Source: Boseongicola sp. SB0665_bin_10
GTDB lineage: Bacteria > Pseudomonadota > Alphaproteobacteria > Rhodobacterales > Rhodobacteraceae
Assembly: GCA_009838075.1 (NCBI GenBank)
Contig: VXSG01000062.1
Location: 25,732-72,134 of the forward strand
Length of the DNA stretch: 46,403 nucleotides
Direction of reading: 5' to 3'
This document shows positions 1 through 46,403 of the stretch, one piece after another (the stretch's first letter is position 1; every line of letters starts with the position of its first letter). Below the pieces are notes generated by a model. The model did not search any database. It saw only the letters and a program-made list of their open reading frames with translations, and had not been told where the DNA came from. The position numbers and the translations under genes were made by a program.

Positions 1-1108
1 GCTGCAAGAAGCGCCCCGACCCAATCGCGGTCCAGAAGTAGGTCAGGACATGGCGATGAACCGGCATGCGCTGCCCCGGCTTCAAGATCATGTGCCAAAC
101 CCTGACCGAACTGTCTTCGAACACGAGATCCGTTCCGATGCGACCATTGAACTCGTTGTCCCTGAACTCTCGCCGCATGGCCTCGGTCCAGCCATGGAAG
201 TCCGACGTGGTCAATTCGCCGGATCTGAAACCGTCTGCACGCCCGCTTGTGTCGATTGCCTCTGGGCGTGGCATTGGCTGGCCCTCGAAAAGCGACAGCG
301 GGAAATTCGCGCTTTCCCTTTTCAATTCAACCGCTACGAAGACCATCTTCGTGTCGCCGACATTTTCCAGGTCATGCAACGCGAACTCACCGGACTTGAC
401 ATGGTAGAAGTGAGTCAATCCGGCCTGAAAGTCGCTTTCGTAGGTCGTCCCGTCATAGGTGCGTTGCAGGAAACGGCCCGGCGTGACTGCGGTCCAGAAA
501 TATGTCAGGACATGGCGGTGGACCGGCATTCTCCCGCCTGGTTCGAGCGTCATGTGCCAGACCCGGACCGAGTCGTTCTCAAACACCAAATCGGTGCCAA
601 TCTTGCCGTTATACGCGTTGGCACTGAACTCTCTCTTGATGCTGTCGGTCCAACCCTGGAACCCGCTCGTGGCAAGTTCGCCCGACCGGAAATTGTCCGC
701 GACCCCCTGGATGCCCGCCGGTCGCGTCTGAGCCGCCGGTGCGGACGCGGCAGGTGCAACGCCGTCGGAATGCCCTGCAACACCTGCAGCCGCGAGGTCC
801 TCCGCGTTCAGCCCCTCGGCCAGAATCAATGTCCCTTCAACCGATTCCAGCCGCAGGCGGATCATGGACTGATACTCGGGCGAGTGGTACCAGCGCATTG
901 CCTCTTCGCGGCTCGGGAAGCGCAGGATCACCAGCCGGTCGTGGCCGGTCTGCCCTTCGATCACTTCCGTCGTCTCGTTGACTGCGAGGACCTCGACGTC
1001 AAACTTGTTGAGGCACGCCACCGCCTGAGGCACGTAGACATCGTTGATCGTGGAACGGTTGAGCACCTTGTGACTCGCCACGAAATAATAGGGACGATTG
1101 CTTGTCAC
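1..1108 (-). CDS. DUF1330 - cupin - cupin fusion protein, 3' end cut by window
   Basis: Read from a GTG at 1108 preceded by GGAGG (spacing about 4), the frame stays open for about 369 codons to the window edge, so the C-terminus is missing. Residues 1-97 look like a DUF1330-type dimeric alpha/beta barrel (YYFVASHKVL start, RLVILRFPSREEAMRWYHSPEYQ motif region). An Ala/Pro-rich linker follows, then two tandem cupin-like units of about 130 residues. Each unit opens with FRSGEL-T-FxGW and carries VWHM...PVHRHVLTYFWTA. The two units are clearly a recent internal duplication and are also similar at DNA level (about 60-420 versus 480-800). The His-rich PVHRH segment could bind metal. Function is unknown. 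The gene lies downstream of the ABC operon on the same strand, 232 bp away, so co-transcription is possible. GTG start and domain calls are by eye. Confidence 0.75.
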   Translation of the reverse strand, partial: MTSNRPYYFVASHKVLNRSTINDVYVPQAVACLNKFDVEVLAVNETTEVIEGQTGHDRLVILRFPSREEAMRWYHSPEYQSMIRLRLESVEGTLILAEGLNAEDLAAAGVAGHSDGVAPAASAPAAQTRPAGIQGVADNFRSGELATSGFQGWTDSIKREFSANAYNGKIGTDLVFENDSVRVWHMTLEPGGRMPVHRHVLTYFWTAVTPGRFLQRTYDGTTYESDFQAGLTHFYHVKSGEFALHDLENVGDTKMVFVAVELKRESANFPLSLFEGQPMPRPEAIDTSGRADGFRSGELTTSDFHGWTEAMRREFRDNEFNGRIGTDLVFEDSSVRVWHMILKPGQRMPVHRHVLTYFWTAIGSGRFLQ

Positions 1109-1340
1109 ACCACCTCCACGACGCAGAATTCCCGCATTGCGCGATCAATGTTAGAACCAACCATCGAAAGTCCTCTTCGCGATTTCGTCGCTTGGCATAC
1201 CTCAGGGTACGATTGTTTGCGACATTTGCCTTGCTTGACTGCCCGCCGGCCGGCATGCCGCGGCACGACCGCGCCGGAGGGTCCCGCGTTCAACTCCGCT
1301 TTCACGCCCGTGACAAACCGCCCTGCCTCCGCGTCGGCGG

Positions 1341-2405
1341 TCACGCGTTCGAGTCCAGGGACATTCCGGTTTCCGCGTCAAACACGTGCAGGCGACTGCG
1401 GCTTGCGCTCAACTGTACGGTTTCGCCGATGTCGGGTGGATGCTGGCCATCCGCCTTGGCGATGACTTCGCCGCTTGGCGTGTCGACGTAAATCAGCGTG
1501 TCGGGTCCGAGCGGTTCGCGAACCGTCACCGTTCCCTTCAGGAACGGGTTATCGCCGGACGGATGCAGGTCGTCCGGACGCACCCCGAGTATGACCGACC
1601 GTCCTTGGGAAACGTCGATGTCCAGCTGGATGTCGGGCCCCGATGCGAGCCGGGCCAGCCCACCGTCCACCGTGCATTGCAGCATGTTCATGGACGGTGC
1701 CCCGATGAACCCCGCCACGAAGGTGTTCGCTGGCCTGTGGTAGACATCGGACGGCTTTCCGACCTGCAGGATATGGCCGTCCTTCATGATGACAATCCTG
1801 TCGGCCAGCGTCATGGCCTCCACCTGGTCATGGGTCACGAAGATAATGGTGTTCCCGACACGCTGGTGGAGTTTCTTGATCTCGAGGCGCATCTGGGTGC
1901 GAAGCTGGGCATCGAGGTTCGACAGCGGTTCGTCGAAAAGAAACACGGCCGGGTCGCGCACCATGGCCCGGCCGATCGCGACGCGCTGCCGCTGGCCGCC
2001 CGAAAGCTGCGAGGGCTTGCGGTCGAGGAGTTCGGTCATTTCAAGGACTGAAGCGACGTCTTCGAGACGGGCCATCTTTTCGGCTTTCGTCAGATTCGAC
2101 GTCCTGAGCCCGAAGCCGATGTTCTTTCGAACCGTCATGTGCGGGTAGATCGCGTAGTTCTGGAACACCATGGCGATGTTCCGTTCCTTCGGCTTCAGGT
2201 GATTCACGACCCGCCCCTCGATCTCGACTTCCCCCGCCGTCGTTTCCTCTAGTCCGGCGATGAGACGAAGCGTCGTCGACTTTCCGCAGCCCGACGGCCC
2301 CACGAAAACGATGAACTCGCCATCCTCGACCTCCAGGCTGATCCCGTGCAGAACCGTGGTCTTGTCGTACGTCTTCACGAGGTTGCGAAGTACAAGGCTC
2401 GCCAT
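1341..2405 (-). CDS. Sugar-type ABC transporter ATPase (MalK/UgpC family)
   Basis: A 354-residue cytoplasmic ATPase that energises the CUT1-type permease pair encoded upstream. Walker A GPSGCGKST is at residues 36-44, the Q-loop FQNYAIYPH near 81, the signature LSGGQ at 134-138, Walker B VFLFDE near 154-159 and the switch His (THDQ) at 192. The C-terminal 120 residues form the regulatory TOBE/OB-type domain typical of MalK/UgpC, and the total length is normal for the family. The gene starts 3 bp after the stop of the lyase gene and is the last gene of the operon (binding protein, MalF-like, MalG-like, lyase, ATPase). Such ATPases are often shared between transporters, so they say little about the substrate. 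Confidence 0.95.
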   Translation of the reverse strand: MASLVLRNLVKTYDKTTVLHGISLEVEDGEFIVFVGPSGCGKSTTLRLIAGLEETTAGEVEIEGRVVNHLKPKERNIAMVFQNYAIYPHMTVRKNIGFGLRTSNLTKAEKMARLEDVASVLEMTELLDRKPSQLSGGQRQRVAIGRAMVRDPAVFLFDEPLSNLDAQLRTQMRLEIKKLHQRVGNTIIFVTHDQVEAMTLADRIVIMKDGHILQVGKPSDVYHRPANTFVAGFIGAPSMNMLQCTVDGGLARLASGPDIQLDIDVSQGRSVILGVRPDDLHPSGDNPFLKGTVTVREPLGPDTLIYVDTPSGEVIAKADGQHPPDIGETVQLSASRSRLHVFDAETGMSLDSNA

Positions 2406-2408
2406 GCG

Positions 2409-3893
2409 CTATTCCTCCAGGAGGGCGTTGAACGCGGATTCGAGCATGCTGGCCGCCCGGGCGCGGCGGGCGGTGCGAGCCTCGAGCCGGCCGCGGCATT
2501 CCCGGGCCTTCCCCTCGTACACCTCCATCGCCCGGTCCAGTGCCGTGGCTGCCGGACCGCCAGGCCGGTCACGACGGCGGACAAAGGTCTCGGGCGCGAC
2601 GGCAGCGGCGTACATCCCGGGCGTGAGCACGGTTGCACGTCCCGTTTCGGCTTCAAACGCCTTGGCGAAGACGTCGAATCCCCGTGACAGGCCGACGCCA
2701 CGCGAGACCACCATGCGCGCCGTTGCCGAGGCCACTCCATGTGCACGCCGAAAACCCAGTCCCTCGTCCCGGACGAGCGTGTCGGCCAGTTCCGTGATCG
2801 TTGCGCAGGCGGCGTCGCTGTTGGTCTCGAACCGTGATGCGTTGATCGAACAGGACGGCAGGAACGCTGCGAACAGGGACAGCGCCCGCGCACCGCGTTC
2901 GAACACCGCGAAGCCGGCTTGCTGGACATCGGCCTCGCTGTCATTCATGTCGGCAAACGGCGTGTTGTGCATCGTGTTTATGATCGCGTCGCAGAGACCG
3001 GCCGTGACGCTCGACAAGTGCCGGAGGTGCTCGATCGGAACCGGGTTGCGCTTCTGCGGCATGATCGAGGAAACCTGGACCAGGCTGTCAGGAACGTGCA
3101 ACTGGCCGACCTCGAAGGCGGACCATTGCGCCATGTCCTGCGCGACGCGTCCCAGATGCAGGAACAGCAGCTTGATCGCGGAGTAGAGACCGGTCACGTA
3201 GTCCACGGAGGCGATGCAGCCATAGGAATTCAGCTGCGGCTCTTCGAACCCGAGCAGGTCGGATACGCGGCGCCGGTCGATGGGAAAACCGGAGGTCGTG
3301 ATCGCCGCCGCCCCCATCGGGCAGAGGTCGAGAGAGCCGGAGGCCAGTTCCAGGCGTTCCGCATCCCGCAGGAGACATTCGACGACCGCCGAAAGGTAGT
3401 GACCGAAGGTCGTCGGCTGGGCAGGCTGCCCGTGCGTGTAGGCGACGACAAGCGTGTCGCGCTCGGCGCGCGCCTTCACGACCAGCCTGTCGACGAGATC
3501 CAGGACCTGCTCCATCAGACATCCGGCCCTCTCGCGAAGTGCCATCCTGAACATGGTATGGTCCATGTCATTGCGCGAGCGTGCCACGTGAAGCATCCCG
3601 CCGGATTCACCGATCCGCCGTTCAAGCTCGGCTTCAAGCAGGAAGAAGTAGTCCTCGTGCTCCCCCGTGTAGGACAGCTTGTCGGCGACCATGTCCTGCT
3701 CGACATCCCGCAATGCGGTTGCGATCGTCCGCCCCTGGTCCGTCGAAATGATCCCGGTTTCGTGAAGCATCACCAGGTGTGCCCGGTTGATCGCGTTCAC
3801 GTGCACCGCGAAATGCCTCCTGATGCCTTCGAAGAGCGGGGCGAGAACCGTATCCCTGTAGGTCGGGTGCGGAAATTCCGTGTGTTCCGTCAT
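2409..3893 (-). CDS. Argininosuccinate-lyase-family (fumarase/aspartase superfamily) enzyme
   Basis: The 494-residue protein has the superfamily landmarks: ARSRND at 104-109, YTHGQPAQPTT at 152-162 with the His used in argininosuccinate lyases, and the flexible-loop signature SSIMPQKRNP at 275-284. Such enzymes cleave C-N bonds by beta-elimination, usually releasing fumarate. The start at 3893 was chosen because it makes a 4-bp ATGA overlap with the upstream permease gene. A longer frame begins at 4004 but would run into that gene. Lying inside an uptake operon, and with VARSRND where biosynthetic ArgH has a GRSRND-type segment, it is unlikely to be the arginine enzyme. A catabolic lyase acting on an aminocarboxylate or N-succinyl-type compound (as in EDDS lyase) is a reasonable alternative, but the substrate is unknown. 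Confidence 0.88.
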   Translation of the reverse strand: MTEHTEFPHPTYRDTVLAPLFEGIRRHFAVHVNAINRAHLVMLHETGIISTDQGRTIATALRDVEQDMVADKLSYTGEHEDYFFLLEAELERRIGESGGMLHVARSRNDMDHTMFRMALRERAGCLMEQVLDLVDRLVVKARAERDTLVVAYTHGQPAQPTTFGHYLSAVVECLLRDAERLELASGSLDLCPMGAAAITTSGFPIDRRRVSDLLGFEEPQLNSYGCIASVDYVTGLYSAIKLLFLHLGRVAQDMAQWSAFEVGQLHVPDSLVQVSSIMPQKRNPVPIEHLRHLSSVTAGLCDAIINTMHNTPFADMNDSEADVQQAGFAVFERGARALSLFAAFLPSCSINASRFETNSDAACATITELADTLVRDEGLGFRRAHGVASATARMVVSRGVGLSRGFDVFAKAFEAETGRATVLTPGMYAAAVAPETFVRRRDRPGGPAATALDRAMEVYEGKARECRGRLEARTARRARAASMLESAFNALLEE

Positions 3894-4771
3894 CCCTTCA
3901 ATCCCGCCATGACGACGCCCCGGATGATGAAGCGCTGAAAGATCAGGAAAACGACAAGTGTCGGAATGGTTGAAATCGCGGCACCGGTCATGATCAGCTC
4001 CCACTGGACGTCGGCCTCGTCGCCGAAACTCGAGAGACCGACCGGCAGCGTGTACATGTCAACCGAGTTTGTCACGATCAACGGCCAGATGAAGGCCGTC
4101 CAGTTTCCCAGGAATACGAATATTGCCAGTGCCGCCAGCGCAGGCCGGACCAGCGGCATCGCGACCGTCCACCAGATCGCAAGTTCGTTCAGCCCGTCGA
4201 TCCTTGCGGCTTCGATGAAGTCGTCGGGGACGGTCTCGAAGAACTGCTTCATCAGGAAGGTGCCGAAGGCAGTCATGAGACCCGGAAACATGATTCCCCA
4301 GTAGGAATCGAGCCACCCGAACGCCTGCGACATCAGGTACCAGGGAATGACAAGCATCTCGGTCGGGATCATCAGGGTCGACAGGATCGCGATGAAGACG
4401 ATGTAGCGTCCCGGGAAACGGAACTTGCACAGCGTGTAACCGACGAGGCTGTCGAACAGGATGTTGGAAATCGTGGTTATGGTGGCGATGACGAGCGAAT
4501 TGACGAACCAGCCGTAGAACCTGCCGTCCTCCAGCACGTAGGTGTAGTTTTCCAGGTGCGGCTCGTTGGGCACGAGGGCCAGGTTGTAGATCTCGTGCGG
4601 CCATTTCAGCGATGTCGAGATCATGTACGCGATCGGCATCACCATCAGGACGCCGCCGATGAAGAGGATCAGCCAGCGGATGACCTGCCCGGTACTGGCC
4701 GATGTCCGGGGCCTCCCGGAGGCCAGGAGGGTCTTCGAGCTTGCCCTGATTTGCGCGACGGCACTGCCCAC
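3890..4771 (-). CDS. ABC transporter permease, MalG/UgpE type
   Basis: An inner-membrane permease of 293 residues with about six hydrophobic segments. The cytoplasmic coupling motif EAARIDGLNELAIWW lies in the C-terminal half (BPD_transp_1 fold). The start is a GTG at 4771, one base after the stop of the MalF-like gene, with AGGGA about 8 bases upstream. The 3' end overlaps the lyase gene by ATGA. It should pair with the adjacent MalF-like permease and the UgpC-like ATPase as the translocation channel of a CUT1 importer. Confidence 0.93.
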   Translation of the reverse strand: MGSAVAQIRASSKTLLASGRPRTSASTGQVIRWLILFIGGVLMVMPIAYMISTSLKWPHEIYNLALVPNEPHLENYTYVLEDGRFYGWFVNSLVIATITTISNILFDSLVGYTLCKFRFPGRYIVFIAILSTLMIPTEMLVIPWYLMSQAFGWLDSYWGIMFPGLMTAFGTFLMKQFFETVPDDFIEAARIDGLNELAIWWTVAMPLVRPALAALAIFVFLGNWTAFIWPLIVTNSVDMYTLPVGLSSFGDEADVQWELIMTGAAISTIPTLVVFLIFQRFIIRGVVMAGLKG

Positions 4772-4772
4772 G

Positions 4773-5660
4773 TCAATTGTCCCTGAGGATGCGAAGCTGC
4801 ACGAGGCTGACGATCAGGAGGATCAGGAACAGCACGACGGTCTGTGCGGCGGCGTACCCCATGTTGAAGTCGGTGAACGCGCTTTGGTATATCATCAGAA
4901 CGAGCGGTTTCGTCGCGTTGAGCGGGCCGCCCGGGTCATTGGTGGTCATGTTGAAAACGTGATCGAAGATTCTCAGGAAGCCGATCGAAGAGAAGACCAC
5001 GATGAACACGATCGTGGGCTTCAAGAGGGGAAGCGTGATTTCCCAGAGGATCGTCCAGTTCGACACACCGTCGATCCGCGCCGCCTCGTAGTAGCTTCGC
5101 GGGATGGCCCGCAGGCCCGCCATGAATATGATGATCTGGAATCCGAGCCCGGCCCAGACGGCCGGTGCCAGGATGGCTGGAAGCGCAAGCGTCGTCGAGC
5201 GCAGGAATTCCACCTGGGGAATTCCGGCCGTGGCAAGGACGTTGTTGAACAGCCCGATCGGGACCGGCTGGTAGAACCAGCGCCAGACCCAGGCCATGGC
5301 CACGGCCGTCGTCATGAACGGCAGGAAATAGAGCATCCTGAGGAACCCGTGCATGAAGCGCAGCCTGTCGAGGTGATAGGCGATCGCGAAGGAGATCACC
5401 AGGCTGACCGGGGTGCCGATCAGCAGGTACACGAAGGTGTTGCGAAAGACCTTCCAGAAGACCGGATCGTTCCAGAGTTTCGCGTAGTTGGCCCAGCCGG
5501 CCCAGGTCCGGTCTCCGAGCAGGTTCCAGTTCTGGAACGAAATGGCCATGGCGTTTGCCGTGGGATAGAACCGGATCACCACGTAGAACGCGATGGGCAC
5601 GGCAAGGAACGCCCACGCCCAGACGATCTGCTTTTGCCGGATTGAGAGCCTGTGGTACAT
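4773..5660 (-). CDS. ABC transporter permease, MalF/UgpA type
   Basis: An inner-membrane permease of 295 residues. It has an N-terminal hydrophobic helix (about residues 12-32), further transmembrane segments and the EAA coupling loop EAARIDGVSNWTILWE. Length and architecture match the short form of MalF-type CUT1 permeases. It is the second gene of the operon, 83 bp downstream of the binding-protein gene across a strong hairpin, and is followed immediately by the MalG-like gene. Substrate is not predictable from the permease alone. Confidence 0.93.
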   Translation of the reverse strand: MYHRLSIRQKQIVWAWAFLAVPIAFYVVIRFYPTANAMAISFQNWNLLGDRTWAGWANYAKLWNDPVFWKVFRNTFVYLLIGTPVSLVISFAIAYHLDRLRFMHGFLRMLYFLPFMTTAVAMAWVWRWFYQPVPIGLFNNVLATAGIPQVEFLRSTTLALPAILAPAVWAGLGFQIIIFMAGLRAIPRSYYEAARIDGVSNWTILWEITLPLLKPTIVFIVVFSSIGFLRIFDHVFNMTTNDPGGPLNATKPLVLMIYQSAFTDFNMGYAAAQTVVLFLILLIVSLVQLRILRDN

Positions 5661-5710
5661 TCTCGTACGCTCGCAGGTAGGAAGTCCCAGGGGTTCCGAG
5701 CGCGAATTGC

Positions 5711-5735
5711 GAGCCCCGGACGGTGTCCGGGGCTC
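5711..5735 (-). terminator. GC-rich stem-loop between binding-protein and permease genes
   Basis: GAGCCCCGGA at 5711-5720 is exactly complementary to TCCGGGGCTC at 5726-5735, with a 5-base loop. No T-run follows on the minus strand. This is therefore more likely an attenuator or 3' stabilising hairpin that keeps binding-protein mRNA in excess over permease mRNA than a complete terminator. Confidence 0.6.
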
Positions 5736-5743
5736 GCCTGAAT

Positions 5744-7012
5744 CTAGTTGTGGTATTCGTTCAGCAGTTCCTGCTCGGCCTCGGCTGCGATGGCAATGCT
5801 GTCCGCCACTGCCTGGCCTTCGATGTCGATGCGCTGAACCATGTCGATCAGGATCTGCCGCTGCGCGCTTTCATTGGCGAACTTTGTCGTGTTCGCGTAG
5901 GCAAGGCCACGGATGAAGGGCCCGAAAACCTCGTCGTTCGCATTGGCTTCGGTCAGGCCGACCGAGGGTTTCGCAGGCAGTTCGCCAACGACGTCGAGCC
6001 AGATCTGCATGGCCTCGTCCGACGTCACGTACTGCATGAACTTCACGGCGGCATCGTATTTTTCACCTTCCGCCTTTGTCGTGATGGCGTTCACCCAGTA
6101 CGACGAGTAGTTTGAACGCATGCCGTCGGAATTCGCAGGCAATTCCGTGACGCCCCATTTGAGGCCGCGCGTCTTGTTCAGCGAGCCGATGCGGAACGAA
6201 CCGTCGATATGCATGCCAGCGCGACCGGCCTTGAACGCGGCCTGTGGCTCGTCCATGAATCCGAAAGCAGACACTTTGTGCTCGTTGACGAGACCGGTAT
6301 AGAACGCGGCCGCCGCCATCCCGGCATCCGAATTGTAGTTGACGGTCCTGTAGTCATCGAGGTAGGGCTCGCCGCCGAACTGGCGTACCAGGACTTCCCG
6401 GAACCAGTGATGGTCCTGGGCGTTCATGCCCGCCGTGATCCCGACCTGCGTGAGATTGCCCGCAGCATCCGTCTTCGTCAGCATCTTCGCGGTTTCAATG
6501 AGTTCATCCAGCGTCTCCGGCGGACCGCTGATCCCGGCCTCGTCAAACAGGGTCTTGTTGTAAAACAAGGCGAGCGAGCGGACGGCGGTTGGAAGAGCCC
6601 AGTAGTTGTCGCCTTCGCGCATGGCGCCGACCATCGGGAAGAACTCGTCCTCGATCATCGATGGCGGAAAGGCGTCGCTGGGAAGCGGCTGGATCAGCTC
6701 GGCGGCCACGTAGTCGTTCAACCAGCCATAGAAGAGTTGCACGACGTCGGGACCTTCACCCGCAGGAATTGCCGCTGCGACCTTTGTCCGGTAATCCGCG
6801 TACGGGAAATGGGTCATCGTGACCGTGATATCCGGATTCGCCGACTCGAAGTTCTGGATCAGTTGCTCCATTGCAGTGACGCGCGCGTCAAAGAAGTACT
6901 GCCAGTATTCGATCTCAACTTCGGCCTGCGCGGATCCAGCTGCCAACATCGCCGCGGTAGCAACGCCGGCGATCCTAGGTTGCATCAGTTTCACAATCAT
7001 TTTCGTGGACAT
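5744..7012 (-). CDS. ABC transporter extracellular solute-binding protein, family 1
   Basis: A periplasmic binding protein of 422 residues. It has a basic N-terminus, a hydrophobic core (IAGVATAAMLAAG) and a likely signal-peptidase site after SAQA. The mature part has the SBP_bac_1 pattern (EIEYWQYFFDARVTAMEQLIQNFE, later GPDVVQLFYGW). It is the first gene of the operon and sets specificity, most likely for a sugar, polyol or related compound. The ATG at 7012 has AGG directly abutting it; an in-frame ATG at 7000 is an alternative and would leave the signal peptide intact. A PIG-L family gene diverges from the same intergenic region. Confidence 0.93.
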   Translation of the reverse strand: MSTKMIVKLMQPRIAGVATAAMLAAGSAQAEVEIEYWQYFFDARVTAMEQLIQNFESANPDITVTMTHFPYADYRTKVAAAIPAGEGPDVVQLFYGWLNDYVAAELIQPLPSDAFPPSMIEDEFFPMVGAMREGDNYWALPTAVRSLALFYNKTLFDEAGISGPPETLDELIETAKMLTKTDAAGNLTQVGITAGMNAQDHHWFREVLVRQFGGEPYLDDYRTVNYNSDAGMAAAAFYTGLVNEHKVSAFGFMDEPQAAFKAGRAGMHIDGSFRIGSLNKTRGLKWGVTELPANSDGMRSNYSSYWVNAITTKAEGEKYDAAVKFMQYVTSDEAMQIWLDVVGELPAKPSVGLTEANANDEVFGPFIRGLAYANTTKFANESAQRQILIDMVQRIDIEGQAVADSIAIAAEAEQELLNEYHN

Positions 7013-7083
7013 CCTTCGTGTTGGTGTTGATCGGTTCTGCCCGGTCCGGCTTCCTTGCCGGATTCAAGCGTAGCGCGGCCAAT

Positions 7084-7095
7084 TTGTAATCACAA
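7084..7095. promoter_or_regulatory. Possible GntR-type operator (TTGT-N4-ACAA)
   Basis: This lies in the 311-bp divergent gap (7013-7323) between the binding-protein gene and the PIG-L gene, in which I see no coding sequence. The 12-base dyad TTGTAATCACAA fits the loose GntR-family pattern. A weak -35/-10 pair for the minus-strand operon (TTGTGA, 17 bases, TACGCT) overlaps it. Short dyads like this occur by chance, so this is only a candidate. Confidence 0.2.
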
Positions 7096-7323
7096 GCGGG
7101 ATGGGCTAGCGGTGCGGGCGATGGCGAGCACCGGAACGATGGCGAATGACACGGCGAAAGGGCGCGGCACCGGCTGCGCGGAGCGAGTCCCGCGCCTGAG
7201 CGCGGGCCGCCTGCGCGTCAGGCGCAAGGCCGGATTGTTGACGGCCGCAGGCCCTGCTCCTTCACGGGCCCAGTGTCCTGCCGCATGCCCGGCCGGGACG
7301 GCCACGGGATCAAGGCAAGGGTG

Positions 7324-9696
7324 ATGCCGACGCCGGACCAGATCCGCATCGAGGAAGATCGCGCACGGCCGCGTGTCATGGAACTCTGGTGGGCACTCCG
7401 GCCGCTGACATCGGTAATCCGTTTCATGAACACCGGCGCCCATCCGGATGACGAAACGTCGGCAATGCTTGCTGCGCTTGGTGTCCGGGACGGGTTCAAC
7501 CTGTCCTTTGCCTGCGCGACCCGGGGCGAGGGCGGCCAGAACGACATCGGGAGCGAGTTCTCCGGGGACCTTGGCGCGCTGAGGACGGCGGAAATGGAAA
7601 GAGCCTGCGAAGTCCTCGGCATGAGGATGTACTGGCTGTCTGAATGCCCGGAAGACCCGATCGTCGATTTCGGATTCTCGAAGAGCGGAACCGAGACGCT
7701 TGCACGGTGGGGTCCCGAACGCACGCTTGCGCGGTTCGTCGAGATCGTCAGGACCGAACGCCCAGACGTCATCTGCCCGACCTTCCTCGACGTTCCCGGC
7801 CAGCATGGGCACCACAGGGCGATGACGGAATCCGCGCGGCTGGTCATGGCCGCCGCGGCCAACCCGAACTTTCCCAGCAACCTTGTGCCGTGGCAGGTCA
7901 GGAAGCTCTACCTGCCCGCATGGTCCGGTGCGGGCCGTTCGTATGACGACGACGTCGGACCGCCGCCGGCAACGGTCGTAGTTCCCGGCGGGGGCGTCGA
8001 TCCGGTCAGCGGCTGGAGCTGGGAACGGATTGGCCAGCAGTCGCGGTCATTCCACCGGTCCCAGGGCATGGGCCGGTGGATCGCTGCAGACGAGGAACGT
8101 GACTGGCCGCTTCACCTGGCCGAGAGTCATGTCACGGGCCCGGACATGACACCGGCATCTGGCCTTCAGGCGACGGTCGGCGACCTCGCGCAAATTGACG
8201 GCGCGGACCCGATCGCGGATCCCCTGCGATCGGCGGGACGGGCACTCGACGAAGCCGTGTCCGCCTTTCCCGACTTTGATGCCGTGGCTCTGGCCGCCGC
8301 GCGGGCACTCGAGTGCATCCGCGCCGCCCGGGATTCCTGTCCCGCAGACCTGCGTGACGAGATCCTGCACCGCCTGTCTGCCAAGGAGACTCAGCTCGGA
8401 CATGTCAGGCGGATCGCGCTTGGCGTCGAAGCACGTGCGCACCTCGGGGAAAGATGGCTGCATCCGGGAGACCGGACCACGATTTCGCTCGAGCAACGGA
8501 CGGGAACGGCGAGCAGCGTTCACGCCGTGATCGAACCCTCTCCGGGCTGCAAGGTCGCGGACGGGGCCTTTCGCGTCGGTTCAAAGGCGGCTTCGACCGA
8601 TCCCTACCGGGACCGTTTCGATCCAGGCAAGGCGGCCGCACCGATGCTATCACTGGACATCGAGTCCCATGGCATACGGTCGAACTGCCGCCTTCCCCTC
8701 GACGACCCGCCGGTCATCCTGCCGGAACGCACGGCCCGGCTCGGGCCGGCTTCGGCGGTCGTGAACCTTGCCACGAACTCGAGGCGGTTCGAGGTGGCTG
8801 TCACGGACGTGCACCCGGAATCCGCAGAAACGGAATTCGACCTGCCCCCGGGCTGGAATCTCGCAAGGGCGAACGGCGGATTCGCGTTCACGGTCCCGGA
8901 AAACGCCGACGAGGGCCTTCATTCCATCCCGCTGCGCCTGGATGGCAGACCCGCCACCACCGTCCGGCGGATATCGTATCGCCATATCGCCGCAACAGCA
9001 TTCTGTCGCAGGGCAGGAGTGCGGGTCCGCGTTCTCTCGGCTCATGTCCCGGAAGTCCGTGTCGGCTACATCGGCTCCGGAAACGACAGAATCGACCATT
9101 GGCTCGCCGCGCTCGGAGCGGACGTCACGGCCGTGCCCGATGACGAATTGCGAAATGCGGCGGCGTTCCGGCCGTACGACACGATCGTTGTGGGGATATT
9201 CGCGATGAAGATGCGCCCGGGCCTCGCCCAGGCCTTGCCGGCCCTGCATCGCTGGACCCGGGACGGCGGGACGCTCGTGACTCTCTACCATCGGCCGTGG
9301 GACAACTGGAATCCCGACACCGCTCCGCCGAAGCGGCTGGAAATCGGCCAGCCTTCGCTTCGCTGGCGCGTGACCGACGAGACGTCGGACGTCGCCCATC
9401 TCGAGCCGACCCATCCGGTCTTGCTGCATCCCAACCGGATCGGGCCGGATGACTGGGCGGGCTGGCACAAGGAAAGGGGCCTTTATTTCGCGAAGTCCTG
9501 GGACCGGGCCTATCGTCCCTTGATCGAGATGGCGGATCCGGGCGAACGGCCGCACCGCGGTGCGTTGCTGGCGGCGGATATTGGCCGGGGGCGGCACGTC
9601 CACACGTCTCTGGCCCTGCATCACCAAATGGAAGAGCTCGTGCCCGGCGCGTTCCGGCTCATGGCGAACATGATCCGGCGAAGACGGCACGAATGA
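7324..9696 (+). CDS. Large multidomain PIG-L deacetylase-family protein
   Basis: From the ATG at 7324 the protein is 790 residues; an in-frame start at 7273 would add 17. The N-terminal 200-odd residues form a PIG-L/LmbE domain with the zinc motif AHPDDE at 39-44 and a second zinc-binding element HGHHRAM near residue 160. PIG-L enzymes remove acetyl groups from N-acetylglucosamine-type amino sugars and conjugates. The remaining roughly 550 residues are not catalytic PIG-L. They include a beta-rich middle part and a C-terminal stretch (GYIGSGNDRIDHWLAALGADVTAV onward) resembling a class-I-amidotransferase-like or ThuA-like fold, as seen in other long PIG-L proteins. The gene is divergent from the CUT1 operon, which suggests but does not prove that the transported compound carries an N-acyl group. 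Confidence 0.85.
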   Translation: MPTPDQIRIEEDRARPRVMELWWALRPLTSVIRFMNTGAHPDDETSAMLAALGVRDGFNLSFACATRGEGGQNDIGSEFSGDLGALRTAEMERACEVLGMRMYWLSECPEDPIVDFGFSKSGTETLARWGPERTLARFVEIVRTERPDVICPTFLDVPGQHGHHRAMTESARLVMAAAANPNFPSNLVPWQVRKLYLPAWSGAGRSYDDDVGPPPATVVVPGGGVDPVSGWSWERIGQQSRSFHRSQGMGRWIAADEERDWPLHLAESHVTGPDMTPASGLQATVGDLAQIDGADPIADPLRSAGRALDEAVSAFPDFDAVALAAARALECIRAARDSCPADLRDEILHRLSAKETQLGHVRRIALGVEARAHLGERWLHPGDRTTISLEQRTGTASSVHAVIEPSPGCKVADGAFRVGSKAASTDPYRDRFDPGKAAAPMLSLDIESHGIRSNCRLPLDDPPVILPERTARLGPASAVVNLATNSRRFEVAVTDVHPESAETEFDLPPGWNLARANGGFAFTVPENADEGLHSIPLRLDGRPATTVRRISYRHIAATAFCRRAGVRVRVLSAHVPEVRVGYIGSGNDRIDHWLAALGADVTAVPDDELRNAAAFRPYDTIVVGIFAMKMRPGLAQALPALHRWTRDGGTLVTLYHRPWDNWNPDTAPPKRLEIGQPSLRWRVTDETSDVAHLEPTHPVLLHPNRIGPDDWAGWHKERGLYFAKSWDRAYRPLIEMADPGERPHRGALLAADIGRGRHVHTSLALHHQMEELVPGAFRLMANMIRRRRHE

Positions 9697-9710
9697 ACGT
9701 GACCGGCACT

Positions 9711-9734
9711 TCCGGCCATATGGATTTGGCCGGA
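9711..9734 (+). terminator. Stem-loop after the PIG-L gene
   Basis: TCCGGCCA at 9711-9718 pairs perfectly with TGGCCGGA at 9727-9734 around an 8-base loop, 14 bases after the stop codon. No T-run follows, so it may be a weak or factor-assisted terminator. Confidence 0.45.
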
Positions 9735-9861
9735 CGCAAGCCGATCGGTGAACATGTCGGCGCAAAGGCGGAGCACGTCGTCCAGCCACACCGGTGAGGA
9801 CGCTGTCACGTGCCGGACACCGGGCAAGACAAGAAGGCGGACGCAAGATCAATCGTGTGAC

Positions 9862-10536
9862 CTGCTGATGCATCGGCCTCCAGTGCCGGGCGGCGCGAAA
9901 CCGCTTGTTGACGGGTCGGCGGAGAAACCTGTCCTCCATGAACCGGAGCCGGGCCTTGCATCGGTCCGCTGCCGGCTCGGCACGCAACGGTTCATCTTCG
10001 TCCTCAAGCACGGACAGATCTCGCTTGATCACGATCCGTTCGACCAACCCGGCAACGCGGTCCAGGTCCATCAAGGCGCCAAGGCTCATGGCCTCCTCCC
10101 GTCGCGCGTGGCAACCGTCGGGACCACCACAGTCCTCCGGGGGACAGGCGCCCGAGCCGCCGATGCACACCGGATGCCGCCTGGCCGACGCGGCGGACAT
10201 GCGATCCTCAACCCTCAGCTCGTGCTCCCACCAGCACCCCATGTGGTAGACGCAACGAAACTTCGCGTTCCTGCGAGACCGGAAATCCGAAAGGGGAACG
10301 TCCACTGGCTGGCCGTGCAGACATGGACCGGCGTAGGCGACGCCCCGGACGCTGAACTGAAAGAGATGGATAGCTTCCCATCCCGTCGCCACCTGGAGCA
10401 CGCCGTGAAGTTCGTGCAGCGACATGGCGTCCGGCACAAGAACGCGCCGCCAGATCATGGGGCTGATCCCAAGCAGCCTGACCTTCAGCTGCAGAAGAAC
10501 CGATCCCGTCTCGGGCGCCGTCCGGGCATCCGTCAT
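9862..10536 (-). pseudogene. pRiA4b ORF-3-like protein lacking its own stop codon
   Basis: The first 225 residues from the ATG at 10536 match the plasmid pRiA4b ORF-3 family (LLGISPMIWRRVLVP, LHGVLQVATGWEAIHLFQF, CIGGSGACPPEDCGGPDG, ending near WRPMHQQ, which is where family members normally stop). Here no stop follows: the frame runs on to 8650, about 1 kb antisense into the PIG-L gene. In the frame shifted by one base a TGA occurs within five codons of MHQQ, so a single-base change could explain the lost stop. No good ribosome-binding site precedes the ATG. The family is a passenger of some insertion elements and plasmids and its role is unknown. I treat it as a decaying mobile-element passenger; it could still be expressed as a tail-extended protein. 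Confidence 0.65.
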
Positions 10537-10606
10537 GAAACAAGGTTACAGGAGGCGCTCCACAATGCCTGCAGCAGATTGACCCCCGAGATTTTGGTGG
10601 TTCCCA

Positions 10607-11362
10607 TCAACGGATCGAATAGCCGCCCTCCACCGGCAGGTCGATGCCGGTGACGAAACTCGCGCGGTCGCTTGCCAGGAACACCGCGGCGTCGGCGATC
10701 TCCTCGACCCGCCCGAGTCGCCCGACGGGATGCATCACCCGACCCCAGACGCGCTCGGCCTCCTCCATGTCGCCGCCATAGAGATCGGCCATGCCTTGGG
10801 TGGCGATGCCGCCAGGCTGGATGGTGTTGGAACGGATGCCCTTGTCGGCGTAGTCGAGCGCTATGCCCTTCGACAGCATGGTGATCGCACCTTTCGAGGC
10901 GCAATAGGCGGTCTGGCCGCAATTGGCGACCCGCGCCATGATAGAGGAGATGTGCACGATCGACCCGCCGCCGGCGGTGATCATCCGCGGAATGCAGTGT
11001 TTGGCCATGTTGAAATGGCCGCCGATATTGACCTGCATGGTCCGCTCCCACACCTCATCGGCCAGTTCGGCCACCGGCACGCGGGCGGCGAAATAGGCTG
11101 CCGAGCAGACCAGGATGCAGGGCGGGCCGAGCCGGTCGTCCACCTGCGCCACTGCATCGGCGCAGGCCGCCGGATCGGCGACATCGAGGGTGACCGTGAT
11201 CCCGCCGACTTCCGCGGCCACTGCCGCCGCCGCATCGCCGTCGAGATCGAGAACCGCCACCCGCGCGCCCTCCCGAACGAACGATTCGCAGATCGCCTTG
11301 CCAATGCCGCTGCCACCGCCGGTGACTATGGCCACCCGGCCGTCCAGAAGCTTTTTTTCCAT
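10607..11362 (-). CDS. Short-chain dehydrogenase/reductase (SDR)
   Basis: A cytoplasmic NAD(P)-dependent oxidoreductase of 251 residues. It has the cofactor motif TGGGSGIG near the N-terminus, Asp at the end of beta-2 (VLDLDGD, suggesting NAD preference) and the catalytic triad Ser (HISSI), Tyr and Lys (YCASK). The C-terminal PVEGGYSIR is typical of the classical family. The ATG at 11362 has GGGAG 8 bases upstream and is preferred to the TTG two codons earlier. It is the downstream partner of the dioxygenase gene, 33 bp away on the same strand, so the two probably act sequentially on one substrate. Substrate is unknown. Confidence 0.93.
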   Translation of the reverse strand: MEKKLLDGRVAIVTGGGSGIGKAICESFVREGARVAVLDLDGDAAAAVAAEVGGITVTLDVADPAACADAVAQVDDRLGPPCILVCSAAYFAARVPVAELADEVWERTMQVNIGGHFNMAKHCIPRMITAGGGSIVHISSIMARVANCGQTAYCASKGAITMLSKGIALDYADKGIRSNTIQPGGIATQGMADLYGGDMEEAERVWGRVMHPVGRLGRVEEIADAAVFLASDRASFVTGIDLPVEGGYSIR

Positions 11363-11395
11363 CCTCAATTCTCCCTTTGCTGTCGAGTCGCGGCG

Positions 11396-12418
11396 TCAGG
11401 ATTCGGTAACAGCACTCGTTTCGCCCGGATCGGCATTGCGGGCCTGGCGTGTGAACTGGGTGTAGAGATGCTCGCCGGCCAGGACGGGCGGGAATTTAGG
11501 CGGGTTCTTCGGAGATTGGCAGCTTGGCAGGCATTCGACCAGCGTGTCGTAATTGGTCTCGTGGAAGAATCCGATCGAAATCCTCTCGCTGCCGAGACGC
11601 GCGTCGGGCGGCGGGTTGACCACGCGGTGCAGGGTCGAGACCCATCGGTCATTCGTCCAGCGCGCCATCAGGTCGCCGATGTTGACAATGAAGGTGCCCG
11701 GCGGGGCCTTTACCGGCGCCCAGTCACCGGCCTTGGTCATCACCTGTAGCCCGCCGGGCGCGGCATCCGGACGGAGGATGGTCAGGGTGGAGAAATCGGT
11801 ATGGGCACCGGCGCGCAGCTGACCGGGTTCCGGCGGCACGGCCTGGTCGGGGTAGTACATCGCGCCCAGTATGGCGATGTGCCGGTCGATCTTGTCGTCA
11901 AAGAAACCTTCGGGCAGGTCCAGCGCGAGCGCGAACAGCCGCATCATGTCGGCGGCCAGCCCCGTCATTACGCGATAGTAGCGGGTCCAGACCGTGCCGA
12001 ATTCGGACGGCCTTGCGGGCCAGCGGTTTGGGGCGAAATGGGCGCGCGCCAGGGTCGAGGTGTAATAGGGCTCACCTGACGGCACGTCGACCGGTCCGGC
12101 CGAGAAGGATTCCTTCAGATCCGGCGGCGTGGCGTCGCCCAGCGTGTCGGCCAGCGCCGCGGCACCATAGCCGATATAGCCGCGCACCACGTCCGGCGCC
12201 GGCTGCGCGACTGCGGCTTTCACGGCTGCATCGAGGCGGAAGAAGGCTTTCGAGACGTCGTAGATCTCTGAAAACCTCGCCTCAGGGATGCCGTGGCCGT
12301 CGAGGATGAAGAACCCGATATCGCGGCAGACCCTGTCCACTTCACGGGCGACGTCGTGCCTGTCGTCGGGATTGCCGTGCAGGAAAGGGGCGATGTCGAT
12401 GAGCGGAACGGTGGACAT
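11396..12418 (-). CDS. Isopenicillin-N-synthase-type Fe(II)/2OG dioxygenase (copy 1)
   Basis: The 340-residue protein has an N-terminal DIOX_N-like half (PLIDIAPFL, DRVCRDIGFFILDGHGIP) and a C-terminal 2OG-FeII domain. The iron ligands are visible as HTD (AGAHTDFSTLTIL) and the distal His in WVSTLHRVVNPP; the 2-oxoglutarate/substrate RxS motif is ERISIGFF. Such enzymes hydroxylate, demethylate or cyclise small molecules in the cytoplasm. A close paralogue lies at 19575-20564 on the same strand. The gene diverges from the DddP-like gene and is followed by an SDR. The catalysed reaction cannot be predicted. Confidence 0.92.
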   Translation of the reverse strand: MSTVPLIDIAPFLHGNPDDRHDVAREVDRVCRDIGFFILDGHGIPEARFSEIYDVSKAFFRLDAAVKAAVAQPAPDVVRGYIGYGAAALADTLGDATPPDLKESFSAGPVDVPSGEPYYTSTLARAHFAPNRWPARPSEFGTVWTRYYRVMTGLAADMMRLFALALDLPEGFFDDKIDRHIAILGAMYYPDQAVPPEPGQLRAGAHTDFSTLTILRPDAAPGGLQVMTKAGDWAPVKAPPGTFIVNIGDLMARWTNDRWVSTLHRVVNPPPDARLGSERISIGFFHETNYDTLVECLPSCQSPKNPPKFPPVLAGEHLYTQFTRQARNADPGETSAVTES

Positions 12419-12481
12419 GGGGCTGGTCCGGTCGTGGGAATACCTGATGCAGGGTGGCAGCTCACGTGCCCGGGCGCGAAC

Positions 12482-12493
12482 CCGAAAGCGACA
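12482..12493 (-). promoter_or_regulatory. Putative regulator site, TGTCGCTTTCGG
   Basis: In the divergent gap between dioxygenase copy 1 (start 12418) and the DddP-like gene (start 12580), the minus strand reads TGTCGCTTTCGG. That differs by one base from the TGTCGCATTCGG element found upstream of two other genes of this block. It is 63 bp before the dioxygenase start and 86 bp before the M24 start. No known consensus is claimed. Confidence 0.4.
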
Positions 12494-12579
12494 ATGGCGC
12501 GCAACGCGTGGTCGAATCCGTGCTCGGTTTTCCGAACATCGGCGCTAGACTGGGGCCGACCCCGGAAAGGACGGTCGCG

Positions 12580-13791
12580 ATGGACGAAGCGGCAGGTTTG
12601 AAAGCGAGGACCGAGGCCCCGGACCTGGCGGCGATGCGCCGCTACCGGCTCGGTCGGCTCCTGCGCGAGATCGAAGCGCGCGACGTCGCGGGCGTGCTGT
12701 TGTTCGATCCGGTCAACATCCGCTACGCCACCGATTGCAGCAACATGCAGGTCTGGACTCTCAACAACCCTGCCCGCTACGCGCTGGTTCTGGCTGGCGG
12801 CCGGGTGATCCTGTGGGAATTTCACGGCGCGGAACACCTGTCGGACGACCTGCCCTTGATTGCCGAGACCCGGGTCGGGACTCCCTGGTTCCATTTCGCC
12901 GCCGGCGATGACGGCCTTCGCAAGGCGCGGGAGTTCGCCGGAGAGATCGCCACCGAGATTCGTGCCCATGCCGATGGCAACCTGCGTCTGGCCGTCGACC
13001 GCATTGACACGGTCGGCAGCTTCGCGCTCCTGGCCGAGGGACTTGCGCTGGAGGACGGGATGGCCCTGGCCGAGGACGCGCGGCTCGTGAAATCCACCGA
13101 CGAGATCGCCGCCATGCGCCGGGCGGTCGCCGCCTGCGAAGAAGGCGTGGCAAGGATGCGTGCCGCGCTCTGGCCCGGGATCACCGAGAATGCGCTCTGG
13201 TCGCTTCTGCACCAGGCCAATATCGAGCTTGGCGGGGAGTGGGTCATGACGAGGCTTCTGTCCTCAGGCCCGCGCACCAATCCCTGGTATCAGGAATGTG
13301 GGTTCAAGATGCTGGAGAAGGGTGAGATCGTCAGTTTCGACACCGATCTGGTGGGGCCCTATGGCTATGTCTGCGACATCTCGCGGGCCTGGATCTGCGG
13401 CGATGTGCGGCCTACCGGGCGTCAGCGGGAGCTTCTTGAGGTGTCCCGCGACCAGATCGAGCACAACCGCACACTCCTGCACGCCGGCACCTCCACCACC
13501 GAGATTTCCCATGCCGCGTTCCGGATGCCGGCAAAATTCGAGGATCAGCAATATCTTGGCCTGATCCACGGCGTCGGCTTGGGTGACGAGCACCCAGTGG
13601 CGGTGCCGGCGAAATTCGTGCATCGCGGGGTGAAAGAGACGGTGCTGGAGCCTGGCATGACCGTCAGCATAGAGAGCTATGTCGGCGAGGTCGGGGGCGC
13701 CGAGGGTGTGAAGCTGGAGGAACAGGTGCTGATCACCAAGACAGGGTCGGAGCCGCTGTCGACCTACCCCATCGACGAGACTTGGGGCTGA
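12580..13791 (+). CDS. DddP-like M24 (peptidase-fold) metalloenzyme
   Basis: From the ATG at 12580 (GGAAAGGA upstream) the protein is 403 residues; an in-frame GTG at 12454 would give 445, close to the usual DddP length. It has the creatinase/prolidase fold. Metal ligands are Asp254, Asp256, Asp266, His330, Glu365 and Glu380, with an extra Asp336 in HGVGLGDE. The spacings (2, 10, 64, 35, 15, and +6 for the extra Asp) equal those I recall for DddP (Asp295/297/307, His371, Glu406/421, proposed base Asp377). DddP is an M24-fold DMSP lyase rather than a peptidase. DddP-like phrases include NIRYATD-SNMQ, GGEW--TR-L-SGPRTNPW-QECG and FDTDL-GPYG. Many homologues in non-marine bacteria are unproven, so an Xaa-Pro-type or other onium-compound enzyme remains possible. 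Confidence 0.85.
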   Translation: MDEAAGLKARTEAPDLAAMRRYRLGRLLREIEARDVAGVLLFDPVNIRYATDCSNMQVWTLNNPARYALVLAGGRVILWEFHGAEHLSDDLPLIAETRVGTPWFHFAAGDDGLRKAREFAGEIATEIRAHADGNLRLAVDRIDTVGSFALLAEGLALEDGMALAEDARLVKSTDEIAAMRRAVAACEEGVARMRAALWPGITENALWSLLHQANIELGGEWVMTRLLSSGPRTNPWYQECGFKMLEKGEIVSFDTDLVGPYGYVCDISRAWICGDVRPTGRQRELLEVSRDQIEHNRTLLHAGTSTTEISHAAFRMPAKFEDQQYLGLIHGVGLGDEHPVAVPAKFVHRGVKETVLEPGMTVSIESYVGEVGGAEGVKLEEQVLITKTGSEPLSTYPIDETWG

Positions 13792-14187
13792 GCGGCGATG
13801 CACGCGATGATCACGGACGGCACCGGCATCCTCCTGGCCCTTGTGGCGCCGACTTGGTTGACCCACGACCAGAGTCGCCCGGGTGACATTTTTGGACCGC
13901 GCTGCGCCCAACGACGCGATGCACGGCTTCCTGCAGTGGCGGCGCGGCTGTGGCACGACCCGGGCGATGCCGCGGCCCTGGCTACTTGTCGCATGACTCG
14001 GGCGGCGGACTCGTTCTGGCCATTGATCCCGGCGGTGAAGATCTGCGTGGCCAGGATACACAATGACCCGGACCATGCTGCAGTCCTGCCGTCGCTGGCA
14101 CCGCATTCGGCTGAGGCCACGGCTGCGCTCGACTCGCTCGATCTGGAAGTGCCCTCGCGGATGCAAGCCGGATATCGATGCCAGAAG
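13792..14187. other. Gap with no recognised gene
   Basis: This roughly 400-bp stretch lies between the stops of the convergent DddP-like and binding-protein genes. Open frames exist on both strands (for example a plus-strand frame from 13798 into the next gene), but I recognise no family in any frame and see no convincing ribosome-binding site. It may be decayed coding sequence. Confidence 0.5.
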
Positions 14188-14215
14188 TCGGGGCCGACGC
14201 CTCGGCCGGCCCCGA
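14188..14215 (-). terminator. Stem-loop after the peptide-type binding-protein gene
   Basis: TCGGGGCC at 14188-14195 pairs with GGCCCCGA at 14208-14215. An alternative internal 6-bp stem is GGCCGA/TCGGCC at 14192-14207. It begins 6 bases after the stop at 14222 on the minus strand. No T-run follows. Confidence 0.45.
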
Positions 14216-14221
14216 ACTGGT

Positions 14222-15880
14222 TCAGGCTTCCATGGCCATTTCCTCGAAGAAGATGAACTTCGTCGGGTGCATGGTGAAGTTCACCACGCGGCGGTTGAAG
14301 GCGGTGGCCACCTGCACGAAATGAGGCTGCACGATCGGCCCTTCTTCGCGCATGATGGTCATCAATTCGCCCATGACTCGCCGCCGCTCGTCCGGGTCGA
14401 CGGTGCCACCGATCTCAACCAGCAATTCGTCGAAACGCTCATGCGAGAAACTGCTTTCGTTCCAGGGTGCGCCGGTGCGATATGCAAGTCCAAGCACCAT
14501 CGGTCCGAGCGGCCTGTGGCCCCAAGCGGTCAGGCTGAACGGATATTCCGTCCAGCGATCCCAGAATGAAGAGGCCGGAAGGGTCTGAAGCGTCACTCGG
14601 ATGCCCGCCCGTGCCCAGTCCTGCACCATGACTTGGGCCACGTCGAGTTCCCAGTTGGGCTGCGTCTTGACCACCATTTCCAGGTCGATGCCGTCAGGAT
14701 AGCCGGCCTCAGCTAGGATCTCGGCGGCCCGTTCGGGGTTGAACTCGAACGGCCCGAGATCCGCCCATTCCGGGTGGATCGGCGAGACGTGGGTGTGATC
14801 ACCCGGTCCGGCATTGCCGCGCAGCGCGCGCTCGATCACCGCCTGGCTGTCGGTGGCGTGGCGCATGGCGAGCAGAATCCGCGGATCGTTGAACGGCTCC
14901 TGATCGACCTTGCCGCGGGCCACTGCGGTCTGCGCGGTATTGGCGCGGTAGACCTCGATATGCTCGACCCCGGTGACCATGGGTGCCTGGGATTCCGACA
15001 GCTCGTAGATGCCGTCGACCTGGTCGGTCAGAAGGGCCGAGATCGCGGCGGCGGAATCCTCGCCCAGATCGGTGAACACGATCCGGTCGACATGGCCGCC
15101 GCCCGAAAAATGCTCGCCCGCTGCCCGTTCCAGCACCGCCCGTTCGCCGACGGCATGTTCGACCATCGTGTAGGCTCCGGTACCGTTGGAACCGACGCCG
15201 TAGCTGCCGTTCTCCTCGGGGTCGAGCATGCTCAACGGGTAGTGGAACAAGTGCTCGGGCACCGCGGTCTCGGCGACCTTGAGGTTCAGCCGGAGCGTCA
15301 GGTCGTCCACCACCTCGATGGCATTGGCATCCCACAGTACCGCCCGGGTGACCGCGTTGCCGTCATCGTCGGTTTCGCCGGTTTCCTCGTTGGTCAGCAT
15401 GTAGCCGGACATCAGACCGACCACGGAAGAGCCGGTTTCGGGCCGGAGCGTATGGTCGATGTTCCAGGCCGCGTCCTCGGCCGTGAACGGCCGGCCATTG
15501 TGCCAGGTCACCCCGGGGCGGACATGCAGCGTCCAGGTGCGTAGGTCCTCCGACGCCTCCCACCGGTCCAGAAGCCAGGGCCTGGTGAGGTTGTCCTGCG
15601 CAGTTCGCGTCAGGTAATCGCAGGCCGGACGGATCACTGCGGCGCCTTCGCCGAAGGAAATCGCGTGCGGGTTTGAGATGTCCAGCACCCGCATTCCCAT
15701 TCTCAGAGTTCCGCCGCGCGGCAGACTGGTATCGGCACGTGCTGGCATCGGCAGCCCGGCCAGAGAATATGCGGCAGTCGCCGAAAGGCCCAGAAGCGTC
15801 GACTGGCGCAGGAAGTCACGGCGGGACAGTCGCCCTTCGCGCATCCATTCCGTCAGTCTGGTCAGTGTTGGGGTTTGCAT
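14222..15880 (-). CDS. Peptide/opine-type ABC solute-binding protein (SBP_bac_5), Tat-exported
   Basis: The 552-residue protein starts at an ATG (15880) with GGAG 9 bases upstream. The N-terminus carries a twin-arginine signal (SRRDFLRQS) followed by a hydrophobic stretch (LLGLSATAAYSLAGLP) and a probable cleavage site after ARA. The mature protein has the DppA/OppA pattern (GGTLRMGMRV, DNLTRPWLLDRWEASEDLRTWTLHVR, W-NGRPFTAEDAAWN). It captures a di/oligopeptide, opine or similar small ligand in the periplasm and delivers it to the permeases at 17745-19546. The methyltransferase gene sits between it and the permeases on the same strand, with a 220-bp gap (15881-16100) that may hold its own promoter. 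Ligand unknown. Confidence 0.92.
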   Translation of the reverse strand: MQTPTLTRLTEWMREGRLSRRDFLRQSTLLGLSATAAYSLAGLPMPARADTSLPRGGTLRMGMRVLDISNPHAISFGEGAAVIRPACDYLTRTAQDNLTRPWLLDRWEASEDLRTWTLHVRPGVTWHNGRPFTAEDAAWNIDHTLRPETGSSVVGLMSGYMLTNEETGETDDDGNAVTRAVLWDANAIEVVDDLTLRLNLKVAETAVPEHLFHYPLSMLDPEENGSYGVGSNGTGAYTMVEHAVGERAVLERAAGEHFSGGGHVDRIVFTDLGEDSAAAISALLTDQVDGIYELSESQAPMVTGVEHIEVYRANTAQTAVARGKVDQEPFNDPRILLAMRHATDSQAVIERALRGNAGPGDHTHVSPIHPEWADLGPFEFNPERAAEILAEAGYPDGIDLEMVVKTQPNWELDVAQVMVQDWARAGIRVTLQTLPASSFWDRWTEYPFSLTAWGHRPLGPMVLGLAYRTGAPWNESSFSHERFDELLVEIGGTVDPDERRRVMGELMTIMREEGPIVQPHFVQVATAFNRRVVNFTMHPTKFIFFEEMAMEA

Positions 15881-16100
15881 GTCAATTGTCTCCTTTTCAT
15901 GCTTGGTTGCCCCGCCGGTCGTTGCACGGCGCGGGTGCGGTCGAGGGCAGGCCGACGAGCCTGCCGGCATTCGCGCGACGCTCATCGCCCGCGCGGAAAG
16001 AAGAAGACCACGACATCGCTGATGGTACCCCATCGGGCGTGCTGCAATCAACCATTGCGATCTGTCGTCCTCCTTGTCCTCAACGAAAGCGCCGGGCGGG

Positions 16101-17639
16101 TCAGAGTCCCGTCGCCTCGATCTCCTCCTTGCGTCGGGCCACGTAGGCCTCCAAGGCCTCGCTCCGGTCCTCCGGCAATTCCGGCGGGCTGTATTCCTCC
16201 AGCGCCTGTTTCCAGATGCGGGTGGCGCGATCGGTCGCGGATTGCGCGCCCGCCGCCTCCCAGGTCTCGTAGTTGCTCCAATCCGAAAGGATCGGGTGGT
16301 AAAAGGCGGTTTCGTAGCGCTCCATCGTGTGGGGCTCGCCGAAGAAATGCCCACCGGTCGGGACGTTGGCGAGGACATCGAGCGAAAGCGTGGACGCATC
16401 CACCTCCGGCGACTGCATCATCTCGGCCATCTGCTGCAGCATCTCCACGTCCAGGACCAGCTTCTCGAACGATGCGGTCAGGCCGCCCTCCAACCATCCG
16501 GCGGCGTGGTAGATCACGTTAGCCCCACCCAGCACCGCCGCCCAGAGCGCCGTTTGCGTTTCGTAAGCCGCCTGCGCGTCCACCGCGTTTGAGGAGTTGG
16601 CGTTCGAGGTGCGATAGGGCAACCCGTAGCGCCGAGCGAGTTGTCCGCTGGCGATGTTGGCCTTGGCGTTCTCCGGCGTGCCGAAGGCTGGCGCACCGGT
16701 CCGCATGTCCACGTTCGAGGTGAAAGCGCCGTAGATCACCGGGGTGCCGGGACGCACCAGCTGCGTAAGCACCACCCCGAACAGCGCCTCGGCATTCTGC
16801 TGAGCCAGCGCGGTCGGCAGCGTCACGGCCGTCATCGCGCCCATCAGCGTGAAGGGCGTGACCAGCACGGCCTGGCCGAGTTCGGCTGCGGCGATCAGCC
16901 CCCTTGCCATCTCGCCATCGAAGCGCCGCGGCGAGTTGACCGAGATCGGCGCCACGATACCGGGCCGTTCGGCAAGCGCCTCCAGGTTTTCGCCGCGGGC
17001 CAGCGCCATCATTGCGATGCCGTCGGTCGCCCGCGCCGGGCCGATGGCGGAGACGTGAAAACACATGTCCGACAGCGTGAGATTGGCGAAATAGGTATCC
17101 AAGTGGCGGGTCTCGGCCGGCAGATCCAGGGGCGCCACGGCCTGGTTGCCGATCAGGTGGATGATGTTGAAATACTGGGCAAGACGGATCAGGTCGCGGT
17201 AGTCCTCCATGGTCGCCGGCCGCCGGCCGCGTTCGGCGTCGCTGACATTGGGCGGACCGGCGACGAGGCCGAATACCAGTTCGCGGCCGCCGATCTCGAT
17301 CGCGCGGGCGTGATTGGACGGGGTCAGGCGAAAGCGCGACGGCGCCTTGGCCACGTACTCCATCATCAGGGTGCGATCGGGGCGCACGGTGCAGGTGCCG
17401 CTGTCGACATCGGCGCCGGCCGCCGCGAAAAGATCGCGGGCGCGGTCGTCCAGCAGTTCAACTCCGAGGGATTCGAGAATCGACAGGGATGAGTCGTGAA
17501 TGGCCTCGATCTGGTCGGCGGAATAGAATGCGACCGGGGGAAAGGCGTTCTCGATCGCCCGCCAGGGGGCCTGTTCCAGCGCAGGCGTACGTGATCGCCG
17601 GACGCGGGCATTGCGTCTCCTGCGGCGTTGCACGTTCAT
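16101..17639 (-). CDS. MttB-family (trimethylamine methyltransferase family) protein, non-pyrrolysine
   Basis: The 512-residue protein belongs to the MttB superfamily (SILESLGVELLDDRARDLFAAAGADVD, GNQAVAP, YHAAGWLEGGLTASFEKLVLDVEMLQQM, GGHFFGEPHTMERYETAFYHP). It is the full family length with no internal amber codon, so it is the non-pyrrolysine type. Characterised relatives (for example MtgB, glycine betaine) transfer a methyl group from a quaternary amine to a corrinoid protein. No corrinoid-binding protein or activating enzyme is visible in this window, so the acceptor is unresolved. The first roughly 20 residues are Arg-rich and may not be translated. Its position between binding protein and permeases suggests that the imported ligand, or a product of it, is the methyl donor. 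Confidence 0.88.
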   Translation of the reverse strand: MNVQRRRRRNARVRRSRTPALEQAPWRAIENAFPPVAFYSADQIEAIHDSSLSILESLGVELLDDRARDLFAAAGADVDSGTCTVRPDRTLMMEYVAKAPSRFRLTPSNHARAIEIGGRELVFGLVAGPPNVSDAERGRRPATMEDYRDLIRLAQYFNIIHLIGNQAVAPLDLPAETRHLDTYFANLTLSDMCFHVSAIGPARATDGIAMMALARGENLEALAERPGIVAPISVNSPRRFDGEMARGLIAAAELGQAVLVTPFTLMGAMTAVTLPTALAQQNAEALFGVVLTQLVRPGTPVIYGAFTSNVDMRTGAPAFGTPENAKANIASGQLARRYGLPYRTSNANSSNAVDAQAAYETQTALWAAVLGGANVIYHAAGWLEGGLTASFEKLVLDVEMLQQMAEMMQSPEVDASTLSLDVLANVPTGGHFFGEPHTMERYETAFYHPILSDWSNYETWEAAGAQSATDRATRIWKQALEEYSPPELPEDRSEALEAYVARRKEEIEATGL

Positions 17640-17733
17640 TTTCCGCGATCGGGGCGATAGTCGGGCACCCTTGAAGTCTGGCAGCCATGCGCCCCGGCAA
17701 TCCTCCCAATCCGACCTAAGCGGGCGGAAACAG

Positions 17734-17743
17734 GTCGCATTCG
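17734..17743 (+). promoter_or_regulatory. Weak match to the shared regulatory motif
   Basis: GTCGCATTCG (10 of the 12 motif bases) lies about 95 bp upstream of the methyltransferase start, just beyond the end of the permease gene. Orientation is opposite to the gene. Weaker than the other sites. Confidence 0.2.
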
Positions 17744-17744
17744 T

Positions 17745-18617
17745 TCAATCCTTTAACTCGGTCTCGCGCAAACCGTCGGCCAAAAGGTTAAGCCCCAGCA
17801 CCAGCGACGAGATCGCCGCGCAGGGGGAGAGAGTCATGTAGGGCGCGAAGGTGGCCATTGAGCGGGCTTCGTTGACCATGCCTCCCCAGTCGGGCTGCGG
17901 CGGCGGCAGACCGAGGCCGAGAAAGCCAAGCACCCCGATGGTGATGGTCACGTAACCTAGGCGCAGGCAGGCATCGACGATCAAAAGCGAAGTGGCGTTC
18001 GGAAGGATCTCCACGAACATTATGTAGGGCGCGGTCTCGCCCCTGGTTTCGGCCGAGGCGACATAGTCGCGGTTGCGCAAGTCGAGTACGATGCCACGCA
18101 CGATGCGCATGATCCCTGGTGCGCTTGCGAACGTGACGGCGAGGATGATGTTGCCGCCCGAGGCTCCGAAGACCGAGATGATGACGACGTAGAGGACCAA
18201 GACCGGGAAGGAGAGCACGATGTTGGCGATGGTCGAGACCACGTCGTCCACCCATCCCCTGAGATAGCCCGCCGCCAGACCCATGGTCACCCCCACCGCA
18301 TAGGCCGAGAAGGTCGCCGTCACCGCGAAGAACAGCACCCTCCGGGCGCCGAAGATGATCCGCGAAAGGATGTCGCGGCCCAGGTGATCGGTGCCGAGCA
18401 TGTGCCAGAGTCCGTCCGGCCCAGACGCTCCCGGCCGAACGAAGGAGGTGAACTGTTCCACCGGATCGTAGGGCGCGATCAGTGGTGCAAAGAGGGCCAC
18501 CGCGCACCAGAAGACCACCACCGCGCCGCCGATCACCGCGACCGGGCTGGTCAGGACCTTCGGCAGCACCGGGCGACGGGCCGCGCCCTGGGTCGGGGGG
18601 GCGGAGACCTCGGTCAT
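17745..18617 (-). CDS. Peptide-type ABC permease, DppC family
   Basis: A 290-residue inner-membrane permease. A long cytoplasmic N-terminus is followed by the first membrane helix (VAVIGGAVVVFWCAVALFAPLIAPY), then the LGTDHLGRDILSRIIFGARR signature of DppC-type permeases and later transmembrane segments. The start at 18617 gives a 4-bp ATGA overlap with the DppB-like gene; a longer frame to 19274 only reads through that gene. It should form a heterodimer with the DppB-like partner and be driven by the fused ATPase at 22381-24477. Confidence 0.94.
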   Translation of the reverse strand: MTEVSAPPTQGAARRPVLPKVLTSPVAVIGGAVVVFWCAVALFAPLIAPYDPVEQFTSFVRPGASGPDGLWHMLGTDHLGRDILSRIIFGARRVLFFAVTATFSAYAVGVTMGLAAGYLRGWVDDVVSTIANIVLSFPVLVLYVVIISVFGASGGNIILAVTFASAPGIMRIVRGIVLDLRNRDYVASAETRGETAPYIMFVEILPNATSLLIVDACLRLGYVTITIGVLGFLGLGLPPPQPDWGGMVNEARSMATFAPYMTLSPCAAISSLVLGLNLLADGLRETELKD

Positions 18618-19546
18618 GTGAACCGCACCCGGGGATTGAGGAAGCCGTAGCCGATGTCGGCGATGGTCTGAGTGGAGACCGCGACCACAACCGAAACCAT
18701 GGCGCAGGCCTGCAACAGCCGGATGTCCTGGGTCAGCGACGCCTCCAGGAGAAGCGCGCCGAAGCCACGATAGGCAAAGAAGAATTCCACGACGATCACG
18801 CCCGACAGAAGCCAGTTGATCTGCAGGATGATAACGGTGAAGGGCGCGATCAGCGCGTTGCGCAGCGCGTGATGGGTAATCACCCGCCGGAACGGCAGGC
18901 CGCGCAGCATCGCCGTTCGGATGTAATTTGAATGCATCACCTCGGACATGGAGGCACGCATCATCCGCGCCACATAGCCGAAGCCGAAAAGGACCAGCAC
19001 CATCGCCGGCATCACCAGCTGCATCGGTTCGAATCCCTCCGACATGGTCGAGGTCGCCGGGAACCAGCCAAGCGTCAGCACGAACAAGAAGGCCAGGAAC
19101 ACCGCGCTGGCAAACTCGGGAACCGAGGTGGTCAGGATCGAGACGGTGGAAATGATCCGGTCGGTCACGCCGCCCTCGTTCATGCCGGCGATGACGCCGG
19201 CAGTGATCGACAGTGGGATCATGATGGCGAAGACCACGGCGGCCAGGATCGCGGTATTGGCCAGCCGCGGCCACAATACATCGGCCACCTGGGCGCGGTA
19301 GCGGATGGATTCGCCGAAGTCGCCGCGCATCACGTCCCAGAGCCAGGTGACATATCGCATTGCGGCCGGTTCGTTGTAGCCGTTCGCCTCCAGCCAGATC
19401 TCGCGCTGTTCCTGGGTCGAGTAGGGCCCGATCACCTTCACGACGACCGCATCGCCGTTGACCTCCAGAAGCAGGAAGGTCAGGAGCGACACCGCCAGCA
19501 TGGTGCCGACCAACATTCCAAGGCGGCGGATGAGGAAGTTCAGCAT
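18614..19546 (-). CDS. Peptide-type ABC permease, DppB family
   Basis: A 310-residue inner-membrane permease starting MLNFLIRRLGMLVGTMLAVSLLTFLLL, the usual DppB N-terminal helix. It also has the periplasmic loop, a coupling region (YIRTAMLRGLPFRRVITHHALRNALIAPFTV) and a C-terminal VVEFFFAYRGFGALLLEA block. Family length is normal. It lies 28 bp downstream of dioxygenase copy 2 and overlaps the DppC-like gene, so dioxygenase and transporter are probably co-transcribed. Confidence 0.94.
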   Translation of the reverse strand: MLNFLIRRLGMLVGTMLAVSLLTFLLLEVNGDAVVVKVIGPYSTQEQREIWLEANGYNEPAAMRYVTWLWDVMRGDFGESIRYRAQVADVLWPRLANTAILAAVVFAIMIPLSITAGVIAGMNEGGVTDRIISTVSILTTSVPEFASAVFLAFLFVLTLGWFPATSTMSEGFEPMQLVMPAMVLVLFGFGYVARMMRASMSEVMHSNYIRTAMLRGLPFRRVITHHALRNALIAPFTVIILQINWLLSGVIVVEFFFAYRGFGALLLEASLTQDIRLLQACAMVSVVVAVSTQTIADIGYGFLNPRVRFT

Positions 19547-19574
19547 GTCGCCGCCGGTCTCCTTTCCTCTGGCC

Positions 19575-20564
19575 CTACTCCTTCACCACCTGCGACGAGA
19601 ACTGCGCGTGCAGATAGTCGCCGGCCAGCACAGGCGGGTATTTCGGCGCCGCGTCGTCCCGGCGGCACGAAGACAGGCATTCGACCACCGCATCGTAGTT
19701 CGGCTGGTGGAAGAAGCCGATCGACAATCGTTCCGAACCGACCGCCAGGTCCGGCGGCGGGTTGACCACCCGGTGCAGCGTAGACACCCATCGGTCATTC
19801 GTCCAGCGCGCCATCATGTCCCCGACATTTAGGATGAAGGCGCCGGGCGGTGCCTTGACCGGGGCCCAGCCGCCCTGGGACGTTCGCACCTGCAAACCGC
19901 CCGGCGCGTCGTCGGGTTTCAGAACCGTCATGGTGCCGAAATCGGTATGGGCGCCGGCGCGCAACTGGCCCGTCTCCGGCGGCACGTCCTGGTCGGGGTA
20001 GTACATCGCGCTTAGGACCGAGACATGCCGGTCGATGCTGTCGGTGAAATGCTCCTCGTCGAGTCCGTGCGCGCAGGCAAAGAGACGCATCAACTCGGCC
20101 GAAAGCCGCCCCATCTCGTCCCAATACTCCAGGAAGGCGTCGCGCCAGCCCTCGGGTGCCTCGGGCCAGAGGTTGGGTGCGAAATGGTTGCGGCTTCCGG
20201 GGGCGGCGTAGTAGGGCCCGGCGTCGGGTGGCACCTCGGGCCCGATCGAGAAGGTCTCTTTCAGGTCGGGCGGCGAGGTCTCGCCGAGCGTGGCGGCAAG
20301 CGCCGCCTTGCCTTGGCCGATATAGCCGCGGATGATGTCGGAAGCGGGCTGTGCCACGTGCATCTTTTCCGCCGCCTCGCGTCGAAAGAAATCCTTTGAA
20401 AGGGCATGGAGGCGCTGGCTCAAATCCTGCGGCACCCGGTGGCCGGTGACGAAGAGAAAGCCGATTTCGCGGCAGGTGCGGTCGGTCAATTCGGCGACCT
20501 CGCGGCGGGCCGCGCCACTGTCGTCCAGAAACGTCGACAGGTCAATCACCGGGACAACGCTCAT
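19575..20564 (-). CDS. Isopenicillin-N-synthase-type Fe(II)/2OG dioxygenase (copy 2)
   Basis: The 329-residue paralogue of the gene at 11396-12418. Iron ligands are visible in AGAHTDFGTMTVL and WVSTLHRVVNPP, and the RxS motif in ERLSIGFF. Long stretches are identical between the two copies (for example APPG-FI-N-GD-MARWTNDRW), while the N-terminal third differs more. The ATG at 20564 is preceded by GGGAG; the frame stays open to 22235 only because it runs antisense to the hydantoinase gene. It is the first gene of a probable operon with the permeases and diverges from the hydantoinase gene over a 156-bp gap. Substrate unknown. Confidence 0.92.
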   Translation of the reverse strand: MSVVPVIDLSTFLDDSGAARREVAELTDRTCREIGFLFVTGHRVPQDLSQRLHALSKDFFRREAAEKMHVAQPASDIIRGYIGQGKAALAATLGETSPPDLKETFSIGPEVPPDAGPYYAAPGSRNHFAPNLWPEAPEGWRDAFLEYWDEMGRLSAELMRLFACAHGLDEEHFTDSIDRHVSVLSAMYYPDQDVPPETGQLRAGAHTDFGTMTVLKPDDAPGGLQVRTSQGGWAPVKAPPGAFILNVGDMMARWTNDRWVSTLHRVVNPPPDLAVGSERLSIGFFHQPNYDAVVECLSSCRRDDAAPKYPPVLAGDYLHAQFSSQVVKE

Positions 20565-20655
20565 GGCCGATCTCCCTTCCCGATCCCCTACCGGAAAACC
20601 TAGGAAAGAATGCCGCGCCCGCTTGCGCCAAACCCGACCGATCGCCGCATGAATC

Positions 20656-20667
20656 TGTCGCAAACGG
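20656..20667 (+). promoter_or_regulatory. Putative regulator site, TGTCGCAAACGG
   Basis: In the divergent gap between dioxygenase copy 2 (start 20564) and the hydantoinase gene (start 20721). It matches the block's shared element TGTCGCATTCGG at 10 of 12 positions, 53 bp before the hydantoinase start. Confidence 0.3.
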
Positions 20668-20720
20668 AAGGCAACGGTGCAGCCGCGGGTGTAGCGTTTC
20701 CACGTTCGAGGGAGGCGGCG

Positions 20721-22157
20721 ATGGCCCATGACCTGGTGATTTCCGGCGGCCGCGTCGTGACCGGAGCCGGCAGCTTCGATGGCGATGTCGCGGTTCAGGA
20801 CGGGCGCATCGTCGCGCTCGGCCATGGACTGGAGGGGCGGGAGCGGGTCGGGGCCGCCGGCCGGCTGGTCCTGCCCGGCGCCGTGGATGGCCATGTCCAC
20901 ATGCGTACCGAGCGCGACAGTTTCTGCTACGACGACACCTTCGCCACCGGTTCCATCGCTGCGGCCTTCGGCGGCACCACCACGATCATCGACCAGATCC
21001 AGGCCGAGCCCGACAGGACCCTGGTCGAGGAATTCGACACCCGCATGGCCTTGGCCGAGGGTCAGTGCGCGGTCGATTTCGCCTTTCACATGAACATACG
21101 CTCCTCCGACCCGGCGCGGCTGGCCGAGATTCCCGAAATCGTCGGCCGCGGCATCCCGAGCTTCAAGTGGTTCATGGCGATCCCGGGATGGGCGGTGCCC
21201 GACGAGACGCTCCAGCGCGGCATGATCGAGGTCGCCGCCTTTGGCGGGCTGAACATCGTCCATGCCGAGAACATGGGCACGATAAAGGCGCTGAGGCAGC
21301 GCAAGGTCGAGGCCGGGGACCGCGACATGCGCCGCTTTCCCTCCGCCTATCCGGCGGCCACCGAGGGCGCCGCCTGCGAGCTTGCCCTCGGCATGGCCGA
21401 GGCCGCCGGCAGCCGCATCCTCCTGTTCCACCAGACATGTGCAGAGGGAGTCTCCGCGATCCGACGGGCGAAGGAGCGCGACGTGTCGGCCTTCGGCGAG
21501 GCAGGGTTGGCTTGGCTGACACATGACTCCTCGATCTACGAGGCCAACCAGGTCGCCGCGCTGCCCTTCCTCCTGACCCCGCCGGTGCGGGGGCCGGAGC
21601 ACCAGGCCGCGCTCTGGCGCGGGTTGCGTCTTGGCGATCTGGACATCGTCTCGACCGATCATGCCGCCGTGCGCATGGTGCCGGAAGACGCCGCGCGCGA
21701 GATAGCCGCCGGCTTCGGCGTAGATGTCAGGGCCGACCCCGAGGGGCCAGACACGCCGCGCGACGATCAGGGCCGTCGGTTGATGCCAGTGCTGCCGCCG
21801 GGCAATGTGGAGACCCGTTTCCCGCTGATCCACTCCGAGGGCGTGGCGAAGGGTCGGCTTGGCCTGGAGCGTTGGGTGGAGGTATGCTGCACCGCGCCTG
21901 CCGACCTGTTCGATCTGCCGCAGAAGGGGCGGCTCTTGCCGGGATGTGATGCAGACATCGTGATCTTCGATCCTGCGGCGCAGGTGACCTACGCCACCGA
22001 AAAACTGCATTCCAACACCGATTACTCGGTCTGGGATGGATGGGACTGCCAAGGCCGGATCGACATGGTGTTCAGCCGCGGGCGCCGGATCGTCGATGGC
22101 GAGGCCTATCTGGGACAGGCCGACCATGGTTGCTACCTGGCCCGCAGCGCATCCTGA
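20721..22157 (+). CDS. Hydantoinase/dihydropyrimidinase-family cyclic amidohydrolase
   Basis: The 478-residue protein starts at an ATG with GGGAGG 6 bases upstream. It has the metal-centre set of the family: GHVHM, the carboxylated Lys in SFKWFMA, the His in VHAEN, the His in LLFHQTC and the Asp in VSTDHA. These enzymes open cyclic amides (hydantoins, dihydropyrimidines, allantoin) or cleave related C-N bonds in the cytoplasm. The VHAENMG context rather than VHAENG, and insertions around residues 320-345, set it slightly apart from standard dihydropyrimidinase. It is divergent from the dioxygenase/transporter operon and immediately followed by an SDR remnant. Exact substrate cannot be deduced. 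Confidence 0.9.
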   Translation: MAHDLVISGGRVVTGAGSFDGDVAVQDGRIVALGHGLEGRERVGAAGRLVLPGAVDGHVHMRTERDSFCYDDTFATGSIAAAFGGTTTIIDQIQAEPDRTLVEEFDTRMALAEGQCAVDFAFHMNIRSSDPARLAEIPEIVGRGIPSFKWFMAIPGWAVPDETLQRGMIEVAAFGGLNIVHAENMGTIKALRQRKVEAGDRDMRRFPSAYPAATEGAACELALGMAEAAGSRILLFHQTCAEGVSAIRRAKERDVSAFGEAGLAWLTHDSSIYEANQVAALPFLLTPPVRGPEHQAALWRGLRLGDLDIVSTDHAAVRMVPEDAAREIAAGFGVDVRADPEGPDTPRDDQGRRLMPVLPPGNVETRFPLIHSEGVAKGRLGLERWVEVCCTAPADLFDLPQKGRLLPGCDADIVIFDPAAQVTYATEKLHSNTDYSVWDGWDCQGRIDMVFSRGRRIVDGEAYLGQADHGCYLARSAS

Positions 22158-22164
22158 AAAGGGC

Positions 22165-22375
22165 GTGCTGCTGGCCTCGCGGGCGATCGTCACCGTTGCC
22201 GCGCGTGATGTCGGCCGAGCCATCGCCCAACGCATCGCGGCGGAGGGAGCCGCGGTCGTCGGGCTGGACCGGGCGGAGATCGCGGGCGTCGGCGGAACTG
22301 TCGCCGATCTGGCCTACCACTCCGCCTTCGTCACTGGCCGACCTGGTCATCGGCGGCGCACGCAGCCTCGGCTGA
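22165..22375 (+). pseudogene. Decayed SDR remnant (N- and C-terminal ends only)
   Basis: Seven bases after the hydantoinase stop, a frame from GTG 22165 reads like the beta-alpha-beta start of an SDR (RAIVTVAARDVGRAIAQRIAAEG, then VVGLDR). It passes almost directly into a typical SDR C-terminus: SAFVTG in this frame, then ADLVIGGARSLG and a stop in another frame. About 170 central residues are missing and one small frameshift is present. The glycine-rich motif is also damaged. This is the scar of a former downstream SDR gene. Confidence 0.7.
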
Positions 22376-22380
22376 GCGCT

Positions 22381-24477
22381 TCACTCGCCTTCTGTCGCCT
22401 GTGCCTCCCGCAGCGCGATCACCGGTGGCATCACGTCGAGCACTGCGTCGGGCAGGTGGCACTTCAACCGGTGCCCGCCGCCCTTGCTGCGGGCCGGCGG
22501 CATCTCGGATTCGCAGATCGGGTGGCCAGCGGACGCCTGCGCCTCGGCCTTGCGCGGGCAGCGGGTCTGGAACGGGCAGCCCGACGGCGGTCGCTCGGCC
22601 GAGGGGATATCGCCCGACAGCACGATGCGGCGCTTCCCGAACCGGCTGTCGGCGATCGGCACGGCGGACAGAAGCGCTTCGGTATAGGGATGATAGGGCG
22701 GCGCAAAGACATCGACCGTGCGCCCCTGTTCCACCACATGGCCCAGATACATCACCACCACCCAGTCAGCGAGATGATGGACGATGCTCAGGTCATGGCT
22801 GATGAACAGCATCGCGGTGCCGCTTTCGGCCTGGATCTCGGTCAGCAACTCGGCCACCGCCGCCTGAACCGAGGCATCGAGCGCCGAGAGCGGTTCGTCA
22901 GCCACCACGAATTCCGGATTGCCGGCAAAGGCCCGCGCGATGGCCACCCGCTGTTTCTGCCCGCCGGAGAGCTGCCGCGGCCGGCGCGCGGCGAAATCCC
23001 GTGGCAGGCGCACGCGATCGAACAGTTCCGCGACCGCGGCGCGACGTTCCCGCGCATTGCCGGCGATGCCGAAGCGCTTCAGCACGCGCTCCACCTGCCT
23101 GCCCACACGCCACTTCGGGTTCAGCGTGTCGAACGGGTTCTGGAACACCATCTGGATCGAACGGACGATATCAGGATCGCGCCGCCGCACCTCGGTGCCG
23201 GCAATGTCGGTTCCGGCGAATCGGACGCTTCCGTTCGTGGCGGTTTCCAGCCCAGTCAAGACCTTGGCCAGCGTCGATTTCCCGCAGCCGGATTCGCCGA
23301 CCAGCGCCACGGTCCGGCCTTCATGGGCCTCGAAACTGACATCCTCGTTCGCCTTCACCACGTCGCGCCGGGCGGCGAAGATTCCGCCGGAGCGGGAATA
23401 ATGCTTCTGTAACCCTTCGATGCGCATGATCATCGACCCGATGGCGGCGTCTTGCGGGTCGGCGGCACGGTCGTCCTCGCGTCTGGCATCGAGCGCCTCG
23501 ATCTTGAGGCAGCGCGACAGATGCGCATCTGCGCCCCCGACCGCCTGCATGGCGACCGGCCCGGCATTGCACAGCCCGTCCTGGAACAGAGCGCAGCGCG
23601 GGCCGAAATTGCAGCCCCGCGGCCGGTCGAAGGGCAAGGGCAGCTGCCCGGGGATGGTTCGCAGTGCACGTTCCGACTTGTCGGCGTCGGGCACCGGCAA
23701 CGCATCCAGAAGGCCCTGAGTATAGGGGTGCCGCGGCGACTCGAACACGCGGTCGACCGGGCCGCTTTCCACCGCCTCGCCGGAATACATCACCACCACT
23801 CGGTCACAGGCCGCCCTTATCAAGCCCAGATTGTGGCTGATGAACAGGACCGAGACGCCGAATTCGGCCGACAGCGCACGGACAAGCTCGACGATGCCGG
23901 CCTCGACGGTCACGTCGAGCGCGGTGGTCGGCTCGTCCATCAGCAGCAGCTTCGGCCGCCGCAACAGTGCCATGGCGATCACAACGCGCTGCTGCTGCCC
24001 TCCCGAGATCTGGTGCGGATAGCTCATCATGATGCGGTCGGGATCGGGCAGGCGCACCGCCTCCAGCATCTGGCGCGCCCGCGCCTCGGCCGCAGCCCGG
24101 TCATTGCCGTCGACCACGACCAGCGGCTCGGCCAGTTGCCGCCCGATCCGCATCGACGGGTTCAGCGACGAGGATGGCTCTTGGTAGACCATGGCGATGT
24201 CGCGGCCCCAGATCCGTCGTAGCTCGCCGCGGGGCAGCGTCGCCAGGTCCTGACCCATGAAGCGGATCGAGCCGCCGGTGATATGGCCGTTGCCGCCGAG
24301 ATAGCGCATGATGGCGAAGGCGACGGTGGATTTGCCGCTGCCGGATTCGCCCACCAGGCCCACCGTCTCGCCCGCCATCACCCGGCAGTCGAAGCCGGCC
24401 ACGGCGGGGATGTCCACCGCGTGAGTGCTGAAGCTGATCGAGAGGTCGGTGACCTCCAGTACGGGATCAGTGGTCAT
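22381..24477 (-). CDS. Fused peptide-type ABC ATPase (DppD-DppF in one chain)
   Basis: The 698-residue protein holds two complete ABC cassettes. The first has Walker A GESGSGKS, signature ISGGQQQ and Walker B LLLMDEP. The second has GESGCGKS, LSGGQKQ and FVVADEP. Each is followed by an oligopeptide-transporter C-terminal segment with a Cys cluster (CNFGPRCALFQDGLC; CPFQTRCPRKA), which may bind a cluster or metal. The ATG at 24477 has GAGGA 4 bases upstream; the frame open to 24864 is only read-through. The gene is separated from the permeases by the divergent hydantoinase gene and must partner them in trans. The 3' end is 5 bases from the SDR remnant. Confidence 0.93.
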   Translation of the reverse strand: MTTDPVLEVTDLSISFSTHAVDIPAVAGFDCRVMAGETVGLVGESGSGKSTVAFAIMRYLGGNGHITGGSIRFMGQDLATLPRGELRRIWGRDIAMVYQEPSSSLNPSMRIGRQLAEPLVVVDGNDRAAAEARARQMLEAVRLPDPDRIMMSYPHQISGGQQQRVVIAMALLRRPKLLLMDEPTTALDVTVEAGIVELVRALSAEFGVSVLFISHNLGLIRAACDRVVVMYSGEAVESGPVDRVFESPRHPYTQGLLDALPVPDADKSERALRTIPGQLPLPFDRPRGCNFGPRCALFQDGLCNAGPVAMQAVGGADAHLSRCLKIEALDARREDDRAADPQDAAIGSMIMRIEGLQKHYSRSGGIFAARRDVVKANEDVSFEAHEGRTVALVGESGCGKSTLAKVLTGLETATNGSVRFAGTDIAGTEVRRRDPDIVRSIQMVFQNPFDTLNPKWRVGRQVERVLKRFGIAGNARERRAAVAELFDRVRLPRDFAARRPRQLSGGQKQRVAIARAFAGNPEFVVADEPLSALDASVQAAVAELLTEIQAESGTAMLFISHDLSIVHHLADWVVVMYLGHVVEQGRTVDVFAPPYHPYTEALLSAVPIADSRFGKRRIVLSGDIPSAERPPSGCPFQTRCPRKAEAQASAGHPICESEMPPARSKGGGHRLKCHLPDAVLDVMPPVIALREAQATEGE

Positions 24478-24580
24478 GCGTCCTCGCCCCCGGGCCCGGA
24501 CAATGTCGGACACCGAAGCGGGAGGACGCAAGCACAAACACGGTCGCCACCAACCCAGATCCGTCCGCAATCGACCCCGA

Positions 24581-24592
24581 TGTCGCATTCGG
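24581..24592 (+). promoter_or_regulatory. Putative regulator site, TGTCGCATTCGG
   Basis: In the 176-bp divergent gap between the fused ATPase (start 24477) and the PuuE-like gene (start 24654), 61 bp before the latter. It is identical to the element at 26811-26822. A related GCAATCG sits 18 bases upstream, giving a direct-repeat look as expected for an AraC-type regulator. Confidence 0.4.
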
Positions 24593-24653
24593 AGCGGACT
24601 TGCTCCTTGCGTGGCTGCACCGTCCGAACAAATCACAACTCCGGAGCGTCCCC

Positions 24654-25568
24654 ATGTCCGACACCTCCTATCCGCGCGACCTGATCGGTTACGGCCCCAC
24701 CCCTCCACAGGCGGCCTGGCCCGGCGAGGCGCGGGTCTGCCTGTCCATCGCAATCGCCTACGAGGAGGGATCGGAAACCTGCATCCTGCATGGTGACGAC
24801 CGCTCCGAAGCGGCGCTGGCCGAGGTGGCCGGGATAGAGCCCGTGATTGGAGGGCGCGATCCAAATTCCGAGAGCATCTATGAATACGGCAGCCGCGTCG
24901 GCTATTGGCGGTTGCACCGCATTTTGGTGGATCGCGGCCTTGCCGCGACGGTGTATGCGGTGACGATGGCGCTGGAACGCAACCCTGCGGTCGCCGAGGC
25001 GGCGATGACGGCCGGGTTCGAAGTGCTGTCCCATGGCCATCGCTGGATCGACTACTCGCAGGTGCCCGAGGTCGAGGAGCGCGCCCATATCGACCGTGCG
25101 GTGGAGATCATCACCAGGCTCTGCGGCCGGCGTCCGCTTGGCTGGTATACCGGAAGGCCGAGTGCCAACACCCGCCGCTTGGTCATCGAGGAGGGCGGTT
25201 TCCTCTACGATAGTGACAGCTATGCCGACGACCTGCCGTATTGGGATCGCTCGTATGGGCATGCGCATCTGGTGATCCCGCACCAGTTTGACACCAACGA
25301 TTCGAAACTCGTCCACACCAACGGCTTCCCCAATGGCGAGGCCTGGGAACGCTACCTGATCGACACCTTCGACGTACTCTGGCGCGAGGGCGCGGTCGCT
25401 CCCCGGATGATGACGGTGTCGCTGCATCCCAGGATCGCCGGTCGGCCGGGACGGTCGGCGGGGTTGGAGCGGTTCCTCGACCATGTGCTGGCCCATGACC
25501 GGGTCTGGATCCCGCGCCGCGCCGATATCGCGCGGCACTGGATCGCGCGCTTCCCGCCCGGCGGTTAA
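24654..25568 (+). CDS. PuuE-type polysaccharide-deacetylase-fold amidohydrolase (allantoinase-like)
   Basis: The 304-residue protein starts at an ATG with GGAG 7 bases upstream. It has the NodB/polysaccharide-deacetylase fold in the PuuE variant (AYEEGSE, ILHGDDRSE, SESIYEYGSRVGYWR, SHGHRWIDY, GWYTGRPS, YDSDSYADDLPYW, LHPRIAGRPGR). Characterised PuuE is a cofactor-independent allantoinase; relatives hydrolyse other amides or deacetylate sugars. With the hydantoinase in the same block, cyclic-amide hydrolysis is the more likely job. No other purine-breakdown genes are present, so true allantoin use is unlikely. It is the upstream neighbour of the regulator gene. Confidence 0.85.
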   Translation: MSDTSYPRDLIGYGPTPPQAAWPGEARVCLSIAIAYEEGSETCILHGDDRSEAALAEVAGIEPVIGGRDPNSESIYEYGSRVGYWRLHRILVDRGLAATVYAVTMALERNPAVAEAAMTAGFEVLSHGHRWIDYSQVPEVEERAHIDRAVEIITRLCGRRPLGWYTGRPSANTRRLVIEEGGFLYDSDSYADDLPYWDRSYGHAHLVIPHQFDTNDSKLVHTNGFPNGEAWERYLIDTFDVLWREGAVAPRMMTVSLHPRIAGRPGRSAGLERFLDHVLAHDRVWIPRRADIARHWIARFPPGG

Positions 25569-25623
25569 CACTCCAAAGCCGCTTGACAGATCTGCCCTCC
25601 TCGTGCCGGAGTGACCTAACCGT

Positions 25624-25635
25624 TGGAGCATTCGG
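25624..25635 (+). promoter_or_regulatory. Weak match to the shared motif upstream of the regulator
   Basis: TGGAGCATTCGG matches the shared element at 10 of 12 positions and lies in the gap before the small frame at 25648 and the regulator gene (start 25805). It could mediate autoregulation. Confidence 0.22.
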
Positions 25636-25647
25636 GGACAACCGGAG

Positions 25648-25803
25648 GTGCCGGAACAGGACGCTGACATCGAACGATTGCGCGCCGGTCTGTCGGCCGG
25701 GGGCGCGGGGCTGCGCGTGCTGATCGATGCCGGCGATCCCGGGCCGGCCGAAAGCGTGCTGTCCGCGGCGCTGAACCGGGTCGATCCGGCGCGAGGTTAC
25801 TGA
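25648..25803 (+). CDS. Possible small protein (51 aa) upstream of the regulator
   Basis: A GTG-initiated frame of 51 codons ends with a TGA one base before the regulator's ATG. The product is acidic and Ala/Gly/Leu-rich (DADIERLRAGLSAGG, AESVLSAALNRVDPARGY). It resembles no family I know. Its tight spacing to the next gene is suggestive, but GGAG lies too close to the GTG to be a good ribosome-binding site. It may instead be a gene remnant or untranslated leader. Confidence 0.3.
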   Translation: MPEQDADIERLRAGLSAGGAGLRVLIDAGDPGPAESVLSAALNRVDPARGY

Positions 25804-25804
25804 C

Positions 25805-26875
25805 ATGGCGAAGCCGGACACAGCCACCCGCCGTGATGGCAACGCCTCCAGCGACACGCCGGATGCACTCATCTCCGTTGCTTTGTTCGTGGAGCATGAA
25901 TTCCCGCTGGCGCCGATGTCGATGGTCCTGGAGACCTTGCGCTTGGTGAACTGGGTTGAGGACCAGCGCGTGTTCCATCACTGGATCGTGTCGGCCGACG
26001 GACAGCCGCGTGCCTCTTCCTCGGAACAACCGGCCAATGTCGAACATTCGGTCCGGACCTGCCCGCCAGCCGACATCGTGCTGGTCTGCACCGGGCTGAA
26101 TTCCGACCAAATCAGCGACTCCGCAGTGCTGAACTGGGTACGCAACTGCCATCGCCGCGGCGGGCAGGTCGGTGCGATCTCAGGCGGAGCCTTCGTGCTG
26201 GCGCGTGCCGGGCTCCTGCATGGACGCCACGCCTCGGTGCATTGGGAGAGCAGCCGCTCCCTGGCCGAGGCCTTTGCCGATGTCACCGTTTCTGACAACA
26301 TCTTCGTCATAGACGGCCGCATCATCACCTGCGCTGGCGGCATCTCGACACTGGACATGATGGTGCACCTGATCGAGACCTTCCGCGGCCGCGCCGTCGC
26401 CCGTCAGGTGGCCGATGCGCTGATCTACCAGTCGATCCGCCACGGCGGCGCACCGGCCCGGATTGACTTGCGCCATCGGACAGGAGCCTCGAACGGCGTC
26501 CTGTTGCAGGCGATCGAATTGATGGAGCGCAATCTCGAAGAACCGGTGAAACTGTCCGAGATCTCAGCCCGGCTCGGCACCTCCATGCGCCATCTGGAAC
26601 GCCTGTTCGCGCGCAATTTCAACGTCTCGCCGTCAAAATACTACATGCGCCCGCGCCTGAAGGAGGCCAAGGGCCTGTTGTCGCAATCCGACATCCCGGT
26701 GGTCGAGGTGGCGCTGCGGTGCGGGTTCCGCAACACCTCGCATTTCGCCCGTCGCTTTCGCGAGCTCTACGACGCACCGCCGTCCGAAGCGCGCCGGGCA
26801 GCGCGGGCCATGTCGCATTCGGGCGGTTGCCACGCGGATCGGGGCGGTCAGGCGCGCCAGCGTCGTCTAGGGTGA
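25805..26875 (+). CDS. GlxA-family transcriptional regulator (DJ-1/PfpI-like sensor + AraC HTH)
   Basis: The 356-residue protein has a class-I-amidotransferase-like (DJ-1/PfpI) ligand-sensing domain at about residues 23-200 and a C-terminal AraC double helix-turn-helix at about 235-335 (LSEISARLGTSMRHLERLFARNF; VVEVALRCGFRNTSHFARRFRELY). The nucleophile-elbow position has Ser (GAISGGAFVLARAGLL) instead of Cys, consistent with binding rather than catalysis. Relatives include GbdR and CdhR, which sense glycine betaine metabolites and carnitine. It is the only regulator gene in the 10.6-28.7 kb block and the obvious candidate to control it. The SDR at 26900 follows after 24 bp. Confidence 0.92.
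   Translation: MAKPDTATRRDGNASSDTPDALISVALFVEHEFPLAPMSMVLETLRLVNWVEDQRVFHHWIVSADGQPRASSSEQPANVEHSVRTCPPADIVLVCTGLNSDQISDSAVLNWVRNCHRRGGQVGAISGGAFVLARAGLLHGRHASVHWESSRSLAEAFADVTVSDNIFVIDGRIITCAGGISTLDMMVHLIETFRGRAVARQVADALIYQSIRHGGAPARIDLRHRTGASNGVLLQAIELMERNLEEPVKLSEISARLGTSMRHLERLFARNFNVSPSKYYMRPRLKEAKGLLSQSDIPVVEVALRCGFRNTSHFARRFRELYDAPPSEARRAARAMSHSGGCHADRGGQARQRRLG
26811..26822 (+). promoter_or_regulatory. Putative regulator site, TGTCGCATTCGG
   Basis: It lies inside the last codons of the regulator gene, 77 bp before the SDR start at 26900. It is identical to the element at 24581-24592, and both copies are followed by a GCGG. It may drive an internal promoter for the SDR-epimerase pair. 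Confidence 0.35.
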
Positions 26876-26899
26876 GCAGGCAGGAAGGAAGGAGGCCGA

Positions 26900-27676
26900 A
26901 TGGCACAGCGTCTGAGCGGCAAGACCGCGATCGTCACCGGCGCGGCATCGGGCATCGGTCGCGCAATCGCGATTCTCTTCGCTGAGGAGGGCGCGAAGGT
27001 CTGCGTCGCCGATATCCTCACCGATCCCAAGGAGGGTGGCACCCCGACCGAGGAGGAGATCACCGCCCGCGGCGGCACTGCCGTGCGCGTGCAATGCGAC
27101 ATCTCAAACTGGGCCGATATCGACGGGATGTTCGGGCGCGTGGTGGAGGAATGGGGTCGGCTGGACATCCTCGTCAACAACGCCGCGCACTGGACCACCA
27201 CGCCCTTGACCGAAACCACGCCCGAGCAATGGCGCGAGGTGATGGCGGTCAATGCCGACGGCTATTTCATGTGCTCCAAGCGCGCGGTCGAGCAGATGCT
27301 AACCCAGAACGTCGTGGCCGAGGCGCGGGGGCGCATTGTCAACATCACCTCGCAGCACGGCATGATCGGCGCCCCGAATGATATCGCCTACGGGACCGGC
27401 AAGGCGGCCTCGGTCTATTTGACCCGCCAGATCGCAACCGATTACGGCCGCCATCACATCATCTGCAACGCGGTGGCGCCGGGCCGGATCGTCACTGGCA
27501 AGCCGGGGGTCAGCATGGACCCCAAGGGGCTGGAGGCCGCCCGCGCGCGCACGCCCTATCCACGCTTGGGCGAGGCCATGGACGTGGCCTATGCCACGCT
27601 GTTCCTGGCTTCGGACGAATGTCGCTTCATCTCCGGCGTCAACCTGATGTGCGACGGCGGCTGGTCGGCTAGCTGA
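26900..27676 (+). CDS. Short-chain dehydrogenase/reductase (SDR)
   Basis: A 258-residue classical SDR with a strong GGAGG site before its ATG. It has the TGAASGIG cofactor motif, Asp after beta-2 (VADIL, NAD-type), NNAAH, and the catalytic Ser (NITSQHG), Tyr and Lys (YGTGK). The C-terminus MCDGGWSAS is family-typical. It lies 24 bp after the regulator gene and 10 bp before the epimerase-family gene, so the three are likely co-transcribed. Its substrate is probably an alcohol or ketone intermediate of the same pathway; identity unknown. Confidence 0.93.
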   Translation: MAQRLSGKTAIVTGAASGIGRAIAILFAEEGAKVCVADILTDPKEGGTPTEEEITARGGTAVRVQCDISNWADIDGMFGRVVEEWGRLDILVNNAAHWTTTPLTETTPEQWREVMAVNADGYFMCSKRAVEQMLTQNVVAEARGRIVNITSQHGMIGAPNDIAYGTGKAASVYLTRQIATDYGRHHIICNAVAPGRIVTGKPGVSMDPKGLEAARARTPYPRLGEAMDVAYATLFLASDECRFISGVNLMCDGGWSAS

Positions 27677-27686
27677 AGGGAACGAG

Positions 27687-28718
27687 ATGACCCTCCTGAT
27701 CACCGGCGGCGGCGGTTTCGTGATGTCAAACTTGGCGCTGATGTGGCTGAAACGCCACAGCGAGGAGCATGTCGTTGTGCTCGATGCCGGGCCGAAGGAT
27801 GCTGCGCTCGACCGGTTCTGGACACCGGTGGCGGACCGGCTGACCTATATCCGCGGCAACATCCTCGATGCGGAACTGCTCGCCCGCATCGGTGCCGAGC
27901 ACGCGCCTGACCGCATCCTGCATGCCGCTACGGTTACCCTGTTCGCCCCGGAAACGCCGGAGGGTGCGGCAATTACCAACCCCGAGACCGACGTCCCCGA
28001 CAAGGTGCTGGAGGTCAACATCATGGGCACTGTGCGGGTGCTGGAACTGGCGCGCACCTTGCGGGACCTTAAGGCCTTCGTCAATCTCAGCTCCGGTGGG
28101 GTCTACAACGATTACGGGCCCGAACCGCCTAGCCCGATGCCTGAGGACGGTTGGGTCGATCCACCGGAATTCTACGGTATCTCGAAATACTCCAGCGAGA
28201 TGATCGCCTGTCACTATGGCAAGAGTTTCGGCTTCGATGTCTGTTCCTGTCGGCTCTCCGGCGTCTATGGGCCAATGGATCGCTGGCGGCCCTCGCGCGC
28301 CTATGACTGCCCGCCCAAGGTCGCGCTGCATCGGGCGCTGGCGGGCGAAGTGATCCGCATCAATGACACCGAAGGCGTTGGCGACCATATCCACGCACAG
28401 GACGTGGCCCGGGCGATGATGGCGCTACTGGAGAAAGATGGCGGCTTCGCTCACCCGGTCTACAACGTCGCCCAGGGCGAGGCGGTGACGCTCGGCCAGT
28501 TGCTGGAGTTGTGCCGAGAGATCGAACCGGGCCTTAAATGGGAAATCGCGCCGCCCTCCGAGTGTGATATCATCGTTGACCCGCGCTTCAAAGGCGGGCG
28601 GTGGGGAGCCTACGACATTTCGCGGCTGCGAGGTGAGACCGGTTGGGAGCCGATTCCGCTGCGCCAGGCCCTGCGCCATTACGCCGACTTCATTCATTCT
28701 TTCGGTGCCACGCCATGA
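27687..28718 (+). CDS. NAD-dependent epimerase/dehydratase-family protein
   Basis: The 343-residue protein has the extended-SDR fold. The N-terminal motif is TGGGGFVMS, where the third glycine of the usual GGxGFIG is Met. The catalytic pair YGISK is present, with Ser upstream (NLSSGGVYNDYG), and later GVYGPMDRWRPSRAYD. The ATG follows AAGGGA by 7 bases. Such proteins act on sugar nucleotides or on small hydroxy acids (as in uronate/lactone dehydrogenases). No sugar-nucleotide genes surround it, so a small-molecule oxidoreductase role is more likely. It is the last gene of the accessory block and converges with the aminotransferase gene. Confidence 0.88.
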   Translation: MTLLITGGGGFVMSNLALMWLKRHSEEHVVVLDAGPKDAALDRFWTPVADRLTYIRGNILDAELLARIGAEHAPDRILHAATVTLFAPETPEGAAITNPETDVPDKVLEVNIMGTVRVLELARTLRDLKAFVNLSSGGVYNDYGPEPPSPMPEDGWVDPPEFYGISKYSSEMIACHYGKSFGFDVCSCRLSGVYGPMDRWRPSRAYDCPPKVALHRALAGEVIRINDTEGVGDHIHAQDVARAMMALLEKDGGFAHPVYNVAQGEAVTLGQLLELCREIEPGLKWEIAPPSECDIIVDPRFKGGRWGAYDISRLRGETGWEPIPLRQALRHYADFIHSFGATP

Positions 28719-28871
28719 TGTCGAACAACTGCTGATCCCGTCCGCGATCTTGAACCAAAATGCCACGCGCAATTGAGAACCGCGAAGCTGGAACCTCGCA
28801 GCTGAGCCCGGCCAAGATCTTGATTCGCGTTCATGTGCGCCGAGGCCCAGCGACAGCGCGACCGGACAGGA

Positions 28872-29978
28872 TCAGCGCCTGGCAGTTGCGAGGGCCTCAG
28901 GCAGGGCCTGTGCAAGTAGATCCAGGTCGGCCGGACGCCCTGCAGTAATCCGAATGCATCGATTGCCGGGCGCGACGCCCGGCATCCGAACGAAGACGTC
29001 CCGCGCTTCGAGCTCTTCCAGGACTCGACGCGCGAAAGCGCCATCCCCGCCGCAATCAACGGCAACGAAATTCGCGGCCGACTGGATCGGGCTCAGCCCG
29101 CAATCCCTGGCGGTCGCCGCGATTCGCTCACGCGCCATGGCGACTTCGCTCCTGACCTGACCAAGCCAGCCCTTGTCCGAAAGGGCAATCTGCGCAGCGA
29201 ACTGGCTGATTCGGTTCATGCCGAAGTGATTGCGTATCTTTTCGAAGCTCTGGATCACGCTCCGTTCGCCAAAGGCATAGCCCACCCGCATTCCCGCCAT
29301 GCCATAAGCCTTGGAAAATGTCCGCATGCGAATCACGCGGGGGTCGGCAATCGGCACCTTCGGCACGATGCTTTCCGGCGCAAACTCCAAATACGCCTCG
29401 TCAAGGATCAGGACGCAATTCTCGGGAAGGTTCGCGACCATGGCTTCGATCCGGGCCGGATCCTGCCAGGTTCCCATAGGATTGTCGGGATTCGCCAAGT
29501 ATATCATTTTCGCCCCGGATTCCCGCGCGGCTTCAAGGAGGGCAGCGACGTCTTCCCTGTCGTCCCGGTACGGCACCTTCACGAGGTCGCCGCCAAATCC
29601 CACGACATGGTAATTGAATGTCGGATAGGCTCCCTCGGAGGTCACGACCCGGTCGCCTTCCTCGACGAAAAGCCTCACGGCATAGCCAAGAAGCCCGTCG
29701 ACCCCCTCGCCCACGACGACTTCGTCTCGGGCGATCCCCAGATGATCGGCGAGAGCCTCGCGCAACTCGAAGCTCTCGGGATCTCCGTACATCCAGGCAT
29801 CGCTCGCCTGGTCCTGAATTGCCTTGACGGCCTTCGGGGACGGTCCGAACACGTTTTCGTTCGCACCGATCCGTGCGCGGAAGCGGTGGCCAAGGCGACG
29901 CTCGATGGCCTCGGGGCCGACAAACGGCACCGTCGCCGGAAGACTGTCGGCAAGCGGCGTTTCCTGCGGTCGTTTCAT
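28872..29978 (-). CDS. Class I/II PLP aminotransferase, histidinol-phosphate type
   Basis: The 368-residue protein starts at ATG 29978; a longer open frame to 30191 crosses the divergent dehydrogenase gene and is not used. PLP features are visible: NENVFGPSPKA, NPDNPMGTW, the DEAYLEF aspartate/tyrosine segment, the Schiff-base Lys in RTFSKAYGMAGMRVGYA, and an Arg near FVRMPG. It resembles HisC-like enzymes used for aromatic or amino-acid transamination. No histidine or aromatic biosynthesis genes are near, so the physiological substrate is open. The ribosome-binding site is weak. The 121-bp gap to the next gene must hold both divergent promoters. Confidence 0.88.
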   Translation of the reverse strand: MKRPQETPLADSLPATVPFVGPEAIERRLGHRFRARIGANENVFGPSPKAVKAIQDQASDAWMYGDPESFELREALADHLGIARDEVVVGEGVDGLLGYAVRLFVEEGDRVVTSEGAYPTFNYHVVGFGGDLVKVPYRDDREDVAALLEAARESGAKMIYLANPDNPMGTWQDPARIEAMVANLPENCVLILDEAYLEFAPESIVPKVPIADPRVIRMRTFSKAYGMAGMRVGYAFGERSVIQSFEKIRNHFGMNRISQFAAQIALSDKGWLGQVRSEVAMARERIAATARDCGLSPIQSAANFVAVDCGGDGAFARRVLEELEARDVFVRMPGVAPGNRCIRITAGRPADLDLLAQALPEALATARR

Positions 29979-30099
29979 CGCACCGAATTCAGCATGCCGC
30001 ACATTTTCTGGCAAGCCCTGCAAAAGCGCCCTCTTGATGCCGCAAATGAACGATCCCTTCCTGAAGGCGCGGGGCATGAATTTCGCAAGGAGAACTCTC

Positions 30100-31056
30100 A
30101 TGAAAATTGGATTCATCGGGCTTGGCAATGTCGGCGGCAAGCTTGCCTGCAGCCTGCTGCGGAACGGCCTCGACCTGACCGTCCGCGACATTGATCACGA
30201 ATTGGCCGAGCCGTTTCTTGCGGACGGCGCAAGGTGGGCCGGGAGCCCCGCAGAAATGGCTGCCGCCTGCGACTACGTGATCACCTGCCTGCCCTCACCG
30301 TCCACCTGCTCGACCGTCATGGAGGGTGAGGACGGCATTCTCGCCGCAATTCGCCCTGGATCGATTTGGGCGGAAATGTCGACCACGGATGCAGAAGAAG
30401 TCCGGCGCATGGCGCGCCTCGTCGAAGAGAAAGGTGCGCACGCGATCGATTGTCCGGTGTCCGGCGGCTGCCATCGCGCGGCGACCGGCAACATTTCAAT
30501 CTTTGCAGGATGCGACCGGCCGACCTTCGAGAGGGCCCTTCCTGTACTCACGACACTCGGACGGCGGGTGCTGCACACCGGCGGGGTCGGGTCGGCGTCG
30601 ATCCTCAAGGTCATGACCAATTATCTTGCAACCGCCAATCTCGTCAGCCTTGCCGAGGCGCTTACGACAATGAAGGCGGCCGGCATGGATCTTGCCACCA
30701 CCTACAAGGCAATTCGGATCTCGTCCGGCAATTCCTTCGTTCACGAAACCGAAAGCCAGGTCATTCTCAATGGATCGCGAGACATCAACTTCACGATGGA
30801 TCTCGTGCTGAAGGACATCGGGCTCTTCGACCAGATCGCCGCCGACAAGGGCGTTCCGCTCGCGCTTTCTCCGCTGCTCGTCGACATGTTCCGGGATGCG
30901 GTCGCATCCTACGGCCCGCGTGAACGTTCACCCAACATCATCAGGCGCTACGAGGAGCCGACCGGCCTCGACGTCCGTGCACCGGGCTTCCCCTCGGAAA
31001 TCGTCGATCACGAACCGGAGGAGCCGGGCCACGAGGTCACGGCCGGTCGCGGCTGA
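30100..31056 (+). CDS. Beta-hydroxyacid dehydrogenase (3-hydroxyisobutyrate dehydrogenase family)
   Basis: The 318-residue protein starts at an ATG with AAGGAG 7 bases upstream. It has the Rossmann motif GLGNVGG, the substrate loop CPVSGGCHRAATGNISIFAG and the catalytic Lys in SASILKVMTNYL, all characteristic of the family. These NAD(P)-dependent enzymes oxidise 3-hydroxy acids such as 3-hydroxyisobutyrate, tartronate semialdehyde or L-threonate. The tail after about residue 280 is charged and longer than usual (PNIIRRYEEP to VTAGRG). It is divergent from the aminotransferase, a pairing that suggests a short catabolic route converting a beta-hydroxy or amino acid. Exact substrate unknown. Confidence 0.9.
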   Translation: MKIGFIGLGNVGGKLACSLLRNGLDLTVRDIDHELAEPFLADGARWAGSPAEMAAACDYVITCLPSPSTCSTVMEGEDGILAAIRPGSIWAEMSTTDAEEVRRMARLVEEKGAHAIDCPVSGGCHRAATGNISIFAGCDRPTFERALPVLTTLGRRVLHTGGVGSASILKVMTNYLATANLVSLAEALTTMKAAGMDLATTYKAIRISSGNSFVHETESQVILNGSRDINFTMDLVLKDIGLFDQIAADKGVPLALSPLLVDMFRDAVASYGPRERSPNIIRRYEEPTGLDVRAPGFPSEIVDHEPEEPGHEVTAGRG

Positions 31057-31107
31057 TTCATCACGCGAGACGCACGTCGCCCGCCGCGCGCACGGACCGG
31101 ACGGCCC

Positions 31108-32589
31108 CTACTCTATCTTCGGCAGCAGGCTGTTCACGCTGTCCTTGGCATCGCCATAGAACATGCGCGTGTTTTCCTTGTAGAACAGCGGGTTCTCAAT
31201 GCCAGCGTATCCGGTGCCCTGCCCTCGCTTGGAAACGAAGACCTGCCTTGACTTCCAGACCTCAAGCACCGGCATGCCGGCTATCGGCGAGTTCGGATCG
31301 TCCTGCGCCGCCGGGTTGACGATGTCGTTCGAGCCGATGACGATGGACACATCGGTGTCCGGGAAGTCCTCGTTGATTTCGTCCATTTCGAGCACGATGT
31401 CATAGGGCACCTTGGCTTCGGCCAGCAGCACGTTCATGTGGCCCGGCAGCCGCCCGGCGACCGGGTGTATGGCAAAGCGCACGTCCTTTCCTTGCGCCCT
31501 GAGCTTCCGCGTCAGTTCGCTGACCGATGCCTGCGCCTGCGCCACCGCCATTCCGTAGCCCGGAACGATGATGATCGATTCGGCCTCGCCCAAGGCCGTC
31601 GCGACCCCGTCGGCATCAATGGCTATCTGCTCGCCCGCGATTTTCGTCGCCGGGCCGCCATCCCCGCCGAAGCCGCCAAGAATCACGCTCACGAAATGCC
31701 GGTTCATGGCTCGGCACATGATGTAGGAAAGGATCGCGCCGGAAGAACCCACGAGGGCGCCCGTGACGATCAGCAGGTCGTTGCCCAAGGTGAATCCGAT
31801 CGCCGCCGCCGCCCAGCCTGAATAGCTGTTCAGCATCGAGACGACGACCGGCATGTCGGCACCGCCGATCCCCATGATCAGGTGCCACCCTATGAATCCC
31901 GCCACAAGCGATACCACGACCATCGTCCAGATCCCTGCCCCGTCAAGATAGAGAAACCCGAGGACGAAGCATGCGACGGTGGCGATCGCGTTCAGCCAGT
32001 GTCCGGAAATGACCGGCAAGGCCATTTTCTCGGATGGAAGCATGAGCTTCTTCGGCTTGCCGCTGACCTTGCCGGCGAGCTTCCCGAACGCGACGACGGA
32101 TCCGGTAAACGTGATTGCCCCGATCACGATGCCAAGGAAGACCTCGACCTTGAGGATCGCGATCTCGGTCGTGTCTTTCTTCCAGAGCCTTTCGCCGAAG
32201 GCGGTGAGACCGGCTTCCTCAAGCGCCATGCCCGCCTCACGCAACTCGGTGACCGCGTTCAGCATGATGTCGGCGTTCAGCCCGATGAACACCGCCGCCA
32301 GTCCGACAAAGGAGTGAAGCGCCGCCACCAGCTGCGGCATTTCCGTCATCTTGACCCGCGCCGCCACGTACTGGCCCACGAAGGCGCCCGCCGCTACGGC
32401 GACGACGATCAGCGCAAGGTTCTGGATTCCCGGTGACAGCACCGTCGCCAGGATCGCGATCGCCATGCCGACGATTCCATACCAGATCGCACGTTTGGCG
32501 CTTTCCTGGTTTGACAGGCCGCCCAGCGACAAAATGAAGAGAACCGACGCCGCGATGTAGGCAGCCGAGACTAGTCCGTTCGACAACAT
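31108..32589 (-). CDS. pntB: NAD(P) transhydrogenase, beta subunit
   Basis: The 493-residue membrane subunit of the proton-translocating transhydrogenase, which couples the proton gradient to hydride transfer from NADH to NADP+. The N-terminal 300 residues are a series of membrane helices (domain II). The C-terminal roughly 180 residues are the NADP(H)-binding domain III, with [10 protein letters not shown], the [18 protein letters not shown] segment and [10 protein letters not shown]. It lies 12 bp downstream of pntA on the same strand. Length and motifs are normal. Confidence 0.96.
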
Positions 32590-32601
32590 CGTCCGGGCCC
32601 C

Positions 32602-34173
32602 TTACGACTTCTGGAACATGGCAAGCATCCGGCGAGTCACCAGGAAGCCTCCCACTACATTAATTGACGCGATCAACACACCGACAAAACTCAGAAATAC
32701 CACGACCCAGTGCACCGCCCCGATCTGAAGCAGCGCGCCGACGATGATGATTCCCGAAATCGCGTTGGTCACCGACATCAGCGGCGTGTGAAGTGCGTGC
32801 TGGACGTTCCAGATGACCTGGAATCCGACGAATACGGCGAGGGCGAAGACGATGAAATGCTGCATGAAGCTGGCGGGCGCATACGTTCCCACAAGAAGCA
32901 TGAGAAGGCCCCCGACCACGAGCAGCGCGACCTGGCGCCTGGTCGCTTCCTTGAAGGCGGCAAGCTCTCCGGCCTTTCTTTCCTCGGGTGTCTGTTCACG
33001 CGGGCTTGCCTTCGCGGGCTGCGCCGCGATCGCCTGAACCCTTGGCGGCGGTGGCGGGTAGGTGATTTCGCCGCCGAAGGTCACCGTGGCCCCACGGATG
33101 ACGTCATCCTCCATGTCATGGACGACCTCACCGTTCCGTTCCGGCGTCAGGTCCGCGACCATGTGCCGGACATTGGTCGCATAGAGCAGCGACGACTGCG
33201 CGGCCATGCGGGACGGAAAGTCGGTGTAGCCGACAATGGTGACACCATTGTCAGTCACGATCTTCCCGCCCATTTCGGTCAGTTCGCAGTTGCCGCCCCG
33301 CTCGGCCGCAAGGTCGACGATGACGCTCCCGGGCTTCATCGCCTCGACCATGTCGCGGGTCCAGAGGATCGGCGCGTCCCTGTTCGGAATCAAGGCTGTC
33401 GTGATGACAATGTCCATCTCGGGCGCAAGCTCGCGAAACTTCTCGAGCTGCTTCTCCCTGAACTCCGGACTTGACGGTGCTGCATATCCGCCCGCGGCGG
33501 CGCCATCCTGTTGCTGCTCCTCGAACTCCAGCGCCACGAATTCCGCCCCCATCGACTCGATCTGCTCGGCCACTTCCGGCCTGACGTCAAAGGCGTAGGT
33601 GATCGCCCCGAGGCTCGTGGCCGTGCCGATCGCAGCAAGGCCGGCTACGCCCGCCCCCACGACGAGGACTTTCGCCGGCGGCACCTTGCCTGCGGCCGTG
33701 ATCTGGCCCGTGAAGAACCGTCCGAAATTGTTCCCTGCCTCGATGACCGCGCGATATCCTGCGATGTTCGCCATCGAGCTGAGCGCATCCATTTTCTGCG
33801 CCCTGCTGATCCTCGGCACCATGTCCATCGCGATGACATTCGCGCCGTTGTCCCGGGCGATTTCCAGGAGCTTCTCGTTCGCTGCCGGATAGACAAGTGA
33901 AATCAACGTCTGGCCTCGCGACAGCGCTGCCGCTTCGGCTTCTGTCGGAGGCTGCACCTTGGCCACGACATCCGCATCGCTCCAGACGGCGCCCCCTGCC
34001 ACGACCCTGGCACCGGCATCCCTGTACTCCGCGTCGCCGAAACCCGCCGCCGCGCCTGCACCTTCCTGAACCAAGCACGCGTATCCAAGCTTCTGAAGGT
34101 CTCTTGCGCTCGCTGGCGTCATCGCCACCCGTGCCTCGCCCGAGGCAACTTCCTTCGGCACTCCGACTCTCAT
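32602..34173 (-). CDS. pntA: NAD(P) transhydrogenase, alpha subunit (fused form)
   Basis: The 523-residue protein joins the NAD(H)-binding domain I ([52 protein letters not shown]) to a C-terminal membrane part with about four helices ([18 protein letters not shown] onward). Many alphaproteobacteria split this subunit into two genes; here it is one chain as in E. coli. The start at 34173 matches the conserved N-terminus and follows a G-rich stretch; a frame 19 codons longer exists but adds nothing family-like. It forms an operon with pntB. Confidence 0.95.
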
Positions 34174-34427
34174 TGCCTGCCCCCCGTCCACAACGACTGA
34201 ATCATCATTCGGCGTGTCTAGATGGCGCACCCGAATTGCACAACAGTATCATGTGTCGCATCAGTGCCTGGTCGTTCGGCGGGAGGTTTGCTTGACAAAA
34301 CTGACGGCCTGGCCGTCGCAAGCATTGATTTCACGGGTCAGTGGAAGTTGCCAACGCAAGCGCTTCTCGCATGTCCCTGCCTGGACTTCGCATTGCGCCG
34401 CACGCAGCAGTGTCCAAGTCGCAGGTT

Positions 34428-35120
34428 TCAAGCGAACCAAGCGTCGTAGTCGCTGACCAGCAGATGCGTCGGCGCAATGTCCTCCTCGATGTCGGCAAAC
34501 CGCCCGATCGGCTCACGGAAGACGTTGTCCGTCACGTCATCGTTCACGGTCGAGACTTCGCCAATCAGAACGTCTCCGTTCTCGCCCCAGAACGCGTGCC
34601 AGTCACCCGGGTTCAGCGTGACGCTCTCGCCCGGAGCCAATTTCAGAACTTCGCCTGGCCGCAATCGGCGTTCCAGGCCGTCAGTCAGGACAGTTACGCC
34701 CTTCTCACCGTCAAAGTTCCCGTCCGCGTCAGATCCAAACAGCTCCACCGCAAGAACCGCGCCGCCCCGGTTGATGATGTCCTCGGACTTGATGACATGG
34801 GTATGCATCGGGCTGACCTGGTCCTGCCGGCTGATCAGGAGCTTTTCCGCGTAGACCATGCCTCTCCCGCGCTCAAGATCGGAAAGAAAGCCGTTTCGCA
34901 ACGTGAACAGGAAGAGGCCGAGCCTGTCGAATTCCCCCTGCCCGTAATCCGTGATGTCCCATCCGAGACGTGCGTCAGCGATGCGCCTTGCCGACCCGTC
35001 ATTGACGCGGGAGCGGAATTCCTCCGGATTCCAGTAGGCGAATGGCGGCAACGTGAAGCCGAACGAGCGCATCATCTCGCCTGCGGCTGCCATGATGTCG
35101 TTGATGTGAGAACGTTTCAT
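34428..35120 (-). CDS. D-lyxose ketol-isomerase-family cupin protein
   Basis: The 230-residue protein starts at ATG 35120 (G-rich sequence upstream), which gives the usual family length; an open frame from 35201 would add 27 unfamiliar residues. It has the cupin core with metal-binding His pairs (SPMHTHVIKSEDIINRGG; GDWHAFWGENGDVLIGEVSTVNDD) and the family start MKRSHINDIMAAAGEMM. Characterised members interconvert D-lyxose and D-xylulose or D-mannose and D-fructose. It is downstream of the glutamine-amidotransferase gene (126-bp gap) and follows the TRAP operon on the same strand, so it may act on the TRAP substrate or a derivative. Confidence 0.85.
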   Translation of the reverse strand: MKRSHINDIMAAAGEMMRSFGFTLPPFAYWNPEEFRSRVNDGSARRIADARLGWDITDYGQGEFDRLGLFLFTLRNGFLSDLERGRGMVYAEKLLISRQDQVSPMHTHVIKSEDIINRGGAVLAVELFGSDADGNFDGEKGVTVLTDGLERRLRPGEVLKLAPGESVTLNPGDWHAFWGENGDVLIGEVSTVNDDVTDNVFREPIGRFADIEEDIAPTHLLVSDYDAWFA

Positions 35121-35246
35121 CTTGCCCCCCGAGGCGAGAATGTCGCGCAATTCGTGACGGCTTGAACGCTCAACGTCCAGACGCGCCGCGGCATCACGCA
35201 ATTTCGGAAAGTCATGTCAAGGATGCCGAACGGGACCGGCAGGCCG

Positions 35247-36023
35247 TCATGCGCTTCTGAGCCTTGCCGGCCGCATCCCCGCGGCCCAGTTCCGGACCGC
35301 CTCGCCGAACGCCTCGAACAGCGCCCGAGAGACCGGATCTTCCGCCGCCTTGTACTCGGGATGCCACTGCACGCCGAGGGCAAAGCCCGGTGCGCCTTCA
35401 ACGTAAATTGCCTCTTCCGTGCCGTCTTCCGCGCGCCCGTCGATGACGATCCCCTCGCCAACTTCCTTGATGCCCTGACCGTGCAGCGTGTTGGTCAGAA
35501 CAGTTGTGGCACCAAACAGACCATGGAACACGCCGCCTTCGGAAAGCGTCACCTCGTGGCGAAGCTCGAACTTCTGGTCCAGGGTTCCGTCGGGCGGCAT
35601 CCTGTGATTCATGCGGCCCGGCAATTCCCGGATTTCGGGATGGAGCGACCCGCCCATCGCCGTGTTCAACTCCTGGAATCCGCGGCAGATCGCAAGCACC
35701 GGCAGACCGGCAGCCACGCATTCGCGAATCAACGGCAACGTGATCTTGTCGCGAGCGCGATCGAAGAAACCATGAGCCCTGGTCGGTTCCTCGCCGTATT
35801 CTTCCGGATGCACGTTTGCGCGCCCGCCTGGAAACACGAACCCGTCGCAGACAGACATCAACTCCGCCACCGAGACCAGGTCAGGATCCGCCGGCACGAT
35901 CAGCGGCATGGCACCAGACACATCCCGAACCGCAACGGAGTTCATGCGGCCGCCCGAATGAACGGGATACTCGCGATCAATGAGATATGCGTTGCCGATG
36001 ATCCCGACGACGGGCAAACTCAT
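35247..36023 (-). CDS. Class I glutamine amidotransferase-type hydrolase (PuuD/peptidase C26 family)
   Basis: The 258-residue protein has a strong GGGAGG site before ATG 36023. The nucleophile elbow is LAICRGFQELN (Cys in C-R-G), and the His/Glu pair is in GVQWHPEY. This is the gamma-glutamyl-GABA hydrolase (PuuD) pattern. Such enzymes cleave gamma-glutamyl amides in polyamine or ethanolamine breakdown. No other Puu genes are present, so a different gamma-glutamyl or amide substrate is possible. The gene is isolated by a 531-bp gap from dctM upstream. Confidence 0.88.
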   Translation of the reverse strand: MSLPVVGIIGNAYLIDREYPVHSGGRMNSVAVRDVSGAMPLIVPADPDLVSVAELMSVCDGFVFPGGRANVHPEEYGEEPTRAHGFFDRARDKITLPLIRECVAAGLPVLAICRGFQELNTAMGGSLHPEIRELPGRMNHRMPPDGTLDQKFELRHEVTLSEGGVFHGLFGATTVLTNTLHGQGIKEVGEGIVIDGRAEDGTEEAIYVEGAPGFALGVQWHPEYKAAEDPVSRALFEAFGEAVRNWAAGMRPARLRSA

Positions 36024-36554
36024 CGCTTCCTCCCTGGATGCAGGCGCGCAGTCCGCGACCCGTGCATGTAATACGGCATGTCGACCCAGCACAAGGCCCC
36101 GCATCGCGACCGGAGTCCCGGGGCCGTCCCAAGGCCGTCGCGACGGAAACTGTGCCCTCCTGCCGAAGCGAGGGGATGCACGGCGGCCGAACCACACTTC
36201 CGGGGCGAATTCCCGGGCGCGGCAACCTGGCCCAAGATGGATCCGCCCGGCGGCATGGCACTGTTGCAAGGACCGCATCCGCCAGCCTCCGACCGCGTTC
36301 GCGACGCATTCGGCGCACCGTTGGAAATGCTGCCGAACGGCAGGGAACCCGGACATGTCCCGGCGACCTTTCCGCCCGCTCCGGTTCGCAGGGCGGCGTC
36401 GAGCCGCCGAGGATCGACGTCACGCGCGTCGTGCAACGCCCGAGCCAGGCGCGGAGATCCACGAATCCGGCGGTTCGCAACCGTGCCGACAATATGCATC
36501 CGGACCTGGATCCTGCCAGGCGAGGCGGTCTGCGCCGAAATCGGTGACGGACAC
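36024..36554. other. 531-bp gap between amidotransferase gene and dctM
   Basis: Open frames run through on both strands, but none resembles a family and none has a credible start. The stretch should contain the dctM 3' untranslated region and the promoter of the amidotransferase gene. I see no repeat and no strong hairpin. Confidence 0.5.
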
Positions 36555-37955
36555 CTATGCGAGGCTTGGAAGCCAAAGGACGATCCAGGGAAATGCAACA
36601 AGCAGCGCGATCGTGACGGCGTCCGTGGCGAAGAAGGGAATGACGCCCCTGAACACGTCCTGCACCGTGAGGTCGTCCCTGACACCTGCCACGACAAAGC
36701 AGTTCAGGCCGATCGGAGGCGTGATCAGGCAGAATTCCGCCATTTTCACGACCAGGATGCCAAACCAGATCGCGCACATCGGCCCCGACATGCCGAAGGA
36801 ACTTTCGGCGGCGGTGACGCTTTCTCCGCCGTTCAGTGCCATCACCGCGGGATAGACCACGGGGAGCGTCAACAGAAGCATGCCGATGGCATCCATGAAC
36901 ATTCCCAGGACGGCGTAGGCCAGCAGGATGCAGACGAGGATCAGCCAGGGCGAATAGGTGAGCGACGTGATCCAGTCCGAGAACGCGCCGGGAAGGTCGG
37001 CAAAGCCGAGGAAGCGCACGTAGACCAGAACGCCCCAGATGATCGTGAAGATCATCACCGAGAGCTTCGCCGTCTCCCGAAGGGCGTCACGAAATTCCGG
37101 CCAGCGCATCCCCCGGTAGACCGCCAGGAGAAACACCACGAAGGCCCCGATCGCCCCTCCTTCCGTGGGCGTGCCCCATGCGTCCCCGCCAAACGGATTG
37201 TAGACGAAGAAGATGATGGTCACGACGACGAAGACGATCGGCAGTGCCGGCGGAAGCGAGACGAGGCGCTCGCGCCAGGTGAAGCCGGTGACGCGCGGCC
37301 CGAAGTCGGGGATCACCAGCGCCATTCCGACGATGAGCATCCCGTAGATCAGGGCGGAAAACGCGCCGGGCACGAACCCGGCGAGCAGGAGCCTGCCGAC
37401 GTCCTGCTCCACGATGATGGCATAGATCACGAGGATGGCCGAGGGCGGAATCAGCGACGCCAGGGTGCCGCCGGCGGCAACCACGCCGGCGGCGAACTGC
37501 TTCCTGTATCCGATCTTCAGCATCTCGGGAATCGCGATGCGGGCAAAGACGGCCGCGGTTGCGACCGAGGCGCCCGAGACCGCCGCAAAGCCTGCCGTCG
37601 CGAAAATCGTTGCGACGGCCAGGCCGCCGGGAACCCACGCAACCCAGCGCTTGGCCGCCTCGAACAGCGCGCGCGTCAGGCCCGCATAGTAGGCCAGGTA
37701 GCCGATCAGTATGAACGTCGGGATCAGGGACAGCGCCTGGGAGGACACTTTCGAGTGCGGCACCTGGCCCGCGGTCTTCACGGCGACCGACAGGGCCCAG
37801 CCGAAATCACCCGCCCCGTAGTCCTTCTTCGCCCAGAAGATCCAGATCAGCCCCACCATCCCGGCCAGCCCCGCGGCGAACGCCACGCGCATCCCCAGGA
37901 ACACGAGAATCAGCATGCCCCCGGTCACCCAGATCCCGATCTCGATCGGTTCCAT
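36555..37955 (-). CDS. dctM: TRAP transporter large permease, DctM
   Basis: A 466-residue inner-membrane protein with about 12 hydrophobic segments, of the DctM (TRAP large membrane subunit) family (GMRVAFAAGLAGMVGL; SVATAAVFARIAIPEMLKIGY; GGTLASLIPPSAILVIYAI; C-terminal ITPPIGLNCFVV). It uses the sodium gradient to import the ligand delivered by DctP. The ATG shares one base with the dctQ stop (TGATG). It is the last gene of the TRAP operon. Confidence 0.95.
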   Translation of the reverse strand: MEPIEIGIWVTGGMLILVFLGMRVAFAAGLAGMVGLIWIFWAKKDYGAGDFGWALSVAVKTAGQVPHSKVSSQALSLIPTFILIGYLAYYAGLTRALFEAAKRWVAWVPGGLAVATIFATAGFAAVSGASVATAAVFARIAIPEMLKIGYRKQFAAGVVAAGGTLASLIPPSAILVIYAIIVEQDVGRLLLAGFVPGAFSALIYGMLIVGMALVIPDFGPRVTGFTWRERLVSLPPALPIVFVVVTIIFFVYNPFGGDAWGTPTEGGAIGAFVVFLLAVYRGMRWPEFRDALRETAKLSVMIFTIIWGVLVYVRFLGFADLPGAFSDWITSLTYSPWLILVCILLAYAVLGMFMDAIGMLLLTLPVVYPAVMALNGGESVTAAESSFGMSGPMCAIWFGILVVKMAEFCLITPPIGLNCFVVAGVRDDLTVQDVFRGVIPFFATDAVTIALLVAFPWIVLWLPSLA

Positions 37956-38578
37956 CAGCGGTCTTCCCCGAGCTGGCCGGCTTCCAGTGCCGCCTGCCGT
38001 GCGGCGTCGGCAATGAGCGGCACGGCAATGGCCGTGCCCGTGACGGCCGCACGCAGGTAGGCCCACAGTTGCAGGCACAGGCGCGCGCACAGCACGCCAA
38101 ACGCGACCGGAGCCAGCAGCTTGGCGGGCCAGATGGGCAGGCCGATATCCATGGAACTGTCGCGGCTCCACATCGGCGCGGCAAAGTCGAAACTTCGTGC
38201 AAAATGCGCCCAGCTTCCCCAGACCATGAGCGCCATGAACGCGAGAAGCGCCAGGACGAACACGAACTCGACGGCGTAAAGCGCCCGTCCGCGGAGCATT
38301 CCCACCAGGACATCCATCCGTACGTGGGCGCCCTCGCGCTGGACATAGGAGATGCCCATGAAGGCAATGAGCGGCATCGCCTGCTCGATCCAGTCGACAT
38401 AGCCCGGCAGCGGCTGGTTGAAGCCGTTCCGTCCGCCGACCGAAACCACGGCGAGCAGCATGAGGGCGAAGACCGCGATGCCGCTGACAAGCGAGAGCGC
38501 GATTTCCAGCTTCAGGAACCGCTGGTCAATCCGGCTGAGGATGCTGCCGTCGGACGCGACCTGCGAACCGATTGTCAT
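37955..38578 (-). CDS. dctQ: TRAP transporter small permease, DctQ
   Basis: A 207-residue membrane protein with four hydrophobic segments (LVSGIAVFALMLLAVVSV; AMPLIAFMGISYVQ; VEFVFVLALLAFMALMVWG; LLAPVAFGVLCARLCLQ) and the family pattern REGAHVRMDVLV. The ATG at 38578 follows GGGAAG; a start 5 codons earlier is possible. It bridges DctM and DctP in the transporter complex. Confidence 0.93.
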   Translation of the reverse strand: MTIGSQVASDGSILSRIDQRFLKLEIALSLVSGIAVFALMLLAVVSVGGRNGFNQPLPGYVDWIEQAMPLIAFMGISYVQREGAHVRMDVLVGMLRGRALYAVEFVFVLALLAFMALMVWGSWAHFARSFDFAAPMWSRDSSMDIGLPIWPAKLLAPVAFGVLCARLCLQLWAYLRAAVTGTAIAVPLIADAARQAALEAGQLGEDR

Positions 38579-38607
38579 GGATCTTCCCTTCAACGCCGCG
38601 AACGCCG

Positions 38608-38630
38608 CCCCGCGCCGGGACGGCGCGGGG
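38608..38630 (-). terminator. GC-rich stem-loop between dctP and dctQ
   Basis: CCCCGCGCC at 38608-38616 pairs perfectly with GGCGCGGGG at 38622-38630 around a 5-base loop. There is no T-run. Like the hairpin at 5711-5735, it separates a binding-protein gene from its permease genes and likely tunes their relative expression. Confidence 0.6.
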
Positions 38631-38648
38631 ATCTGACGGTCAAGGGTC

Positions 38649-39662
38649 TCAGTTCGACTGGGCGATCATGCCCGTGACCAGGTCGTACAGCTCCTGTGCC
38701 GGAAGGCCGCGCGCCGCATTTTCCTCGATCCAGGAGGCGGCGGCCGGAGCGGCGGCGGCGTCCTTGAATGCAGCGATCTCGTCATCGGAGAACGTGACCT
38801 TCGTGATTCCGCGCTCCTCCAGCGCGGGACCCCACGCGGCCATCGTGTTGTTGTTGTAGTTGGCAATGTAATGCGCCAGCGCTTCCTCGACGGAGCCCAG
38901 GAGCGCCTCGCGGTGACTTTCCGAGAGCGCGTCGAGTGCATCCGCATTGACCACGACGGGACAGTTCACCGTGCCGGGGTTGAGGTTGGTGGTCCACCAG
39001 GTGGCGTTCTCGATGGTGCCGAAGGACATGTGGGCATGCGGCGCAAAGCTCACTGCCTTGACGACGCCGGAATCCATGGCTTGGCGCACTTCGGTCGCCG
39101 ACATCGATGTCGGCACCGCGCCGATCGTCTCCAGCGCCTTGCCGATGCCGCCCGTGGCGCGCACTGCCAGGCCCTTGAAATCCGCGAGCGAGGCTGGTGC
39201 GTCGCCGGCCCCGGCGATGTTGTATTGCGGAAGCGGCGAGGGCATCAGCAACACGGCGTTCCAGCGTCCCAGATCCTCGACGGCCGCGGGGTGCTGGTAG
39301 ACAGCCATCGAGAGCTCGACCTCCTGTTCCAGCGAGGAGACGCCGAGAAACGGCAGCTCGAGCACGGTGATGGTAGGGTTCTTGTCGGCATGGTAGCCGG
39401 CGCAGAACTGCGCCATCTCGAACGCGCCGATCGAGATTCCGTCAAGGTTCTCACGGTTCTTCGACAGCCCTCCATAGGAAAGGTTCAGCGTGAATTCGCC
39501 GTTTGTCCTTTCCGCGACCAGCTCGGCCAGCCTTTCGACATGCTCCGTGAAGGCGCGGCGCTTGCCCCAAAGCGAAACGTTCCATTCAACGGCCAAAGCC
39601 TCGCCCGCAAATGCAATTGCCAGCGCGGCGACGCTCACGCGACCAATCAGCTTGTTCATCAT
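38649..39662 (-). CDS. dctP: TRAP transporter solute-binding protein, DctP
   Basis: A 337-residue periplasmic protein. It has two adjacent ATG codons (39662 and 39659) after a strong AGGAGGAGG, then a signal peptide (VSVAALAIAFAGEALA). The mature DctP fold shows the conserved ligand-binding Arg in FKGLAVRATGG and the E--QAMDSGVV helix. Ligands of this family are usually organic acids bound through that Arg; the specific ligand is unknown. The promoter gap to dctD (39663-39779) carries a palindrome at 39764-39775, and a decayed copy of this whole gap exists at about 43215-43455. Confidence 0.93.
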   Translation of the reverse strand: MMNKLIGRVSVAALAIAFAGEALAVEWNVSLWGKRRAFTEHVERLAELVAERTNGEFTLNLSYGGLSKNRENLDGISIGAFEMAQFCAGYHADKNPTITVLELPFLGVSSLEQEVELSMAVYQHPAAVEDLGRWNAVLLMPSPLPQYNIAGAGDAPASLADFKGLAVRATGGIGKALETIGAVPTSMSATEVRQAMDSGVVKAVSFAPHAHMSFGTIENATWWTTNLNPGTVNCPVVVNADALDALSESHREALLGSVEEALAHYIANYNNNTMAAWGPALEERGITKVTFSDDEIAAFKDAAAAPAAASWIEENAARGLPAQELYDLVTGMIAQSN

Positions 39663-39763
39663 TGGACCTCCTCCTGTCCTGAACGGTTTCACGTGCCTGC
39701 AGGCTGCCTGATTCCCGAGGCCCGCCCAATGAAGGAAATTGCATGCGAACGCGCGGAAGCCCT

Positions 39764-39775
39764 GCGGATTTCCGC
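39764..39775. promoter_or_regulatory. Palindrome GCGGATTTCCGC upstream of dctP, candidate DctD site
   Basis: GCGGA and TCCGC arms separated by two bases, 4 bases beyond the dctD stop and 102 bp before the dctP start. The same block is preserved (CGGGATTTCCGC) in the decayed duplicate at about 43348-43359. This is consistent with a binding site for the DctD-like regulator. No clean GG-N10-GC sigma-54 promoter of the TGGCAC-N5-TTGC type is seen in the gap. Confidence 0.4.
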
Positions 39776-39779
39776 AACC

Positions 39780-41075
39780 TCATAGCAGCGCGTCCTTGTC
39801 CAGCCCGAGCTTGACGATCTTCTCGTTCAACGTGCGCCGCGCGATGCCGAGTGCTTCCGCAACCGCATCCATGCGCCCCTCGTGGGCGCGGATGGCCTTG
39901 CCGATGAGTTCGCGCTCGAAGGCGGCAACAGCTTCGCGAAGGGTCGGAGGCACGTCCCCGTGCACTTCATCCAGCGCGAGCGCAGCCGCAACCGACCCTG
40001 TCCCGCGTCGCGCCTGAAGCACGCGCCGCTCAGCCACGCTGCGCAGTTCGCGAACGTTGCCCGGCCAGTCATGGGCCATGAGAGCGGCGAGATCGTCTTC
40101 CGTCAGCTCCGGCGGCGCAATCTCGTAGGCCAGCGCCGCCTCGGCGAGGAAATGCGAAAACGTCAGCGCGATGTCGTCCGGACGGATGCGCAACGACGGA
40201 AGGACAAGCGTGAGGGTGTTGAGCCGGAAGAGAAGATCCGGGCGAAGCCGCCCTTGCCGCACGGAGGTTTCCGGGTTCTCGTTCGTGGCCGAGAGAACGC
40301 GGAGGTCCAGATGCGGCCGACGCCCTTCGGCCGGCGACGTGCTTTCCTCGATCTCCCTGAGCAGCATCGCCTGCACCTCGGGCGGACAGAGCGCGATCTC
40401 GTCCAGGAACAGCGTGCCGCCGGACCCTGCCGCCAATGTGCCTTCGCGGAGCCCCTCAGGGGTCATCGTGGCGCAGTTCAGGGCATGGAACGGCCCGCTG
40501 GAACGGGGACCGAGATCGTGGAGCGCGCGAGCCACCAGTTCCTTGCCCGTCCCGGTCTCGCCCTGGACAAGCACGGCAGCGGGACTGCCTGCCAGATCGA
40601 GGATCTCCGCGCGAATCCTCTCCATGCCAGCCGTCTGCCCGACAAGGATCCGGTCCAGCCCCGAAAGTTCCGCAAGCCGGGACCGAAGCCTCCGGTTGAT
40701 CACGCGCATCGTGTGCTGCTCGGAGGCATGAGAGAGGACCGAAAGGAGTCGGCTCGGCGAGTACGGCTTCTCGACGAATCCGTAGGCGCCGTTCTGGATG
40801 GCCTCGACCGCCATGGGAATGTCGCCGTGGGCCGAGATCAGCACCACCGGCGGCGATGTCTTCCGGTCAAGGCTCTCGAGCAGGTCCAGCCCCGACATCC
40901 CCGGCATCCGCACGTCCGTCAGGATCACGTCGGGCGAGTCCTGGGCGATCCGCCGTCCCGCGTCCACCGCCCGTGCAAGCGCGGTGGCACGCCACCCCGC
41001 CGCTTCAATCAGGTCCACCAGCGAGTCGCGCATCTCGCGGTCATCGTCGACGACCATCACGTGCCAGGCGCTCAT
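39780..41075 (-). CDS. dctD: DctD-like response regulator lacking the GAFTGA loop
   Basis: The 431-residue protein has a receiver domain (acidic DDD at 10-12, phospho-Asp54 in ILTDVRMPG, Lys103) and an AAA+ domain (Walker A GETGTGKE 172-179, Walker B GGTLFLDE 219-226, Arg finger in GRLRPDLLFRL). A Fis-type helix-turn-helix lies at the C-terminus (GRMDAVAEALGIARRTLNEKI). Between NCA (about 200-202) and GGTLFLDE only about 16 residues remain where NtrC-class activators have about 40. The sigma-54-contacting GAFTGA is absent. It therefore probably activates by a sigma-70 route, as known for R. capsulatus NtrC. It overlaps dctB by ATGA and controls, by position, the TRAP genes downstream. Confidence 0.92.
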   Translation of the reverse strand: MSAWHVMVVDDDREMRDSLVDLIEAAGWRATALARAVDAGRRIAQDSPDVILTDVRMPGMSGLDLLESLDRKTSPPVVLISAHGDIPMAVEAIQNGAYGFVEKPYSPSRLLSVLSHASEQHTMRVINRRLRSRLAELSGLDRILVGQTAGMERIRAEILDLAGSPAAVLVQGETGTGKELVARALHDLGPRSSGPFHALNCATMTPEGLREGTLAAGSGGTLFLDEIALCPPEVQAMLLREIEESTSPAEGRRPHLDLRVLSATNENPETSVRQGRLRPDLLFRLNTLTLVLPSLRIRPDDIALTFSHFLAEAALAYEIAPPELTEDDLAALMAHDWPGNVRELRSVAERRVLQARRGTGSVAAALALDEVHGDVPPTLREAVAAFERELIGKAIRAHEGRMDAVAEALGIARRTLNEKIVKLGLDKDALL

Positions 41076-42784
41076 TGCGTCCGCTCCCGCCGGAATCCCA
41101 CCCGGATCACGGTGCCGCCCGCGGGGCGCGCCTCGGCGGCCATCCATCCGTCATGGTCCTCCACGATTGCCGACGATATCGCCAGCCCCAGCCCTGTGCC
41201 CCGACCGCTCTCGCGGGTGGTGGCAAACGGCTCGCTCAGCTCGCAGAAGCCCATTTCTCCGAACCCGTGGCCGGTGTCGGCAACGCTGAACCGGATCTCG
41301 CTGTCGGACCGGTCGATGCCCAGCGTCAGTTCGCGACGGTCCGCGTCTGTCATCGCGTCGAGCGCATTTCGCATGAGATTGGTCATCACCTGTTCGATCC
41401 TCAGGCGGTTGCAGAGCAGCTCGACGGGTCCGTCCGGCCAGTCTTTCACCGGCGTGACGCGATTCGACTTGAGATCGGAAGCCACGAGGTCCAGCGCCGC
41501 CTGCATCGCGTCGCGGAGATCCACCACCTCGAACTCCTCCTTCCCGTTGCGGGCGAAGAACTTGAGCTGGCGCGCAATGCCCTCCATCCGGTCCACAAGC
41601 CCTTTCAGGCGGGACGTGAGCGCGCCGGAGTCACCTTGCATCTCGGCGGCGGCCAGATGGTTGCGCATGGCGGTGATCGGCTGTCCGAGCTCGTGCGTGA
41701 CCGAGACCGCGAGCCGGCCAAGGACCGCCAGCCTTCCGGCGCGCTCGAGTTCGGCCTGGGTTCGTTGCAGCTGACGTTCAGCTGCACGCCGCTCCTTGAT
41801 TTCCGTTGCCAGCTTCCTGTTGGCCAGGCGCAGCTGCGCTTCCTCCTCTTCCGATCGCCGGAGCGCGGCATCGATCTTGCGGGTCCTTTGAAGCTGGACC
41901 AAGAGGCCAGTCAGCGCGGCAAGGAGGAGAAAGCCGCCCGCCGCCAGCCAGCCATGTGTCTCCGCCTGCTCGCCCGACGCGAAATAGTGAATCGACCAGT
42001 CGTTGGGCAGGTTGGTCGATTGCAGATGCAGAAACGCCTCGCCTCCGATCGTCGCGACCTGGCGGTCGGTCAGGCTCCAGTCCAGCGGATCCAGCGGCTT
42101 TGTTCCGAACTGCCGCGCATCCGCGATTCGCGCCCTTTGCTCCGGCGTCAGCGGCGCGAGCGTCCGGTACCGCCATTCCGGCACCGAGGCCAGCAGCACC
42201 ACGCCGTCGGCATTTGCAAGGAGCACGCGCTCGTCGGCCTTGCGCCAGCTTTCCTGGAGATCCGAAAGATCGATCTTCAGCGCAACGACCCCAAGCACGC
42301 CCGCCGCCTCGTCGACGACGGCATCGGCATAGAAGTAGCCCGGAATGCCGGTCGTGGCGCCGATCCCGTAGAACCGCCCCTGCAAACCCAGAAGCGCTGA
42401 CTTGAAATAGGGGCGAAACGAGTAGTTGTGACCGACGAAGCTGCCGGCCGTGCCTGCGTTCGAGGCGGAGCGGGTCAGGCCGTCCGCGTCCATGAGGTAG
42501 ATTGCATCGATCCCGGCGCGCTCGGCGAATTTCGCCAGCCTTTCATCCAGCGGACCGGTGCTCGCCCCCTTTGCCGTCTCGATGACGAAGGGATCGCGAG
42601 CCAGGATGAACGTGAGGTGCGAGAACCGCATGAGTTCCGCCTCCAGTGTGCTCCTGTAAAGGGACAGGCGTGCATCCGCCCGGTCGAGCTCGCCCGTCCT
42701 GAAATACGCATGCGAGATCCAGAATGCCAAAATCGCTCCCGCGAACGTGAGGAGCAGCCAGATCGTGAAGCTTCGAGTGGACAT
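41072..42784 (-). CDS. dctB: DctB-like sensor histidine kinase
   Basis: The 570-residue membrane kinase has TM1 at about 8-26, a periplasmic double-Cache-like sensor (about 27-275; YSFRPYFKSAL, TGIPGYFYADAVVDE), TM2 at about 277-296 and a coiled linker. The H-box VTHELGQPI (His364), N-box NLMRNALDAM, G-boxes DTGHGFGE and GRGTGLGLAIS follow. This is the C4-dicarboxylate sensor architecture. The start at 42784 is supported by the TM1 position but has only a weak AGGT site. It phosphorylates the overlapping DctD-like regulator in response to a periplasmic organic acid, probably the TRAP ligand. Confidence 0.93.
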   Translation of the reverse strand: MSTRSFTIWLLLTFAGAILAFWISHAYFRTGELDRADARLSLYRSTLEAELMRFSHLTFILARDPFVIETAKGASTGPLDERLAKFAERAGIDAIYLMDADGLTRSASNAGTAGSFVGHNYSFRPYFKSALLGLQGRFYGIGATTGIPGYFYADAVVDEAAGVLGVVALKIDLSDLQESWRKADERVLLANADGVVLLASVPEWRYRTLAPLTPEQRARIADARQFGTKPLDPLDWSLTDRQVATIGGEAFLHLQSTNLPNDWSIHYFASGEQAETHGWLAAGGFLLLAALTGLLVQLQRTRKIDAALRRSEEEEAQLRLANRKLATEIKERRAAERQLQRTQAELERAGRLAVLGRLAVSVTHELGQPITAMRNHLAAAEMQGDSGALTSRLKGLVDRMEGIARQLKFFARNGKEEFEVVDLRDAMQAALDLVASDLKSNRVTPVKDWPDGPVELLCNRLRIEQVMTNLMRNALDAMTDADRRELTLGIDRSDSEIRFSVADTGHGFGEMGFCELSEPFATTRESGRGTGLGLAISSAIVEDHDGWMAAEARPAGGTVIRVGFRRERTQ

Positions 42785-42872
42785 CGGGACCTGTTGAGAA
42801 AGAGCGCCAGCACGTTCCGAGGCCTGCGCCAATTCCCGAAGGACCCGCACGGACACCCGGTGCGGGAGATCT

Positions 42873-43205
42873 TCAATCGGGTTGCCGCAAGCCGAGGACC
42901 AGTATCCCGAATTCTGGCCGCCGCGCAATGCGCGTCGAATGACGGGGCCGGATATCGAAGTGTGTCGCAAGGCCGGCAGACCGACGCCGACGGCCGGCGC
43001 CTGCAGCGTCGAAATGTTCCTCCAGATCATCCGGCAATCGCACTGCTCGCCTTTCCTCGCGTTGGCGGCCAGGACTGATTGAATTGACGCGGACCTCCAA
43101 ATCGCTGTGTGCGACGAGCTCGTTCCGTGCGGCCTTCAGGACTTCGCCATGTTCCGTCAGCATTGCATCGAGATCCTCGACTTCGGGCGCGAGGCAGCCC
43201 GCTAG
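42873..43205 (-). other. Possible decayed HEPN/AbiU2-like fragment in the dctB-pepN gap
   Basis: A minus-strand frame, open from a stop near 43210, reads LAPEVEDLDAMLTEHGEVLKAARNELVAHSDLEV and then degenerates. The RNELVAHSDLE portion resembles the R-N----H core of HEPN-type (AbiU2-like) proteins. Only this short piece looks familiar, and no start signal is seen. Low confidence. Confidence 0.2.
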
Positions 43206-43214
43206 CGGTCAGTT

Positions 43215-43455
43215 AAGAACAAAGGAGACCATTCCTTGCCGAATCTTGGCATCCTCCCGTCCTGACTCGTTCATGCATGACCTGAGGCTGCACGATTTCT
43301 CCGGCCGGGCCAATGAAGGAATTGACCGCAAATGGGGCAGAAATCCCCGGGATTTCCGCAACCCCAAGGGAGCGACTCCCTGCCAACACGTCCTGAGGAT
43401 TCCTTCGTTCAACGCGCGCCGCCCGGGCACGGACCTTCGGCCCCGCGAAGGTCCA
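43215..43455 (-). repeat. Decayed direct copy of the dctD 3' end and dctP promoter region
   Basis: This segment of the 42785-43589 gap aligns with about 39640-39872 at an almost constant offset of 3582-3584 bases. Shared blocks include CCAATGAAGGAA (43310 and 39726), GGATTTCCGCAACC (43350 and 39766), AGGCTGC (43285 and 39701) and, inside the dctD coding end, CGTTCAACG (43406 and 39824). In this copy the dctD frame contains an early stop and the dctP start codon is lost. It is the scar of a second copy of the locus. Confidence 0.7.
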
Positions 43456-43607
43456 TCCGGATTCCTGCCGACGAAGGCGCGAGGGCGGACTGAAGCGATT
43501 GCGGACCCATTCGGGCGCGCGTGCCATGGGAGCGACAGGCCGGGCGTTGATCGCCACTTCGCCACGCATTACATGAACCCTCGCCGAACATGGCCGGGAC
43601 CGCGCCA

Positions 43608-46205
43608 ATGAACGAGAACAGCTTGCAGCCAGTGCGCCTCGCCGATTACCGGCCGCCATCCTGGTTGGTGGAATCCGTTCATCTGACATTCGTGCTTGAT
43701 CCGGAGGCCACCCGGATCAAATCCCGCATCGCATTCGTGCCAAACTCCGAGGCAGGCGACCAAACATTTCGCCTTGACGGCGAGGGCCTGCGCTTCATCC
43801 GCGCAGCGATCGACGGCCAGCCGGTCCACCCGCGCCTTGATGAACGCGGCCTGACCGCGGCCGTGCCGGAACGACCCTTTGCGTGGGAATGCGAGGTCGA
43901 GACAAACCCTGCCGCCAATACCGAACTTGAAGGCCTGTACCACTCCGACGGGCTCTTCTGCACACAGTGCGAGGCAGAGGGATTCCGGAAGATCACCTAC
44001 TACCCGGATCGCCCCGACGTCTTGGCGCCCTTCGACGTTCGCGTCGAGAGTGACCTTCCCGTACTGCTGTCGAACGGCAACCTCGTGGCGGAAGGAAGCG
44101 GATGGGCGGAGTGGCGTGACCCCTGGCCCAAGCCGTCATATCTCTTTGCGTTGGTCGCAGGAAAGCTTGTCGCGCATCGCGGCCTGCATCGGACACCGGA
44201 TGGCCGCAACATCAACCTCAACATCTGGGTCCGGCCGGGCGACGAACACCGCTGCGCATATGCATTGGACAGCCTCAAACGCGCGATGAAATGGGACGAG
44301 CGCACCTATGGCCGCGTCTACGACCTCGACGTCTTCAACCTGGTTGCGGTCGACAACTTCAATGCAGGTGCGATGGAGAACAAGGGCCTCAACATATTCA
44401 ATTCGAAATACGTGCTTGCTTCGCCCGAGACCGCAACCGACCGCGACTACGAGGCGATCGAGAGCATCGTTGCGCACGAATATTTCCACAATTGGACGGG
44501 CAACCGGATCACGTGCCGCGACTGGTTCCAGCTTTGCCTCAAGGAAGGGCTGACCGTGTTTCGGGACCAGCAGTTCACCGGTGACATGAGGGGACGGGCC
44601 GTCAAGCGCATCGACGATGTCATGGCATTGCGCTCGCGGCAGTTCAGGGAGGACAACGGCCCGCTCGCGCATCCCGTTCGGCCGGGAAGCTATGTCGAGA
44701 TCAACAACTTCTACACCGCGACCGTCTACGAAAAGGGTGCCGAGGTCATTCGCATGCTGAAGACGCTGGTGGGCGACGCGGCCTATGAGGAGGCGCTCCT
44801 GGCATATTTCGAGCGGCATGACGGCCAGGCCGCGACAGTCGAAGAGTTTTTTGCCTGCTTCGTGGAAGTCGCCGGCAATGCACTCGAGGGCTTCGAGCGG
44901 TGGTGGGACCAGTCCGGCACGCCCCGAATTGCCGTCGCCCGGCATTGGGATGGCGAGCAGCTCACGCTGACACTCCGCCAGCGCACGCCGCCCACCCCCG
45001 GCCAGCCGAAGAAGCGTCCGTTCCGGATCCCTCTCGCGGTCGGCGTGCTGGACCCGGATGGCACCCAGATCGAGGATACCAAGATATTGGAGCTCAAGTC
45101 GGAGACAGGGAGCTGGATCTTCGCGTCCGGACGCGGCTGGACGGAAACCGACGCCCATCTGGGCGGCCCGGTGGCCGATGCGGACGACACGCCTGTCCTT
45201 TCGATAAACCGCGACTTTTCGGCACCGGTGATCCTGGACAGAAAGATGTCCGAAGCCGAGCGCCTGACGGTACTTGCGCACGACCCGGACCTGTTCGGCC
45301 GCTGGGAAGCCGGACGATTGCTGGCAAAGGACGAGCTCGCCAGGATGGTCAAAAGCGGTTCGGGGCCGGGCCGGGCCTACATCGGCGCACTCGGACAACT
45401 GCTGTCAAACGACACCCTCGACCCGGCCTTCCGCGCCGCCGCGCTCGACCTGCCGTCGGAGGAGGACATGCTCCGCGCCATCCGCGACGAAGGCCAGGTC
45501 CCGGACCCGATGCGCATACATGACTGCCGCCAGACGATGCGAACGGCGATTGCCGAACGCCTGCACGCCACGTTCTCCCGGCTGTTTCGTGAGATGGAGG
45601 TGCCCGGGCCCTATCGCCCGGACGCGAAGGATGCAGGACGGCGGGCATTGCGCCTCGCATCGCTCTCGGCACTGGTCCGGGTGGAGGGGCCCGGCTCCGC
45701 ACGCAAGGTATTCGCCGAGGCAAACAACATGACGGAAGCGCTCGGAGCCCTCAGAACGCTGATCCGTGCCGACGAGGCGGACAGGGAACTTGCCGCCTTC
45801 TTCGAGCGCTGGAAGGACGACCCAAATGTCCTGGACAAGTGGTTCTCCATCCAGATTCTCGAAGCCGCGCCGGACGCGGCGCTCGCTGCCGCCAAGGAGC
45901 TCTCCGCGCATCCCCTGTTCATCTGGAAGACGCCGAATCGCTTTCGGGCGGTCTTCGGCGCCCTTGCCGCGACAATGTCGGCGTTCCACCACCCTTCGGG
46001 CGCAGGCTATGAATTGATGGCCGACTGGCTCGCCAGGCTTGACCGGGTGAACCCCCAGGTTGCTGCACGCACAGCTACTGCTTTCGAAACCAGGCAACTC
46101 TTCGACGAGAAGCGCCAGCGCATGATGGTCCATGCCCTGAAGCGCCTCCTCAAGGACCCGAGCCGGGATCTCGGGGAGATCGTGTCGAGGATTCTGGACG
46201 GGTGA
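43608..46205 (+). CDS. pepN: Aminopeptidase N (M1 family)
   Basis: The 865-residue zinc aminopeptidase removes N-terminal residues from peptides in the cytoplasm. The exopeptidase motif GAMEN is at 254-258. The zinc motif HEYFH is at 290-294, with the third ligand Glu313 in LKEGLT. The C-terminal part is the DUF3458-type beta and alpha-helical domains of the bacterial PepN subgroup, and full length is normal. The start at 43608 (MNENSLQPVRLADYRPP) was chosen because it aligns with the family; an ATG at 43590 would add six residues. Neither has a strong ribosome-binding site. It is divergent from the dct genes and functionally unrelated to them. Confidence 0.96.
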   Translation: MNENSLQPVRLADYRPPSWLVESVHLTFVLDPEATRIKSRIAFVPNSEAGDQTFRLDGEGLRFIRAAIDGQPVHPRLDERGLTAAVPERPFAWECEVETNPAANTELEGLYHSDGLFCTQCEAEGFRKITYYPDRPDVLAPFDVRVESDLPVLLSNGNLVAEGSGWAEWRDPWPKPSYLFALVAGKLVAHRGLHRTPDGRNINLNIWVRPGDEHRCAYALDSLKRAMKWDERTYGRVYDLDVFNLVAVDNFNAGAMENKGLNIFNSKYVLASPETATDRDYEAIESIVAHEYFHNWTGNRITCRDWFQLCLKEGLTVFRDQQFTGDMRGRAVKRIDDVMALRSRQFREDNGPLAHPVRPGSYVEINNFYTATVYEKGAEVIRMLKTLVGDAAYEEALLAYFERHDGQAATVEEFFACFVEVAGNALEGFERWWDQSGTPRIAVARHWDGEQLTLTLRQRTPPTPGQPKKRPFRIPLAVGVLDPDGTQIEDTKILELKSETGSWIFASGRGWTETDAHLGGPVADADDTPVLSINRDFSAPVILDRKMSEAERLTVLAHDPDLFGRWEAGRLLAKDELARMVKSGSGPGRAYIGALGQLLSNDTLDPAFRAAALDLPSEEDMLRAIRDEGQVPDPMRIHDCRQTMRTAIAERLHATFSRLFREMEVPGPYRPDAKDAGRRALRLASLSALVRVEGPGSARKVFAEANNMTEALGALRTLIRADEADRELAAFFERWKDDPNVLDKWFSIQILEAAPDAALAAAKELSAHPLFIWKTPNRFRAVFGALAATMSAFHHPSGAGYELMADWLARLDRVNPQVAARTATAFETRQLFDEKRQRMMVHALKRLLKDPSRDLGEIVSRILDG

Positions 46206-46357
46206 ATCCCCCGCCGACCCTTCGCAATCATGTGCCGGGCAGGTTCGTGATTGTGGAGTGCCCGGCAAGAATCGTGTATTTGGACAGCAGATCGCCAGTC
46301 CCGAGGCACTTCGATTGAGAGCAATGCGCTGCCTGTGGCAAAACGTGTCGTCAGCGA

Positions 46358-46396
46358 CCCCTCCCTGAAGGGAGGGGCTTGAGGAACGAAAGTTCC
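46358..46396. other. Two consecutive hairpins at the window edge
   Basis: CCCCTCCC-TGAA-GGGAGGGG (46358-46377) is a perfect 8-bp stem. Five bases later comes GGAAC-GAAA-GTTCC (46383-46396), a 5-bp stem closed by a GNRA tetraloop. There is no T-run. The arrangement recalls subterminal hairpins of IS200/IS605-type elements or a structured RNA. It could also be the pepN terminator. The window ends before this can be resolved. Confidence 0.4.
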
Positions 46397-46403
46397 GAGA
46401 GCC

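Follow-up and report, generated by a model that had tools for sequence, protein, structure and literature searches.

A gene block joining an MttB-family methyltransferase to dioxygenases and cyclic-amide hydrolases in Boseongicola, with a probable role in betaine catabolism

Introduction

The MtgBCD system of Ruegeria pomeroyi carries out B12-dependent demethylation of glycine betaine, as reported in a 2025 paper (PMC12478193); the parts of that paper drawn on here also describe several MttB paralogues in marine bacteria such as Ruegeria, for which diverse methylated compounds are proposed and none is named. In the carnitine control of Pseudomonas aeruginosa, the CdhR half-site is GGTCGC with 15-bp spacing, according to the portion of PMC5806209 considered, and the corresponding portion of PMC4108388 places Asp295, Tyr366 and Asp377 in the active site of the DMSP lyase DddP. 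Here, we describe a gene block in which relatives of all three systems occur together with dioxygenases and ring-opening hydrolases. It lies in a stretch of 46,403 nt from Boseongicola sp. SB0665_bin_10 (VXSG01000062.1, positions 25,732-72,134), which is called the window below and to which all coordinates refer.

Results

The block holds 14 open genes in about 18 kb (Table 1), including a full Opp-type importer, a GbdR/CdhR-like regulator, a PF06253 MttB, a DddP-like M24 enzyme, two 2OG-Fe(II) dioxygenases, D-hydantoinase-like and PuuE-like cyclic amidases, two SDRs and an 'epimerase'. All the families named in the initial annotation were found as open frames at the places given, with onium-type enzymes and cyclic-amide hydrolases side by side as it had described. 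The edges that it had drawn (10607-28718) were nearly exact: a blastn comparison of the whole window with another contig (L049) gave a match over 10606-28763, which then ended, the flanks having no match at E 1e-10. The annotations of the 14 genes include no urate, uracil or creatininase enzyme, and no family match among them names an N-carbamoylase.

Table 1 Positions of the block, its genes and the putative regulator sites in the window
Feature	Positions	Strand	Basis or remark
Whole transferable block	10606..28763	.	blastn to L049 contig; empty sites in genus mates
SDR1, short-chain dehydrogenase/reductase	10607..11368	-	PF13561 193 bits
DIOX1, 2OG-Fe(II) dioxygenase, isopenicillin-N-synthase/thymine-dioxygenase kind	11396..12418	-	PF14226, PF03171
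M24 metalloenzyme, DddP-like	12454..13791 (start may be ~12580)	+	PF00557; DddP model 430.9 bits
SBP5, Opp-type solute-binding protein, twin-arginine-like N terminus	14222..15880	-	PF00496 217.5 bits
MttB/MtgB-family corrinoid methyltransferase, non-pyrrolysine	16101..17639	-	PF06253 655.5 bits
OppC-type permease	17745..18614	-	PF00528
OppB-type permease	18614..19546	-	PF00528
DIOX2, second 2OG-Fe(II) dioxygenase	19575..20564	-	59% identical to DIOX1
HYD, D-hydantoinase/dihydropyrimidinase-like amidohydrolase	20610..22157	+	TIGR02033 348.5 bits, cut-off 393.25
OppD-OppF ATPase, fused (OppDF)	22381..24477	-	two ABC_tran and two oligo_HPY stretches
PuuE-like cyclic amidase	24654..25568	+	TIGR03212 416.3 bits, just under cut-off 424.6
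GlxA/GbdR/CdhR-type AraC regulator (DJ-1-like domain and HTH)	25805..26875	+	PF01965, PF12833
SDR2	26900..27676	+	72% identical to copies near MttB in L050, L051
EPI, NAD-dependent epimerase/dehydratase-like	27687..28718	+	homologues in MttB clusters of C53 (44%), L194 (33%)
Putative regulator site TGTCGCTTTCGG, DIOX1/M24	12482..12493	-	degenerate in L049, 10/12 bases
Putative regulator site TGTCGCAAACGG, DIOX2/HYD	20656..20667	+	motif match
Putative regulator site TGTCGCATTCGG, OppDF/PuuE	24581..24592	+	motif match
Putative regulator site TGTCGCATTCGG, 78 bp before SDR2, within regulator gene's end	26811..26822	+	

The results further showed that the block is a coherent unit, as had been proposed, with matching gene sets in other genomes. 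The L049 contig carries counterparts of all 14 genes plus two extra genes. At the corresponding site, the block is absent from all six genus-mate stretches examined; in one of these genomes (G006), window positions 9857 and 28767 are only 1.4 kb apart. Among 295 genomes of the family, DIOX2 had a match at E 1e-90 in the window's own genome only. DIOX1 is present in the genus mate G007, a genome outside this sample. An aminotransferase gene at 28872 was considered as a further member and rejected, because it is found in six of the seven genus mates, each time next to the unoccupied site; its identity to the HisC-like enzyme of locus L194 is only 32%.

The co-occurrence search suggested in the initial annotation found homologous genes grouped in the L049 contig and in a contig (C53) of a Rhizobium MAG, with partial sets in Hyphomicrobiaceae and Albidovulum MAGs, which makes chance assembly unlikely. 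In C53, homologues of ten block gene families lie within 30 kb (SBP5, OppB, OppC, OppDF, MttB, DIOX, SDR2, EPI, two HYD-type and one PuuE-type), seven at 48-72% identity and three at 32-44% (HYD 32%, PuuE 40%, EPI 44%). One of its HYD homologues passes the D-hydantoinase/dihydropyrimidinase model TIGR02033 with 516.8 bits; M24 and the GlxA-type regulator are missing from C53, where the regulator is LysR-type. MttB, SDR2, DIOX and HYD stand together in L050, and HYD-type and PuuE-type genes lie beside MttB in L185 and L194. Albidovulum has M24 (78%), MttB and SBP5 (69%), with DIOX2-OppB-OppC on a separate contig. In the 74 dioxygenase loci besides L047-L051, matches to block genes were weak and at paralogue level, the best being the Opp ATPase (at most 41%), SDRs (at most 35%), a partial HYD (33%, L052) and MttB (39%, L098). 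The PuuE homologues in the genomes of L050 and L047 lie outside recognisable MttB clusters (stretches L259 and L264-L266), and the hydantoinase-like protein had no match at E 1e-80 among plasmids.

The MttB protein is full length (PF06253 positions 1-499 of 500), and its frame has no in-frame stop and thus no amber (pyrrolysine) codon. It matches the glycine betaine methyltransferase 9yce with 298 bits and falls below the trimethylamine methyltransferase cut-off (TIGR02369, 297.9 versus 525 bits). The genome has eight MttB genes and a single B12-binding_2 match; this match, found in a genome search with that model, is a stand-alone corrinoid protein (297 codons, with the motif DIHDIG).

When MttB loci were grouped by identity to the MttB protein of the window, a DMG-dehydrogenase-like demethylase and MmgE/PrpD were frequent neighbours of relatives at 57-65% identity. 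Among 48 MttB loci, which are partly non-independent, the former occurred in 23, the latter in 19 and sarcosine oxidase alpha in 8. The block has no DMG-dehydrogenase-like partner in the window, and the best relative of such an enzyme in the genome shares 44% identity with the L050 protein. HyuA/HyuB, HYD or PuuE were present in 12 of the 34 loci whose MttB shows 57.5% identity or more, counted apart from the window, L049, C53, L050 and L274, and such homologues were not found in the other 22 within the stretch fetched. Below 57.5%, a ring hydrolase occurred in 1 of 10 loci, too few to prove a difference. Cyclic-amide hydrolases are recurrent, though not constant, neighbours of the MttB group.

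The best solved-structure matches of HYD, whose true start is perhaps near 20721, are D-hydantoinases, and the PuuE-like protein matches the PuuE structure 3cl6 with 367 bits. The genome holds two PuuE-like genes, and the other copy (contig C19) scores 501.9 bits. Hydantoinase-like and PuuE-like genes are thus present as annotated, but both remain under their curated cut-offs (Table 1). The same applies to the label 'DddP-like', which holds as a family likeness but not at the curated level (NF043017, cut-off 600 bits). M24 keeps the aligned DddP active-site Tyr and Asp, and the columns that we presume to be metal ligands are invariant in six aligned copies; the equivalent of Asp377 is missing in one of the six MttB-linked copies (L126). 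Scores against the models of ErtD (ergothioneine utilisation) were below the cut-offs of NF058538 (170.2 versus 600 bits) and NF058539 (158.2 versus 650 bits). DIOX1 keeps HxD...H and RxS, which we take to be the dioxygenase motif, and its best phmmer matches are 3oox (putative), then the thymine dioxygenase 5c3p and the ethylene-forming enzyme 9ovh. The L049 record does not give DIOX2 as a single open frame, which may mean that the second dioxygenase is dispensable or that the record is faulty.

The regulator scored 263.2 bits against the GbdR model NF052371, short of the cut-off of 480. Comparison of five intergenic stretches, from which the motif was chosen, gave the 12-bp TGTCGCWWWCGG, with four occurrences found versus 0.04 expected. 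These lie at three divergent promoters and upstream of SDR2, and three of the four are unchanged in L049; an exact match is absent from the stretches preceding SBP5 and the regulator gene. Inspection of the putative sites by eye revealed no partner half-site spaced by 15 bp (21-bp period) as for CdhR. This common motif argues against control by unrelated regulators, an objection that the initial annotation had raised.

Discussion

Building on the gene content, unit character, co-occurrence, motif and corrinoid protein established above, we infer the catalytic steps, their order, the pairing of regulator and sites, and the substrate. The block is probably a catabolic island that can move horizontally and serves to degrade a quaternary ammonium compound, namely an N-methylated betaine whose skeleton carries or becomes a cyclic ureide or amide. 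The compound would be taken up by the Opp-type importer and sensed by the GbdR/CdhR-like regulator, which would switch on the divergent operons via TGTCGC-type sites. MttB could then pass one methyl group to the stand-alone corrinoid protein present in the cell, in the manner of MtgB/MtgC in Ruegeria, and the resulting tertiary amine might be demethylated further by FAD/folate demethylases, which are linked in relatives and lie elsewhere in this genome. The 2OG dioxygenases would hydroxylate the skeleton and SDR/EPI enzymes oxidise or reduce the product, after which the hydantoinase-like and PuuE-like enzymes may open the ring amide bonds and M24 may cleave a C-N (or beta C-N/C-S) bond to give ordinary amino or keto acids.

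A more specific version, which we offer as a speculative possibility, is that a heterocyclic betaine, e.g. an imidazole betaine (ergothioneine or another histidine-derived betaine), is degraded aerobically by a B12-dependent route not yet described. Here MttB and FAD/folate demethylases would remove the trimethylammonium group, the 2OG dioxygenases would make a hydantoin-type ureide, and the HYD-like and PuuE-like enzymes would open the ring, without a trimethylamine-releasing ergothionase step. The open-licence literature on hercynine/ergothioneine and hydantoin, homarine and DddP relatives yielded no pathway with the gene set of the block, in agreement with the initial annotation; the enzyme families are known, and their combination was not found in the literature searched.

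The leading alternative, rather unlikely in our view, is that the block acts on a ureide derived from a purine or pyrimidine (such as N-methylated allantoin, hydantoin, or creatinine), with the PuuE-like, hydantoinase-like, thymine-dioxygenase-like and creatinase-fold enzymes doing the main work and MttB handling a minor or non-onium N-methyl group. The two ring hydrolases fit such a substrate, as do the rank of thymine dioxygenase as DIOX1's second-best solved-structure match and the M24 and isochorismatase-family genes that adjoin MttB in Sinorhizobium meliloti. On the contrary, demethylase-type genes are frequent neighbours of the MttB group, urate, uracil and creatininase annotations are lacking in the block, and quaternary amines make up all five MttB-superfamily substrates that the Discussion of PMC12478193 gives. 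It is similarly doubtful that the block consists of two modules side by side, a betaine module (MttB, importer and regulator) and an unrelated ring-opening/dioxygenase module, brought together accidentally or for their common transfer. The divergent, interleaved operons would allow for two modules, as would the weak similarity of HYD and PuuE in C53, the many MttB loci missing ring hydrolases and the frame of DIOX2 in L049, but individual genes of the two sets are intermingled and have one motif in common, and the sets recur jointly in C53 and L050, with HYD-type and PuuE-type genes beside MttB in L185 and L194. Cleavage of a sulfonium compound (DMSP-like) as main substrate by the DddP-like enzyme is very improbable: the model match and the kept Tyr and Asp speak for it, but M24 is far under the DddP cut-off, the genome has two further paralogues at 46%, and hydantoinase-type genes have no evident role with DMSP.

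The proposed betaine island, our preferred reading, has partial likenesses in several known systems. M24 resembles DddP in a family match over 409 residues with the aligned Tyr366 and Asp377 (as given in the portion of PMC4108388 considered), unlike it in scoring 430.9 bits, short of the cut-off of 600. Like CdhR/GbdR of P. aeruginosa, as covered in the portion of PMC5806209 considered, the regulator is an AraC protein with an amidotransferase-like domain, and GGTCGC is close to the TGTCGC of the block; unlike them, it is under the GbdR cut-off and the 15-bp-spaced repeat was not seen. The pSymA cluster of S. meliloti (L126) shares MttB (59%), a GlxA-type regulator (33%) and M24 (38%), with a DMG-dehydrogenase-like neighbour of MttB that is in three pieces in that record; in contrast to the block, it has isochorismatase and enolase-superfamily genes, and dioxygenase and hydantoinase homologues were not found there. 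A Shinella cluster (L129) similar to L126 has an importer annotated as glycine-betaine type. Plasmid clusters of Leisingera/Ruegeria (L127, L128) contain MttB (61-62% identical), DMG-dehydrogenase-like, MmgE/PrpD, racemase and HisC-like aminotransferase genes and an adjoining cyclic-amide hydrolase, with an Opp-type importer in L128; this hydrolase is HyuAB rather than HYD and PuuE, and no dioxygenase homologue was found in them. With MtgBCD of R. pomeroyi, as described in the parts of PMC12478193 drawn on here, the system shares a PF06253 methyltransferase, a stand-alone corrinoid protein, a Rhodobacterales-type host and several MttB paralogues. Unlike in MtgBCD, the MttB of the block is accompanied by an Opp importer, dioxygenases and enzymes of the hydantoinase and PuuE types; a single transferable unit thus joins one MttB paralogue to a full importer, a regulator and an unusual mix of oxygenases and ring-opening enzymes, and the substrate of this paralogue is therefore directly searchable.

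Block content and recurrence elsewhere

The region that the initial annotation described as a coherent catabolic block is a genuine catabolic unit, both transferable and recurrent. Frames of the window (G000:C47:25732-72134, from a 4.8-Mb draft genome) were scanned with Pfam and NCBIfam, which showed the block to be filled by 14 genes, in the order SDR1 (short-chain dehydrogenase), DIOX1 (2OG-Fe(II) dioxygenase), M24 (DddP-like metalloenzyme), SBP5 (Opp-type solute-binding protein), MttB (PF06253 methyltransferase), OppC and OppB (permeases), DIOX2 (second dioxygenase), HYD (D-hydantoinase-like), OppDF (fused ATPase), PuuE-like (cyclic amidase), a GlxA-type regulator, SDR2 and EPI (epimerase-like). 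DIOX1 and DIOX2 share 59% identity across 325 residues.

When a dioxygenase alignment was searched against genome contigs, 546 stretches encoded a relative and 79 loci were kept, five of which (L047 to L051) had high-similarity block genes beside the dioxygenase. The neighbours were all block genes in L049, MttB (60%), SDR2 (72%) and HYD (57%) in L050, MttB (58%) and SDR2 (72%) in L051, and OppB and OppC in L047, while L048 is the genus mate G007 itself; the remaining loci gave weak paralogue-level matches only (e.g., MttB at 39% in L098). In the Albidovulum genome to which L047 belongs, another contig encodes M24 (78%), MttB, a D-2-hydroxyacid dehydrogenase and SBP5 (69%).

The full contig of L051 (C53; 30,360 bp, Rhizobium sp. 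Q54 MAG) encodes, in order, a dioxygenase (59%), SDR2 (72%), a DMG-dehydrogenase-like protein, MttB (58%), D-2-hydroxyacid dehydrogenase, DHDPS, a 192-residue protein, sarcosine-oxidase alpha, a further FAD-type protein, MmgE/PrpD, LysR, SBP5 (49%), OppB (49%), OppC (55%), OppDF (48%), an MFS protein, HYD (32%), EPI (44%), a second HYD (32%), PuuE-like (40%) and an SDR (36%). The contig thus has relatives of ten block gene families, with identities of 48-72% for seven of them and 32-44% for three; counterparts of M24 and the GlxA-type regulator were not found on this full contig. Its first HYD gene passes the cut-offs for both PRK13404 dihydropyrimidinase (684.3 vs 647) and D-hydantoinase (516.8 vs 393.25).

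Limits of the block

Comparison of the whole window with the L049 contig (G935:C57, 23,540 bp) by blastn gave matches of 92-94% over the block (93% of covered bases identical), and the window flanks had no match at E 1e-10 beyond DIOX1/DIOX2 cross-matches. Two genes of L049 are absent from the window: one of the DHDPS family, located between M24 and SBP5, and one for a D-2-hydroxyacid dehydrogenase, located between PuuE and the regulator. L049 lacks about 74 bases of DIOX2, and what remains of the gene is split between reading frames, which leaves this record without a single open DIOX2 frame.

Seven genus mates were searched with the aminotransferase neighbouring the block, and it was present in six, all but G004, a genome that is 65% complete. 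Five of the six carriers have the aminotransferase end adjoining the gene of window 1-1219, and therefore about 1220-28858 is missing there. In G006, the sixth, 1.4 kb of other DNA separates window 9857 from 28767; since the PIG-L gene survives at least partly in this genome, the site may contain two nested insertions. A different contig of G007 encodes SDR1, DIOX1 and the N-terminal 177 residues of M24. When 295 genomes sampled from the family, G007 not among them, were searched at E 1e-90, DIOX2 matched only the window's own.

Coordinates of the block and of related features
Source	Coordinates	Feature
Window	10607-28718	Fourteen-gene block
Window	10606-28763	Extent of match to L049
Window	1220-9857	Sugar-type ABC importer, argininosuccinate-lyase-like gene, 807-residue PIG-L protein; DNA absent at same site in 5 of 6 genus mates
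L044 (G007:C14)	5788-8076	Partial block of G007; match ends inside contig
L049	2185-3141	DIOX2, not a single open frame in this record; related block otherwise complete
L047	5209-6592	IS1634-family transposase on small contig carrying DIOX2-OppB-OppC
L265 (Albidovulum genome)	8572-10367	Two adjoining PuuE-like genes, 36% and 46% identical to window copy
L211	16395-19998	Three tandem PuuE-like genes adjoining an MttB gene cut by stretch end; another MttB about 6 kb away

MttB neighbourhoods

MttB relatives, sought by tblastn on plasmids and in 341 order and 385 class genomes, were up to about 64% identical; at E 1e-150, matches occurred in 24 of the order and 43 of the class genomes, both numbers including the genome of the window. 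Forty neighbourhoods (the 20 top-ranked in the order search and 20 selected among the higher-ranked in the class search) were fetched and clustered by gene with eight further loci (the window, L049-L051 and L126-L129). Among these 48 loci, several of which come from close relatives, we found a DMG-dehydrogenase-like gene in 23, a member of the LysR-type gene cluster in 22, MmgE/PrpD in 19, a HisC-like aminotransferase in 12, HyuB and a racemase in 10 each, and sarcosine oxidase alpha in 8. A second count covered 44 loci (L126-L129 and L185-L224); C53, L050 and L274 were scored without entering the count, and the window and L049 lay outside the scoring. HyuA/B, HYD or PuuE genes were present in 12/34 loci with MttB at or above 57.5% (15/34 once M24 was added) and in 1/10 below it (2/10 with M24). 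Both HYD-type and PuuE-type genes occur in L185, together with a CN_hydrolase gene, and in L194, together with an EPI homologue.

Regulation and chemistry

A 12-bp putative regulator site (TGTCGC-type) was chosen from a comparison of five intergenic stretches. It matches the window exactly at four places vs 0.04 expected, and the fourth place, 78 bp before SDR2, was not used in defining it; with one mismatch allowed, 6 were found vs 1.84 expected. Three of the four sites are identical in L049 and the remaining one keeps 10/12 bases, compared with 425/480 in the flanks. No exact match lies in the stretch preceding SBP5 or in that preceding the regulator gene. For CdhR, the published half-sites are GGTCGC, separated by a 15-bp spacer, and are described as similar to the sites of GbdR, SouR and ArgR (excerpt of PMC5806209), and an ArgR site beginning TGTCGC appears in a review (excerpt of PMC12134079). 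No CdhR-like half-site pair with this spacing was seen at the putative block sites.

Work on Ruegeria pomeroyi showed methyl transfer from a betaine, by a PF06253 protein, to a stand-alone corrinoid protein; its authors suggest other methylated compounds as substrates of further PF06253 paralogues (excerpt of PMC12478193). The window's genome has eight PF06253 genes, spread over eight contigs, and one B12-binding_2 match, a stand-alone protein with a 297-codon frame. The M24 protein scores below the DddP cut-off and retains the residues that align with the active-site Tyr and Asp of DddP. The columns that we take to be the DddP metal ligands are also kept. The PuuE-like gene of the block is a second genome copy; the other copy, on contig C19, is the one that exceeds the cut-off. 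The MttB, corrinoid, M24 and PuuE-like evidence supports a substrate class, not a particular compound. No description of a pathway with this gene set was found in the literature searched (open-licence papers only). Overall, the block is a new combination of enzyme families that are themselves known.
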